A program made the translations under genes and the position numbers. From a virus, in IMG/VR virus record IMGVR_UViG_3300050821_012817, positions 1 through 33,292 of that record: DNA of 33,292 nt; one strand, given 5' to 3'. The notes beneath the pieces were generated by a model. It saw nothing but the letters and a program-made list of their open reading frames with translations. It was not told where the DNA came from and ran no database searches. Shown piece after piece: positions 1 through 33,292 of this stretch. How positions within the stretch are numbered: the stretch's first letter is position 1; the number at the start of each line of letters is the position of its first letter.

Positions 1-11
1 ACCCATACCCC

Positions 12-38
12 ACAATAGCCAGCGGGCTGGCTACTCAC
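12..38 (-). promoter_or_regulatory. leftward palindrome-spacer promoter, weak copy
   Basis: The palindrome GCCAGCGGGCTGGC lies at 18-31. Reading leftward it is followed at once by TATTGT (12-17), a -10-like hexamer, and preceded by GTGAGT (33-38), which matches the NTGAAN -35 of the better copies. It sits at the 3' end of the gene ending at 35, so it would drive the gene just left of the window, probably the major capsid gene (inference from HK97 gene order). The spacing is one base short of the consensus, so strength is uncertain. Confidence 0.5.
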
Positions 39-352
39 CAGCACTGCGTCGTCGAGGTCGTATACGGCGTAGGCGGGGATTGCCACGGCACCTGCTGGCC
101 GATGGCCACTTGACCAGAAGGCTTGGTGTAGGCGGGCGGACTTCCTGGTGTGCCATCCGGCGTACCGCTCGGATCATCGAATGCGCCGCTATCACCATCG
201 GCATCCTCGGTGGCTTCAAGTTCTGCTTTGTAGGACGCGGCTCGATTTATCGAGGGGAAGCACCCGCAGAGTGAGCCGTCAGCCTCGTTGATGACGGCCC
301 ACGGACTACTCTCCGGGCACCCAGGTGCAGACTGCTGTATCCGCCATGGCAC
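35..352 (-). CDS. small protein with a WAVxNE..G-C-GC-type domain, after the prohead protease
   Basis: This 105-residue protein uses a GTG start at 350-352, one base after the protease stop (354-356), so the two are probably translationally coupled. Residues about 10-45 hold a run beginning CPESSPWAVINEADGSL followed by CGC and an alpha-helical AA-rich stretch. It recalls a short domain, seen in tailed-phage head proteins, of the form 'WAVV-E-TGE-hGCH--K--A---L-AL' (family memory, not checked). The rest is Pro/Gly/Ser/Thr rich (TPDGTPGSP, PWQSPPTPY) and probably disordered. The function is unknown; its position between protease and the expected capsid gene suggests a head-assembly accessory. 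Confidence 0.65.
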   Translation of the reverse strand: MPWRIQQSAPGCPESSPWAVINEADGSLCGCFPSINRAASYKAELEATEDADGDSGAFDDPSGTPDGTPGSPPAYTKPSGQVAIGQQVPWQSPPTPYTTSTTQCW

Positions 353-353
353 G

Positions 354-2699
354 TTAGCTCGTTGCCTGCTTCCGCCTCTTGATCATGTCGTTGATTTGAG
401 CTTCGCGGGTAGCCTTCTTAAAGCGCTCCTCGGCAACGGCCGCTTCCTCTGCTGCCTTACGTGCCTTGGTCTTGGCGCGGGCAGTCAGCTCTGCTTGCTT
501 CTCCATAGCCAACCGCTCAGCAGGTGTCACGACGTGTAGCTCCGGGTCGTGATAGAAGCCGCCGCGGAAGCCCACCGGCGCTGAGCCGGCGCTGCGGAGG
601 TACTTGAAGCAGTCCTGCACCGTCCCGGTGTCAGGCATACCGACTTCCTGACGCAGCTCCTGCATGTGGCGGCTGATGTCGTCGCTACGACTCCGCTTAA
701 CACCGCACATGTCGTGAAGCTGACGACCGGCCACTGATAGGAGCTTGCGCACCTGGTCGTTGCCCTCCGATAGTCCGTAGGCGTGACTGATCGTCTTGTC
801 CAGTGCAGCAAACATGCCCAGGTCGATGGACTGCCTTTCCGGCTGAGGGACCTTGTGGACGAACTCGCCAGTCTCAGGGTCATACTCAGGCTCACCGTGG
901 TTGGCGACCGTTTGACCGTGGGCTGATCCGGTGGCAGCAGCCTTCGGACCGTCCAGAGTGATGCCGCGCTGGCCATCGAAGGACGTGCCGTGCGGGTCCG
1001 GGGAGGGACCGACGCCGCCAAAGCCCGGGTTGTCATTGCCCACCTTGCCGCCACCGATGATGTTCGGCGCCTGCGGGCCGTGGTCGTAGCCACCGTCCGT
1101 GCGGTATGGCGTCTGATGTGGATCTCCCGCTGGCGCGGTTGGCACCCAGCCCGAGGTGGGCGAGCTGTACTGCGGCCCGCCGCCTACTCCACCGTCGTGA
1201 GGATCGGTATTGGAGGTGTCAGGATTCCACGACCAGTTATCGTTAGCACCCACGGGGCCAGTGACGATGTTAGAACCCGCCACTCCACTCACCAGTGATC
1301 CAGTGCCCGACATGTAGGGCGTTTCGTGTGGGTCGTAACCTTCCATGCCGCGCTCGCTCTCTGAATAAGGCGTTTCGTGAGGATCGCCCGGAGCTCCGGG
1401 GCTACTAAACGATGGATTGTAACTTCCAGGTGCCGTACCGGCGCCAATGATGTTCGGCGCGGCCGTACCACCACCGCCGCCACTCCCAACGCCATCAACA
1501 GTCGTATAGGGCGTCTGGTGTGGGTCGCCTTCAGGAGTAGGGGAAGTCCAGCCGGGGGAGTCCGGCGTAAAGCTGCCGGTGCTTCCCTCGGCACTGAAAT
1601 CCTGGTCATGCGGATCTTCGCAGGTCAGGTCAGGGCTAAACTCCGACACGCCACTGCCGGGTGAGCCGCCACCAATGATGTTGGGCGGCGTAGGGCCAAA
1701 GCTCGGCTTGCCATCTCCCGTTTGGTAGGACTCATCATGTGGGTCTTGGGGTGTCCCACCAGGATTCCACGTTGCCACGGTGCCGCCAGGTGTCATCGCA
1801 GCGCTCCTTTCGTCGTCGCTCGCGTCGACGCCAAACTCCTTAAGGGCGCTCTTGATACGTCCTTTGATCGAGTTGACTTGCTCAGCGCTGTAACCCTTTT
1901 GGTTCTTGGGCATGCTGATGTAGGACCAAGCCGCCTTCGCGTGGTCCTTAGTGTCGATGGGGTAGCGCTTCTTCCCGTCCTTCTGGTAACCGGGGTCGGC
2001 ATACTTGACATTTCCATAAGGCTGCTTGCCTGAGTCGTCGCCCTTGGCGGCGCGAACAGCGGTCAGAGCTTGCTGGGCACGCTGGATCTGCTTGGTGTCG
2101 AGCCGGCTGCGCAATTCCACCAGGTCGCTGTTCGACAGCTGCGCCAAGGTGTCCACGGCTTCGGCGGAGAGGATGGCGCGCGTGCCCGGGTTCATCCCGT
2201 AGTTGACGACGCTGACATCACCCTTTTGCAGACTGAGCTCATTGATGGTGCGGTTGACGTAGTTGCTATCCCACGCCTGGTCCTTGACGCGGAAAGCGAA
2301 GCTCATCTCGTCCATGTCACCACGGCGCATCTTGGGGATGAGTCGCTGCACGTCGGGGTCCGTGGGGTCCAACGTGGCCCATACGCGCAGGCCGTGCTGG
2401 TCCCGGCTAAGCTTCAACGTCCCGCTAGTGGTGCGAGCTAGCGGCGTCCCCTCATGGTTAATGAGAAGCTGCACATCAGGCTTGCTGGCCAGCGTCTTGT
2501 CGAACGCGTTGTAGTCGAGCTTCTCAACCCAGCCACCAGCGGAGGGACCGCCGTGTACGTCGTAGGGCTCGAACGTGGACGCGTAGCCCTCAAGGATGAC
2601 TGCGCCCGTTTTGTTGTCTTCGCGGAATTCCAGTCGACTGGCACCCCGACGCTCCTCACGAACGTCAAGCAGCTTTTGCCGACCACGGTGGTCCGTCAT
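354..2699 (-). CDS. HK97-family prohead protease fused to a repeat linker and a C-terminal scaffold-like domain
   Basis: This 781-residue protein starts at an ATG with GGAGGAACC just upstream. Residues about 30-180 are the U35-type prohead protease: GYASTFEPYDVHGG, then INHEGTPLAR with candidate catalytic His82, and DEMSFAF with candidate Ser133. Residues about 231-292 (KYADPGYQKDGKKRYPIDT, then SAEQVNSIKGRIKSA) resemble DUF6582. Residues about 305-610 are a low-complexity linker with repeated DPHxTPY and APNIIGGG motifs. Residues about 640-781 are helical and end in a Lys/Ala/Glu-rich coiled coil, as scaffold domains do. It would cleave head proteins during maturation and probably itself. 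It is far longer than ordinary proteases of the family (about 200 residues). The adjacent portal gene supports the call. Confidence 0.88.
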   Translation of the reverse strand: MTDHRGRQKLLDVREERRGASRLEFREDNKTGAVILEGYASTFEPYDVHGGPSAGGWVEKLDYNAFDKTLASKPDVQLLINHEGTPLARTTSGTLKLSRDQHGLRVWATLDPTDPDVQRLIPKMRRGDMDEMSFAFRVKDQAWDSNYVNRTINELSLQKGDVSVVNYGMNPGTRAILSAEAVDTLAQLSNSDLVELRSRLDTKQIQRAQQALTAVRAAKGDDSGKQPYGNVKYADPGYQKDGKKRYPIDTKDHAKAAWSYISMPKNQKGYSAEQVNSIKGRIKSALKEFGVDASDDERSAAMTPGGTVATWNPGGTPQDPHDESYQTGDGKPSFGPTPPNIIGGGSPGSGVSEFSPDLTCEDPHDQDFSAEGSTGSFTPDSPGWTSPTPEGDPHQTPYTTVDGVGSGGGGGTAAPNIIGAGTAPGSYNPSFSSPGAPGDPHETPYSESERGMEGYDPHETPYMSGTGSLVSGVAGSNIVTGPVGANDNWSWNPDTSNTDPHDGGVGGGPQYSSPTSGWVPTAPAGDPHQTPYRTDGGYDHGPQAPNIIGGGKVGNDNPGFGGVGPSPDPHGTSFDGQRGITLDGPKAAATGSAHGQTVANHGEPEYDPETGEFVHKVPQPERQSIDLGMFAALDKTISHAYGLSEGNDQVRKLLSVAGRQLHDMCGVKRSRSDDISRHMQELRQEVGMPDTGTVQDCFKYLRSAGSAPVGFRGGFYHDPELHVVTPAERLAMEKQAELTARAKTKARKAAEEAAVAEERFKKATREAQINDMIKRRKQATS
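970..1760 (-). repeat. in-frame DPHxTPY / APNIIGGG repeat tract in the protease gene
   Basis: Between the DUF6582-like and C-terminal domains the reading frame repeats a heptad-like motif: DPHDESY, DPHDQDF, DPHQTPY, DPHETPY (twice), DPHDGGV, DPHQTPY and DPHGTSF, with xPNIIGGG or xPNIIGAG between several copies. At DNA level the reverse complement shows recurring blocks such as gggtcgc/gtgtgggtc and gatgatgttcggcg. The unit length varies from about 30 to 50 codons, so this is a degenerate protein repeat and not a DNA microsatellite. Confidence 0.85.
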
Positions 2700-2717
2700 G
2701 GTTCCTCCTTTGGAGTA

Positions 2718-4058
2718 TCAGGGTCTCATTTGTTGTCGGCCAGCTGCGATAGGCTTGCCGTTGTTCTTTTCAGGTGTCCCATTATTTTCTCCCCCACCCA
2801 CGGGCGGCATTTGGAAACCATTGGGTGATCCACCCGGTTGTGGAGATGGTCCCGTAGCGCCGCCAGTAGCTCCACCGAGGGAAGTCGGCGTACCCAATGG
2901 CACGTAGTTGGCGGGCTGAAGTAGCACGTCACCGCCGTCAATCGGGTCAAGTTCCTCATCGGCACGGACCTCATTGGGCGTCAGCCACGTGCCCTGGATT
3001 CCGTTCTTGTAGGCGTTGTACTTGCCCTCAATGTCACCGCGCATGAGCGCCTTAAAGTCGAACCGGACAAACTGACCCCTCGGGAGACAGGAAGAAATTA
3101 CTGACTCCATACAGCTCGTCCACGGCCTGAAGGTATAGGCGATAGCACCCAGGTTGATCTGCTGGATACCGGTGCCCCATGCGGTGGTGTGCGTCGTGTC
3201 GCCAATAAGCACTGGTGGGACGCCGAACAGCAGGCAGATCTCCTGGCGCTGGAATTCTCGAGTCTCGAGGAACTGCGACTCCTCCGGCGTAATGGACAGG
3301 TTCTGCCACTTAAATCCACCGGTCAACATTGCAGGAAGGCGTCGGCCACCGTGGCTTTGAATCCAGTTTTTCTGAACGCGCTGGATGGCTTCCTCGTCCA
3401 ACGGCTGCTCAGTGGACAGGACGCCGCTGGGGTTGGCCGACTCCTTGAAGTAGCGGTAGCCGTACTCCTCAGCAGAAAGACCCATGCCGATAGCAATAGC
3501 GGCTTGCTTAATCGGGGATAGTCCCCAGGGCTCACCCGGCATGGTGAAGCGGCGCATGTGCACCATGTCCTCGCGCGGGACGGGCTCACCCATAATGCGG
3601 TAGATCGGGTCGAACCACAGCAGGATGTCTGGCCGGCGCTCCAAAAACACAATGTCCGGGTGCAGCGGCAGTAATGCGGTGGGATAGCCCATGTTGTCGC
3701 GAGAGGTGATGTAGTGATAACTGTTGCCGCGCAACGCCATTGAGGCGATACACATCCACTTCCACTGGAAGAGGTCGAATCCTGGGTACGGCTGAGAGAT
3801 CAGCTTGGGCTGCGGCTTGATCTCTTTGGGCACACCCTTGGCGTCACGCCGGTATGCCTTCCACGGCAGGCTGGCAATCACATCTGCTAGCAGGCGCACG
3901 CAGGCGAAGACCGTCATGTGGGACATCGACTTGTGGACGCCCACCACGTCGTCAAGGACGCCGATCTGCGGTGGTGGGACAAAGGCGGAGCTCATCAGGT
4001 CGCGATGCTCAACCTCGCCACCACGCGGCGGGGAGACGAGGCGACTGAGGATGCTCAC
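2718..4058 (-). CDS. phage portal protein, HK97 type
   Basis: This 446-residue protein starts at a GTG that overlaps the upstream stop (GTGA). It has the portal pattern throughout: an early SMSHMTVFACVRLLADVIASLP segment (split here at VRL; the family has 'V-acv-llA---A-lP'), then RRFTMPGEPWGLSPI, the SAEEYGYRYFKESANPSGV stretch typical of the clip/stem region, and later FGVPPVLIGDTTHTTAWGTG. The last 50 residues are Gly/Pro/Asn-rich (GGATGGATGPSPQPGGSPNG) and likely disordered. A dodecamer of this protein forms the DNA-entry vertex and docks the terminase. It lies between terminase and prohead protease, as expected in HK97-like head modules. Confidence 0.93.
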   Translation of the reverse strand: MSILSRLVSPPRGGEVEHRDLMSSAFVPPPQIGVLDDVVGVHKSMSHMTVFACVRLLADVIASLPWKAYRRDAKGVPKEIKPQPKLISQPYPGFDLFQWKWMCIASMALRGNSYHYITSRDNMGYPTALLPLHPDIVFLERRPDILLWFDPIYRIMGEPVPREDMVHMRRFTMPGEPWGLSPIKQAAIAIGMGLSAEEYGYRYFKESANPSGVLSTEQPLDEEAIQRVQKNWIQSHGGRRLPAMLTGGFKWQNLSITPEESQFLETREFQRQEICLLFGVPPVLIGDTTHTTAWGTGIQQINLGAIAYTFRPWTSCMESVISSCLPRGQFVRFDFKALMRGDIEGKYNAYKNGIQGTWLTPNEVRADEELDPIDGGDVLLQPANYVPLGTPTSLGGATGGATGPSPQPGGSPNGFQMPPVGGGENNGTPEKNNGKPIAAGRQQMRP

Positions 4059-4468
4059 TCATCCCTCCGTTGCGGAATCAAGGTGACGCCCGATAACGCC
4101 AAGCCCATAAGAATTAAGCAGAACCCTAAAACAATAAGCCCTAACCATGGTCTTATCTCCCAACAGCCCACCGAAATCAAGGAGATTCCTATCAGCTCCA
4201 GGATGGTGGACTGAACTTCACGCCAGTCGCGCGGCGTCTTCTGCGGCTTAGGCGCCGCGGGGAGGCGTTGCGCCGGAGGTACTGGCAGCGGTATTGGGGG
4301 CGGCAGCGGGACCGACTCCTCATCGTCGGGGTCTTCATCGCCATCGTCCTCATGAAGGGCGGCGGCAGCAAGATTGACAAGACGTTGACGCGCAGTGCTC
4401 TCCTTCTCGCGGGCATCGGCATAGAGCCGTCCACCGCCGCCGATTTGCGTCACGTTGTCGTCTGCCAC
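4055..4468 (-). CDS. small membrane protein between terminase and portal
   Basis: About 137 residues. The chosen start is GTG at 4466-4468 because GAGAGGA lies five to seven bases upstream; a longer GTG start at 4495 would overlap the terminase end further. The N-terminal half is acidic then proline-rich (EDDGDEDPDDEES, then PLPPPIPLPVPPAQ). The C-terminal third has two adjacent hydrophobic stretches (ILELIGISLISVGCW and LGLIVLGFCLILMGLALSG), forming a probable helical hairpin. It overlaps both neighbours by a few bases, so it is translated with the head operon. No family is recognised; the position does not by itself show a role in packaging. Confidence 0.7.
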   Translation of the reverse strand: MADDNVTQIGGGGRLYADAREKESTARQRLVNLAAAALHEDDGDEDPDDEESVPLPPPIPLPVPPAQRLPAAPKPQKTPRDWREVQSTILELIGISLISVGCWEIRPWLGLIVLGFCLILMGLALSGVTLIPQRRDE

Positions 4469-6096
4469 AAGGGTCCTCTCGCTTCTTCTTCCCACTGCTG
4501 GATGATGTCGTCGGTCGGCCAGTCATGGATCTCCGGTGGTGGCGTCCCTCGATGGTGTTCCAGCCATACCGCGGCTGCACATGCCACAAGGGGCGAGACA
4601 TCAACAGGTGAGTTCCTCCTATCAAACACCCATCCGTCCCCGACGTGACGAGCCACACCGCTGGCTGCTGCTCGGTCTAGGACGGGCGCGGGGCGGTGGA
4701 AGATCCGATGCTCGGTGATCTGGTCATACAGCAGGTGGCACCCGGCAGAGATCTCGGTGCCGGGGCCCCACTCCACTACCTTGACGCCCGCAGCTTTGAG
4801 GTCCTCAATCATGCCGCTGACCGGCGCGCTGCTCTTCTGGATACACACGCCCTCAAACCGCTTCTTGCGCTCCGGGTCGGAGAGCCATGGGATGATCCAG
4901 TCCGTACCTCGAGCGGCGTTAATAACCTCAATATGTAGGTAGCCGTCAGTACGCCGAGCGGCGATGGCCACGTAGCTACGCGACCGCTCGTAGTTGACAT
5001 CCAGTGCCGCGTACACCTTGCTATCCGGCGCTCTAGCGCTCCCGCTGTCGTGTGTCTCGGCCCAGTGCTCCGCCGGCATGATGCCGGGCTGCATGGCATC
5101 CACCCATTGGCATAGGTGCTCAGTCTGGAAACCTGGCATGTTGCGGTACTCCATGGCCTCAAGGAATCCCTTGAGATCCTCCAAGGTGAAGTCGTTAAGC
5201 AGGCCCATGGAGGGGTTGGCCATGTACCAGAACCGCGGGTCGCGCGGGTCTTCCTCCATCGGGACACTCCACTCAAAGAATCCTGTAGTGGTGTGTTCTG
5301 TTTCCCCGGTGGTGGCGCGGCGCCAGGCACCGTCACGCTGTGCACGCAAGACCTCACTGCGGAGGTCGCCTGCGTTACTGGTGCACACCACTTGGGAATA
5401 GCGACGAACGGTGGTGGTCGGGACGATAGCGTTCCATGCATCCCAGGTGGTGTGCTCACGGAGCTCATCCAACATAGCGATGTCTACTGACAGCGATCGA
5501 GCGCCTTTACGGGAGGCGGTGGCGGCGCGCCAGTACCGGCGATTGGTGAGGATTGCGCGGTGCTTACCGTTGGTGACGCGGTGGTTAATCAGCTCGCGGC
5601 ATAGCAGCTCATTGTCGCGGATCTCGTCCACGACCTCCTTTAGCATGTTCTCGGCGTAGTCCAAGTTCTGCGCGGCGATAACCGCCAGGCGTGCTCCAGG
5701 GCATTCCTTGTCCGCGCGGCCATACCGGGAAAGGAATAGTCGCCAGAGCCCAATTCCCTTGAGCCATCGCGACTTACCGTTCTGCCGCGCCACCAGGATA
5801 AGAAGGACTTTGTAGCGAAATCCCGCGCCGTCATTGCCCTTCTCGAGGGCGTGGACATACAGCCATTTTTGCCAGGGCATCAGTGCCCAGCCGCAGACCA
5901 TTTCCAGAAACTCTATGCAGTCAAAGCCCCAGGACGTATCCGGATTGAGTCCGCACCCGCAATAGCACTCAACGGATTCGCCGTCCTCATAAACGACCGG
6001 GCCCAAGCAATTCTTTTTCAGCGGCGGCGTGTAGACGCGAGGGGTTGTACTGCCGATACGGCAGATGTCATCTTCTACAAGCGGACTGGCCATCAT
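4450..6096 (-). CDS. terminase large subunit
   Basis: 548 residues from ATG 6094-6096, which overlaps the previous stop (GAATGA) and follows CGAGGA; an alternative ATG is three bases on. The packaging ATPase signature is clear: a degenerate Walker A in LLILVARQNGKSRW (residues about 98-111, K108), Walker B in VDIAMLDELREH (D210, E211) and the coupling motif region VVCTSNAG. The C-terminal nuclease domain begins at KVYAALDVNYERS with candidate metal ligand D366. A CYCGCG motif near residue 45 could bind a metal. The protein translocates DNA into the prohead through the portal and cuts it. The length is normal for this family. Confidence 0.93.
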   Translation of the reverse strand: MMASPLVEDDICRIGSTTPRVYTPPLKKNCLGPVVYEDGESVECYCGCGLNPDTSWGFDCIEFLEMVCGWALMPWQKWLYVHALEKGNDGAGFRYKVLLILVARQNGKSRWLKGIGLWRLFLSRYGRADKECPGARLAVIAAQNLDYAENMLKEVVDEIRDNELLCRELINHRVTNGKHRAILTNRRYWRAATASRKGARSLSVDIAMLDELREHTTWDAWNAIVPTTTVRRYSQVVCTSNAGDLRSEVLRAQRDGAWRRATTGETEHTTTGFFEWSVPMEEDPRDPRFWYMANPSMGLLNDFTLEDLKGFLEAMEYRNMPGFQTEHLCQWVDAMQPGIMPAEHWAETHDSGSARAPDSKVYAALDVNYERSRSYVAIAARRTDGYLHIEVINAARGTDWIIPWLSDPERKKRFEGVCIQKSSAPVSGMIEDLKAAGVKVVEWGPGTEISAGCHLLYDQITEHRIFHRPAPVLDRAAASGVARHVGDGWVFDRRNSPVDVSPLVACAAAVWLEHHRGTPPPEIHDWPTDDIIQQWEEEARGPLWQTTT

Positions 6097-6320
6097 TCCT
6101 CGGGAAGTCGTGCGTAGGCCAGTGGCTGGCACTGCGGACAAACACCATGCTCAGTTTCTCCACCACACTTGTAGCACGAAAGGGGGCCACCCGCGCGGGG
6201 GTCGTCAACAGTGAACTCGATCATTACGTCCCGCACAACCTCTCCGATCATGTTCTTCACGGGTTGTAGGAGGGCCAACCCAAAGGCCCCCATTGCATTC
6301 CGTAAGAGGTCTAACACCAC
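6093..6320 (-). CDS. small zinc-knuckle protein before the large terminase
   Basis: About 75 residues from GTG 6318-6320, preceded by TTGAGGAC; the next GTG (6317) is also possible. A much longer reading frame begins at 6560 but lies over the upstream gene in another frame, so it was trimmed. The N-terminal part is an amphipathic helix (LDLLRNAMGAFGLALLQ) followed by MIGEVVRDVMIEF. The C-terminus has CYKCGGETEHGVCPQC, two CxxC pairs fit for one zinc ion. It overlaps the 26-residue gene upstream by ten bases and the terminase start downstream by four. The function is unknown. Confidence 0.65.
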   Translation of the reverse strand: MVLDLLRNAMGAFGLALLQPVKNMIGEVVRDVMIEFTVDDPRAGGPLSCYKCGGETEHGVCPQCQPLAYARLPEE

Positions 6321-6391
6321 GTCCTCAATACGGAACTGATGCCCGCGGCAGCCAGCGCGAGGATGGCAATTGCTGTGAGGAGATCTCTCAT
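6311..6391 (-). CDS. 26-residue hydrophobic mini-protein
   Basis: ATG 6389-6391 overlaps the stop of the upstream gene (CAATGA) and has GGAGGG eight bases before it. The product begins MRDLLTAIAILALAAAG and continues ISSVLRTWC, a single short transmembrane segment or an uncleaved signal-like helix, ending at TAG 6311-6313. A strong ribosome site, the stop/start overlap and the coherent hydrophobic composition support expression. No family is recognisable at this length. It could be a small membrane peptide; its location between the terminase genes does not resemble a holin locus. Confidence 0.55.
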   Translation of the reverse strand: MRDLLTAIAILALAAAGISSVLRTWC

Positions 6392-6867
6392 TGACCTGCC
6401 CTCCGTCGGTGGCGCATCCGGTACTTAGACAGCTCGTCGCGAGGATCATTCTCGTCATCAGACAAATCCTGCTCCGACATTGGCGGCAGCGCAGGCATCT
6501 TGTCCTCTTCCAGGTCATAGAGCCGAGCTTGCTGCTCAAGCAGCCGGCGAGCAACTTCAATGGCCTTGAGGTCTTGCTGCGCTACTTTGGGCCACACCGC
6601 CTTTAGCAGCGTTTCTAATCGTGTGACATAGATGGCCAGCGCCTGATCTGTCAGCAGCTCATGGTGGCGCGCGGCGTTCTTAAGCTCCTGCTTGATGATC
6701 TGATTGACGCGTACCCCGGTGACGCCTACGAGTCGGCCGATTTCATTGTCGCTGTTGCCTGCAACGAACAGCGCCATGATTCGATGGTTTCGGCGGGCCC
6801 TGTCCTCTTTGCTTTCGTCAGGACGTGGGCCGGGCTTGCGGCGTGGCTTTGGCTCTGGCATCTCCAC
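6388..6867 (-). CDS. terminase small subunit-like HTH protein
   Basis: 159 residues from GTG 6865-6867 (an ATG at 6861 is an alternative). The N-terminus is basic (PKPRRKPGPRPDESKEDRARR), then a helix-turn-helix: ALFVAGNSDNEIGRLVGVTG followed by VRVNQIIKQEL. A long helical region follows (LETLLKAVWPKVAQQDLKAIEVARRLLEQQARLYDL) with an acidic C-terminal tail. HTH plus an oligomerising helix, directly upstream of the large terminase, is the usual make-up of a small terminase that recognises the packaging site. It is the first gene of the leftward operon. It could instead be a generic phage DNA-binding protein. Confidence 0.7.
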   Translation of the reverse strand: MEMPEPKPRRKPGPRPDESKEDRARRNHRIMALFVAGNSDNEIGRLVGVTGVRVNQIIKQELKNAARHHELLTDQALAIYVTRLETLLKAVWPKVAQQDLKAIEVARRLLEQQARLYDLEEDKMPALPPMSEQDLSDDENDPRDELSKYRMRHRRRAGQ

Positions 6868-6900
6868 ATTGTCCGGCTAGAAGATGAATGAACCCTGAGC

Positions 6901-6929
6901 AGATTCGGCGTGTCGTGCTTGACCGTCAA
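6901..6929 (-). promoter_or_regulatory. candidate leftward promoter of the head operon
   Basis: On the minus strand TTGACG (6924-6929) is followed after 17 bases by GAATCT (6901-6906). The -35 box lies inside an inverted repeat, ACCGT-TG-ACGGT, which could be an operator. It is 34 bases upstream of the small terminase-like start and back-to-back with the rightward promoter at 6951. The -10 match is poor. Confidence 0.35.
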
Positions 6930-6950
6930 CGGTAAACCATGAAACCCCTA

Positions 6951-6978
6951 GTGAACAGCCAGCGCGCTGGCATATACT
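6951..6978 (+). promoter_or_regulatory. rightward palindrome-spacer promoter
   Basis: -35 GTGAAC (6951-6956), a 16-bp spacer containing the perfect palindrome GCCAGCGCGCTGGC (6958-6971), and -10 TATACT (6973-6978). The same layout recurs at 8902, 14767, 16561 and 21012 (plus strand) and at 31966 (minus strand). A repressor bound to the palindrome would lie between the polymerase contacts. Confidence 0.8.
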
Positions 6979-6989
6979 GGTATTAAGCC

Positions 6990-7006
6990 GGTGGCAACGG
7001 GCCACT
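6990..7006 (+). other. 5'-leader stem-loop after the 6951 promoter
   Basis: GGTGGC (6990-6995) pairs with GCCACT (7001-7006) through one G-U pair across a five-base loop (aacgg). It begins 12 bases after the -10, close to the expected 5' end of the mRNA. The same element follows the other copies of this promoter. Confidence 0.6.
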
Positions 7007-7023
7007 TGTGTGGGGAGTCGGTA

Positions 7024-7185
7024 ATGAAGATTGAGATCGCGGTGTACCACACGCCGCAGGAGGCCGAAAAGGCCAAAAAAGAGCTCAACGCTATCTACGA
7101 CGGACTCGGCCAAAACTGCGACCTTGCCCGGTCCCGGCTTATCGAGGTAACCGCAAAGGAAGGCATGGTTGATGACTTCGACTAA
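7024..7185 (+). CDS. 53-residue protein of unknown function
   Basis: The ATG at 7024 follows GGGGAG by seven bases; an in-frame GTG at 6991 lies inside the leader hairpin and was rejected. The product has a beta-alpha-alpha-beta feel: MKIEIAVYHTPQEAEKAKKE, a helix, then LIEVTAKEGMVDDFD. The acidic C-terminus overlaps the next start. It is the first gene of a three- or four-gene rightward unit under the palindrome-spacer promoter, a position where phages often carry small early host-interacting proteins. No family was recognised. Confidence 0.7.
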   Translation: MKIEIAVYHTPQEAEKAKKELNAIYDGLGQNCDLARSRLIEVTAKEGMVDDFD

Positions 7186-7786
7186 AGCAAAACGCCAGGA
7201 GATAGCACGGCGGGTCCGGGACAAGATCCTCACCGACCCTGAGAGTCACCAACAGGAGTCGTGGGCTCTCATTGACCCCGCCGACGTTCTTAAGAAGGGC
7301 GTCCAAAAGGGCAAGTACACCGCGGTGCAATGCAACAGCACCGGCTGTGTCTGCGGCTGGGCATCCATGCTGTCGGGTGATTGGGCGATTATCACCGACG
7401 ATGGCTTGACGGATGAATTCGTCCTGCCGGGTGAAGATGAGCTTACGGAGCTGTACTCCATCCAATTCATCATTACCGAAGACGGCCGAGAGATGAATAT
7501 CGAGGACCGCGGCAAGGAGCTGCTGGGCCTGCTTGATTCAGAAAAAGACTGGCTGTTTAGCCCTGCGCGCGACCGCCTCGAGGTCCTGTACGCCTTGAAT
7601 GAGATCATTCAAGGTGGTCAGATCTCCTACTCAAGCCGTGGCCACCTCAAGCGCACGCTGACGCAAGAGCGGATCGCAGAGATCGTCACGCCGCCCACAA
7701 AGCCCGCCACAAAGGCGACTGAGGTCATTGACTTAAGTGACCTCATCCACGATGAAGAGCGCGTTGAACAGGGGATAGAGGCATGA
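7172..7786 (+). CDS. phage protein with a CxCGWA motif, unknown function
   Basis: 204 residues; ATG 7172 is preceded by AAGGAAGG and overlaps the end of the previous gene. It starts with a basic helix (MTSTKAKRQEIARRVRDKIL), then CNSTGCVCGWASMLSGDW and, further on, LLGLLDSEKDWLFSPARDRLE. The order 'G-CV-GWA--L-GD ... LLGL---...LF' is one I associate with a widespread uncharacterised family in actinobacteriophages, where the Cys/Trp segment and the helical C-terminal part recur (memory, not checked). The C-terminal 40 residues are Pro/Thr-rich then acidic. It overlaps the next gene at ATGA, so they are co-translated. Confidence 0.75.
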   Translation: MTSTKAKRQEIARRVRDKILTDPESHQQESWALIDPADVLKKGVQKGKYTAVQCNSTGCVCGWASMLSGDWAIITDDGLTDEFVLPGEDELTELYSIQFIITEDGREMNIEDRGKELLGLLDSEKDWLFSPARDRLEVLYALNEIIQGGQISYSSRGHLKRTLTQERIAEIVTPPTKPATKATEVIDLSDLIHDEERVEQGIEA

Positions 7787-8286
7787 CCGATAACGATTGG
7801 GTCGTCACCGTTGTTGTCGATACCGAGAAGACAACGGAGGAAATAGTCCGCTGGGAGGTGAACCTGTCGGAGTTCGACGGCTCCATTGCGCGCGTACCCG
7901 ACTGGGGCATCCACGCGACGCTCTACATGCCCGGTAAGTGGCCGCTGCGCACCGCGGTGGAGCAGGCCATCCGGGAGATCGACAAGACGCACGGCGTGGG
8001 ACCGGCCCCAAGAATCGACGGCGCCTACGCGATCCGCGAATCGGACTACCGTCGAATCTCCGATATGCCCAAAGCCAAACTCCTCAGCACGACGGAATCC
8101 CTTGCGTTGGTGGGAGTGTCCCGCTCGCGCTTTTGTCAGTTGCGTTCCACCGACGACAACTTCCCCAAGCCAGCAGCCATACTTGGCAAGCGCCCCCTAT
8201 GGGATGAGCGCGCCATGCAGAAGTACGCGCTGAACCGCAACATCAAACCGGGCAGGTCCAAGACATTGGAGCCAGTCACCGCATAG
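7783..8286 (+). CDS. two-part protein with a C-terminal AlpA/excisionase-like HTH
   Basis: 167 residues; its ATG overlaps the preceding stop. Residues 1-95 have no recognisable motif (WVVTVVVDTEKTTEEIVRWE, then DWGIHATLYMPGKWPL). From about residue 100 it reads LLSTTESLALVGVSRSRF, then QLRSTDDNFPKPAAILGK and LWDERAMQKYALNR, the pattern of MerR/AlpA-like excisionase HTH domains ('l-t--E-a-llgvs-s----l----dFP-P-----r-lW---ev--wl'). It could regulate phage promoters, and it is one candidate in this window for the palindrome-binding factor. A stem-loop at 8304-8334 follows its stop. Confidence 0.7.
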   Translation: MTDNDWVVTVVVDTEKTTEEIVRWEVNLSEFDGSIARVPDWGIHATLYMPGKWPLRTAVEQAIREIDKTHGVGPAPRIDGAYAIRESDYRRISDMPKAKLLSTTESLALVGVSRSRFCQLRSTDDNFPKPAAILGKRPLWDERAMQKYALNRNIKPGRSKTLEPVTA

Positions 8287-8303
8287 ACCAGTTGACGAAC
8301 GGT

Positions 8304-8334
8304 GCAGCCGGGCGACTACCTCCCGCTCGGCTGC
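8304..8334 (+). terminator. stem-loop after the 7783 gene
   Basis: GCAGCCGGGCG (8304-8314) pairs with CGCTCGGCTGC (8324-8334), 11 bp with one G-U pair and a nine-base loop. There is no T tract, so it is a terminator-like or mRNA-stabilising hairpin. Confidence 0.45.
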
Positions 8335-8356
8335 GCCGCCAACTTAGAAGGTAAGG

Positions 8357-8575
8357 GTGAGAAAGCCAAAGGAAGATGAGATCCCGGTCCTGCTGGCCGG
8401 TGGCATAGCCGCCTTCTTCTGGCCAGCAGGACTTCTCTGCTTTGCGTTCGCCCCAGATCGCGACGGCACCGTGTGGTGCATGGGTGCTATTTGTCTTGCC
8501 GTCGCCATACTCTTCACCGGCGTAGCCGGGATCGTGCTGGCCGTCGATCTGGGCTTGCGGGAGAAAAAGAAGTAG
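8357..8575 (+). CDS. small membrane protein with two transmembrane segments
   Basis: 72 residues from GTG 8357, with AGAAGG five bases upstream. After a short charged start (MRKPKEDEIP) come two hydrophobic helices, about residues 10-31 (VLLAGGIAAFFWPAGLLCFA) and 40-62 (WCMGAICLAVAILFTGVAGI), joined by a short FAPDRDG loop, and a basic tail LREKKK. The positive tail suggests both ends are cytoplasmic. It is small with two helices, but nothing beyond size suggests a holin. The first G-rich repeat array begins at its stop codon. Confidence 0.6.
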   Translation: MRKPKEDEIPVLLAGGIAAFFWPAGLLCFAFAPDRDGTVWCMGAICLAVAILFTGVAGIVLAVDLGLREKKK

Positions 8576-8890
8576 GCAGTCGAGGCATACGCGGCGCGAG
8601 GTATGGCATGGTGCGGCGCGGCAGGGCCTGGTGCGGCAAGGCGGTCATGGCGTGGCCGGGTCTGGACCGGCTGGGCTTGGTTAGGTCGGGCATGGCGCGG
8701 TGGGGCAGGGCGTGGCAGTCGAGGCAGCGCATGGTCTGGCTCAGCAAGGCGGCGCGTGGCAAGGCAGTCTAGGTCTGGCACGGCCGCGCGCGGTGGGGCC
8801 CGGTTTGGCAGGGCACGTCAAGGCAGTCACGGCACGGCTTGGTCCGGCACGGCACGGTGTGGCGTTTCTTGGTAGGGCTTGGCAGGGCCG
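8575..8890 (+). repeat. G-rich 5-bp repeat array 1 (GGYNN) with GGCAGTC heptamers
   Basis: About 315 bp made largely of pentamers that begin with GG on the plus strand (GGCAT, GGTGC, GGCGC, GGCAG, GGCCT and so on), in phase for long runs. The heptamer GGCAGTC breaks the phase at 8575, 8714, 8763 and 8822. Open frames here are by-products of the period-5 composition. GG every five bases on one strand could form two-tetrad G-quadruplexes. A matching array lies at 10270-10545. Confidence 0.85.
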
Positions 8891-8901
8891 GCAAAACCCT
8901 T

Positions 8902-8929
8902 TTGAAGCGCCAGCGCGCTGGCGTATAAT
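8902..8929 (+). promoter_or_regulatory. rightward palindrome-spacer promoter, best match
   Basis: -35 TTGAAG (8902-8907), a 16-bp spacer that is entirely palindromic (CGCCAGCGCGCTGGCG, 8908-8923) and a perfect -10 TATAAT (8924-8929). It drives the two genes at 9024 and 9782. Confidence 0.85.
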
Positions 8930-8935
8930 TAGTAG

Positions 8936-8961
8936 GTGAGGTTGGCAAGAGGCCAGCTCAC
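8936..8961 (+). other. 5'-leader stem-loop after the 8902 promoter
   Basis: GTGAG-G-TTGGC pairs with GCCAG-CTCAC around an AAGAG loop: ten pairs with one bulged G. It starts seven bases after the -10, at the expected transcript start. Confidence 0.6.
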
Positions 8962-9023
8962 CACATGTCGAGGCGAGATCGGAATGGTACAAGGCCATCC
9001 GACCACGAAAGGATTAGCCAGAC

Positions 9024-9713
9024 ATGGCTCCTCGCACCAAGACGGCCACGGAAGCCGATGGTGAGGCAAAAGTAGCGGCAGCAGAAGGCACAGCGCCTCC
9101 TGTCCAAATTCAGCGCATCCAAGTGGAGCGCATATTCGTCCCCATTGTGGGGACGGCCCCTTTGATCGTGCACCGCTTTGACGAGAAGGCGCGGCGCATG
9201 ATGCTGGAGAAGCAGACAGCCCGTAAGTCCCTGCGGGAGGTCCGCGACCCGCAGGCGGAGTATGAGGCCTGCTTGTACAAGATCTCCCGTAACGGCCAGG
9301 AGAGGTACGGCTTCCCCGCTAGCGCATTCCGCAAGGCCACCATTGGCGCCGCTCGGTTCTACGACAAGTCGGTGTCGATGACTGGACTGCGGCAGATGTT
9401 CATGGTCAAGGGCGTCTTGACCAAGGCAGATCCGTTGGCGCTGGTCGATATCGAAGGCAAGCCTGAGCCCCGAGAGGACACGGTGCGCCTACCCAACGGC
9501 AACGCTGAGGTTCGTTTCCGCGCCATGTTTGCAGAGTGGAGCGCCATGCTCGAAATCGAGTACGTGGCCAGCAGCATCTTCCAGGACTCGCTGTTGTCGC
9601 TGGTGGATGCCGGCGGTCAGTTCGTCGGTGTCGGGGACTGGCGTCCGGAGAAGACCGGCCAGTTTGGCACCTACGAGATCAGTGGAGACATCCAAAAGGA
9701 AAAGGTCGACTGA
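9024..9713 (+). CDS. 229-residue phage protein, unknown; C-terminal Gly-rich WRP motif
   Basis: The ATG at 9024 has GAAAGGA upstream. The N-terminal 35 residues are Ala/Thr/Glu-rich. Residues about 37-60 read RIFVPIVGTAPLIVHRFDEK, followed by a charged helix. The middle has RYGFPASAFRKATIGAARFY, and the end GGQFVGVGDWRPEKTGQFGT followed by YEI. I recognise this as a phage protein type without a firm function. The end pattern (GVGxWRPE-x5-GxFGxY) is reminiscent of the glycine-rich loops of RAMP/Cas7-like folds, which is only a hypothesis. With the next gene it forms a cassette bounded by two repeat arrays. Confidence 0.65.
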   Translation: MAPRTKTATEADGEAKVAAAEGTAPPVQIQRIQVERIFVPIVGTAPLIVHRFDEKARRMMLEKQTARKSLREVRDPQAEYEACLYKISRNGQERYGFPASAFRKATIGAARFYDKSVSMTGLRQMFMVKGVLTKADPLALVDIEGKPEPREDTVRLPNGNAEVRFRAMFAEWSAMLEIEYVASSIFQDSLLSLVDAGGQFVGVGDWRPEKTGQFGTYEISGDIQKEKVD

Positions 9714-9724
9714 ACCCAATGACT

Positions 9725-9763
9725 GGCGGCGGTGGCTCTTGGCGCATGGGAGCCGCCGCCGCC
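9725..9763 (+). terminator. strong GC stem-loop between the two cassette genes
   Basis: GGCGGCGGTGGCTC (9725-9738) pairs with GAGCCGCCGCCGCC (9750-9763), 14 bp with one G-U pair and an 11-base loop. Only TTATT follows, so it may attenuate rather than fully terminate transcription into the 9782 gene. Confidence 0.55.
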
Positions 9764-9781
9764 TTATTGAGAAAGGCAAGC

Positions 9782-10255
9782 ATGAGCGCGATATTGGAAG
9801 ACTATTTTCGGGACTGGTACAACTCCCACGGGAGGAGTCTGGACCTAGACGACATCCACGATGATGTCGCTAACCCGACGCACCCACTGCATGACCGTTA
9901 TGAGTGGGACGACGAGAAGGCTAGCCGTGAATACCGCAAGCAGCAGATCTCCCGCGATATTCGCAGCTGTCGAGTCGTCTATGTGTCAGACAAGGGTCGG
10001 CAAGCGGCAGCGCGTGAGTACCTGGCCAACCGGGAGATTGGCCGCGGCTTGAGTGGCTACACGGCGGCTAAGGAGGCGCTACAAGATCCCGACACCCTGC
10101 GCTTCCTCGAGATGACATTGGATGCAGAGGTCAAGAACCTCCGTCGTCGGTTTGAGCATCTCGTAGGGTACGCCTCCACCCTGGAACGGGAAGCTAATGC
10201 TTCCCGCAAGCGCAAGAAGGCCAAGAGGATTGAGGCCATCGAGCCGCCTGCCTAA
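9782..10255 (+). CDS. 157-residue charged helical protein, unknown
   Basis: ATG 9782 follows GAAAGG by five bases; an earlier in-frame start would run through the 9725-9763 hairpin and is unlikely. The protein is strongly charged and helical: MSAILEDYFRDWYNSHGR, then HPLHDRYEWDDEKASREYRK, ISRDIRSCRVVYVSDKGR and a long helix DAEVKNLRRRFEHLVGYAST, ending in a basic patch ASRKRKKAKRIE. The basic tail could contact nucleic acid. No domain was recognised. It follows the 9024 gene under the same promoter and is bounded downstream by repeat array 2. Confidence 0.65.
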   Translation: MSAILEDYFRDWYNSHGRSLDLDDIHDDVANPTHPLHDRYEWDDEKASREYRKQQISRDIRSCRVVYVSDKGRQAAAREYLANREIGRGLSGYTAAKEALQDPDTLRFLEMTLDAEVKNLRRRFEHLVGYASTLEREANASRKRKKAKRIEAIEPPA

Positions 10256-10269
10256 GCCATTTTTCCTCG

Positions 10270-10545
10270 AACCTGGGTATGGCCGGGCGGGGTTTGGCGA
10301 GGTTCGGCAACGCGAGGCAGTCAGCACACGGCAGGGCCTGCAGGGAACTCGGTTGGGCACGGCCTGGCACGGCCAGGCAGTCGTGGTGCGGCTTGGCGTG
10401 GCACGGCAACGCCAGGCAATGCGTGGCACGGCAGTCGTGGTTAGGCATGGATTGGCCATGCACCGCAGGGCTAGGCGCGGCAAGGCAGGCATGGTGCGGT
10501 ATGGCGGAGCGACGCGTGGTGGGGCTCGGCCTGGCAGGGCAATGC
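10270..10545 (+). repeat. G-rich 5-bp repeat array 2 (GGYNN) with GGCAGTC heptamers
   Basis: About 275 bp of the same composition and orientation as array 1, lying between the convergent genes ending at 10255 and 10545. GGCAGTC occurs at 10316, 10376 and 10430, spaced 60 and 54 bases. Short shared strings with array 1 (GGCATGGTGCGG, GGCACGGC) mark the two as related sequences. Confidence 0.83.
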
Positions 10546-11537
10546 TAAAGAGCGGCGCAGGCGGCCCAGCAGGAGAGCGCAGAACCCCAGGAGGTCACCT
10601 GGCCATATTCCTCATAGATGTGGCTGGCGTCCTTAGCCTCTTGCTCCAAGGAGGAGCCGTGTGGCATCTGTGGGTCTGAGGCATTGCGGATGATGAGCCA
10701 CGGCAGCTTGGCGTCCTCGAGCGCGTAGGCCATCGCTGCATCGTCCATCTCCACTGCGCGGGCCTTGGGGTCGAAGGTCTGTAGGCCATAGCTGTTCTCT
10801 TCATCGTCGAAGGCGAAGAAGTCCGTGGTGATGATGTGAGCAGGGTCGTCGCCGTCCAGCCAGAGCTGAGCCGGCCGCGTGAGGTTTGGCAGCGCTGAGC
10901 TTGTCTTCTGAAGCAGCGGCGTCACCTGTGCATATGTCGCTTCATCGATCGACGCCGTAGTCGTATACGCCTGACCGGCGAAGGCTGCCCCTTTGAACTG
11001 CTTGCGGCAGTCCCACGACACGTGGCCCGACACCACCACGTCGCCCAGCTGCGTAGTGCCCTGCACCGCGCCAGCCGTACCTGTAGAGATGACCAGGCTG
11101 GGCTCGGCCTGCTTGACCCACTGCTTCCACGCCGTGGCGATCGGCAGGCGCGGTCCATCCGTAGCTGGATGCAGGTTGGACTTCATCACCACGACCTTGG
11201 TGTCACCGATGGTGATCTGCGCCCAAATGCCGGAGCTGCGCGCCTGGAGAGCTGGCGCGCGGTGGCCCTCAATCAGCTGGTGGATAACGGAGAACCCGTT
11301 GCGGTAATTAGTCCAATCATCCGACGACAAGCCGGGTGTGAGGATATCTGCTAACGCCTCACCCTCAGCCTTGGTATAGGTGACGATGAGAACGTCGGCC
11401 TTGGGGAGGGGGTCATTGTCACCCGGTTTACCTGGAACGACCTTGGGCTTCTTGTCTTCCGGTAGCGGCAGCTCCGGGGGGAGGCGGCGGTGGGGGCTGG
11501 CAAGGATGCGGCGATACGCAAGTTCCAAGGTGTCCAT
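10545..11537 (-). CDS. nucleoside phosphorylase / MTA-SAH nucleosidase superfamily protein
   Basis: 330 residues from ATG 11535-11537. An upstream TTG in the same frame was rejected because a different frame there encodes a better small protein. Residues about 47-68 (DVLIVTYTKAEGEALADIL) open the fold; STGTAGAVQGTTQLGDVVVS (151-170) is the phosphate/ribose-loop region; AVEMDDAAMAYALEDAKLPW (261-280) carries the VEM ribose-binding motif; IIRNASDPQM holds a candidate catalytic Asp288. Such enzymes split N-glycosidic bonds of nucleosides. Substrate cannot be read here. It ends the leftward operon of glycosyltransferases. It could serve nucleotide salvage or remove a nucleotide-like signal or cofactor. 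Confidence 0.78.
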   Translation of the reverse strand: MDTLELAYRRILASPHRRLPPELPLPEDKKPKVVPGKPGDNDPLPKADVLIVTYTKAEGEALADILTPGLSSDDWTNYRNGFSVIHQLIEGHRAPALQARSSGIWAQITIGDTKVVVMKSNLHPATDGPRLPIATAWKQWVKQAEPSLVISTGTAGAVQGTTQLGDVVVSGHVSWDCRKQFKGAAFAGQAYTTTASIDEATYAQVTPLLQKTSSALPNLTRPAQLWLDGDDPAHIITTDFFAFDDEENSYGLQTFDPKARAVEMDDAAMAYALEDAKLPWLIIRNASDPQMPHGSSLEQEAKDASHIYEEYGQVTSWGSALSCWAACAAL

Positions 11538-11547
11538 ACGAGCCAGA

Positions 11548-11685
11548 TTAAACCCGGCGTTGCACGTTGGCCTGTCTCTTTGCCTCTTGTTCGAAGACAA
11601 ATTCACGAAATTTACGCCAGTCGTGGAACCCAAACAGGATGCACATAGTTTGGTAGTCGCGCTCAGACAGACGCTGACTGCTCAA
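11548..11685 (-). CDS. 45-residue helical mini-protein
   Basis: The frame starts at TTG 11683-11685 with GGAGG (11697-11701) upstream and stops nine bases before the phosphorylase ATG; a weaker ATG start lies at 11644-11646. The product reads MSSQRLSERDYQTMCILFGF, then HDWRKFREFVFEQEAKRQAN and VQRRV. Its balanced helical composition contrasts with the unlikely peptide in the phosphorylase frame over the same bases. It overlaps the glycosyltransferase end by 23 bases. No family was recognised. Confidence 0.5.
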   Translation of the reverse strand: MSSQRLSERDYQTMCILFGFHDWRKFREFVFEQEAKRQANVQRRV

Positions 11686-12349
11686 CGTCGACCTGTCCTC
11701 CATCGTCGTCCTCCCGTGTTTTAAGCAGATGTCGCATCAGCCACGGCCTCTTGCCGGCGCGGATGTACGGCTCTATTAGCGGTCGATTACGTGTCTCGTC
11801 GCGGGTCCAGCTCGGTTCCTGATCATGATTTATTGAGTAGACCGTACCGGGCATCCGGTTAACGCTGGATAGCGTCTCTGCAACGATATGGAAAGCTGCG
11901 TCTTCATACCCCCATCCATAGAATTCCGGCGGCTGCCCTCCCAGTCGCCAATACTCATCACGCGTACAGATCATCACCGCGCCGAGGCCTTTGGGATATT
12001 CCAGCAGGACTGGCGCGTCAACAAATTCCTCATACGGTCGGTCCACCCACTCTGCAGGAATGAGCACCCAGCGCGTAAAGGGCCAAGTAACACCCTCCGG
12101 GTGTTCTACCGCCGCCAATACGTTCTCCAGCGGGGGGATGGTGTCTGCATCAGCTATTACCACGACCTCCGACCGCGCCAGTCCTACGGCTCTATTCCTG
12201 GCCTGAGCAGCACTGAAGACATCACCGTCGCAATCCGCAGTAATGATGGGCCAACCAGTCTGTTCCCAGAAGGCCATCGTGCGCTCAAACGGAGGGAGTC
12301 GTGTAGGAGAGGACCGCCAAGGCACACATACGGTGACCTCAGGCTTCAT
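11663..12349 (-). CDS. glycosyltransferase, GT-A fold
   Basis: 228 residues from ATG 12347-12349, overlapping the preceding stop (ATGA) and following GGGGG. It starts MKPEVTVCVPWRSSPTRLPP; VVVIADADTIPPLENV contains the DxD-like metal motif at about residues 67-69; FYGWGYEDAAFHIVAET contains the GWGxED acceptor-site motif of the galactosyltransferase and GalNAc-transferase group at about 145-150. It should move a sugar from a nucleotide donor to an acceptor, probably a phage structural protein or cell-wall glycan. It works beside the GT25-like protein upstream and perhaps with the sugar enzymes at 24160-27050. Confidence 0.8.
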   Translation of the reverse strand: MKPEVTVCVPWRSSPTRLPPFERTMAFWEQTGWPIITADCDGDVFSAAQARNRAVGLARSEVVVIADADTIPPLENVLAAVEHPEGVTWPFTRWVLIPAEWVDRPYEEFVDAPVLLEYPKGLGAVMICTRDEYWRLGGQPPEFYGWGYEDAAFHIVAETLSSVNRMPGTVYSINHDQEPSWTRDETRNRPLIEPYIRAGKRPWLMRHLLKTREDDDGGQVDVEQSASV

Positions 12350-12594
12350 GAAGGCCCCCGCATAACCCCGCAGTGCACACACGACGTAGCACCCTTGAGA
12401 AACTCGTGCGGGCAGGCGGTCAGATCAACCTTGGACATAGGAACAGGCACTGGGGCACCGTGGTACCCATCGCACGTACAGGGTCGGCTGCCGGTGAAGC
12501 ATGCTCGAGTCTCATTCCAGCCCGTGAGAACCTGGACCCGGCAGCCCTCGTCGCCATGTTGCTCAGGCAAGTGTCCGCAGTTGGTGCATGCCAT
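12346..12594 (-). CDS. zinc-ribbon mini-protein
   Basis: About 82 residues from ATG 12592-12594 (GGAA nine to ten bases upstream); a TTG at 12651 would extend it over the previous stop. It carries CTNCGHLPEQHGDEGC near the start, a central CTCDGYHG, and CPHEFLKGATSCVHCG near the end, giving two likely zinc sites. It overlaps the glycosyltransferase start at ATGA. Mini-proteins like this are frequent in actinobacteriophages and mostly uncharacterised. Confidence 0.65.
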   Translation of the reverse strand: MACTNCGHLPEQHGDEGCRVQVLTGWNETRACFTGSRPCTCDGYHGAPVPVPMSKVDLTACPHEFLKGATSCVHCGVMRGPS

Positions 12595-12643
12595 GCAGTA
12601 AGTTTCCGATGGCACGGCGCTGTGGGATAAGCACCACGCCGCC

Positions 12644-13402
12644 TTAGCCAACCACCTTTTTTCTTTTCAGCGGCATCCAGTCGCCCTCAAGTGGGTGGAC
12701 AGTGCTCCAGCCTGGACACGTGCCTAGCTGGACAGCGGGCTGTTGCCAATTGGCGCGAGGTGGTCCAAAGTTCCATGCCTTGCGCGGTAGGTAGTGCGGT
12801 CCGCGGTGCGGTTTACCCACCGGATCAATATCCTGGTGATCGACTAAGCTGGGCTGTGGGTAGGCAATGAGGATCTTGTGCTGCTGAGCCCAGCGGGAAA
12901 TGCGTAATGGAAGTTCTTCTTTGCGGTCGGTAATCCCATCAATAATATCCTTGAGCAGGTCCCGTCGAATGGCATAACCGACGCCACCAATAAGGGCATC
13001 ACCAAGAATCCAGCCTTGTGAACGTGTTACTGCCTCTCGAATCTGGCGCTGCGTCTCCCCGGAGGGATTACCGGTCCCGAGGTACAAGCCCACAATAGGC
13101 GCAGGTGCCGACGCTAAGGCACGGCCAACCTCGTTACGGAAGTCATCGATCACCACGGCGTCGTCTTCCAGGACGACGACCCACTCACTGCGCTTGCGTT
13201 TCTCTTTCAGCTGGTTAAGAACTTCCAGGTGGTTGTCCTCGCACCCCAAGGTGCCGTCGTCTATATTGCAGACATCGGCATCAATGTCACCGCAGACCTT
13301 CTCGGCGCGCTCTTCTCGCTGCGTGTGTGCGACCATGCCAATCGCCACAGTATTACGCCAGTTCTGCTTTTTTTCCGGCAGTTCTTTAGGTGAATCTGGC
13401 AC
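12644..13402 (-). CDS. glycosyltransferase, GT25-like
   Basis: 252 residues from GTG 13400-13402, with GGAGAAAGG upstream, two bases after the previous stop. After a charged N-terminus it shows WRNTVAIGMVAHTQREERAE, then HLEVLNQLKEKRKRSEWVVV followed by LEDDAVVIDDF; the LEDD (about 78-81) is the metal-binding signature of GT25-type transferases. Further on it has GWILGDALIGGVGYAIRRD, which fits the 'G--gY-is----' segment of that family. The C-terminus is Trp/Pro-rich and basic. Product and acceptor are unknown; it is probably part of the same glycan pathway as its neighbour. Confidence 0.72.
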   Translation of the reverse strand: MPDSPKELPEKKQNWRNTVAIGMVAHTQREERAEKVCGDIDADVCNIDDGTLGCEDNHLEVLNQLKEKRKRSEWVVVLEDDAVVIDDFRNEVGRALASAPAPIVGLYLGTGNPSGETQRQIREAVTRSQGWILGDALIGGVGYAIRRDLLKDIIDGITDRKEELPLRISRWAQQHKILIAYPQPSLVDHQDIDPVGKPHRGPHYLPRKAWNFGPPRANWQQPAVQLGTCPGWSTVHPLEGDWMPLKRKKVVG

Positions 13403-13404
13403 TT

Positions 13405-13575
13405 CTAGGCCTTTCTCCGGTTAATTCCCAGGCGTTCATAGCTGGTTAAAGCGATTTCAAAGGGCTCAAATGAGCCTGGACACACATTATTCGCCTTGTC
13501 ATAGTGTCCGAAGATGCACTGATGGGGTGTTTTTGACACGGGCTGGTGACATACAGGGCACAAATGGTCAAGCAC
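13405..13575 (-). CDS. 56-residue zinc-finger mini-protein
   Basis: Found by translating the gap between the neighbouring genes. GTG 13573-13575 overlaps the upstream stop (TAGTG), and GAGAG lies just before it. The product reads MLDHLCPVCHQPVSKTPHQC, then IFGHYDKANNVCPGSFEPFE and IALTSYERLGINRRKA. It has CPVCH plus a later Cys/His set (HQC, GHY, VCPGS), typical of small treble-clef or zinc-ribbon proteins. It stops two bases before the GT25-like start, and its 3' end carries that gene's ribosome site. Confidence 0.72.
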   Translation of the reverse strand: MLDHLCPVCHQPVSKTPHQCIFGHYDKANNVCPGSFEPFEIALTSYERLGINRRKA

Positions 13576-13760
13576 TACTCTCGTCGATCCGTTCCACTAC
13601 GGCCAGCCTTCATGCGTTCCAGTGCGCGGCAGACGCCGGAGGCCGACATTCCAACTCTCTTAGCAATCTTGTGCATCGGCATACCGCGTGCGCGCAGTTG
13701 CCAGATCATCAAGTCACGCTCGTGTGCGTGTAGCGCATAGTAGCGCCCCTTTTGCTCCAC
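13575..13760 (-). CDS. small HTH protein
   Basis: 61 residues from GTG 13758-13760. The sequence MEQKGRYYALHAHERDLMIW then LRARGMPMHKIAKRVGMSAS and GVCRALERMKAGR forms a helix-turn-helix of the resolvase or IS21-like type (helix, 'g-s---IA--lgvs-s-V-r-l'), with a basic tail. It is probably a DNA-binding regulator and a second candidate for recognising the repeated palindrome. It overlaps the zinc mini-protein by one base. Confidence 0.65.
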   Translation of the reverse strand: MEQKGRYYALHAHERDLMIWQLRARGMPMHKIAKRVGMSASGVCRALERMKAGRSGTDRRE

Positions 13761-13807
13761 GTGCTTACTCTGCCACTTCTCTGTCCATTGCGCTTGAACG
13801 CAACGCC

Positions 13808-14026
13808 TTAATCACCGCAGGCCCGGCAACGCTCTTGTAGTTCACCTTGACGCTCCCAGTGCTCCAGAACGGCAACGGTGCCCTCAATCTCGATATCGGT
13901 GAGGTCCTTAAAGGATTCAACGTTGCGGTACAGGATCGCGCTGACGACGCGGTGCCTGTCCTCACGCGCAAGCGTCCCGGCTGACTGCAAAAGCATCATG
14001 AGCCGGGCCATGCGGCGATTACTCAT
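13808..14026 (-). CDS. 72-residue helical protein, unknown
   Basis: The ATG at 14024-14026 overlaps the stop of the vWA gene (ATGA). It reads MSNRRMARLMMLLQSAGTLA, then REDRHRVVSAILYRNVESFK, DLTDIEIEGTVAVLEHWERQ and GELQERCRACGD. It is mostly helical with a single CxxC at the end. A competing frame (13765-13971) overlaps it but lacks a good start. No family was recognised; the coupling implies joint expression with the vWA protein. Confidence 0.65.
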   Translation of the reverse strand: MSNRRMARLMMLLQSAGTLAREDRHRVVSAILYRNVESFKDLTDIEIEGTVAVLEHWERQGELQERCRACGD

Positions 14027-14655
14027 GGGGTAGTGACGGCGTTCTTCCGGTCGCTGTCAGTGAAGTTGGCTGCGGCAGCACCGGCAACGCGGTAGTTCGA
14101 CACCAGGCTGCTCGTCGACGCATAGACGTTCGACGCGTTGGCAGGCGTGTAGGTAATCGACGTATCACGCTGGATGCCCAGGGATGCGCCTTCCTTGACG
14201 GCATCCATGTTGGCGCCGAGGAAGACAAACTCCCACTGCCACTGGTCACGCTGCTTCTGGACTAGCTTGCGCACCTGCTCGCGATTCCAGTCCTTGCTGC
14301 TGTTCTCGTAACCGTCCGTCACGATGCACATGATGACCTTGCCGGGCCGATCTTCCTCATCGCGCTTGGCTAGGCTCTCCCCAATCTCGGTGATGAAGCG
14401 ACCCATGCCATCCAGTAGCGCGGTGCTACCGCGGGGGTGTAGCTCGTACTTGCCGACCTTCTTAATGGACTGTGGCTGCCAGAGAATTTCGTACTCCGTG
14501 TCGAACTGCGCCAGCGCCACCTCGGCCTTACCTGGCTCCTTACGCTGCGTCTTAATCAGGGTGTTGAGTCCCCCTTGCATGTCGTCCTTGCACGACGCCA
14601 TTGAACCGCTGCGGTCCACGAGAAACGCAATCAACGTGAGGTCTGAATTTGTCAC
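14023..14655 (-). CDS. von Willebrand factor A (vWA) domain protein
   Basis: 210 residues from GTG 14653-14655, with GGAG in the leader. The metal-ion-dependent adhesion site is complete: DRSGS (D14, S16, S18), STALLDG (T78) and TDGYEN (D114). The fold runs from LTLIAFLVDRSGSM to VFLGANMDAVKEGASLGI, so the whole protein is one vWA domain, like stand-alone TerY/TerF-type proteins, with a short Ser/Ala-rich tail. It would bind a partner through a metal ion. It begins the leftward operon and faces the PspA/flotillin island across a shared regulatory region (14656-14835). Confidence 0.85.
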   Translation of the reverse strand: MTNSDLTLIAFLVDRSGSMASCKDDMQGGLNTLIKTQRKEPGKAEVALAQFDTEYEILWQPQSIKKVGKYELHPRGSTALLDGMGRFITEIGESLAKRDEEDRPGKVIMCIVTDGYENSSKDWNREQVRKLVQKQRDQWQWEFVFLGANMDAVKEGASLGIQRDTSITYTPANASNVYASTSSLVSNYRVAGAAAANFTDSDRKNAVTTP

Positions 14656-14705
14656 CGATGCTCCATCTCTTGCATGCCAGCCCGGATGGCCGGCTTTACC
14701 TCGCC

Positions 14706-14740
14706 ATTATACCGGGGTCGCCAGCCCGCTGGCATATAAC
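14706..14740. promoter_or_regulatory. two-way palindromic promoter site
   Basis: The palindrome GCCAGCCCGCTGGC (14720-14733) is followed on the plus strand by TATAAC (14735-14740), as in the other copies, but has no -35 there (CGGGGT). Leftward, a perfect TATAAT lies at 14706-14711, eight bases from the palindrome, and is well placed to transcribe the vWA operon. A leftward hairpin, GCCGGCC-atccg-GGCTGGC, follows in that leader. Confidence 0.5.
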
Positions 14741-14766
14741 GGTGCATGCCAATCAGAGTAACCCTA

Positions 14767-14794
14767 CTGAATAGCCAGCGCGCTGGCATATACT
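14767..14794 (+). promoter_or_regulatory. rightward palindrome-spacer promoter
   Basis: -35 CTGAAT (14767-14772), a 16-bp spacer with GCCAGCGCGCTGGC (14774-14787), and -10 TATACT (14789-14794). It lies 54 bases after the two-way copy at 14720. Confidence 0.8.
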
Positions 14795-14802
14795 GGTAAC
14801 AC

Positions 14803-14820
14803 GGTTGGCAAATGGCCACC
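14803..14820 (+). other. 5'-leader stem-loop after the 14767 promoter
   Basis: GGT-(T)-GGC (14803-14809) pairs with GCCACC (14815-14820), with one bulged T and an AAATG loop. It begins eight bases after the -10. Confidence 0.6.
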
Positions 14821-14835
14821 CGCAAGGAGGAACGC

Positions 14836-15351
14836 ATGGAGAAAAGGTCGGGGAAAAGGGTTGGCGACGTAGCGCAAGCCGCCCTGCTGCACCGGACGGT
14901 CGTGCCCGTACAGGGTGTTGGCCAGGTTCAGGTGGTCACGGTGGATACGCCGACACGTGAACCGTCCCATGAGGTGCGCAGCGACATTGGCCGGTGGTCG
15001 CAGAGCCGGATGGCTGACACGACTGCCGTGTGGTCCGGTGGAGCGTTTTACGTCGGCTCAACCAGCCAGGACGTAGACCTAGGTGAGGAGGGCAACGCTA
15101 GGTGGGTGACATTGCACCACGCCAGCGCCATTGTTCGAGTGCCCCACATGGTCCAGGTGTACGAACGCTTCCACAAGCAGGGACTCCGTAAGGAAGAGCT
15201 GGCGCAGGCTGTGTTTGACGAACTAAGCAGGGAAGAGGCCCAGCAGCCCTGCCTGGACTGTCACGAGACTGCCGAGAATCACTGGTGCGGGTCAACGGAG
15301 TGTGAAGGGCGATTCGCCGGCCAGATCACCTACGACGACCTGGAGGCCTAA
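14836..15351 (+). CDS. 171-residue protein with C-terminal zinc motif, unknown
   Basis: ATG 14836 is chosen for the AAGGAGG seven bases upstream; an earlier ATG at 14812 lies in the leader hairpin. The N-terminus is basic (MEKRSGKRVGD). The centre is a likely beta-rich region (VWSGGAFYVGSTSQDVDLGE) and a helix (HMVQVYERFHKQGLRKEELA). The end has CLDCHETAENHWCGSTEC, a four-cysteine zinc-binding candidate. It is the first gene of the PspA/flotillin island and is closed by its own hairpin at 15372. No family was recognised. Confidence 0.7.
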   Translation: MEKRSGKRVGDVAQAALLHRTVVPVQGVGQVQVVTVDTPTREPSHEVRSDIGRWSQSRMADTTAVWSGGAFYVGSTSQDVDLGEEGNARWVTLHHASAIVRVPHMVQVYERFHKQGLRKEELAQAVFDELSREEAQQPCLDCHETAENHWCGSTECEGRFAGQITYDDLEA

Positions 15352-15371
15352 GACCGATATGGCGACTCTGC

Positions 15372-15406
15372 CCCCCTGGCGCTAACCACCTCCTAGCGCC
15401 AGGGGG
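15372..15406 (+). terminator. 13-bp GC-rich stem-loop terminator
   Basis: CCCCCTGGCGCTA (15372-15384) pairs perfectly with TAGCGCCAGGGGG (15394-15406); TTTTT follows nine bases later (15415-15419). It separates the 14836 gene from pspA. Confidence 0.7.
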
Positions 15407-15456
15407 AGCAGGGATTTTTGGAACACAACCCCAATCAACAAAGGAGCAACAACAAG

Positions 15457-16263
15457 ATGGCCAACCCATTCGTCAAGGCGTGGAAGTATCTGATGGCGCT
15501 GTTCAACGCGAAGATCGACGAGCGCGCCGATCCGAAAGTCCAGATCCAACAGGCGATCGAGGAGGCGCAGCGCCAACACCAGGCGCTGAGTCAGCAAGCA
15601 GCCCAAGTCATCGGCAACCAGCGCCAGCTGGAGATCCGACTGAACCGCCAACTGGCCGACATTGAGAAGCTGCAGGTCAACGTGCGCCAGGCGGTCACTC
15701 TGGCCGATCAAGCCACCGACCCCGCCAAGGCCGCGGAGTACAACAACGCAGCTGAATCGTTTGCAGCCCAGCTGGTCGGCGCCGAGCAGAACGTCGAGGA
15801 CATGAAGGCGTTGCATGACCAAGCGCTCTCCGCGGCGCAGAAAGCCAAGCAGGCCGTAGAGCAGAATGCGATGGCGTTGCAACAGCGATTGGCGGAGCGC
15901 ACCAAGCTGCTAAGTCAGCTGGAGCAGGCGAAGATGCAGGAGCAGGTCAGCGCCTCACTGCGGTCGATGAGCGAGATCGCCGTACCAGGGACTACCCCCA
16001 GCTTGGACGATGTCCGCGACAAGATCGAGCGCCGGTACGCCAACGCCTTGGGTAGCGCGGAGCTGGCCGAGAACAGCGTCCAGGGACGCATGTTGGAGGT
16101 CGAGTCGGCCGGTGTGCACGTGGCCGGTCAGCAGCGCCTCGAGCAGATCCGCGCCACTATGCGCGGTGAAGCACTGCCAGCGGGTGAGGACGCAGGTAAG
16201 GCCCGGCTAGACGCCATCGTGGCAGCAGGCACCCCGCCTGCCGCTGAGAGCGTCCAGCAGTAG
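15457..16263 (+). CDS. pspA: PspA/IM30 family protein (phage shock protein A homologue)
   Basis: 268 residues. ATG 15457 has AAAGGAG upstream; a TTG at 15418 gives an unlikely leader. It begins [20 protein letters not shown], an amphipathic first helix, followed by the long Gln/Ala/Glu coiled-coil hairpin ([20 protein letters not shown], then [20 protein letters not shown], and [20 protein letters not shown]) and the conserved [16 protein letters not shown] helix. From memory this is strikingly close to the mycobacterial 35 kDa antigen PspA, including the RGEALPAG tail. PspA proteins belong to the ESCRT-III-like superfamily and polymerise on damaged inner membranes. Full length and intact, it is presumably functional and host-derived. 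A hairpin follows, and a flotillin gene lies 1.1 kb on. Confidence 0.93.
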
Positions 16264-16269
16264 CAGCCA

Positions 16270-16299
16270 GTCAGGCCCGGGGGAAACCCCGGGCCTGAC
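16270..16299 (+). terminator. 13-bp stem-loop terminator with GAAA loop after pspA
   Basis: GTCAGGCCCGGGG (16270-16282) pairs perfectly with CCCCGGGCCTGAC (16287-16299) across a GAAA tetraloop, followed by TTCGGTATTTA. This is one of the strongest hairpins in the window. Confidence 0.75.
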
Positions 16300-16320
16300 T
16301 TCGGTATTTATGAGAGGACA

Positions 16321-16536
16321 ATGATGATAAAGAAGCGCAGATTAGCCTACGTTCTCGTTCCACTGGTCCTGGTGACCACCGCATTCAGCGGCGCAGGCCT
16401 CAAAGCGTGCAGCGCCGGTGAGCACATTCCTATTCATGAGCCTGTCCATGCTCCTGCCCCTAAGGAAGAGCCCCGAGGCCCTGTTATTTTTCCCCATTCT
16501 CCGCATAGCTCCACCACCGAGGCGCCGTCGCCCTGA
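16321..16536 (+). CDS. small exported, probably lipid-anchored protein
   Basis: 71 residues with GAGAGGAC before the tandem ATGs (16321 or 16324). A basic start (MMIKKRR) and a hydrophobic stretch (LAYVLVPLVLVTTAFSGAG) form a signal peptide, followed by LKAC, a near-lipobox with an unusual Lys at -2. The mature part is short and Pro/His/Glu-rich (HIPIHEPVHAPAPKEEPRGP, then HSPHSSTTEAPSP), unstructured and possibly metal-binding. It lies directly after pspA and may be a surface or periplasmic partner or a superinfection factor. The function is unknown. Confidence 0.6.
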   Translation: MMIKKRRLAYVLVPLVLVTTAFSGAGLKACSAGEHIPIHEPVHAPAPKEEPRGPVIFPHSPHSSTTEAPSP

Positions 16537-16560
16537 CGTAGTGGGTTCACCCAAACCGTA

Positions 16561-16588
16561 CCGAATAGCCAGCGCGCTGGCGTAGGCT
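16561..16588 (+). promoter_or_regulatory. rightward palindrome-spacer promoter, weak -10
   Basis: -35 CCGAAT (16561-16566), a 16-bp spacer with GCCAGCGCGCTGGC (16568-16581), and -10 TAGGCT (16583-16588), which is a poor match. The palindrome and leader are fully conserved. Confidence 0.65.
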
Positions 16589-16596
16589 AAGGGTAA

Positions 16597-16617
16597 CGGT
16601 TGGCGGAGGGTCAACCG
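16597..16617 (+). other. 5'-leader stem-loop after the 16561 promoter
   Basis: CGGTTGGC (16597-16604) pairs with GTCAACCG (16610-16617), 8 bp with one G-U pair. The five-base loop is GGAGG, a perfect Shine-Dalgarno core, although no start codon follows it at working distance. Confidence 0.65.
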
Positions 16618-16647
16618 GAGTCCATTCCGACAGGCAGGTAGGAATTT

Positions 16648-17130
16648 ATGACAATCGAACTAACCCCGCTGCACGAACTCGACTTTCCTACGCCGGAGAT
16701 TTTCGAGATCGACGAAGCGGAAATCACGCCCCAAGAGATCCACGACTTTGTGGATTACCTGGATGCAGAAAAGGCGTGGCGGGAGGCGTCTATAGCCGAA
16801 CAACAGGAATTGATTCATCAAATGATGACCCGGGATTACCGCCACCACTTGGATCTGGGCGGCTCTTGCTTTTGCAGCCCTAGCCGCGGATCTCTTCTTG
16901 GTGGAACTTCAATAGATTATTGCACCACCCTGAGCAGCGGTTGGAACTACCTATTTGGCAGCACTACAAGCGGCAGCACGCTTGCGCGCTATGCCCCAGG
17001 TCCGGAGGCGCCACCCCTACGCCCTCAGCCGGTGTACGAGGAAGACACCCCCGTTGGTCTGATCATGGGGGTGATCGCTGTAGTCACCTTCATCACGCTG
17101 GCCTTCTGCATCTTTGCCGCCGTCGCGTGA
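16648..17130 (+). CDS. acidic protein with C-terminal membrane anchor
   Basis: 160 residues; ATG 16648 follows AGGTAGGA. The N-terminal half is acidic and helical (PEIFEIDEAEITPQEIHDFV, then AEKAWREASIAEQQELIHQM). The middle is Ser/Gly/Cys-rich (GGSCFCSPSRGSLLGG), then Pro-rich (GPEAPPLRPQPVYEED). Residues about 136-159 (VGLIMGVIAVVTFITLAFCI) form one transmembrane helix at the very end, a tail-anchor arrangement that leaves the acidic domain in the cytoplasm. Placed between PspA and flotillin, it may link one of them to the membrane (inference). It overlaps the next gene at GTGA. Confidence 0.68.
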   Translation: MTIELTPLHELDFPTPEIFEIDEAEITPQEIHDFVDYLDAEKAWREASIAEQQELIHQMMTRDYRHHLDLGGSCFCSPSRGSLLGGTSIDYCTTLSSGWNYLFGSTTSGSTLARYAPGPEAPPLRPQPVYEEDTPVGLIMGVIAVVTFITLAFCIFAAVA

Positions 17131-17306
17131 CGGATTCCATTACCTGCCCGGTGTGTGGCTTTAGGAGCTTTCACCCGAGCGATATCGAGATGGGGTACTG
17201 CGGGAATTGCCACGGCTACACCAGTGCCGTGGACCCGATAGAAGTCGCCAAGCGCTTCCTACGGGAGGCAAAGGAGGCGGCCGCTAAGCCTGAAGAAGAG
17301 GGCTAG
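17127..17306 (+). CDS. 59-residue zinc-ribbon protein
   Basis: GTG 17127-17129 overlaps the previous stop. MTDSITCPVCGFRSFHPSDI then MGYCGNCHGYTS gives a canonical CPxCG...CxNC zinc ribbon, followed by a charged helix (IEVAKRFLREAKEAAAKPEE). The 'tCP-Cg--s-hp-di--GyCg-Ch-yT' pattern is common in actinobacterial phage and host mini-proteins. It is coupled to the tail-anchored protein and closed by a hairpin at 17312. Confidence 0.75.
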   Translation: MTDSITCPVCGFRSFHPSDIEMGYCGNCHGYTSAVDPIEVAKRFLREAKEAAAKPEEEG

Positions 17307-17311
17307 ACCAC

Positions 17312-17340
17312 CAGAAGGCGGAGTGGCCGCCCGCCTTCTG
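17312..17340 (+). terminator. 10-bp stem-loop
   Basis: CAGAAGGCGG (17312-17321) pairs with CCGCCTTCTG (17331-17340) around a nine-base loop; no T tract follows. It lies between the zinc-ribbon gene and the flotillin gene, so read-through to the latter is likely partial. Confidence 0.6.
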
Positions 17341-17374
17341 CCGCTCAACCCGGCCACAAATGGAAGTAGGAGAA

Positions 17375-18823
17375 ATGCTCGGTTATCGAGTACCAGCGCC
17401 TGATCAGGCAATGCTGATCTCAGGCGGCAAGCAGAAGGCAGAGGGGGGCGGTCAGTTTAAGATCGTCACTGGCCATGGAGCCTGGGTATTGCCCGGATTC
17501 CGCAAGGTCCGATTCCTCAGCTTGGAAACCCACAAGGTCGAGGTTGCAGAGAAGTGTTACACCAAGCACGGCATTACCGTCGAGGTTGAAGCGGTCGTGG
17601 CGTTCAAGGTCGACAACACGCCTACCGCAATCACGGCAGCAGCGCAGCGTTTCCTCAACGACCAAAAGAAGGGAGCCATGGAGGACCTGACGCAGAAGAT
17701 CTTTGTCGGCCACCTCCGCGGCATCATTGGTCGGTTGACCATTGAGGAGCTCATCCAAGAGCGCGAGAAGCTCACCATGGAAGTCTTGACCGGCTCCCAA
17801 AATGAGATGTCGGTGATGGGCCTGACCGTCGATTCACTACAGATTGAAGCCTTCAACGACGGGGGGAGTAACTACATCGCCAACATGGCCAAACCGCAGA
17901 TGGCTGCGCTGGAGCAGGCTGCCAAGATCGCACAGGCCAAGGCTGACCAGGCCTCCCAAGCTGAGCAGCAAAAGTCACTGCGTGAGCAGGCTAGGGAAGC
18001 ACGCGACACTGAGATTGCCAATGCTCAATACGCCGCAGAGACCCAGGCTGCTGCTGCTGAGGCCGCACAGGCTGGACCGCTGGCAACCGCTGAGCATCAG
18101 CAGAAGGTTATTGCTATGCAAAGCGACCTGGCCCAACGCAACGCAGAGCTGCGCCAGCAACAACTGGTCGCTGAGGTGATCAAGCCGGCGGAAGCGGCTG
18201 CCGAACAGGCTCGTATCCAAGCCCAGGGCCAAGCTGCTGCTGCGGAGGCTAACGCTGAGCGTGTCAAGTGGGAAGCGTCGGCCAAGGCCAACAAAGATCG
18301 CCAAGAGGCTGAGGCGGCTGCCGACGTGGCTCGAGCCAAGGCCACCGCCGATCGCGACAGTGCACTACTGGCTGCGGAGGCTATCGAACGCCAGGGTGAG
18401 GCCGACGCAACCGCAGATCTTGCCAGAGGCAATGCTGCTGCCGCCGCGAAGAAAGCCTATGGGTTGGCTGAGGCGGCTGGTGAGGAAGCCAAGGCCAAGG
18501 CATACGCCGCGGATGAGGGCGCCCAGCTACGGATGGCGGAGATTAACAACCAGCCGTTGATTGCCGAGGCAATTGCGCGAGGCTTAGGACTCAACGGCGC
18601 CAACCTGACCATCCTCGATGGTCCGGAGGGGTTGACCAAGACGATGGCCACCATTGCGCCGATGATCAGCATGGTTGCTCAGATGTTTGGTGGCCAGAGC
18701 GCCAAGCCCGATACCAACGGGGCTCCGATCACTGAAACCCTGCAGAGGGTACGCGCTGAGGAGAAGGCGTGGGATGCGATCACTAACCAGGCCGTAGGGG
18801 CCACCGCGGACGGCAAGATCTAA
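17375..18823 (+). CDS. flotillin-like SPFH / band-7 protein
   Basis: About 482 residues from ATG 17375 (GGAG lies very close, two bases away); an ATG at 17360 without a ribosome site adds five residues. The SPFH domain covers about residues 5-190: YRVPAPDQAMLISGGKQK, VTGHGAWVLPGFRKVRFLSL, TKHGITVEVEAVVAFKV, GHLRGIIGRLTIEELIQERE and MGLTVDSLQIEAF. Residues about 195-420 are the Ala/Gln/Glu coiled coil typical of flotillins (LREQAREARDTEIANAQYAA, AELRQQQLVAEVIKPAEAAA). The C-terminus GLNGANLTILDGPEGL matches the family end. There is no N-terminal membrane helix, so association must be peripheral. Flotillins form membrane scaffolds and in Bacillus work alongside PspA. From memory it resembles cellular actinobacterial flotillins. 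Confidence 0.9.
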   Translation: MLGYRVPAPDQAMLISGGKQKAEGGGQFKIVTGHGAWVLPGFRKVRFLSLETHKVEVAEKCYTKHGITVEVEAVVAFKVDNTPTAITAAAQRFLNDQKKGAMEDLTQKIFVGHLRGIIGRLTIEELIQEREKLTMEVLTGSQNEMSVMGLTVDSLQIEAFNDGGSNYIANMAKPQMAALEQAAKIAQAKADQASQAEQQKSLREQAREARDTEIANAQYAAETQAAAAEAAQAGPLATAEHQQKVIAMQSDLAQRNAELRQQQLVAEVIKPAEAAAEQARIQAQGQAAAAEANAERVKWEASAKANKDRQEAEAAADVARAKATADRDSALLAAEAIERQGEADATADLARGNAAAAAKKAYGLAEAAGEEAKAKAYAADEGAQLRMAEINNQPLIAEAIARGLGLNGANLTILDGPEGLTKTMATIAPMISMVAQMFGGQSAKPDTNGAPITETLQRVRAEEKAWDAITNQAVGATADGKI

Positions 18824-18837
18824 GTCCGCAGAGACCG

Positions 18838-18881
18838 CCCCCGCCGCGTCCCCACCCCCCCTCTCTTTGGCGCGGCGGGGG
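18838..18881 (+). terminator. 11-bp stem-loop terminator after the flotillin gene
   Basis: CCCCCGCCGCG (18838-18848) pairs perfectly with CGCGGCGGGGG (18871-18881), 22-base loop, followed by TTCTCCT. It closes the island. Confidence 0.7.
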
Positions 18882-18998
18882 TTCTCCTATGAAAACGCAC
18901 GACATGGGCAGTCGCGTGGCGACTCGCCCGAAGGATAGTCAGTATGAGTGCAGGTGGGGTGGTGCTCTAGTTGGCTATGCCCGCATTCGCACCTGCGA
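18882..18998. other. intergenic stretch between convergent units
   Basis: No convincing gene. It holds an inverted repeat AGTCGC-gtg-GCGACT (18910-18924). A plus-strand open frame (18889-19077) lacks a ribosome site and its peptide looks like an antisense product. Confidence 0.4.
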
Positions 18999-19085
18999 TT
19001 ACGGGCGCCACCGAAAAAAGAGTACGGAGAATAGGGTTAGCCAGATGCCGATCGTGTCAACGATGAGCAGTGTGTGATCGTCCAT
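18999..19085 (-). CDS. possible 28-residue single-pass membrane peptide
   Basis: An ATG at 19083-19085, 23 bases after the upstream stop, opens MDDHTLLIVDTIGIWLTLFS followed by VLFFRWRP and TAA. It reads as one hydrophobic helix with a basic C-terminus, as in small phage membrane peptides. The Shine-Dalgarno is weak, so this is tentative. Confidence 0.35.
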   Translation of the reverse strand: MDDHTLLIVDTIGIWLTLFSVLFFRWRP

Positions 19086-19108
19086 AGCGCAAGGATAGGC
19101 CCGTCAGG

Positions 19109-19342
19109 TCACTCGTCGGGCGAGGACACTCTTTTCACAGCATCCGACACGTCATTGAGTGCCTGCTGGTAACCATCCCACCAGCGCCGCTGCTTCTCAT
19201 CGGCGCCTTTGCCGCGCTTGTTGAGCGTGACTTGGGCACCAGCGGCCACCTTGTACATCTTCTGCAGGTATTCCTCGAGGTCCTGGGCCTCAATCGCCGA
19301 CATGGACGGAGTGTACTGCGGCGCGCAATTGATTCTCGGCAT
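19109..19342 (-). CDS. 77-residue helical protein, unknown
   Basis: ATG 19340-19342 lies 20 bases after the previous gene, with only a weak purine stretch (AAGAAG). The sequence has MSAIEAQDLEEYLQKMYKVA, then DEKQRRWWDGYQQALNDVSD and AVKRVSSPDE: two amphipathic helices. It resembles the 85-residue protein at 23358 in layout ('EEYL--...-YLKALGDV-NAL'), so the two may be distant paralogues. It is third in the methyltransferase operon. Confidence 0.6.
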   Translation of the reverse strand: MPRINCAPQYTPSMSAIEAQDLEEYLQKMYKVAAGAQVTLNKRGKGADEKQRRWWDGYQQALNDVSDAVKRVSSPDE

Positions 19343-19362
19343 CTTTTGCTTCTTTAGTCGAA

Positions 19363-19536
19363 CTAACGGGTCCCCTCAAATATACCTGCTTGATATCGAA
19401 TCACCGATTCGTGCCCCTTGCTGCGACAACGCCGCTCCAATCGCCGCGCCGCGCAATCGGGGGGAAACCCTCGACCGTCCAAACTGACGATCTCTATGTC
19501 GCCACACACCTCACACCGTTGGCGGGGCTCGCTCAT
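19363..19536 (-). CDS. 57-residue zinc-finger mini-protein
   Basis: Found by translating the gap. ATG 19534-19536 has GAGAGG six bases before it and lies 11 bases after the methyltransferase stop. It reads MSEPRQRCEVCGDIEIVSLD, then GRGFPPDCAARRLERRCRSK, GHESVIRYQA and GIFEGTR. CEVCG with later DC, RC and GH residues suggests a single zinc site. It is co-transcribed with the DNA methyltransferase. Confidence 0.7.
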   Translation of the reverse strand: MSEPRQRCEVCGDIEIVSLDGRGFPPDCAARRLERRCRSKGHESVIRYQAGIFEGTR

Positions 19537-19546
19537 CACTGTCCTC

Positions 19547-20224
19547 TCAGTCCCACAGCAGAGGCAGCATCAGTGGCTCCTCATCCAGGACTTCCTTGTG
19601 GAGAATCTGGCTGCCGATGTATTCGGTGTATGCCGGTGGAATAGCCTGTGCCACTTCCTTTTTCAGCATCCAGTCAATACCCATCGCCGCGCGCCATTGG
19701 TCGGCAGTGCCCTTACCGCCACCACGCCCGTGTACGGCGAAGTAGGGCCCCACGTACCACGTCCCGTGACGAAAGCCGGCGACGCGCCCGCGGTGTGGTG
19801 GATGCGGCGGCTGGATAACTCGACAGTTCTCGAACTCAAAGAATCGATGGCGGAGGACGGCCAGGCTGAACATCTCGCCGCAGAGCAGGATGTCTTTGCG
19901 TAGGGCTGCGCCTTTGACATTCTCAATCACCGTCGGAACAGAGAACTGCTGCAACGCCGCCCGAGTGGCTGGGATGAGATCCTCATGCACCCTGCCCTTG
20001 TTGGTCCCCTTGGTGAGCGCGCTGGACGCCTGGCATGGAGGAGAAGTGTGGATGGCATCGAAGTCGCCGCCGTAGCGATCCAGGAAAGCTAGGGCATCGC
20101 CCTGGTGAAAATCGAAGGGATAGTTGGGCTGTGCCTTAATGTCTACCCCGGTGACCTCAAAGCCAGCGCGGCTATAGCCCATACTGGCCCCACCTGCGCC
20201 ACAGAAGAGGTCCAACAGCTTCAT
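19547..20224 (-). CDS. DNA (cytosine-5-)-methyltransferase
   Basis: 225 residues from ATG 20222-20224 with GGAGTGAGGC upstream. Motif I is MKLLDLFCGAGGASMGYSRA, motif IV is TSPPCQASSAL with catalytic Cys64, motif VI is VIENVKGA and motif VIII is RHRFFEFENC. It transfers a methyl group from S-adenosylmethionine to C5 of cytosine. At 225 residues it is shorter than typical bacterial enzymes (over 300), with a reduced target-recognition region, as in other actinobacteriophage enzymes I recall. It probably protects phage DNA from host restriction or alters gene expression; no restriction partner is next to it. Confidence 0.9.
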   Translation of the reverse strand: MKLLDLFCGAGGASMGYSRAGFEVTGVDIKAQPNYPFDFHQGDALAFLDRYGGDFDAIHTSPPCQASSALTKGTNKGRVHEDLIPATRAALQQFSVPTVIENVKGAALRKDILLCGEMFSLAVLRHRFFEFENCRVIQPPHPPHRGRVAGFRHGTWYVGPYFAVHGRGGGKGTADQWRAAMGIDWMLKKEVAQAIPPAYTEYIGSQILHKEVLDEEPLMLPLLWD

Positions 20225-20275
20225 GCCTCACTCCTATGCACTTGCGCGGTACATTATCTGCACTAAGGAGGTCCA

Positions 20276-20767
20276 ATGCCCTACCGGCGCGGCATGTCTC
20301 CGCTGACAACATGGCACAGCCAGAACGGGTTGCTACTCGTTTCCTTGACATGGGGTGGCTCCTACCTCATACCGGCGGCTGACCGGATTCCATTCTCGGA
20401 GGTTTTTCCGAGTCCTATGTCGCACTCGATCTTCCCGGAGATGTGGCTATGGGGCCTGTTGCTGTTTGTCCCGGCGCTCATTGCTTTGGTAGCTGATCTT
20501 GTCCTTAAGAGGGGTAACGGCGACTCCAAGCGTGCCTGGTTTGTAGCACTCGGTGGACACTATGTCCTCTCTGGCATCTACGCCTCTCTCACCGTGGGCG
20601 CAGCTTTCGAGGGCTTCAGTGAAATCCACTACGCCTGGAGTTGGCACACCGCCGCCGCAATGGTGAGTGCCATATCACGCCCCATCCTGTGGGGACTGAT
20701 TGCCTATCTGCACACGACGTATGCCCGGCTACCGAAACCCGTTAGCGAGGAGCTCTCGGATGTCTGA
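20276..20767 (+). CDS. polytopic membrane protein, unknown
   Basis: 163 residues with an ideal AAGGAGG before ATG 20276. Hydrophobic segments lie at about 17-35, 56-76 (EMWLWGLLLFVPALIALVAD), 88-110 (WFVALGGHYVLSGIYASLTV) and 126-148 (TAAAMVSAISRPILWGLIAY). Three or four transmembrane helices with conserved-looking Trp/His residues are seen. It starts 51 bases from the divergent methyltransferase gene. It overlaps the next small membrane gene. It is not recognisable as a holin, and the function is unknown. Confidence 0.7.
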   Translation: MPYRRGMSPLTTWHSQNGLLLVSLTWGGSYLIPAADRIPFSEVFPSPMSHSIFPEMWLWGLLLFVPALIALVADLVLKRGNGDSKRAWFVALGGHYVLSGIYASLTVGAAFEGFSEIHYAWSWHTAAAMVSAISRPILWGLIAYLHTTYARLPKPVSEELSDV

Positions 20768-20921
20768 CACAGTGCTGACGACAATCCTTGTTAGCGGACC
20801 ATTCAGCGCCATCGTTATTTGGCTTTTCGTACTAGCTGCCGTGCACCGGTCCCGGCAATCTGTTCCTGACACCGTTAGGGTCTGTCCGACATGCCAACGA
20901 TTATGGCCGGAGGCGTCGTAG
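20760..20921 (+). CDS. 53-residue membrane protein with CxxC tail
   Basis: ATG 20760 overlaps the previous gene and follows GAGGAG. One transmembrane helix (residues about 6-28, LTTILVSGPFSAIVIWLFVL) is followed by a basic segment and VCPTCQRLWPEAS. The CPTC pair might bind metal with a partner or form a thiol site. It is probably co-made with the preceding membrane protein. Confidence 0.65.
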   Translation: MSDTVLTTILVSGPFSAIVIWLFVLAAVHRSRQSVPDTVRVCPTCQRLWPEAS

Positions 20922-20967
20922 CACGTTTATGCCCCTGACCTGGGGGTTGCTGGGACCAGTGGCCAAA

Positions 20968-20982
20968 ACGTCACCGTGACGT
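20968..20982. promoter_or_regulatory. palindrome ACGTCAC-C-GTGACGT
   Basis: A 15-base inverted repeat centred at 20975, thirty bases upstream of the 21012 promoter. It is a possible second operator; no other copy was noticed. Confidence 0.3.
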
Positions 20983-21011
20983 ATCTCGCCCCGACTGCTC
21001 TGCATAAGCTA

Positions 21012-21039
21012 CTGAACCGCCAGCGCGCTGGCGTATAAT
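21012..21039 (+). promoter_or_regulatory. rightward palindrome-spacer promoter
   Basis: -35 CTGAAC (21012-21017), a spacer that is the full 16-bp palindrome CGCCAGCGCGCTGGCG (21018-21033), and -10 TATAAT (21034-21039). It drives the gene series from 21089. Confidence 0.85.
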
Positions 21040-21048
21040 TGGGGTAGC

Positions 21049-21068
21049 GGTTGGCAGTAGAGCTAACC
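21049..21068 (+). other. 5'-leader stem-loop after the 21012 promoter
   Basis: GGTTGGC (21049-21055) pairs with GCTAACC (21062-21068), seven pairs with one G-U, loop AGTAGA. It begins nine bases after the -10. Confidence 0.65.
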
Positions 21069-21088
21069 CTAGGCACCAAGGGGAAGGG

Positions 21089-21391
21089 ATGAGTCACAGC
21101 ACCGTCATCACCATCTGGATGGTCACCGCAGCTGTCATCTACCTGTGGTGCCTCGGGGCTTCTATCTGGGCTCGCAACATGGGCATCGTGGCCTTTGCCA
21201 TGTGCCTCAGTCTCCTCGACGCGCTCTACGGCATCATGCCGCCAATGTTTGCACTAGGTCACCACATCCCCCCTGACGATCAGTGGCGGCAGCTATGGGA
21301 GCCCATGGTGTTTGTTGCCCTGCCAGTCGTGGTTCTGGCGTGCATCCCGCTAGGCATCGCACTCAAGCGGTCCAAGATGGGGGCCGAGTGA
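21089..21391 (+). CDS. 100-residue membrane protein with three helices
   Basis: ATG 21089 follows GGGGAAGGG. Transmembrane segments are at about 6-27 (VITIWMVTAAVIYLWCLGAS), 31-50 (MGIVAFAMCLSLLDALYGIM) and 71-93 (MVFVALPVVVLACIPLGIAL), with a basic end. It is the first product of the 21012 promoter. Four of the five clear plus-strand copies of this promoter have a membrane or membrane-associated protein gene in their unit. The function is unknown. Confidence 0.7.
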   Translation: MSHSTVITIWMVTAAVIYLWCLGASIWARNMGIVAFAMCLSLLDALYGIMPPMFALGHHIPPDDQWRQLWEPMVFVALPVVVLACIPLGIALKRSKMGAE

Positions 21392-21624
21392 GCTGCGAGC
21401 GCACCGACTACGCCTACACCTGCACCGAGTGTTGGCCGCATAAACCAGCCCGGTGGTGTGACAGCTGCTTTGAGCGCTTTGGTACAGCACACCCCTATAG
21501 CCATGTGGAGGCCATCGTCGACATCCTGGGTCGCGCATCCCAGGCCACCGTCGATCCCGAGCGCGCCACAGACATTGCCCAGCGCGCGATAGCGGAAGCC
21601 TGTGACAACCGAGAGGGTAAGTAG
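21388..21624 (+). CDS. 78-residue zinc-binding mini-protein
   Basis: GTG 21388-21390 overlaps the previous stop. It reads MSCERTDYAYTCTECWPHKP, then ARWCDSCFERFGTAHPYSHV and a C-terminal helix (DIAQRAIAEACDN). Two CxxC pairs, CTEC and CDSC, form a likely zinc ribbon. It is joined to the next gene by a one-base stop/start overlap. Confidence 0.7.
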   Translation: MSCERTDYAYTCTECWPHKPARWCDSCFERFGTAHPYSHVEAIVDILGRASQATVDPERATDIAQRAIAEACDNREGK

Positions 21625-21974
21625 TGGGTACAGACCATAAATGCCCGGACGATCCCTTTCGGGACATGTTCCACGTCATGATCGATGATGGCGACGGCGA
21701 CGACCCTTACGACGCGGGGTGCTTTGGTCTGGAGTGTGGTCCCGACGTTGCCTTCCATTGGGACCAGTGGATGGCGTGCACCATTAAGTGCTCCCATGGC
21801 ACCGTCCGTGGCGTGGCGTGCGGCATTAACTTTATGGAGTCCTTTATGCGCGCCGTTGAACAGTTCAATGCCTACGACCACGGGCTACCTCATGGCACTA
21901 AACGCGATGACGAAAAGTGGTCTGATTACTTTCGCAGCTGTGAGAACCGCAAATACGGTGAGGAGAGGAAATGA
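21624..21974 (+). CDS. 116-residue acidic protein, unknown
   Basis: The start is GTG at 21624, overlapping the upstream TAG. The sequence is acidic and Cys-containing (CPDDPFRDMFHVMIDDGDGD, then CFGLECGPDVAFHWDQWMAC and CSHGTVRGVACGINFMESFM). The end is basic-acidic mixed (FRSCENRKYGEERK). Six spaced cysteines may hold metal. No family was recognised. It is co-translated with its neighbours. Confidence 0.65.
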   Translation: MGTDHKCPDDPFRDMFHVMIDDGDGDDPYDAGCFGLECGPDVAFHWDQWMACTIKCSHGTVRGVACGINFMESFMRAVEQFNAYDHGLPHGTKRDDEKWSDYFRSCENRKYGEERK

Positions 21975-22294
21975 CCGAATTAAGCGAGACTGTCCGACGC
22001 TTCGATAACTCCAAGGAACCGGGTGAGTCGGGGTGGATGACGACTGTCACTCGCGGTGACATGCTGGATGAGATGCTGACCTATCTGAACAGCAACGATT
22101 CCATCGATCCTGCCCGCGGTTACGCGGTGCTTGTCGGTACCCATGGCCCCGAGGATGCTCGCACCGTGGTGACCATCCTGCGGCCCGTTTATAACAACAA
22201 CATGGATGTCGTTATGCGCCACGAGGACATTAGCTTTTACTTCGCCGGCGAACCGGAACCCATTAAGCACAATAACCGTATGGAGGTTAACTAA
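21971..22294 (+). CDS. 107-residue protein, unknown
   Basis: ATG 21971 overlaps the preceding stop (ATGA) and follows GAGGAG. It reads MTELSETVRRFDNSKEPGES, then TTVTRGDMLDEMLTYLNSND, a beta-type stretch (RGYAVLVGTHGPEDARTVVT) and EDISFYFAGEPEPIKHNNRM. The fold appears mixed alpha/beta. There is no recognised motif. Confidence 0.65.
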   Translation: MTELSETVRRFDNSKEPGESGWMTTVTRGDMLDEMLTYLNSNDSIDPARGYAVLVGTHGPEDARTVVTILRPVYNNNMDVVMRHEDISFYFAGEPEPIKHNNRMEVN

Positions 22295-22569
22295 TGGGAT
22301 TGGGTTGGTCCTACGATGTCAGTTACGAAGGCGTCACCAAAAAGCACTTAATAACGCCGGATTGGTCGCTGAACTCCAAAATTCGCGCTGTCGCGCAGTC
22401 TGAGTTGGATTGCAGTGAGGTCTACAAAGACAGCAAGCACCCTGAGGCATACTGGCTGGGCTGCGGCTATCCCAATAAATACCTCGTCCTCAACAGGAAC
22501 CTTCCGGACCCTATTGACGATCTCCCCGAGGATGCCTTATTGACCGTCGAAATGTGGGACCAGAGCTAA
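22294..22569 (+). CDS. 91-residue protein, unknown
   Basis: ATG 22294 overlaps the previous TAA and is preceded by GGAGG. MGLGWSYDVSYEGVTKKHLI, then DCSEVYKDSKHPEAYWLGCG and YPNKYLVLNRNLPDPIDDLP suggest a compact beta-rich protein. No family was recognised. Confidence 0.65.
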   Translation: MGLGWSYDVSYEGVTKKHLITPDWSLNSKIRAVAQSELDCSEVYKDSKHPEAYWLGCGYPNKYLVLNRNLPDPIDDLPEDALLTVEMWDQS

Positions 22570-22805
22570 TGGTTGAGCAATGGGTTAAGGATCTGACCGA
22601 GGAAGTCATGGGTGGCCCTCCGGTCCAGATCGGCAAGCGATACCTCCACCCAGAGGATGGCGTCATCAAAATTACCTCCGGCCAATATTGGGGCGACTAC
22701 GGTCTGTCGAATTTTTGGTACTGGACCGTCATCGCAACAGGGGAAACCAAGCACGGATACGCCGCGCCGTGGAAAGAGGTGGGGGATGGAACGGGAGTTC
22801 AATAA
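22569..22805 (+). CDS. 78-residue protein, unknown
   Basis: ATG 22569 overlaps the previous TAA. An in-frame ATG at 22554 lies in the upstream gene and is not needed. The sequence has VKDLTEEVMGGPPVQIGKRY, then LHPEDGVIKITSGQYWGDYG and FWYWTVIATGETKHGYAAPW; the second half looks like a small beta barrel (SH3-like or SMC-hinge-like turns cannot be told apart by eye). It overlaps the next gene by 20 bases. Confidence 0.62.
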   Translation: MVEQWVKDLTEEVMGGPPVQIGKRYLHPEDGVIKITSGQYWGDYGLSNFWYWTVIATGETKHGYAAPWKEVGDGTGVQ

Positions 22806-23307
22806 CGCCGTCGAGATGATTGAGTGGCTAGATAACGTAACGCCGGAAGAGTTTGCCTCCGCTCAATCCCAGGGTCCATATCGAGATCAGCTGGACGCGG
22901 CAGCAGATGAAGTCCGTAGGACGGAGTCCGAGAATCTCGGTGGCAAACCGATTCGTTCTGTTGACCCAGGCACGGTGGGTGACTGGCTACGCCTCGGGCT
23001 CTATGACACGTTGCTGGCCTGGTCGAAGGGGGAGGTACAAACCTGCGTCCACCGGCCAACAATGCAGTCGCCTGAACCCTGTTGGGCCGTTGCCTGGATG
23101 CCCGGAAAGATTGCCTGCAAGAAGTGTGTATGGCAGTTCACCGTCACCGGTGATTTAGATAGGACATGCGACGGCTGCGGTCGGGTGGTGAAGGGAATGC
23201 CAGATGACGGCATTACCCCGGTGTCTATCTTCGCGGGAAGCTTGTGTTATGAAGCAGGTGCCTGCCTGCAGTGCTACGCCAGCGTGGTCCCACCAGAAGA
23301 AGACTGA
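22786..23307 (+). CDS. 173-residue zinc-ribbon protein, unknown
   Basis: ATG 22786 follows GGTGGGGG within the preceding gene. The N-terminal half is helical (NNAVEMIEWLDNVTPEEFAS, then YRDQLDAAADEVRRTESEN). The C-terminal half is Cys-rich: CVHRP, PGKIACKKCVWQF, DRTCDGCGRVV and later CYEAGACLQCY, which resembles a double zinc ribbon. It is the last of the tightly overlapped set begun at 21089. Confidence 0.68.
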   Translation: MEREFNNAVEMIEWLDNVTPEEFASAQSQGPYRDQLDAAADEVRRTESENLGGKPIRSVDPGTVGDWLRLGLYDTLLAWSKGEVQTCVHRPTMQSPEPCWAVAWMPGKIACKKCVWQFTVTGDLDRTCDGCGRVVKGMPDDGITPVSIFAGSLCYEAGACLQCYASVVPPEED

Positions 23308-23357
23308 ACGTCTCAAAAACACGTCCAGAAAAACAGACATCTCGTCCGTTTGGCCGT

Positions 23358-23615
23358 ATGCTTGGCCAGATGGAGGAATACCTCCGGTGCCTACACGAGC
23401 TAGCTGAAAAGCGCCTTGCGGAACATCCCGGCGACGACGCTGAGTATCACCGCTGGCAGGGCTACCTAAAGGCACTGGGTGACGTCGCCAATGCGTTAGC
23501 GGAAGCTCACGTAGTACTCGAGGTTGGATTCCATGTTACGGGCGCTAATGCTGACCCGCCATGTGAGATCGTCAAGCCCCCAAACGGTGCGCTTCCCATA
23601 CGCCGCGCCGAATAA
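23358..23615 (+). CDS. 85-residue helical protein, unknown
   Basis: ATG 23358 is 50 bases after the previous stop with no clear ribosome site; an ATG at 23370 is the alternative. MEEYLRCLHELAEKRLAEHP, then DAEYHRWQGYLKALGDVANA and LAEAHVVLEVGFHV form two helices and a beta end. Its 3' end overlaps the convergent gene at 23572 by 44 bases. It is similar in layout to the 77-residue protein at 19109. Confidence 0.55.
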   Translation: MLGQMEEYLRCLHELAEKRLAEHPGDDAEYHRWQGYLKALGDVANALAEAHVVLEVGFHVTGANADPPCEIVKPPNGALPIRRAE

Positions 23616-23928
23616 AGCGCCCGATCCGGTAGATCACCGTCCCATTGCTGGCGCGGATCGTGATGACAGCGCCCTTGAAGCAGTGGCCTCCGCGCCAGGT
23701 CTGGCAGCAGTCCGTGGGATCGCAGAGGTCATTGGGCTGGTACATGACATCCACCCAGGGGTTGTCTTTGTTCTTCCCGACCGTCCCCATGAGGAATGTG
23801 TCATCGAGCCAGACGTGGGGGTCGGCGCGCTCAATGATCAACTCGCCCTCTTTTACCCGCAAACGACACTCCCCCGGAGCTGCGCTCCGATAGAGATCAA
23901 GGAGTCCGCGGCGCTCAATCGCCAGCAT
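23572..23928 (-). CDS. 118-residue protein, unknown
   Basis: ATG 23926-23928 lies within the end of the upstream gene, with CTGGAGC before it; the longer frame from 24066 overlaps that gene and was trimmed. The protein reads MLAIERRGLLDLYRSAAPGE, then KEGELIIERADPHVWLDDTF, DLCDPTDCCQTWRGGHCFKG and ASNGTVIYRIGRFI. Three or four cysteines and a His sit in the middle. The ending, with 'h-GAVItI-as-Gtv-Y-ig', recalls small beta-rich phage proteins; compare the 64-residue protein at 31266 (FIKGAVIASDGVRRLIETRY). Confidence 0.6.
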   Translation of the reverse strand: MLAIERRGLLDLYRSAAPGECRLRVKEGELIIERADPHVWLDDTFLMGTVGKNKDNPWVDVMYQPNDLCDPTDCCQTWRGGHCFKGAVITIRASNGTVIYRIGRFIRRGVWEAHRLGA

Positions 23929-24160
23929 GACGCTCCAGCTCAGGCCACGGCTTGTTGAGCCCCTCGCCGAAGTGGGTGGCGTAGAACTTGGCTGGCCCTT
24001 TAGATTCCAGGAAGTACATGCGCGCGGCGTGGCAGTCGACGAAGTCTTTGTCGGGCTCACCCTCACGCTCTACCCGCCACGCGCGGGCATAGGTGGGGAG
24101 GTCGTGGCGCATCCCACAGGCGCACACTCTCTCATCAGACCAGTCCTCGAGGGCACTCAT
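23915..24160 (-). CDS. 81-residue protein, unknown
   Basis: The start is ATG 24158-24160, one base into the methyltransferase stop. MSALEDWSDERVCACGMRHD carries a CxCGMRH motif, followed by ARAWRVEREGEPDKDFVDCH and AARMYFLESKGPAKFYATHF. One metal site is possible. It is co-translated with the TylF-like gene upstream. Confidence 0.6.
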   Translation of the reverse strand: MSALEDWSDERVCACGMRHDLPTYARAWRVEREGEPDKDFVDCHAARMYFLESKGPAKFYATHFGEGLNKPWPELERHAGD

Positions 24161-24867
24161 TATTTCATCTTCATGATGTAAGCAACTCCTGATCGACCCT
24201 GCTCAATACGATCTGGTAAACGACGCTCCGACAGGAAGTCATGGACCGCCTGCGCGCAGCCATCCCACATGTAGTAATCATCAATCAGCAACAGTCCACC
24301 GGGCAGCAGCTTGTCCCAGAACTTCTCCAGGCACACCTTGGTGCTGTCATACCAATCCGCATCCAGCCGCAGTACCAGGATGTCGGGAACGTCAACGTTA
24401 GGCAGCGTGTCCTCAAAGAATCCTTGGACAACCATCACCTTGGACTTGTTGATGCCGGTACGTCCGATAGTGTCCTCAAACGTCGCGCGAGAGCTGCGGC
24501 AGTTATCCCGGTAATACGGGCTATCAACATCCGCCTGCCATGACAGCGCGGCAGCGCCGTCGATCTCCTTCGCCGGCGGCATCCCTTGGAAGCTGTCAAA
24601 GAAGCAATAGCGGCGGTCGTGGCCGCAGAACTCGACCAGCGCCGCCGACATTCCCCCCTGCCACGTCCCACACTCCACCACCGCGCCCGACTGGGACAAA
24701 TCCACCCGCGAGCCGACGATGCCCAGGTTGTCGAGGAAGATCTTGGCCGGGATCATGCTGCGGTCCCGGTAATGCGCCCAGATGGGAAGCGCTTTAGCGA
24801 TGGACTTGACGTATCGGATATTGCGATCCCGCGTCGGGACGAACTCGCCCGCGTAGAACCACGCCAT
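24160..24867 (-). CDS. TylF/macrocin O-methyltransferase-like protein (copy 1)
   Basis: 235 residues. The SAM-binding segment is GAVVECGTWQGGMSAALVEF (E65, G67); the metal-binding region is LVLRLDADWYDSTKVCLEKF (D169, D171) and LLPGGLLLIDDYYMWDGC (D196, D197). These match the TylF family of class I, Mg-dependent methyltransferases that act on sugar hydroxyls. It is the third-last gene of the operon with the UDP-sugar dehydrogenase, so it probably O-methylates a sugar made or transferred by its neighbours. A second copy at 28512 is more typical of the family. Confidence 0.85.
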   Translation of the reverse strand: MAWFYAGEFVPTRDRNIRYVKSIAKALPIWAHYRDRSMIPAKIFLDNLGIVGSRVDLSQSGAVVECGTWQGGMSAALVEFCGHDRRYCFFDSFQGMPPAKEIDGAAALSWQADVDSPYYRDNCRSSRATFEDTIGRTGINKSKVMVVQGFFEDTLPNVDVPDILVLRLDADWYDSTKVCLEKFWDKLLPGGLLLIDDYYMWDGCAQAVHDFLSERRLPDRIEQGRSGVAYIMKMK

Positions 24868-25106
24868 CAGTAGATCCGCCAGCCGAGGTCGCGCATAAGC
24901 TCTTCCGCATGGTCGATGCCCGCGAGTAATCGCTGTGGTACGTCTTTGGCTCGCTGCTTTTTAATTTCTTCCCACCGCTTGGCATTCTGCCTACCCCCGG
25001 CTTTGGCACCTTTAAGGTGCTCCTTGCTTGCGCGCTCCGCAGCAATGCGGCGGCGCCGGGCAATCCCGCGAGTGATTGGCCGGCCGAATTTATCAGTCTC
25101 AGGCAT
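24867..25106 (-). CDS. 79-residue very basic protein, unknown
   Basis: The start overlaps the dehydrogenase end, and the stop overlaps the methyltransferase start by one base. MPETDKFGRPITRGIARRRR, then IAAERASKEHLKGAKAGGRQ, KRWEEIKKQRAKDVPQRLLA and DHAEELMRDLGWRIY. It has a strongly positive first two thirds and an amphipathic end helix, suggesting RNA, DNA or membrane-surface binding. No family was recognised. Confidence 0.6.
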   Translation of the reverse strand: MPETDKFGRPITRGIARRRRIAAERASKEHLKGAKAGGRQNAKRWEEIKKQRAKDVPQRLLAGIDHAEELMRDLGWRIY

Positions 25107-26322
25107 TGCCTCTCCTCCCTAAATGGACAACCTCAACTCCTGATGAGTCGGGGATGTATCCGAAGGGGTCAATTATGACTGACCCTACCGGGAAGGGGAA
25201 CTGTTTGTATCGAGCATGGCGCGTGGCGATGAAGTACACCGCGCGCGTCGGGGAGGGGTCGTCCGCGTGGCAGAACACCACCGACTTCTCGCGCAGCAGG
25301 TGCGCCATGAGCAACGCGGCACTCCCAGTTTCGATATCAGTCTCGGGCTTAAAGGACCGGCCCAGGATGATTAGCGGCAGCCTCGTCCTCAGCGCCGCGT
25401 CCAGCGCCACCTCGGCATGCCAACGCTCATAGTCCTGTCGAGCCAGCATGAGATCGTCCCAGATGTTGTGGGACATCCCAATCTCTTCCGCCAACCATGA
25501 CAGCGCGATGTTGTCGCGGGGATGGCAACCTCCGCCATCCGACATACCCGCATCCATGTAGGCCGTGGAGATGAGGCGGCGCGTGGAGAGCGACCAGGCG
25601 CGGTGGAGGTCAATGAAATTCATTCCCATCCGCTCCGCCAGTTCGCCCCACGCATTGGCAATCACCGTCTTGGCTGTGATCCAGGTGTTGTAGCTGACCT
25701 TGATCCCCTCAGCCGTGGTGATATCGGTACACAACGTGGGAGCGCCATTGATAGTGGAGTAGAAATTGCTGAGCGTCTGCGCGGCGTCCTTATCCGACAT
25801 GCCAATCAAGTTGAACTCCGGATGCAGGTAGTCGTAGACCACCGTCCCCATCGCGATGAACTGAGGCGTATAGACATACGCCATGTTCTCCGTCACCAGG
25901 GGCTCCAACTCCCTGCGGTACGTCCCTGGCAAGCACGTGGAGATGACCGCCACCGTCCGACGCCGGCCCTGACAGGAGTCGGCAATGTCCTTGAGTGCAG
26001 CCCGCAAGTAGCTGTAGTCGAAGTCGCTACGGGTGGACGGCAACGGAGAGGTTCCTTCATACGGAAGGTCGTGGGGGGTTTGGATGGCTACAAACAGCAG
26101 CTCAGCTGCGTCCACCAGCTCATCAAGAGAGGGGCACCAGCCGACGTGGTAGCGGCCTAAGAGATTCTCCAACCCCTCCTCCTGATAGGGGAGGGTCTTG
26201 CGCGCCAGGTAGGTCTCGACATCTGGGTTGAGGTCATAGCCAGATACGTCATGGCCGCGAGAGGCGATTGCTGCGGCGACAGGAAGCCCAAGCTTCCCCA
26301 TGCCGATCATCCCGACGTGCAT
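25099..26322 (-). CDS. UDP-glucose/GDP-mannose dehydrogenase family protein
   Basis: 407 residues. The NAD-binding start is MHVGMIGMGKLGLPVAAAIA (GxGxxG-type turn at 7-12). The catalytic core retains EGIKVSYNTWITAKTVIANA (Lys208, Asn212 region) and the nucleophile loop SDGGGCHPRDN with Cys266, in place of the usual GGSCFPKD. The C-terminal UDP-binding part has LIILGRSFKPETDIETGSAA. These enzymes oxidise a UDP-hexose C6 alcohol to the acid in two steps. A phage copy with an intact cysteine suggests production of an unusual sugar donor for the nearby glycosyltransferases, or alteration of host cell-wall precursors. Confidence 0.88.
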   Translation of the reverse strand: MHVGMIGMGKLGLPVAAAIASRGHDVSGYDLNPDVETYLARKTLPYQEEGLENLLGRYHVGWCPSLDELVDAAELLFVAIQTPHDLPYEGTSPLPSTRSDFDYSYLRAALKDIADSCQGRRRTVAVISTCLPGTYRRELEPLVTENMAYVYTPQFIAMGTVVYDYLHPEFNLIGMSDKDAAQTLSNFYSTINGAPTLCTDITTAEGIKVSYNTWITAKTVIANAWGELAERMGMNFIDLHRAWSLSTRRLISTAYMDAGMSDGGGCHPRDNIALSWLAEEIGMSHNIWDDLMLARQDYERWHAEVALDAALRTRLPLIILGRSFKPETDIETGSAALLMAHLLREKSVVFCHADDPSPTRAVYFIATRHARYKQFPFPVGSVIIDPFGYIPDSSGVEVVHLGRRGNA

Positions 26323-27050
26323 TGTGGTGCCGTTGCCACCTGCATACGAGCAATGTACGCAGAGAGCTTGGCCACCTCCTCTCGACGCTCACACGCTGTG
26401 TTCTTGTAGATATCTTCTGGCCGTTGCTCCTCATGGCGCGCTAGCCGCTCCAGCGTGTTGTCGTCGAGCTCCGCTTTACCGAAGTTGTGATGCATGTGCT
26501 CAGTGACGTGGTGAGGCAAAAAGGTCTGGACGTTGAGTGCCAGCGCGACCTCATTGAGCCAGGTGTCGTTGTAGTCAGAGACGAAGTATGGCGGCACGAA
26601 GCGGCCGGTGACGTTGGTCCAATTGCGATGGATGAAGCTGTGTGTCCCGAATCCTGGGGTGGTATCCAGCCCGGAGAAGTCGTCGCACCACACCAGGCCA
26701 ATCTTGCCGGGTCGCACGTTGAGCGATCGTCGGACCGCATCATCCCACCCTGCCGTCCGAAAGACGATGTCATCTCCGCAGTGCATGAAGATGCCGCCGC
26801 TGGCCCTTCTCCAACATTCATTCCACTTGACCGAGAGGTTGACGGCGCCGTTGTGGAGTCGTGGCCCATGTAGCGCGCGCCAGAAGATTGGGAGGTCGAG
26901 GTCGTCGTAACTGTCATCATCGTTGTCGATATAGGTGACCAGTTCCAGGCGACTAGAGAAGGTCGCGGTGTCCACCGCGGATTGCGCTAACCGCAACAGC
27001 TCCTTGGGTCGCTGCCGGGTGGGCAGCAGCAGGCTAATCCTCTCCAGCAT
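26307..27050 (-). CDS. glycosyltransferase, GT2-like
   Basis: 247 residues from ATG 27048-27050. It begins MLERISLLLPTRQRPKELLR, a nucleotide-sugar-binding start; YIDNDDDSYDDL and MHCGDDIVFRTAGWDDAVRR are acidic clusters, the second (DD at about 93-94) being the DxD-like metal site. The middle has FGTHSFIHRNWTNVTGRFVP and VSDYNDTWLNEVALAL, which fit an acceptor lid. The C-terminal 40 residues are charged. It overlaps the UDP-sugar dehydrogenase, so they probably act on one pathway. Confidence 0.78.
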   Translation of the reverse strand: MLERISLLLPTRQRPKELLRLAQSAVDTATFSSRLELVTYIDNDDDSYDDLDLPIFWRALHGPRLHNGAVNLSVKWNECWRRASGGIFMHCGDDIVFRTAGWDDAVRRSLNVRPGKIGLVWCDDFSGLDTTPGFGTHSFIHRNWTNVTGRFVPPYFVSDYNDTWLNEVALALNVQTFLPHHVTEHMHHNFGKAELDDNTLERLARHEEQRPEDIYKNTACERREEVAKLSAYIARMQVATAPQCTSG

Positions 27051-27177
27051 CAATACGAGGGGAGCCGGCGAAGATCTGGCGGATTTGGGAGAAGTTGGCT
27101 AGCGGGTCAGGGCAGCTGGGTTGTTCCTGGGCTGTCGCTGACGATGGTTGATCCGGCCAATTGTGGTCGAGGGACAT
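27034..27177 (-). CDS. 47-residue protein nested between two genes
   Basis: ATG 27175-27177 follows GGAGGAAG directly, a strong ribosome site. It reads MSLDHNWPDQPSSATAQEQP, then SCPDPLANFSQIRQIFAGSP and RIDAGED. It overlaps the 85-residue gene's last 71 bases in another frame and the glycosyltransferase start by 17 bases. The peptide 'DPLANFSQIRQIFAG' looks coding, and its composition is normal. The function is unknown. Confidence 0.5.
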   Translation of the reverse strand: MSLDHNWPDQPSSATAQEQPSCPDPLANFSQIRQIFAGSPRIDAGED

Positions 27178-27364
27178 CTTCCTCCAGTCTCTCCAGGATG
27201 TGCTTCATTTCTAGCACCACGGCGTGCGCAAAGACCTCAGGGTTAAGCGCAGCAGCGATGCCTGATTGCAACTGCGCACGGATAGCCGCAGCAATGGCAC
27301 TGGGCTCAAACTGAGCAGGGTCAGGACAAGTGCAACCGTGGACACCACAATGTTCACTGCTCAC
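27107..27364 (-). CDS. 85-residue protein, unknown
   Basis: GTG 27362-27364 overlaps the end of the 40-residue gene. It has a short Cys/His start (MSSEHCGVHGCTCPDPAQFE), then a helical body (SAIAAAIRAQLQSGIAAALN, EVFAHAVVLEMKHILERLEE). The last 23 residues overlap the 47-residue gene in another frame. The helical body could oligomerise. No family was recognised. Confidence 0.58.
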   Translation of the reverse strand: MSSEHCGVHGCTCPDPAQFEPSAIAAAIRAQLQSGIAAALNPEVFAHAVVLEMKHILERLEEDVPRPQLAGSTIVSDSPGTTQLP

Positions 27365-27476
27365 GGGATAACTCCTCGCACTCTCTAGCAGGCAGGCCGC
27401 AGATCCAGCAGACCTCCCATGTCGGGGCCGATTCGGGGAAACGATCTGGCAAACTTTGTGAGGCCTCCTCTGTCAT
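27354..27476 (-). CDS. 40-residue zinc-knuckle mini-protein
   Basis: Found by translating the gap. ATG 27474-27476 has AAAGG eight bases before it. It reads MTEEASQSLPDRFPESAPTW, then EVCWICGLPARECEELSREQ. CWIC plus the later C suggests a partial zinc site, perhaps completed by a partner. It overlaps the next gene's GTG. Confidence 0.6.
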   Translation of the reverse strand: MTEEASQSLPDRFPESAPTWEVCWICGLPARECEELSREQ

Positions 27477-27530
27477 TTGCTGAACCTTTTTATCCGGAGC
27501 GCTGAGTGGCGATAACTACCTGCGGAAACG

Positions 27531-27707
27531 TCAGGAGTCGGACTTTGCTGGCGAGGCATATGGGCTTCTTTTGGCAAAAGGTTTAACCTCCTCCGGCTCC
27601 GCAATCCGTGGACAGCCCACAGTGCGACTGGATTTATGAATCCACACAGTTCCTGACTTAAGGATCTCCTCGCCGCAATGTTTGCACTTACCATGCGGGG
27701 GCGTCAT
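27531..27707 (-). CDS. 58-residue zinc-ribbon protein
   Basis: Found by translating the gap. ATG 27705-27707 is three bases after the membrane gene's stop. MTPPHGKCKHCGEEILKSGT, then VWIHKSSRTVGCPRIAEPEE and VKPFAKRSPYASPAKSDS. CKHCG...W-H...GCP matches the short 'C-hCg--I----g-W-H-----C' ribbon common in actinobacteriophage and host mini-proteins. The Pro/Lys tail is flexible. Competing frames over this region have no comparable motif. Confidence 0.72.
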   Translation of the reverse strand: MTPPHGKCKHCGEEILKSGTVWIHKSSRTVGCPRIAEPEEVKPFAKRSPYASPAKSDS

Positions 27708-27710
27708 AAC

Positions 27711-27866
27711 TCAAAACCAGTAACGGCGCCCACCGACGGGCCGCCCAACGCTGCCAAGGATGAACAGCACTGCCCCTACGACCAGCAGAAGCCAGCCGAT
27801 AGTTGCCAGAATGGGGATAGGCAGCAGGTAGCCGATCACCAGCAAGATGATTCCTAGGACAATCAT
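27711..27866 (-). CDS. DUF6131-like 51-residue membrane protein
   Basis: ATG 27864-27866 has GAAAGG upstream, so the longer frame from 27929 is not needed. Two hydrophobic helices (MIVLGIILLVIGYLLPIPIL and ATIGWLLLVVGAVLFILGSV) are followed by GRPVGGRRYWF. The closing 'G--G-avGGRR-w' motif is typical of the small actinobacterial family DUF6131 (memory). Homologues occur in hosts and their phages; the function is unknown. It is the first gene of the leftward glycan operon. Confidence 0.8.
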   Translation of the reverse strand: MIVLGIILLVIGYLLPIPILATIGWLLLVVGAVLFILGSVGRPVGGRRYWF

Positions 27867-27928
27867 GGTGTTGCCTTTCGTTACGTGGGCAGCACGGCCT
27901 GCTTCATGCTGACTCTCAATGGTCGCCA

Positions 27929-27951
27929 CTCACACTTATCCACAGTGTGAG
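27929..27951. promoter_or_regulatory. inverted repeat CTCACACT-N7-AGTGTGAG
   Basis: Perfect 8-bp arms (27929-27936 and 27944-27951) lie between the leftward 27866 operon and the rightward HNH gene. It is an operator-like site for divergent control, without a clear -10 on either side. Confidence 0.4.
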
Positions 27952-28038
27952 CCACGCCGCACCAATATGGAATGTATCGGCATGATATATCCGTTGCTCC
28001 CCTTCTCTAAGCCTTGCTTTCCACGTACCATTTGTGGT

Positions 28039-28500
28039 ATGAGCGTCTTGCGCTTTGCACTCCAGCCGGGGGGATGTACGTTGCTCCCCTTCGATACAGT
28101 GGCGGGACGATGCGCTCGTTGTGGAAACGGCCTGGTGGGAGGCCAAGCTCGCTGGTGTAGCACCACCTGTGAGCAGCAGTACAACCGCAACCACAACTGG
28201 AGTACTGCACGTCAGGCAGCCTTACAGCGGGATGGGCACCGCTGCGTTAAGTGCAACTGGATGCCGGAGAATTGCGGCTATTTGAACAACGGCCAGTTTG
28301 TCCTGTGGAGCAGAAGCAACCTAACCCTGGAACCAGAGTCCAACTGGCTTGAGGTCAACCACATCATCCCGCGGCGGGGAGCTGGCTACGACTTCGGCTG
28401 CCACCATCACCTGGCCACACTCGAGACCCTCTGCCACCAGTGTCACGTCAAAGTGACTCGCCGGCAGCGGCGCCAGTGGAGCCGGCCGCTGGCGGTCTAA
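28039..28500 (+). CDS. HNH endonuclease
   Basis: 153 residues from ATG 28039, though no ribosome site is visible; ATGs at 27967 or a TTG at 28081 are alternatives. It carries CARCGNGLVGGQARWCSTTC (four-Cys zinc knuckle), a basic helix (WSTARQAALQRDGHRCVKC), then WLEVNHIIPRRGAGY and LETLCHQCHVKVTRRQ, the core of the HNH fold with the catalytic His in EVNHI. Such phage enzymes can be free-standing homing nucleases or packaging/defence nucleases. It is not next to the terminase, so a homing or host-DNA role fits better. Confidence 0.85.
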   Translation: MSVLRFALQPGGCTLLPFDTVAGRCARCGNGLVGGQARWCSTTCEQQYNRNHNWSTARQAALQRDGHRCVKCNWMPENCGYLNNGQFVLWSRSNLTLEPESNWLEVNHIIPRRGAGYDFGCHHHLATLETLCHQCHVKVTRRQRRQWSRPLAV

Positions 28501-28511
28501 GGTTCTGCTTC

Positions 28512-29297
28512 ATGGACCCGCAACGCTATATCGAGCTGGTGAAGAGCAGCCTGACCGTTTCCCTCTACAAGGACTACGACGGTGACATCTGGCAACCGCA
28601 GGGCTGGCGTCAGCGGCTAGCGAGCTGGCTGCTGCCGAGGAACTTGAGGGTCAGCACCCCGGTGGTGGCTGAGGACCGGGAGAACGGTAAGGACCACGTA
28701 CCCACCCTCGCGCTCACCATGGTGGGAAGGCGCCGGCTGGACAACCTGCATGAATGCGTGGAGACAGCCCTGGAAGAGAACATCGCCGGTGACTTAATCG
28801 AGACTGGTGTCTGGAGGGGAGGCTGCCTGATCCTCATGCAAGCGATCCTGACGGCCCACGGCGTGACCGACCGCACCGTGTTTGCTGCCGACAGCTTTGA
28901 GGGGATGCCTAAAGGGGAGTATGCCCAGGACAAACACTTCAACAGCTGGGACTTCGACGGCATCGCCGTGTCAATGGAGCAGGTCAAGCAGAACCTTACC
29001 CGCTACGGGCTCTTGGACGGTACGGTCTTCCTTCCAGGCTGGTTTAAGGACACGCTGCCCGAAGCGCCGGATGGCCCGCTTGCTGTGGTCCGTCTGGATG
29101 GTGACTTCTATGAGAGCACCATGACGGGCCTGCAGTACCTCTACCCACGGTTGTCCTCCGGTGGCTTCCTGATTGTGGATGACTACAATTGCCTCGATGC
29201 GTGCAAGCAAGCAGTAGACGACTACAGAGAACAGCACAGGATTACCGTACCGATGAAATCCGTGGACTGGGCTGGCATCTACTGGCGCAAGGACTAG
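28512..29297 (+). CDS. TylF/macrocin O-methyltransferase family protein (copy 2)
   Basis: 261 residues; ATG 28512 follows TAAGG. The family pattern is very clear: IAGDLIETGVWRGGCLILMQ (E97), FAADSFEGMPKGEYAQDKHF, FLPGWFKDTLPEAPDGPLAV, VVRLDGDFYESTMTGLQYLY (D196, D198) and FLIVDDYNCLDACKQAVDDY (D223, D224). It O-methylates a sugar with S-adenosylmethionine, with a metal held by the Asp residues. The N-terminal 60 residues are the usual helical lid. It lies in a different operon from copy 1, so the two may modify different positions. Its 3' end overlaps a convergent gene by four bases. Confidence 0.9.
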   Translation: MDPQRYIELVKSSLTVSLYKDYDGDIWQPQGWRQRLASWLLPRNLRVSTPVVAEDRENGKDHVPTLALTMVGRRRLDNLHECVETALEENIAGDLIETGVWRGGCLILMQAILTAHGVTDRTVFAADSFEGMPKGEYAQDKHFNSWDFDGIAVSMEQVKQNLTRYGLLDGTVFLPGWFKDTLPEAPDGPLAVVRLDGDFYESTMTGLQYLYPRLSSGGFLIVDDYNCLDACKQAVDDYREQHRITVPMKSVDWAGIYWRKD

Positions 29298-29842
29298 AAG
29301 GGCTCTTCGCCCATCCGCATCTGCATCTCTCGCAGGATCAGCTCCGGCAGCCTTTCCCCTATCCGGCGTATCTCCAGCAGGAAGCGTAGGAAGTTGAGCG
29401 TCACGCCAATGCCAAAGATGAAGGACAGGCTGACTTCACTGGCCATCGTGGGCTGCCAGCTCATCTGGCTAAAGATAGCGACGCTATAGAAAAAGAACGC
29501 GACCATCAGCATCGGCGTCCCAGCCATGCCCATGAGGTAGGGGATGCGGATGTCGATCTGGTTGTTGCGTCGCATCCAGGTGGCGATCCAGTAGTACGGA
29601 TCAACCTTGGTACCCATGACGATGCCCCACACGCACGACACGCCACCTAAGAACATCAGCCAGCAGATGATGGTTTGGGAGACCAGGGTCATGCGCGTCA
29701 TCGCCCCATCAGGCAGCCCCACGACCACGGCGAATGCGCCGGCGAAGAGATCCCACACCATCATGCACACGTACATGGGGTTGTGGTCGATGCGCCTCTT
29801 GCCGAGTAGGAGGCGCGTGAGGCAGTCGAGAAGCCTAGTCAT
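29294..29842 (-). CDS. 182-residue membrane protein with four helices
   Basis: ATG 29840-29842 has GGAGG ten bases upstream. Transmembrane segments are at about 23-43 (YVCMMVWDLFAGAFAVVVGL), 52-77 (LVSQTIICWLMFLGGVSCVW), 102-124 (LMGMAGTPMLMVAFFFYSVA) and 134-155 (SEVSLSFIFGIGVTLNFLRF). Both ends are basic/acidic mixed and probably cytoplasmic. No family was recognised; four helices and this length argue against a simple holin. Confidence 0.68.
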   Translation of the reverse strand: MTRLLDCLTRLLLGKRRIDHNPMYVCMMVWDLFAGAFAVVVGLPDGAMTRMTLVSQTIICWLMFLGGVSCVWGIVMGTKVDPYYWIATWMRRNNQIDIRIPYLMGMAGTPMLMVAFFFYSVAIFSQMSWQPTMASEVSLSFIFGIGVTLNFLRFLLEIRRIGERLPELILREMQMRMGEEPF

Positions 29843-29881
29843 GATTCACGGCCTCCAAGGGTCGCAATCAGTCTATGGCGA

Positions 29882-30235
29882 TCACCATTGCTTCCTCGTC
29901 AGGTAGCTCTCGACCCACTGCTCCATGTTGCGCTTAGCGCCATCCTTGCTGGTGGCGTAGAGCGAGATATGTGGGAACTGCGGCGACCAGCCAACCCAGC
30001 AGAGCTTGTCATGGTAGATGCCCGGTGAGACCCGAACGTCCAGCCAGCTCATGTTCCTCGTCCTAAACGGGACGCCATCGCAGTCAAAGTCGCACAGGCC
30101 ATACCCACACTCACCACACAGCCATAAGGGGGAGTCATAGGACGCGAACTTGACGTTGTCGCTCCAGTCGCTGACGCTCCTGTTGCGCGCATGGCAGCAC
30201 TGGCACCTATGTAGCCACCACAGATTCAGATCCAT
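29882..30235 (-). CDS. 117-residue zinc-binding protein, unknown
   Basis: The start ATG 30233-30235 overlaps the previous gene. HRCQCCHARNRSVSDW near the start and LWLCGECGYGLCDFDCDGVP give up to eight zinc-ligand cysteines, followed by SWLDVRVSPGIYHDKLCWVG and a C-terminal helix. It may be a treble-clef or double-ribbon protein. No family was recognised. Confidence 0.65.
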   Translation of the reverse strand: MDLNLWWLHRCQCCHARNRSVSDWSDNVKFASYDSPLWLCGECGYGLCDFDCDGVPFRTRNMSWLDVRVSPGIYHDKLCWVGWSPQFPHISLYATSKDGAKRNMEQWVESYLTRKQW

Positions 30236-30453
30236 CGCCGCGCAAACTTCTCAAAACGTGGGCTGGCCTGGCATAACTGCTCCACCATCTCCATTATCCG
30301 TGGTGGCACGGCGATGTCTGCATGGTGGAGTACCGCCAGGGATTCAATAACCGCCAGGTCATACTCCCCATATGTCCGGTAGTGATCAGCGGGCCCGCGA
30401 TTGTTGGAGAAGTAGGCGAGTAGGTCATCACTGACTTCCTTGTATGTGGTCAC
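30226..30453 (-). CDS. 75-residue protein, unknown
   Basis: The start overlaps the upstream gene (ATGA). MTTYKEVSDDLLAYFSNNRG, then RTYGEYDLAVIESLAVLHHA and PRIMEMVEQLCQASPRFEKF. It is all-helical and compact. No motif was recognised. Confidence 0.62.
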   Translation of the reverse strand: MTTYKEVSDDLLAYFSNNRGPADHYRTYGEYDLAVIESLAVLHHADIAVPPRIMEMVEQLCQASPRFEKFARRWI

Positions 30454-30734
30454 TCCACTGGCCCCCGGGGCGCATCGTCCACCGGTATGCCCTTTTCCTT
30501 CGCGTCCTTGATGCCCCGCTGGCGAAACTTATCCATCTCGGCGTAGCGGGCTTCCATCACCGGTCCAGGTGCCAGCGGGTTATAGACCAAATCCCACCCA
30601 TGAAATTGCAGTACATGGGCTACGGCCTGGGCGTATTCAGCAAAGTCGGTACGGCTATCCACTTGGAAGGAGTAGCCCCGGGCTACCGACCGCATAGCCA
30701 TCGACAGGGCCTCGTCGGGGTTGTCAAACCTCAT
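30450..30734 (-). CDS. 94-residue protein, unknown
   Basis: ATG 30732-30734 overlaps the previous stop (AATGA); an earlier start (30764) was rejected for that reason. MRFDNPDEALSMAMRSVARG, then YSFQVDSRTDFAEYAQAVAH and HGWDLVYNPLAPGPVMEARY. The N-terminal helix and central acidic-aromatic part are well formed, and the C-terminus is charged. No family was recognised. Confidence 0.62.
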   Translation of the reverse strand: MRFDNPDEALSMAMRSVARGYSFQVDSRTDFAEYAQAVAHVLQFHGWDLVYNPLAPGPVMEARYAEMDKFRQRGIKDAKEKGIPVDDAPRGPVE

Positions 30735-30997
30735 TTCTTCCCCGCTCGCTGTAGTCCAGGGCATGCGCAGTCGTGGCGAATCGTTCCATCCTCCGGGTGC
30801 TCAAAGTCCAGCGCGTGGCACACACCTGCGTCGTCGTGCTCATTAGCGGGGTGGTCGCACGCCATGCAGTGTTCCTCAGACGCATCCAATATCCGCAGCA
30901 GCATCTGCTCGGCTCCAGGCGTCATGTCACCGTGGCGCACGCAGTCCTTAGCGAACGCCGTCAGGCGAATGCGTAGGTCACGCATCTCGTGCTTCAT
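30731..30997 (-). CDS. 88-residue zinc-binding protein
   Basis: ATG 30995-30997 overlaps the previous stop and follows GGAGAAAG. MKHEMRDLRIRLTAFAKDCV, then helix AEQMLLRILDASEEHCMACD, and HPANEHDDAGVCHALDFEHP ending DCACPGLQRAGKK. The Cys/His set (CMACDHP...C-H...H-CACP) fits one or two zinc ions, as in the neighbouring 90-residue gene. Confidence 0.65.
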   Translation of the reverse strand: MKHEMRDLRIRLTAFAKDCVRHGDMTPGAEQMLLRILDASEEHCMACDHPANEHDDAGVCHALDFEHPEDGTIRHDCACPGLQRAGKK

Positions 30998-31269
30998 CAG
31001 TCTTTCTCCACTCCACATCCGCAAAAGTCACCCTGGCCCATCGCGTGGGAGCAAATCAGCGGGCCATTGTGGTACCCCGCTACGGGCTCAGGGAAGCGTG
31101 ACCGGTCATGGTGTTCTTCATTCCAGTGGCCGCACTTGTTGCAGCGGCCCTTGGCGTGGGTCTTCGCATGACGTGTGGTAAAGGCGTTGAGGTTCTCATC
31201 ATGCAACCAAAAGTGCTCACCGCAGTCATTGCAGCGGATCTGGACGACGGTGTACGTGGGCTCCGTCAT
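30997..31269 (-). CDS. 90-residue zinc-binding protein
   Basis: ATG 31267-31269 overlaps the previous gene. It has RCNDCGEHFWLHDENLNAF, then KGRCNKCGHWNEEHHDRSRF and ICSHAMGQGDFCGCGVEKD. CNDC, a His-rich turn and CNKCGHWNEEHH suggest two zinc ribbons. 'CNKCGHWNEEHHD' resembles the 'C--CGH---EHH-' motif of the 82-residue protein at 12346. Confidence 0.67.
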   Translation of the reverse strand: MTEPTYTVVQIRCNDCGEHFWLHDENLNAFTTRHAKTHAKGRCNKCGHWNEEHHDRSRFPEPVAGYHNGPLICSHAMGQGDFCGCGVEKD

Positions 31270-31460
31270 ACCAAGTGCAGTCCGTTTTCGTCTGCTGAGC
31301 CATAACGGGTTTCTATCAACCGTCTTACTCCATCAGACGCGATGACGGCGCCCTTGATAAACCCTTTCGACCAGAACCGCTGATTCTCGCCAGAGTCCAC
31401 GTCGCAGTGCAGCTTCATCTCCTGGCCGTCATCCAACTCGGCCGTCACGGTAACTCTCAT
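31266..31460 (-). CDS. 64-residue beta-rich protein, unknown
   Basis: ATG 31458-31460 overlaps the stop of the 155-residue gene. MRVTVTAELDDGQEMKLHCD, then SGENQRFWSKGFIKGAVIAS and DGVRRLIETRYGSADENGLH. Alternating hydrophobic residues suggest a small beta barrel. Part of it resembles the end of the 118-residue protein at 23572. Confidence 0.62.
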   Translation of the reverse strand: MRVTVTAELDDGQEMKLHCDVDSGENQRFWSKGFIKGAVIASDGVRRLIETRYGSADENGLHLV

Positions 31461-31924
31461 ACGCAGACCACTCCTCGCTCTCGCAATTCGTCTGTTGCCT
31501 TCCAGCGGTGGCTGTTCTGCTCCGACAAGTTGCGTACCAGCCCGCGGTTGCGGAGGTATTGCAGGCTAGAGCTGATTTCCAGAATGGGGTAGTCCAACGC
31601 GCTCGATAACGTCCGGGCGCTGACACTCTTTTTCCGGCTGGCCAGGTACTTGGCGATGCGGAAGTGACGGTGCTGGTGCCGCGTGGGTGGCAGCTTGGCC
31701 GGGCCTGCTTCTTCCCAGTCCTCTTGCTCTGCCAGGTAGTCCCGGGGCTCGTCGTCCACTTCTTCGTCACCGTCTAGTCCAAATGGCGGGGCGTAGGATG
31801 TTGACGTTGTTTCTCGGGGCTCCAGTCCCTTGGCGCTGTAGAGCGACGCTTCCAGGGCGTCCAAAAATTGACGGGCGCGTGCAATACTTCCGGGCTCGTC
31901 ACTAACTTTCAAGGTGATCTCCAC
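31457..31924 (-). CDS. 155-residue protein with winged-helix-like C-terminal domain
   Basis: GTG 31922-31924 is the start: GAGGAGG lies just upstream and the longer frame would begin inside the promoter at 31966. The N-terminal part (EITLKVSDEPGSIARARQFL, then ALEASLYSAKGLE) is followed by an acidic linker and, from about residue 85, HRHFRIAKYLASRKKSVSAR and TLSSALDYPILEISSSLQYL ending RNRGLVRNLSEQNSHRWKAT: a winged-helix arrangement. It is the first gene behind a palindrome-spacer promoter and may be its regulator (inference). Confidence 0.7.
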   Translation of the reverse strand: MEITLKVSDEPGSIARARQFLDALEASLYSAKGLEPRETTSTSYAPPFGLDGDEEVDDEPRDYLAEQEDWEEAGPAKLPPTRHQHRHFRIAKYLASRKKSVSARTLSSALDYPILEISSSLQYLRNRGLVRNLSEQNSHRWKATDELRERGVVCV

Positions 31925-31965
31925 CTTGCCTCCTCTGTCTTCATGCCATAGGTGGCCTCTCTTTA

Positions 31966-31993
31966 AGTATACGCCAGCGCGCTGGCTACTCGC
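31966..31993 (-). promoter_or_regulatory. leftward palindrome-spacer promoter
   Basis: Leftward -35 GCGAGT (31988-31993), a 16-base spacer with GCCAGCGCGCTGGC (31973-31986), and -10 TATACT (31966-31971). It drives the 31924-29294 operon. The leader has a shorter hairpin, GCCA-ccta-TGGC. The flank CGCACTGCTGGTGGCGAGTA resembles the flank of the copy at 18-31. Confidence 0.75.
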
Positions 31994-32080
31994 CACCAGC
32001 AGTGCGGACGTTAATTCTCGTGACCAGGGCTTTTCTAGTTAGTTGCTCTATGCTTCTGTATCGGGGGGACAAGAAAAGTC

Positions 32081-32100
32081 AATGTTTCACGTGAAACATT
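32081..32100. promoter_or_regulatory. perfect parS centromere site
   Basis: AATGTTTCACGTGAAACATT is a perfect 20-bp palindrome whose central 16 bases TGTTTCACGTGAAACA equal the bacterial chromosomal parS consensus recognised by ParB. No parA or parB gene lies in the window. It is intergenic, about 90 bases from the leftward promoter at 31966. Confidence 0.85.
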
Positions 32101-32143
32101 CGGGTCATTATTCTGGTCCAGTGCTGGTCACAGAGCTATTGGT

Positions 32144-32157
32144 GCCAGCGTGCTGGC
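32144..32157. promoter_or_regulatory. isolated operator-like palindrome
   Basis: GCCAGCGTGCTGGC matches the repeated palindrome except one central base. No -10 or -35 is placed as in the other copies, so it may be a stand-alone binding site; a weaker half-copy, CCAGTGCTGG, lies at 32118-32127. Confidence 0.45.
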
Positions 32158-32282
32158 TCCCATTGCGCCCGAGCGCAGACTCCTATCACTATCTGGGAAC
32201 CGGGCTCAGAATGTTGGGCCAAAGATTGCGGGGGTAGGGAGAACCGGCTCCGCCTGCCCGGCGCCGAGGCGCCCGGCACTTT

Positions 32283-32304
32283 GCCGGCCCCCCCGGGGGC
32301 CGGC
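32283..32304. repeat. inverted repeat 1, GC only
   Basis: GCCGGCCCCC (32283-32292) and GGGGGCCGGC (32295-32304), spacer CC. First of three perfect inverted repeats in 120 bases. Confidence 0.7.
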
Positions 32305-32315
32305 GCGCGCGCCAA

Positions 32316-32342
32316 AACCCGCGCCGCGTAGCGGCGCGGGTT
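32316..32342. repeat. inverted repeat 2
   Basis: AACCCGCGCCGC (32316-32327) and GCGGCGCGGGTT (32331-32342), loop GTA; perfect 12-bp arms. Confidence 0.75.
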
Positions 32343-32360
32343 GCGCGCGGGTTGTGTTGC

Positions 32361-32400
32361 GCCGCAAGGGTTTTGGCGCTTGCGCCAAAACCCTTGCGGC
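32361..32400. repeat. inverted repeat 3, 19-bp perfect arms
   Basis: Arms at 32361-32379 and 32382-32400 with a two-base spacer (TT), each containing GGGTTTTGGCGC or its complement. It lies eight bases past the stop of the leftward gene at 32409 and may terminate it, or extrude as a cruciform. Confidence 0.8.
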
Positions 32401-32408
32401 AGTTGGCG

Positions 32409-32738
32409 TTACGCGGTGGCCACGGCGGCCGCGTCAGCGGCCGCCGCTGCCGCGTACCACGCGTGGTGGTAGGCCTTTGCCGCGTAGTACACGGCCACGT
32501 CATCCTTGCCGGTACCGACCGTGACGTTGACGCCGCTAGCGTCCACCGCGTAAGCGGTCCACTTGGCAGCGGCAGTCCGACCGTCGGCGCGCAACCTAAA
32601 CGCTACGGTACCGTCGGCCAACAGACCGTCGGCGGCTTTACCCTTGGTTGACTTAGTACCAAGCTTGCCATTGGCCGGTACCCATTGCAGACGCGGCGCA
32701 TTGCTTGGCTTGCTTGCTGGCTTACGTGTGGTGGTCAT
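32409..32738 (-). CDS. 109-residue Ala/Lys-rich protein, unknown
   Basis: ATG 32736-32738 follows AAGGGGAC. The N-terminus is basic (MTTTRKPASKPSNAPRLQWV), the middle beta-like (GTVAFRLRADGRTAAAKWTA, then YAVDASGVNVTVGTGKDDVA), and the C-terminus is a run of alanines (AYHHAWYAAAAAADAAAVAT). The basic start and Ala-rich helix recall small nucleoid-type proteins, but no family was recognised. It stands alone between structured regions. Confidence 0.62.
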   Translation of the reverse strand: MTTTRKPASKPSNAPRLQWVPANGKLGTKSTKGKAADGLLADGTVAFRLRADGRTAAAKWTAYAVDASGVNVTVGTGKDDVAVYYAAKAYHHAWYAAAAAADAAAVATA

Positions 32739-33292
32739 TTTGTCCCCTTGCGATAAATTGTGTGTACTGCCTTACGTCAGTAACAACGTGGTGGCATGTC
32801 CAGTTATTTCCGAAAATCCCCCAATGTGTCCAGCGTCACATTTGCGCGGCAGTGTGGCGCGCGTCACAATTGCCGGCTAGTTGCATAGGCTAACTAACTG
32901 CCGGCGTGGTGGACGCTTAGCTTGGCTAGCGTTTTGGCCGGCAAGAGCGCGCCGGCACACACTCCGCGGCTGCTACGAATGGCGCAAGAAAGCGCCGGCC
33001 CCGTTCGCAATGCGGAAAGCTTTTGGCGGGGAAGGCGCCGGCACAGCCGGAGGGGGGAGTCCCGGGGAAGGCCTTCGCGCGCGGAGTCGGCGAAGCGCCG
33101 GCACGGTCGAAGGGGTTCAGCACCCGGCGAAGCCAGGGCCGGCGCCGGCACGGCGGGTTCGCGATGGGAATAGGAGCCGGCAGCACAGGGAAGGGGCCGG
33201 GCTCGAATAGAGGCCAGGCACTGGGCAAGGGCCGGGCCAGAGGGGATGGCTGTGCCAGCGCCGAGTGGCCGTGGTGGAGTCCCCACAGAGTG
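32739..33292. other. non-coding, structure-rich right end
   Basis: No convincing gene. It holds two near-identical 13-mers, GCGTCACATTTGC (32833-32845) and GCGTCACAATTGC (32861-32873), 28 bases apart, and then from about 32930 a series of GCCGGC-centred units (such as GCGCCGGCAC) in a purine-rich plus strand. Long frames here are composition by-products. It may carry a promoter for the 32409 gene; no clear -10 was seen. Confidence 0.5.
32930..33200 (+). repeat. degenerate GCGCCGGCAC repeat tract
   Basis: The core GCCGGC recurs (for example in gcgcgccggcac, aagcgccggccc, aggcgccggcac, aagcgccggcac, ggcgccggcac, gagccggcag) at intervals of about 20-60 bases with purine-rich spacers containing GGGGAAGG-type runs. 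The units are too diverged for a simple tandem repeat. Confidence 0.55.

Follow-up and report, generated by a model that had tools for sequence, protein, structure and literature searches.

A repeated intergenic palindrome in predicted promoters, with a leader hairpin, in an actinobacterial virus fragment, and related cassettes in other phages

The palindrome and its promoter boxes

The window, that is the whole 33,292-nt (33-kb) stretch analysed here, is a fragment assigned to a virus of Actinobacteria. It contains nine copies of GCCAGC-NN-GCTGGC, six of them exact (6958, 8909, 14774, 16568, 21019, 31973) and three with one base changed (18, 14720, 32144), all at the coordinates reported in the first-pass annotation. 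They are listed with their predicted boxes, leader hairpins, matches to a covariance model (R1, see below) and associated genes.

18..31, - strand: palindrome variant; best -10 TATTGT, leftward off the contig
6958..6971, + strand: palindrome P6958, operator candidate; -35 GTGAAC 6951-6956, -10 TATACT 6973-6978
6930-7016: R1 match of P6958, E 1.4e-4
6987..7009, + strand: leader hairpin of P6958, z -0.92, not significant alone
8909..8922, + strand: palindrome P8909; -35 TTGAAG 8902-8907, -10 TATAAT 8924-8929
8881-8966: R1 match of P8909, E 2.7e-6
8935..8962, + strand: leader hairpin of P8909, z -4.26
9024..9713, + strand: phrog_4652 protein of unknown function, the first gene downstream of P8909
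14720..14733, no strand assigned: palindrome variant between divergent genes; -10 TATAAC 14735-14740 on +, TATAAT 14711-14706 on -
14774..14787, + strand: palindrome P14774; -35 CTGAAT 14767-14772, -10 TATACT 14789-14794
14754-14828: R1 match of P14774, E 3.8e-7
14802..14822, + strand: leader hairpin of P14774, z -2.00
15457..16263, + strand: PspA/IM30 protein (PF04012, E 1.8e-43) downstream of P14774, in a putative operon
16568..16581, + strand: palindrome P16568; -35 CCGAAT 16561-16566, -10 TAGGCT 16583-16588; R1 E 1.2
16597..16617, + strand: leader hairpin of P16568, z -3.88
17360..18823, + strand: SPFH/flotillin-like protein (NCBIfam FloT match below cut-off) downstream of P16568, in a putative operon
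21019..21032, + strand: palindrome P21019; -35 CTGAAC 21012-21017, -10 TATAAT 21034-21039
20991-21076: R1 match of P21019, E 7e-3
21045..21071, + strand: leader hairpin of P21019, z -2.98
31457..31933, - strand: winged-helix candidate gene (weak matches) behind the palindrome promoter at 31973
31956-31945, - strand: weak hairpin of 31973, GCCA-CCTA-TGGC, z -0.99
31973..31986, - strand: palindrome; -35 GCGAGT 31993-31988, -10 TATACT 31971-31966; R1 E 0.075
32144..32157, no strand assigned: palindrome variant without a -10, both strands checked

The arms GCCAGC and GCTGGC are unchanged in all nine copies and variation is confined to the two central bases, a pattern that fits a site for a dimer. 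Markov-1 and Markov-3 simulations (200 each) gave a mean of 0.01 copies and a maximum of 1, and the same arms at gaps of 0, 1 and 3-12 do not occur in the window. Eight copies lie outside every predicted gene, in a window predicted by the ORF-scoring script to be 77.6% coding. The remaining copy, at 31973, touches ORF 31457-31996 only in its mechanical 5' extension; by sequence inspection, this ORF probably starts at GTG 31933, after GGAGG. The claim that the palindrome is always intergenic or at a gene edge is borne out.

Defining a -10-like hexamer as at least 5/6 identical to TATAAT, 0-2 nt from the palindrome and on either strand, we found one beside six of the nine copies (6958, 8909, 14720, 14774 and 21019 on the + strand, 31973 on the - strand). 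The background is 0.30% over all positions and 0.55% when only intergenic ones are counted, giving a binomial P of ~2e-12 for at least six of nine. Together with the excess over the simulated copy number, this upholds the view of a composite element rather than a chance palindrome. At 16568 the adjoining hexamer, TAGGCT, matches TATAAT at 3/6 positions. With TTGACA as the reference, and taking for each site the relevant strand and the best-scoring of three spacings, the -35 boxes are weak (4/6 at 8909; 3/6 at 6958, 14774, 21019 and 31973; 2/6 at 16568; 1/6 at 14720), so that 'NTGAAN' is better regarded as a motif in its own right. In the five main plus-strand promoters (6958, 8909, 14774, 16568, 21019) the spacer is 16 bp, or 17 bp with the -35 shifted by one, and the palindrome is identical at 14/14 positions while the flanks differ.

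The layout of -35, palindrome and -10 is predicted at the main promoters and does not extend to every copy. At 14720 a good + strand -10 has no -35, and the TATAAT on the - strand lies ~9 nt further on; the best -10 at 18 is the - strand TATTGT (4/6), and neither strand of 32144 carries a -10 (3/6), leaving two of the nine sites without a convincing promoter. All of these promoters are predictions, whose activity we infer from their sequence. A perfect parS-type site is present at 32083, between the copies at 31973 and 32144.

A leader hairpin and cassettes in other phages

A stem-loop begins approximately at the predicted transcript start in all five main plus-strand promoters. The distance from the -10 to the hairpin core is 11-14 nt in 19/19 cassettes of the window and of G007, a related 97-kb contig in which the -10 boxes were script-picked within a limited range; the corresponding distance in Typha and Bipper (10-18 nt) came from a crude pattern and was set aside. 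The description of a promoter element was thus incomplete, having overlooked both this conserved hairpin and the differences in spacer sequence between phages. No Rfam family matched the leader hairpin at gathering score in the window, and tRNAs were the only matches in Typha and in the 30-78 kb region of Bipper.

Covariation was examined in several alignments. A2 holds 14 G007 cassettes, namely 13 of 16 script-picked ones plus 30992 (19677 and 32632 on the + strand and 25137 on the - strand were left out). A5 was hand-picked from 3/4 core hits in the window, with 16568 and 21019 added by hand (the latter misaligned by one loop base), 14/36 core hits in G007, 10/16 in the record G001, and 6/8 Typha and 8/9 Bipper hits obtained with another core pattern. 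The number of pairs with a double change is not outstanding in either (equalled in 57/500 shuffles for A2 and 390/500 for A5), nor is that of further pair types (31/500 and 12/500, respectively). Because A5 was picked by hand and the core pattern already determines the three innermost pairs, we recounted only the outer four stem pairs in a rule-picked set defined by core, ribosome site and start (n=31, all from the window, G007 and G001). These outer pairs are paired in 75.9% of cases versus 51.7% after shuffling (0/500 shuffles), with 35 double-change cells versus 14.0 (0/500). Pairing is lower than the earlier 89%, and the result is upheld. In eight other records the same core gave 48.3% versus 39.4% paired (5/500) and 24 versus 19.8 double-change cells (72/500). 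Hairpin and promoter do not always occur together: the cassette-type promoters at Bipper 32338 and Typha 70493 have no hairpin, and most hairpins of G001 come without a palindromic promoter.

Model R1 was trained on the 14 G007 cassettes alone. Its four best matches in the window are 14774, 8909, 6958 and 21019 (E 4e-7 to 7e-3); it misses 16568 (E 1.2) and scores 31973 (E 0.075) level with 25747 (E 0.076), which is not a site. Recurrence in related phages, which the first-pass annotation had put forward as a check, was confirmed, since R1 also finds cassettes in the record G002 and in the mycobacteriophages Typha and Bipper; it detects none in 13 of the 19 records searched. A second model, R2, built from Typha and Bipper, has no window match at E <=0.1. 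The repeated intergenic composite element is thus recognisable beyond the window, with a spacer that differs by phage: a perfect palindrome in the window, an imperfect one in G007, and GTCTAG-N4-CTATAA, overlapping the -10, in Typha and Bipper. In the register used, 0-5 of the 6 arm pairs are symmetric in G007 (random mean 1.6). Measurement of 15 of the 19 Typha/Bipper motif copies (Typha 33310 and 70493 and Bipper 2338 and 18426 were left out) showed 4/6 symmetric pairs in 12. The conserved spacer in these phages may be a promoter-recognition sequence. G007 and G002 keep the dyad-like spacer inside the promoter, and in Typha 69037 and 67195 the dyad arms change symmetrically. G001 has no repeated palindromic promoter and a single window-type candidate, at 58783 on the - strand (GCCAGTTGTCTGGC, TAAAAT, hairpin, GGAGGA, ATG).

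Candidate regulators and database searches

Three helix-turn-helix (HTH) genes had been proposed as regulators of the palindrome, and none is convincing. The gene at 7783 matches phrog_597 at only E 1.5e-4. That at 13575 shares 77% identity over 61 aa with a G001 gene, and G001 is without a repeated palindromic promoter. The 31457 gene lies behind a palindrome, yet its winged-helix family matches are weak, and it has no relative at E <=1 in 11 other records searched (G004 was left out). The window offers no convincing binding protein; Bipper, Typha and G007 each encode a candidate, a small HTH protein. In Bipper this is gp39, which has the dyad GTCTAG-AGAG-CTAGAC 8 nt upstream; related to it are gp37 of Typha and, at 42.7 kb in G007, a gene that also sits behind a cassette-type promoter. 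The family is generic, with phrog_686 matches in 14/14 control genomes; a search for it gave an 83-aa frame in G001 (E 3.6e-4) and only two HTH stretches in the window (E 0.002-0.003). In Typha and Bipper, the dyad is absent from the regions annotated for the immunity repressor. No tyrosine integrase was detected in G000, G001 or G007, nor HTH_3 in G000 or G001; G007 has one HTH_3 match below cut-off.

A host regulator is unsupported: across the species-level genome collection, the palindrome with a -10 is limited to five isolated copies at scattered places, the five hits of GCCAGCNNGCTGGCRTATAMT having no second palindrome in the 7.5-8 kb examined for each. Two exact patterns of the cassette gave no hits in IMG/VR, where near-identical records may be left out, and blastn of one cassette against phages gave seven records at E ~9, the level of chance. 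For the 9024 and 17360 proteins, no relative was confirmed in IMG/VR; the relatives of 14023, at 17 loci, were covered by the generic-module scan only and gave no convincing case. That scan, for dyad, -10 and hairpin, was too noisy (reversed controls gave about as many hits over all sources), and the hits pursued further were those in the window, G007 and G001 58783.

Proposed function and comparison with known systems

We consider that the dyads are probably operators of a phage-encoded dimeric HTH repressor, set in host-sigma promoters with a functional 5' hairpin. Each cassette would combine a host sigma-70/SigA-type promoter, a dyad-symmetric operator between -35 and -10, and a short stem-loop where the transcript is predicted to begin. 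The dimeric HTH protein most likely to bind the dyads would probably be encoded by the phage outside the 33-kb fragment; acting by repression rather than activation, it would shut out RNA polymerase and jointly silence some six transcription units, either in the prophage or as a shut-off of early genes. The hairpin would most likely protect the mRNA 5' end or tune translation.

The weak -35 boxes, and a spacer conservation in G007 and Typha/Bipper that exceeds its symmetry, could also point to a phage activator or RNA-polymerase-binding factor that reads the spacer and turns the promoter class on without any repressor. MerR-type promoters have an over-long spacer of 19-20 bp, whereas the 16-18 bp found here, including the 16 or 17 bp of the five main promoters, is normal; most -10 boxes are near consensus and the Typha/Bipper motif overlaps the -10 itself, and we regard activation as unlikely. 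Recent duplication of one promoter, with the palindrome kept by descent and no dedicated binding protein, would fit the flanking letters AACCCTACTGAATA and GGTTGGC that cassettes share beyond the palindrome. It sits poorly with a palindrome that is invariant in the five main sites despite differing flanks, with the retention of the arms in the promoterless copy 32144 and with the symmetric arm changes in Typha, and appears quite improbable to us. We give least weight, and very little, to the idea that the palindromes have a structural or maintenance role (in partition, replication or recombination) and fall in promoters by chance: 31973 and 32144 do flank the parS-type site, and 18 and 32144 have no convincing -10, but six of nine copies adjoin a -10 box against a background below 1%, and the dyad-like spacer stays within the promoter in G007 and G002.

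The sites of the phiC31 repressor are inverted repeats. Like those of BPs, they are dispersed over an actinophage genome (PMC4557955), as are the nine dyads in 33 kb described here, six of them beside a predicted -10. The BPs repressor gp33 binds palindromic 12-bp sites in five regions and regulates four promoters; its full operator consists of two half sites, usually separated by 5-8 bp, with the palindrome CGACATATGTCG, which differs from that of the window, and the available text mentions no leader hairpin (PMC4557955). L5 and other Cluster A phages have >20 dispersed sites, typically in short intergenic regions, for one phage repressor; these are asymmetric (13-14 bp), monomer-bound and in one orientation, most being proposed to stop elongation (PMC9283540, PMC9934374), whereas the window sites are symmetric and mostly inside predicted promoters and so are not of this type. 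The 17-bp dyad repeats of Cluster O (>30 copies) share invariant arms and a variable centre with the window; they lie mostly away from predicted promoters, and their authors thought transcriptional regulation unlikely (PMC4351075), whereas the window copies are mostly in predicted promoters. Cluster K start-associated SAS are 13-bp GGGATAGGAGCCC sequences at translation starts ahead of nonstructural genes, about half with upstream inverted repeats (ESAS, 17 bp with variable spacer) (PMC3203893); the window repeat differs in sequence and position. Dispersed phage operators are thus already known (BPs, phiC31, L5), and the three-part build is a new variant. The titles and abstract openings covered by our literature search describe neither the cassette nor the leader hairpin.

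Extending the repressor-operator reading, we raise as a tentative possibility that a group of actinophages shares a cassette with a fixed chassis of host-type promoter and 5' ANNRG-loop hairpin, an operator particular to each lineage and one small phage silencer. The hairpin would then be read by a common factor, dozens of accessory genes would be silenced by one protein, and the specificity of this regulation would be distinct from that of the classical immunity repressor.

Small nonstructural genes of unknown function are numerous in actinophages, and to our knowledge how they are switched in groups is largely open. The cassette marks possibly co-regulated small genes from sequence alone in Typha and Bipper, which are isolated, culturable phages of M. 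smegmatis with integrase and repressor genes annotated in their records. If the dyad is an operator, it would define a second regulon in addition to the immunity one, and a hairpin that is protein-bound or blocks decay would be a new RNA element. In the window phage the regulon would include the PspA- and flotillin-like membrane proteins.

Predicted palindromic promoters and leader hairpins

All nine copies of GCCAGC-NN-GCTGGC reported in the first-pass annotation were recovered, against 0.01 expected (starts at 18, 6958, 8909, 14720, 14774, 16568, 21019, 31973 and 32144). Six of the nine copies adjoin a -10-like box, compared with a background of 0.3-0.6%, and the observation of repeated palindromes in predicted promoters is confirmed. 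Eight copies fall outside predicted genes; that at 31973 falls inside an over-extended gene start. The -35 boxes are weak, and sites 18 and 32144 are unconvincing as promoters; 14720 perhaps serves the divergent gene pair 14655/14836. A sigma-70 scan of 6500-22000 returned four promoters, no excess over the 4.3 in shuffled sequence, P8909 (at site 8909) and a minus-strand box at 14720 being among them. What argues for the cassettes is the recurrence of the composite element rather than agreement with the promoter consensus.

A stem-loop with the outline GGTTGGC-AAnrG-GCCAnCC lies 3' of the -10 at all five main plus-strand sites (6958, 8909, 14774, 16568 and 21019; fold z -0.9, -4.3, -2.0, -3.9 and -3.0, respectively, modest to strong). 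Its core begins 12-14 nt past the -10, so that the stem would start at about the expected +1. At the minus-strand site 31973 the stem has 4 bp only (z -1.0), and 14720 has hardly any hairpin (z -0.25). The first interpretation stands in outline; it missed the leader hairpin, and the regulator it calls for is putative. The genes presumed to form the operons behind the cassettes, and the cargo enzymes, are as follows.

7024: 53-aa protein, first gene behind cassette
9024: phrog_4652 protein, first gene behind cassette
14836: 171-aa protein, first gene behind cassette; then PspA/IM30 at 15457
16648: 160-aa protein, first gene behind cassette; SPFH/flotillin-like protein further on, at 17360
21089: 100-aa protein, first gene behind cassette; weak transporter and holin matches
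31457: gene behind cassette, leftward
10545-11633: phosphorylase-superfamily protein, cargo enzyme
25099-26322: UDP-glucose dehydrogenase type, cargo enzyme
28440-29297: TylF-type O-methyltransferase, cargo enzyme

PspA/IM30 (15457-16263) and the flotillin-like SPFH protein (17360-18823) are about 1.1 kb apart, a membrane-stress pair that seems unusual in a phage.

Cassettes in related phages

Terminase, portal and protease genes occupy the left end of the 33,292-base window on the minus strand. The terminase shares up to 75% identity, over nearly its full length, with IMG/VR contigs (77% with a partial contig); its identity to the terminases of Mycobacterium phages Typha, Hilltopfarm, Nadezda and Bipper is 52-54%. 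As the genomes of these isolates measure 75-78 kb, the window probably represents under half of the genome of an actinophage. No near DNA match to bases 1-25000 was found among 50,697 phage records.

In the relatives, exact GCCAGCGCGCTGGC occurs as single copies lacking an adjoining -10, at 17850 of record G008 and at Typha 67621, within annotated gene 111. The same layout is repeated with another spacer in G007 (IMGVR_UViG_3300046533_000211; 97 kb, terminase 62%), roughly TTGCAATT-GCTAGCNNGNTATG-C-TATAAT followed by the hairpin core GGCACCAGGCC and a ribosome site; these cassettes surfaced in a scan for stronger promoters, and fourteen were aligned. In contig G001 a single related candidate shows the complete layout (58783, minus strand), GTGAGTA-GCCAGTTGTCTGGC-TAAAAT, then the hairpin CGGTGGC-AAAGG-GTCGCCG, GGAGGA and ATG. 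In G002, TTGCAG-GTGCCACCACGCTGGTG-TATTAT again holds a dyad in its spacer, CACCA-CGC-TGGTG; contig L012 carries the same stretch. Hairpin core, ribosome site and start codon occur together 15 times in G007 (1.6 expected), 13 in G001 (0.2), three in the window (0.2), twice in Typha (0.4), once in the part of Bipper compared (0.3), and at most once in each of the other six records. The Typha and Bipper counts are low because their hairpins mostly use GGT/ACC.

The Typha/Bipper form is GTTGCG-N11/12-GTCTAG-TGAG-CTATAAC-about 8 nt-GGGGC-A-GGT-ACCAG-ACC-A-GCCCC, and it precedes small nonstructural genes, on the plus strand save for one Typha case. Arm pairing in the 15 copies measured is 4/6 in 12, 5/6 in one and 6/6 in two; two Typha copies are altered symmetrically (GTATAG-TGCC-CTATAC and GTCTAG-TGGA-CTAGAC). 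At Typha 70493 and Bipper 32338 the motif runs into the start codon and has no hairpin. The dyad here overlaps the -10. Across phages its position is thus roughly, not strictly, constant, and the candidate operator sequence differs.

A covariance model trained solely on the 14 G007 cassettes (R1) placed its best four window matches at 14774 (E 3.8e-7), 8909 (2.7e-6), 6958 (1.4e-4) and 21019 (7e-3); next came 31973 (E 0.075), level with the non-site 25747 (E 0.076), and 16568 scored E 1.2. At E <= 0.01, R1 matched six of 19 records: window 4, G001 9, G002 1, G007 25 (14 of them training cassettes), Typha 6 and Bipper 7. The nine G001 matches all cover only the model's leader part, from position 46 on, and several of those in Typha and Bipper are likewise confined to the leader. 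The other 13 records, including the integrase-bearing G009-G011 and Gordonia phage UmaThurman, gave no match at this threshold. A model built from 12 Typha/Bipper cassettes (R2) matched, at E <= 0.1, Typha 14 times and Bipper (from 30 kb on) 10 times, 12 of these 24 being training cassettes, and G007 six times; in the converse test it gave zero matches in the window at E up to 0.1.

Covariation and role of the hairpin

The 14 G007 hairpins contain 10 double-change cells (1/500 shuffles as high; covariation score 0/500). A hand-picked set of hairpins from the window, G007, Typha, Bipper and G001 (43 in all, 41 distinct) has 89% of its cells paired and 48 double changes, compared with 14.1 shuffled (0/500) and at most 18 when slid. 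An unpicked set took all 31 core, ribosome-site and start matches (27 distinct) of the window, G007 and G001; with the count confined to the outer four pairs, 75.9% were paired vs 51.7% shuffled, with 35 double changes vs 14.0 (both 0/500). Contigs taken singly agreed (double changes, G007 1/500, G001 0/500). Eight further records with this core showed a much weaker excess, with 48.3% paired vs 39.4% (5/500) and 24 double changes vs 19.8 (72/500). Rfam gave no match to the leader hairpin in the window, and only tRNAs in Typha and Bipper 30-78 kb.

In G001 the hairpin lies mostly 3' of a different terminator-like hairpin, not of a palindromic promoter, and is thus separable from the candidate operator. 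Its place at the predicted 5' end, together with general knowledge of 5' stem-loops, suggests that it guards against 5'-end-dependent decay. Dispersed intergenic double hairpins (L041, L042) occur at about 55-74 kb of G001 on the minus strand, e.g. CCCCGGCCAGGGTCGAACCTGGCCGGGG, TACGAG, leader hairpin, GGAGGA; the loop of the first hairpin recalls a tRNA T-loop.

Candidate regulator and other features

Because the dyad arms are constant and the spacer is of normal length, we infer a dimeric HTH protein that would bind the dyad sites in competition with RNA polymerase. A Bipper dyad, GTCTAG-AGAG-CTAGAC, ends 8 nt upstream of gp39, which carries the annotation HTH DNA-binding protein and is related to Typha gp37 (57.5% over 80 aa). 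G007 has, at 42.7 kb, a gene related in turn to gp37 (35% over 49 aa, E 3e-6); the start codon of this gene lies 3' of AATGCCTAGTGAGGTATGCTAAT, a weak R1 match (E 0.0058). A second G007 gene, at 10.5 kb, matches phrog_686 (E 3.5e-9) and starts 154 nt from the contig's only exact GCTACCNNGGTAGC; in G001 an 83-aa frame matches (E 3.6e-4). Since this profile is generic, with matches in 14/14 control genomes and 12/13 records, the link of the small gp39/gp37-type protein to the dyads is suggestive only. No clear relative turned up in the window (E 0.002 and 0.003), and 31457-31933, the candidate regulator behind a palindrome, has weak winged-helix matches only. The HTH gene of Typha and Bipper lies just past the lysis genes; if this order holds, that of the window phage would be beyond the left end of the window.

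Dispersed operators are already known from BPs, phiC31 and L5; compared with these, the window's cassettes differ in their three-part build, shared RNA hairpin and differing candidate operators. The 83-aa HTH frame and single cassette of G001 and the hairpin-less promoters are mixed evidence; the unpicked covariation test counts in favour. None of these shifts the odds.

A perfect match to the chromosomal parS consensus, TGTTTCACGTGAAACA, lies at 32083-32098, between palindromes 31973 and 32144, with one near copy each at G007 91533 (one mismatch) and G001 78818 (two, symmetry kept). The tyrosine integrase profile matched neither G007 nor G001. A phage employing host ParB is possible. The right end of the window (32200-33292) is, by eye, rich in GC and repeats, with inverted repeats. 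Tracts with GG every 5 bases (GGYNN) occupy 8585-8890 and 10262-10545 of the window and about 90405-91100 (minus) of G001. GG pairs 5 bases apart reach 39 per 300 nt vs a median of 2 in the window, and 42 vs 1 in G001. Could such a tract be an origin or annealing site? In both the window and G001 one lies directly upstream of the same gene, 9024 or its homologue.

What the first reader, a model, noticed from the sequence alone, without database searches (positions are those of the whole stretch)
8575..10545. A two-gene cassette flanked by paired G-rich period-5 arrays
The arrays at 8575-8890 and 10270-10545 share orientation, the GGYNN period and seven GGCAGTC heptamers spaced often by 49-60 bases. 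They border exactly the promoter at 8902 and the genes at 9024 and 9782. The arrays could allow homologous exchange of the cassette, act as G-quadruplex-forming RNA or DNA that stops polymerases, or soak up an RNA-binding protein.
Basis: partly seen in the sequence, partly recalled or inferred. Interest (0 to 1): 0.7.

Follow-up and report, generated by a model that had tools for sequence, protein, structure and literature searches.

The report
Phage-borne RNA-guided VIPR system
The two odd G-rich repeat arrays and the two genes between them are a phage-carried VIPR system, a recently described relative of CRISPR in which a small protein uses five-base repeats as a guide RNA to recognise DNA, most likely that of rival phages.

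Summary
The gene at 9024-9713 encodes a Cas7/Csm3-like RAMP protein (AlphaFold pLDDT 88.7; Foldseek best hit Csm complex subunit, E 2.1e-6) homologous to the Vipr of phage SUSP1. GGYNN arrays lie on the sense strand beside this gene in most relatives: 136 of 187 loci against 0 of 187 antisense. This is the anatomy of VIPR, reported in a 2026 preprint (PMC13142463): Vipr protein, accessory protein and guide RNAs of GGY/NN repeats whose NN pairs read DNA with a one-base skip. The GGCAGTC heptamers are separators that cut the arrays into about ten guides. Across 843 guides from related loci, the one-base skip gave 10 strong target matches; other skips gave 0, 1 and 0. One guide recurs in seven relatives and decodes to the HExxH motif of ImmA/IrrE peptidase genes; all three genome sites found with it lie in such genes. 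The target of this phage's own guides was not found. Recombination and quadruplex readings are not supported. New member of a known, very new kind.

The parts
8575..8894 (+). Guide array 1: GGYNN repeats, upstream of vipr, in blocks separated by 4-base units (GGCA, once GGCG, once GGCC)
   Evidence: HMM parse 8595-8894, 61 units
8595..8639 (+). guide block b0, NN = GA AT AT GC GC AG CT GC AA (its 5' part 8579-8594 is irregular)
8644..8713 (+). guide block b1, 14 units, NN = AT GT CG CT CC TG TT TA CG AT GC GG AG GT
8718..8762 (+). guide block b2, 9 units
8767..8821 (+). guide block b3, 11 units
8826..8885 (+). guide block b4, 12 units
8902..8929 (+). sigma-70-like promoter (TTGAAG, 16, TATAAT) of the vipr operon
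   Evidence: 10 of 12 consensus matches
8908..8923 (.). 16-bp palindrome CGCCAGCGCGCTGGCG filling the promoter spacer, probable operator; related copies elsewhere in the window
9024..9713 (+). vipr gene: RAMP (Cas7/Csm3-like) protein, 229 aa, phrog_4652
9782..10255 (+). vap (vipr accessory) gene, 157 aa, phrog_15946; helical protein with long C-terminal helix
10276..10547 (+). Guide array 2: GGYNN repeats downstream of vap
   Evidence: HMM parse 55 units
10276..10315 (+). guide block c0, 8 units
10320..10375 (+). block c1, irregular, probably decayed
10380..10429 (+). guide block c2, 10 units
10434..10483 (+). guide block c3, 10 units
10488..10547 (+). guide block c4, 12 units as parsed, the last (TGCTA) doubtful

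Best explanation
It is a VIPR system, probably of the staggered-array sort. Shown here: the first gene is a homologue of the Vipr of SUSP1 with a Cas7-like RAMP fold; the arrays are GGY/NN repeats cut into blocks of about 8-14 units by 4-base separators, here mostly GGCA|GTC; gene and sense-strand array travel together across phages of very different hosts; in related loci the NN pairs match targets under a one-base skip. Inferred from the preprint and not shown for this phage: the arrays are transcribed and give vrRNAs of roughly one block each; Vipr subunits coat the RNA, each holding one GGY; the NN pairs read double-stranded DNA as NNxNNxNN, and binding represses genes of competing phages or prophages; the second gene (Vap) assists. 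The promoter palindrome suggests that a regulator of the phage controls the operon.
For: Fold: AlphaFold2 model pLDDT 88.7, pTM 0.82; all 50 Foldseek rows shown are CRISPR effector-complex entries, best 6xn3_F E 2.1e-6; VIA Z 11.9, rmsd 3.6 over 157 residues to a Csm subunit. Homology: an HMM from 70 window-clade proteins, none of the SUSP1 group, finds the SUSP1 protein at E 1.5e-14 (Z set to 1000); profile comparison 99.1%. Association: sense array score 12 or more near the gene in 136 of 187 loci (91 of 120 dereplicated) against antisense 0 of 187, far sense 2 of 187, and 0 of 43 contigs not chosen for vipr. Blocks: 4-base separators most often 9-13 units apart. Skip rule: 10 of 843 guides strong at skip 1, 0/1/0 at skips 0/2/3, 0/1/0 in three shuffles. 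Recurrent guide in 7 loci decodes in codon register to an AHELGH-like motif; 3 of 3 genome sites lie in PF06114 genes, 0 in the reversed-pattern control. No self-target better than shuffles. Literature: PMC13142463.
Against: No convincing target for this phage's own guides: seeds of five guides in viral contigs and two whole guides in 396 Actinomycetota genomes (0 of 396 each) gave only weak candidates. No conserved 3' tail was seen; no Rfam match reached its gathering score in 8200-11000. Block c1 and some units are degenerate. 9 of 120 dereplicated loci have no array called, some cut by a contig end. Vap has no confident fold match (best E 1.1). Best matches of all guides are not enriched in vipr genes overall (216 of 843 at skip 1 against 225-243 for shuffles). 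Transcription was not measured.
Confidence: 0.93

Rival explanations
1. The arrays are binding sites (DNA or RNA) for the first gene's product, used for autoregulation or genome function, not guides.
For: Array and gene are linked on the same strand; the palindromic promoter lies between them.
Against: NN letters vary freely while GGY is kept, blocks have guide-like length, and NN strings match other phages' genes in relatives and an enzyme motif in codon register. SUSP1 work shows guide function (PMC13142463, read).
Confidence: 0.05
2. The arrays are homologous-recombination handles that exchange the cassette.
For: Arrays flank both sides here; modules sit at different genome places, for example between tail genes in Gordonia phages ODay and Ecliptus.
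Against: Longest exact shared stretch 12 bases, no more than NN-permuted arrays; two-sided flanking in only 25 of 120 loci; cargo is conserved.
Confidence: 0.01
3. It is a VIPR locus, but a relic: the guides of this phage are decayed and no longer target anything.
For: Block c1 is irregular and several units lack the first G; no target found.
Against: vipr and vap are intact open frames with conserved residues; b1 has 14 regular units; uncultivated rivals are poorly sampled.
Confidence: 0.12

Closest known systems
VIPR of Escherichia phage SUSP1 (type II, PMC13142463)
   Same: Homologous Vipr, accessory gene next to it (SUSP1 locus L188); GGY/NN arrays in flanking intergenic regions, seen here in the closely related Shigella phage L008 and in the SUSP1 contig L164
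   Different: SUSP1 guides are separate units each with a structured 3' tail (preprint); here continuous arrays cut by GGCA|GTC separators, no tail seen, and a second gene of different sequence
Staggered-array VIPRs mentioned in PMC13142463 (fig. S18, not readable here)
   Same: Continuous arrays with frame shifts every 9-13 units fit the words 'staggered arrays with overlapping vrRNAs'
   Different: Type number could not be assigned; the supplement was not available
Class 1 CRISPR-Cas backbone proteins (Csm3, Cas7)
   Same: RAMP fold, best structural matches
   Different: No cas operon or repeat-spacer array recognised; 5-base repeats with two variable letters instead of contiguous spacers
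PHROG families phrog_4652 and phrog_15946
   Same: The two genes match them at E 4e-33 and 5.8e-17
   Different: Both are listed as unknown function

Membership tests
VIPR system (PMC13142463) | Vipr protein with RAMP fold, small, in a phage | tested here: met
   portal, prohead protease and terminase genes in the window. Thumb and glycine-loop geometry were not inspected atom by atom
VIPR system (PMC13142463) | Sequence homology to a characterised Vipr (SUSP1) | tested here: met
   E 1.5e-14 at Z 1000; hhalign 99.1%
VIPR system (PMC13142463) | Arrays of 9-16 YNNGG repeats with conserved GGY and variable NN | tested here: met
   regular blocks of 8-14 units here
VIPR system (PMC13142463) | Array intergenic beside vipr (on the sense strand in relatives) | tested here: met
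VIPR system (PMC13142463) | Accessory gene (vap), predicted DNA interaction | tested here: inconclusive
   gene present and conserved; model pLDDT 94.9 but no confident structural match
VIPR system (PMC13142463) | NN letters read targets with a one-base skip | tested here: inconclusive
   supported in relatives; not shown for this window's guides
VIPR system (PMC13142463) | Invariable structured 3' tail of vrRNA | tested here: inconclusive
   none recognised by eye; one search gave only a sub-threshold Rfam match outside the arrays
VIPR system (PMC13142463) | vrRNA is transcribed and co-purifies with Vipr | not testable with these tools
   needs RNA sequencing and pull-down
CRISPR-Cas | Repeat-spacer array plus cas genes | tested here: not met
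   the array is GGYNN without longer repeats and spacers; of the frames scanned none matched a Cas family, though not every window frame was scanned

The most novel reading that the evidence does not exclude
In this staggered-array clade the guides are aimed at codons of conserved protein motifs, skipping the wobble base, so that one guide serves against a whole gene family of rivals: the active site of ImmA/IrrE peptidases (immunity switch) and the vipr gene of competing phages. A guide bank then acts as a set of protein-family probes.
Probability: 0.5. Interest if true: 0.75.

Novelty: new member of a known kind. Interest (0 to 1): 0.58.

Why it matters
VIPR was described only in 2026, with biochemistry for one type. 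These calls place it in an uncultivated phage and in isolates that laboratories can grow (Gordonia phages UmaThurman, Pipp, ODay, Ecliptus; Mycobacterium phages Quico, Brocalys), turn the two PHROG families of unknown function into likely vipr and vap, read the heptamers as guide separators, and give a target prediction (ImmA/IrrE active-site codons) that can be tested at once.

Tried and rejected
Single-protein search of viral contigs for the first gene found nothing; closer alignments found 80 and 80 loci, the best of 106 and 118, and 14 in genomes. Rfam: only a sub-threshold Acido-1 match at 9702-9760, between the genes. NCBIfam and PADLOC gave only chance-level hits.

Targets of the window's own guides. 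b1 seed: 13 contig stretches; best extension 25 of 28 in L189 and L201 and 23 of 28 in L198, in an ORF that I take for a terminase (recalled, not searched), with the skip base not at the wobble position; my rough chance estimate is 0.005 for the block, so I do not claim it. b4 seed: 9 stretches; L206 and L208 match 21 of 24, the first 20 letters all, in codon register of a 285-codon open frame of unknown function; not significant after 9 hits. b3 seed: 2 stretches, best 18 of 22. c4: 4 stretches, best 18 of 24; c2: 15 stretches, best 19 of 20 in L221, expected by chance. b0, b2, c0, c1 and c3 were not scanned in the collections. b1 and b4 at up to 3 mismatches: 0 of 396 genomes each. Nearest own-genome matches are at shuffle level for the nine blocks tried, c1 left out.

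Skip test: in a first version two skip-3 hits fell in poorly masked array remains; wider masking removed them. One guide (L031) matching a vipr gene at 25 of 28 appears only, as it misses the 10% limit. L188 and L001 (duplicates) were dropped before the counts; L001 was dropped. 3 of the 10 strong matches lie in vipr genes of other loci, all in codon register; vipr frames are 11% of that database, so the location alone is not significant. Decayed-ImmA-guide idea for block c1: alignment score 21 against a background 95th percentile of 25, not claimed.

Full report
What was checked. The window is an uncultivated virus record of 33,292 bases with portal, prohead protease and terminase genes. The two arrays are real: period 5, GGY fixed, NN variable, both on the + strand, and within the window runs of five or more GG at exact five-base steps occur only there. 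They enclose a promoter-like site and two intact genes, A (9024-9713) and B (9782-10255), both of PHROG families of unknown function.

The link between gene and array. Homologues of A and B in named phages of Mycobacterium, Gordonia and a cyanophage, and of A in a Pseudomonas phage and a Shigella phage of the SUSP1 group, also carry GGYNN (or GGTNN) arrays beside them on the same strand, at varying places: upstream of A, between A and B, or after B. I collected 187 loci with A (plus named phages; window included, its duplicate L001 left out). A windowed count of GG-5-GG pairs of 12 or more lies within 1.5 kb of A on the sense strand in 136 of 187 loci, antisense in 0 of 187, far from A in 2 of 187; dereplicated at 85%, 91, 0 and 2 of 120; the maximum of five shuffles reaches 12 in 3 of 187. 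At the laxer threshold of 8 the counts are 171, 7, 4 and 40 of 187. A separate parser calls an array in 111 of 120 dereplicated loci. Of 43 contigs fetched for other reasons, 0 reach 12. Hosts named in genome records include Streptomyces, Aeromicrobium, Sphingomonas, Sphingopyxis, Lachnospiraceae, Faecalibacterium and a Bacteroidetes MAG. B homologues were found in 99 loci, median 18 bases after A.

What gene A is. With 74 homologues AlphaFold2 gives pLDDT 88.7 and pTM 0.82. The 50 Foldseek rows shown are all CRISPR effector complexes, best Csm at E 2.1e-6; VIA-align Z 11.9 to a Csm subunit. A is thus a RAMP protein. Its invariant residues include R166, W172, G198, G202, P208 and G215.

What is known. 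A search for pentanucleotide repeats, bacteriophage and noncoding RNA returned one paper, a 2026 preprint on VIPR. I read its main text in parts 1-3 of 4; the rest of the figure legends and the supplement were not read. It describes a phage RAMP protein, Vipr, an accessory protein, and guide RNAs of 9-16 YNNGG repeats whose NN letters read double-stranded DNA with a one-base skip, usually at the codon wobble position, tested for SUSP1, with a Pseudomonas fulva prophage system also expressed. It mentions staggered arrays among seven types. An HMM of 70 window-clade A proteins finds the SUSP1 protein at E 1.5e-14 with Z set to 1000, so membership does not rest on resemblance of the arrays alone. 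Two further paper searches listed no other paper that I recognise as being on VIPR (9 of 9 and 8 of 842 rows seen, titles and abstract starts only).

Anatomy of the arrays. Across the loci the parser finds 12,215 units of 5 bases and 1,138 of 4; the 4-base unit is most often GGCA followed by GGC, and successive 4-base units most often lie 9-13 units apart, mode 11. In the window the separator mostly reads GGCA|GTC, hence the seven heptamers; GGCGGTC, GGCCGGC and GGCAGGC complete the set. This gives about ten blocks, one of them (c1) irregular.

Does the code hold here? I decoded 843 distinct guides from the collected loci and searched them against the same loci, arrays masked (1.2 Mb, 0.2 Mb masked). 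Strong matches (at most 10% mismatch over 20 or more letters, or none over 16-18): skip 0, 0; skip 1, 10; skip 2, 1; skip 3, 0; three NN-order shuffles at skip 1: 0, 1, 0. Three of the ten lie in vipr genes of other loci, in codon register with the skip at the wobble base; this location alone is not significant, since vipr frames make up 11% of the database. Looser matches show little excess (within 20%: 283 at skip 1 against 273-280 in shuffles and 239-274 at other skips), so most guides find no target in this small database.

A recurrent guide. Among 630 guides from dereplicated loci, one recurs in seven loci of the window's clade: L014, L017, L018, L020, L025, L028, L031. Its reverse complement, read with the skip at the wobble base, gives T-x-A-H-(D/E)-L-G-H or close variants in all seven (M or I for L in L025; L014 starts at the A-A before H). 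The HExxH reading as an ImmA/IrrE zinc-peptidase motif was recalled first and then tested: the L031 guide at up to 2 of 24 mismatches hits three sites in 2 of 396 Actinomycetota genomes, none perfect, with 0 in the reversed-pattern control; all three lie at that motif in genes matching Peptidase_M78 (PF06114, E 2.9e-12 to 4.2e-26). Only this one of the seven guides was searched in genomes. That ImmA/IrrE proteins act in phage immunity switches is recalled knowledge. The words IrrE, metalloprotease and tRNA do not occur in the preprint's main text.

The window's own guides. No convincing target was found in five seed scans of viral contigs or two scans of 396 genomes (details under Tried and rejected), and no self-target above shuffles. 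This is the main gap.

Regulation. The promoter spacer of the vipr operon is a perfect 16-bp palindrome. Within 3 mismatches it occurs 10 times in the window, expected 0.8, 0 of 100 shuffles reaching 10; several copies are followed by TATAAT, TATAAC or TATACT. So vipr seems to belong to a phage-wide regulon, perhaps of its repressor (inference).

Verdict. A VIPR system, new member of a known kind; mechanism by homology, with partial independent support for the code in relatives.

Noticed in passing
window 17, 6957, 8908, 14719, 14773, 16567, 16971, 21018, 31972, 32143: A 16-bp palindrome (NGCCAGCGCGCTGGCN) recurs 10 times within 3 mismatches (expected 0.8); at 8908, 21018, 6957, 14719 and 14773 it is followed directly by TATAAT, TATACT or TATAAC, a probable operator-promoter module of a phage regulon.
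   Followed up: partly
L010 2828, 2963, 4284, 4427; L009 3494; L014 1021; L047 4055: Perfect tRNA T-arm-like hairpins (5-bp stem, TTCRANY loop) sit in or beside the guide arrays of phage LittleE and three other loci (4 of 120 dereplicated loci), perhaps RNase P or tRNA-like processing signals between guides; ARAGORN calls no full tRNA in L009 or L010.
   Followed up: partly
L005 3980-5245; L012 2980-4293; L010 3046-4208: In Gordonia phages ODay and Ecliptus, and in LittleE on the opposite strand, the vipr module is inserted among tail genes next to the tape measure gene.
   Followed up: no
L013 2833-4050: In Mycobacterium phage Gorge one annotated frame covers both the vipr and vap homologies, either a fusion or a frameshift.
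   Followed up: no
window 32283-33182: GC-rich stretch at the contig end with 12 of the window's 34 GCCGGC hexamers.
   Followed up: no
window 15418-16263 and 17360-18823: The phage carries a PspA/IM30 protein and a Band 7 (SPFH) protein near each other, unusual membrane-stress type cargo.
   Followed up: no
window 10545-11633, 11663-12382, 28440-29297: Nucleoside-phosphorylase-like, galactosyltransferase-like and TylF methyltransferase genes in the same window.
   Followed up: no

What the first reader, a model, noticed from the sequence alone, without database searches (positions are those of the whole stretch)
32081..32100. Perfect chromosomal-type parS site in a phage genome
The 16-base core TGTTTCACGTGAAACA equals the consensus bound by bacterial ParB; a perfect 20-bp palindrome here by chance is very unlikely. 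With no ParB gene in view, the phage may use the host ParB for partition as an extrachromosomal prophage, to place its DNA near the pole, or to draw in SMC. It could also be cis-regulatory.
Basis: partly seen in the sequence, partly recalled or inferred. Interest (0 to 1): 0.85.

Follow-up and report, generated by a model that had tools for sequence, protein, structure and literature searches.

The report
Host-type parS site in actinophage DNA
A virus of actinobacteria carries, in a non-coding gap, a perfect copy of the DNA tag that bacteria use to sort their own chromosomes (parS); many other phages without a partition gene carry it too, and in one phage group it is clearly kept by selection, so these phages probably recruit a host protein, although nobody has yet shown what for.

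Summary
AATGTTTCACGTGAAACATT (32081-32100) is the longest perfect palindrome in the window and the only parS-like site even at 3 mismatches; exact chance expectation is 2.6e-6. It lies in an AT-rich non-coding gap between a terminator-like hairpin and a leftward promoter. The window is a 33-kb fragment of an Omegavirus-like (cluster J) actinophage; the largest close relatives are 97-114 kb. It has no ParB, ParA or tyrosine integrase, but two thirds of the genome may be missing. parS is no accident in phages: 286 of 50,697 phage records carry the exact 16-mer against 0 for two control palindromes; IMG/VR gives at least 120 contigs against 1 and 5. Of 46 longer parS-bearing viral contigs only 4 have a ParB domain and none a host oriC gene. 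In Arthrobacter korraviruses the 14-bp core is invariant in 10 of 10 while flanks drift to 57-59% identity and the outer pair changes symmetrically: selection. Most likely host ParB loads here; what follows (polar/SMC handling, regulation, titration) is unproven. Extrachromosomal-prophage partition is not favoured: nine sampled named parS phages lack ParA and tyrosine integrase. A precedent exists (phi29/Spo0J, from memory): new member of a known kind.

The parts
32081..32100 (.). 20-bp perfect palindrome containing the 16-bp parS core TGTTTCACGTGAAACA (32083-32098)
   Evidence: Direct read; only match at up to 3 mismatches in the window
31925..32360 (.). Non-coding gap that houses the parS; the stretch 32010-32140 around it is 44% GC against about 60% for the window
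   Evidence: ORF list and composition; no similar DNA in phages for 30000-33292; in plasmids only one short weak hit that starts at about 32253, beyond the parS
31457..31924 (-). First gene downstream on the left; GTG start at 31924 behind the Shine-Dalgarno-like AGAGGAGG; C-terminal winged-helix-like region, so possibly a DNA-binding protein
   Evidence: weak TrmB match E=0.014, weak phrog_1123 match
31966..31986 (-). Leftward promoter-like element: palindrome GCCAGCGCGCTGGC (31973-31986) followed by -10-like hexamer TATACT (31966-31971)
   Evidence: Same palindrome fills the spacer of TGAAN-N16-TATAMT promoter-like sites at 6958, 8909, 14774 and 21019, and of a weaker one at 16568
32144..32157 (.). 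Second, one-mismatch copy of that palindrome on the other side of the parS, without a good -10
32361..32400 (-). 19-bp perfect hairpin just downstream of the leftward gene 32409-32738, probably a transcription terminator; marks the right edge of the gap
   Evidence: the repeat finder I3; single-strand fold of the gap z = -7.1
32409..32738 (-). Leftward gene of 109 aa on the right side of the gap, function unknown
4450..6141 (-). Terminase large subunit; shows that the record is a tailed phage
   Evidence: phrog_9 E=5.8e-70; 77% identical to the 113.9-kb relative G064
2718..4058 (-). Portal protein, nearest named relatives are Omegavirus (cluster J) mycobacteriophages at 48%
   Evidence: phrog_12 E=3.3e-99

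Best explanation
The 20-bp palindrome is a functional parS site carried by an Omegavirus-like phage of an actinobacterium, and it is read by the host's own chromosomal ParB. ParB binds the site, closes into a CTP-dependent clamp and slides out over the neighbouring phage DNA. The phage genome then carries the same protein tag as the host origin region and is handled by the same partners (ParA, SMC-ScpAB, pole proteins) during infection. I think the main benefit is placing or compacting the phage DNA during the lytic cycle, not inheritance of a plasmid prophage. Shown here: the site, its non-random occurrence in phages, its frequent occurrence without ParB, its conservation in one phage group, and its location in a non-coding gap. 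Inferred: binding by host ParB, clamp spreading, and the benefit.
For: Exact 16/16 parS match, chance 2.6e-6 in the window. ParB_N in only 4 of 46 longer parS-bearing viral contigs and 1 of 9 named parS phages; no GidB oriC marker in any of 47 records and a terminase of one family alone in 20 of 47, so they are not simply host chromosome. Viral parS sites are fully intergenic in 33% of cases against 5.8% for random positions. In korraviruses the 14-bp core is invariant in 10 of 10 genomes; in the diverged ones the flanks are only 57-59% identical and the outer T.A pair becomes C.G on both sides. The closest relative, G064, has that same CGTTTCACGTGAAACG form. Genomes with related portals, mostly actinobacterial, carry exact parS in 9 of 16 cases, against 0 for the reversed control. 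In Corynebacterium glutamicum a single parS suffices for ParB loading and spreading up to 16 kb to each side, and SMC is recruited even to ectopic sites (PMC7083940).
Against: No binding data. The record is a fragment, so a phage ParB elsewhere cannot be excluded. Named Omegavirus phages lack any parS within 3 mismatches, and 45 of 48 relatives, many of them fragments, lack one within 2; the site is therefore not conserved in this lineage, and the G064 and G085 sites are not at the syntenic position. Only one site is seen here. The host is not identified beyond Actinomycetota.
Confidence: 0.5

Rival explanations
1. The site is a transcriptional control element. Host ParB, or a phage DNA-binding protein with the same specificity, sits on it and silences or times the leftward promoter at about 31966-31986.
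For: The parS lies about 95-115 bp upstream of a promoter-like element and between two copies of a palindrome that fills the spacer of several phage promoters. In korraviruses the parS sits just ahead of a gene start. In contig G031, 24 parS-type sites recur; those inspected lie mostly between a stop codon and the next ribosome-binding site (own reading). ParB represses genes next to intergenic parS sites in Pseudomonas aeruginosa (PMC7022226), and a parS overlaps a promoter in Mycobacterium bovis BCG (PMC2346475).
Against: The distance to the -10 box is too large for simple occlusion. Many phage parS sites are inside genes. Exact identity with the host consensus in unrelated phages is hard to explain by a phage-specific regulator.
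Confidence: 0.2
2. Partition of an extrachromosomal prophage by the host ParABS system.
For: A single chromosomal parS stabilises an unstable plasmid in Bacillus subtilis in a Soj/Spo0J-dependent way (PMC2346475). No tyrosine integrase in the window or in the large relatives G064 and G085. A repeated operator in promoter spacers could belong to an immunity repressor.
Against: Nine named parS phages have neither ParA nor tyrosine integrase and include groups known as lytic, such as Listeria P100, Bacillus BSP11 and Lactobacillus Bacchae (lifestyle from general knowledge). No repressor or RepA was identified in the window. Named cluster J relatives carry an integrase. Known plasmid-like mycobacterial prophages use their own parABS with 8-bp direct repeats (PMC7157519).
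Confidence: 0.13
3. Decoy: after replication the many phage copies titrate ParB (and SMC) away from the host origin, which blocks host segregation or frees these proteins for the phage.
For: Explains presence in fast lytic phages without partition genes. G031 with 24 parS-type sites looks like a strong sink.
Against: One site per genome is a weak sink until late infection; a phage that kills its host gains little from blocking segregation.
Confidence: 0.1
4. A chance or neutral 16-mer, or a fragment of host DNA picked up by recombination.
For: Not conserved in most relatives.
Against: Chance 2.6e-6 in the window, at least 24-fold enrichment over a matched palindrome in viral DNA, 20-bp perfect symmetry, non-coding location, no host-like flanks found.
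Confidence: 0.05

Closest known systems
Bacterial chromosomal parS site (ParB/Spo0J binding site)
   Same: Identical 16-bp consensus and perfect palindrome; two such exact sites occur upstream of parB in mycobacteria (PMC2346475).
   Different: Lies in a phage genome, single, away from any parAB operon or oriC gene.
Bacillus phage phi29 and its use of host Spo0J (Meijer et al. 2005, EMBO J; recalled from memory, not held in the library)
   Same: Phage without its own ParB whose DNA is handled by host ParB; phi29-type Bacillus phages here also show exact parS sites.
   Different: phi29 uses it to enter spores of a firmicute; this phage infects an actinobacterium, is much larger and belongs to another group.
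RedRock-type parABS mycobacteriophages
   Same: Actinophages with a centromere-like site.
   Different: They encode ParA and ParB, and RedRock parS is built of 8-bp direct repeats (PMC7157519); none of this is seen here.
Korravirus Arthrobacter phages (Joann, Nubia, Urla and others)
   Same: Exact or C.G-closed parS in a non-coding gap; Joann tested to have no ParB and no ParA.
   Different: Unrelated genome type; the site lies between DNA polymerase I and the PurA-like gene, and is conserved.
Omegavirus (cluster J) mycobacteriophages
   Same: Nearest named relatives by portal (48%).
   Different: No parS within 3 mismatches, tyrosine integrase present in Porcelain and WXIN.

Membership tests
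Chromosomal-type parS site | Match to TGTTNCACGTGAAACA | tested here: met
   16 of 16 at 32083-32098; consensus from PMC7022226 and PMC2346475
Chromosomal-type parS site | Inverted-repeat symmetry | tested here: met
   Perfect over 20 bp
Chromosomal-type parS site | Bound by a chromosomal ParB | not testable with these tools
   Needs binding assay or ChIP-seq
Phage-encoded ParABS (RedRock type) | parA and parB genes on the phage | tested here: inconclusive
   None in the window, but the record is a fragment; G064 (113.9 kb) has no ParA and only a ParB_N protein without an HTH domain match
Phage-encoded ParABS (RedRock type) | parS made of 8-bp direct repeats | tested here: not met
   No such repeat array in 31900-32450; definition from PMC7157519
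Phages that exploit host ParB (phi29 kind) | Host-type parS on phage DNA | tested here: met
Phages that exploit host ParB (phi29 kind) | No phage ParB able to bind it | tested here: inconclusive
   None in the window; rest of genome unseen
Phages that exploit host ParB (phi29 kind) | Likely hosts have the same parS on their chromosome | tested here: inconclusive
   9 of 16 genomes carrying related portals have exact sites, reversed control 0; the host itself is unknown
Phages that exploit host ParB (phi29 kind) | Phage phenotype depends on host ParB | not testable with these tools
   Needs infection of parB mutants
Omegavirus (cluster J) | Portal and terminase kinship | tested here: met
   Portal 48% to Porcelain and Courthouse
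Omegavirus (cluster J) | Tyrosine integrase | tested here: inconclusive
   Absent in window and in G064 and G085, present in Porcelain and WXIN; window is partial
Omegavirus (cluster J) | About 110-kb genome | not testable with these tools
   Only 33 kb held

The most novel reading that the evidence does not exclude
Carrying a host-type parS without ParB is a general, repeatedly evolved strategy of lytic phages across phyla (actinophages, Listeria, Lactobacillus, Bacillus, microviruses) to put host ParB and SMC on their genomes. This window is one example and contig G031, with 24 parS-type sites, an extreme one.
Probability: 0.45. Interest if true: 0.8.

Novelty: new member of a known kind. 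Interest (0 to 1): 0.58.

Why it matters
If host ParB loads on phage genomes, the bacterial chromosome-sorting machinery is a routine part of infection for many lytic phages, and ParB foci could mark natural phage DNA in live cells without any engineering. It would also give a simple test of what ParB and SMC do on a foreign replicon: delete one 16-bp site in a culturable Arthrobacter or Gordonia phage and compare.

Tried and rejected
Search for relatives of the adjacent 31457-31996 protein: no confirmed hit in IMG/VR. DNA similarity of 30000-33292 to phages and of 31930-32360 to plasmids: nothing useful. Rfam: no match. No sigma-70 consensus promoter by the simple scan; promoter-like elements were found only through the shared palindrome. 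G066's TGTTTCACATGAAACC lies inside a glycosyltransferase homologue and is treated as chance. The idea that parS-bearing IMG/VR contigs are host oriC fragments was tested with GidB and rejected (0 of 47). ParB_N proteins of G064 and G085 were considered as possible phage ParBs and set aside: 185-203 aa, no HTH domain match, no ParA. Literature search for parS carried by phages for use with host ParB found nothing in the held library; the phi29 paper is not held.

Full report
Observation. The window reads AATGTTTCACGTGAAACATT at 32081-32100. It is its own reverse complement and the longest perfect palindrome in the window. The 16-bp core occurs once, and no second site appears even at 3 mismatches. 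Expected exact occurrences are 2.6e-6. The core equals the published chromosomal consensus TGTTNCACGTGAAACA (PMC7022226, PMC2346475).

What the record is. G000 is a linear IMG/VR virus record of 33,292 bases. It has a terminase, a portal protein and a head maturation protease at 354-6141 on the minus strand. The portal is closest, among named phages, to Omegavirus (cluster J) mycobacteriophages at 48%. IMG/VR holds many nearer relatives; the nearest, G064, is 113.9 kb with terminase 77% and portal 72% identical. The window is therefore probably about a third of a phage genome (inference). Cellular genomes with related portals are mostly Actinomycetota, so the host is most likely an actinobacterium. 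No ParB_N, ParA or tyrosine integrase is in the window.

Local anatomy. The site lies in a non-coding gap of about 430 bp. To its right a 19-bp perfect hairpin (32361-32400) follows the leftward gene 32409-32738 and looks like its terminator. To its left is a promoter-like element on the minus strand: palindrome GCCAGCGCGCTGGC, then TATACT, then a GTG start at 31924 behind AGAGGAGG. The same palindrome fills the 16-bp spacer of other promoter-like sites in the window, so it is probably the operator of a phage regulator. The parS neighbourhood (32010-32140) is 44% GC against about 60% overall. This is where a cis-acting DNA site is expected.

Is parS more than chance in phages? Yes. In 50,697 annotated phage records the exact 16-mer occurs in 286, against none for the reversed palindrome and none for a palindrome with the same composition and the same CACGTG centre. 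The named records are mainly Listeria, Microbacterium, Arthrobacter, Gordonia, Lactobacillus, Bacillus and Microviridae. The counts are not corrected for kinship between records. Sites are fully intergenic in 33% of cases against 5.8% for random positions, using a crude gene caller (binomial p = 1.4e-23, sites treated as independent).

Are these phages ParB-less? Mostly. ParB_N was found in 4 of 46 parS-bearing viral contigs of 18 kb or more, one of them below the cut-off, and in 1 of 9 named parS phages. That one, Teamocil, is annotated as a ParB-like nuclease domain protein. None of 47 records (46 parS contigs plus the window) carries GidB, the gene next to many chromosomal parS sites, and 20 of 47 have a terminase of the phrog_2 family alone, so host contamination is not the general explanation. 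None of the nine named phages has ParA or a tyrosine integrase; serine integrases were not tested.

Is it selected? In Arthrobacter korraviruses the site lies between DNA polymerase I and the PurA-like gene. Ten genomes all keep GTTTCACGTGAAAC. In the four diverged genomes that could be scored position by position the intergenic flanks are 57-59% identical to Joann, yet the core is unchanged and the outer T.A pair has become C.G on both sides. In Gordonia phages two sites per genome sit mostly in longer palindromes whose arms differ while the core is constant. This is what a protein-binding site under selection looks like.

In the window's own lineage the picture is weaker. Porcelain, Courthouse, WXIN and prophiGD43A-5 have no site within 3 mismatches. 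Of 48 IMG/VR relatives only G064 (CGTTTCACGTGAAACG, the korravirus form, overlapping the stop codon of a gene) and G085 (TGTTTCACGTGGAACA, inside a gene) have credible sites. Both lie upstream of the terminase, as here, but not at syntenic positions. So the site has been gained, or lost, more than once.

Mechanism. Host ParB binding is the common step of the leading readings. In the actinobacterium Corynebacterium glutamicum a single parS is enough for ParB loading and spreading up to 16 kb to each side, and SMC is recruited also to ectopic sites (PMC7083940), so one site on a phage genome could work. What the phage gains is inferred. I favour handling of phage DNA during lytic growth, with regulation of neighbouring genes as the main rival, and prophage partition and titration as less likely. 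No binding or infection data exist for this phage.

Comparison with what is known. Use of host Spo0J by phage phi29 for spore entrapment is the closest precedent; I recall it from memory and the paper is not held. Plasmid-like mycobacterial prophages use their own parABS and a different parS (PMC7157519). A 2025 survey of the ParB-CTPase fold covers phage-encoded proteins (PMC12704722). I found no paper on parS sites in ParB-less phages in this library, which misses most subscription journals.

Verdict. Real, probably functional, and an example of a wider pattern that deserves a direct test; not a new kind of system. Interest 0.58.

Noticed in passing
G031 / L087 (IMGVR_UViG_3300037518_000322, 116.7 kb), 91.7-95.7 and 105.8-112.4 kb: 24 parS-type sites (1 perfect, 23 TGTTTCACGTGGAACA) in two clusters; of the 12 read in L087 most appear to lie between a stop codon and the next ribosome-binding site of leftward genes. 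The contig has a terminase match (with in-frame stops) and a PNKP-type kinase, no ParB_N and no GidB.
   Followed up: partly
window 6958, 8909, 14774, 16568, 21019, 31973 (also 14720, 32144, 18 with one mismatch): A 14-bp palindrome GCCAGCGCGCTGGC fills the 16-bp spacer between -35- and -10-like hexamers at several promoters: a probable phage regulon operator, not found in relatives except once in coding-like context.
   Followed up: partly
Gordonia phages MrWormie, Hello, GalacticEye, Damp, Orchid (L286-L290): Two exact parS sites per genome; most sit at the centre of longer palindromes (up to about 36 bp) with different arms but constant core.
   Followed up: partly
Microviridae, gokushoviruses, bajarodino viruses and Spiroplasma phage 4 in the phage collection: Small single-stranded-DNA phages carry exact parS sites, some of them several per 5-6 kb genome.
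   Followed up: no
Vibrio phage phi 3 (KP280063), 2934-2949: Exact parS inside the terminal repeat of a phage genome.
   Followed up: no
window 9024-29297: Cargo-rich region: UDP-glucose dehydrogenase, two TylF-type methyltransferases, several glycosyltransferases, a PspA/IM30 protein and a Band-7 protein.
   Followed up: no
G064 24.1 kb and G085 77.9-78.7 kb (L282, L283): Short ParB_N-only proteins of 185-203 aa without HTH match, in tandem in G085; function unknown.
   Followed up: partly
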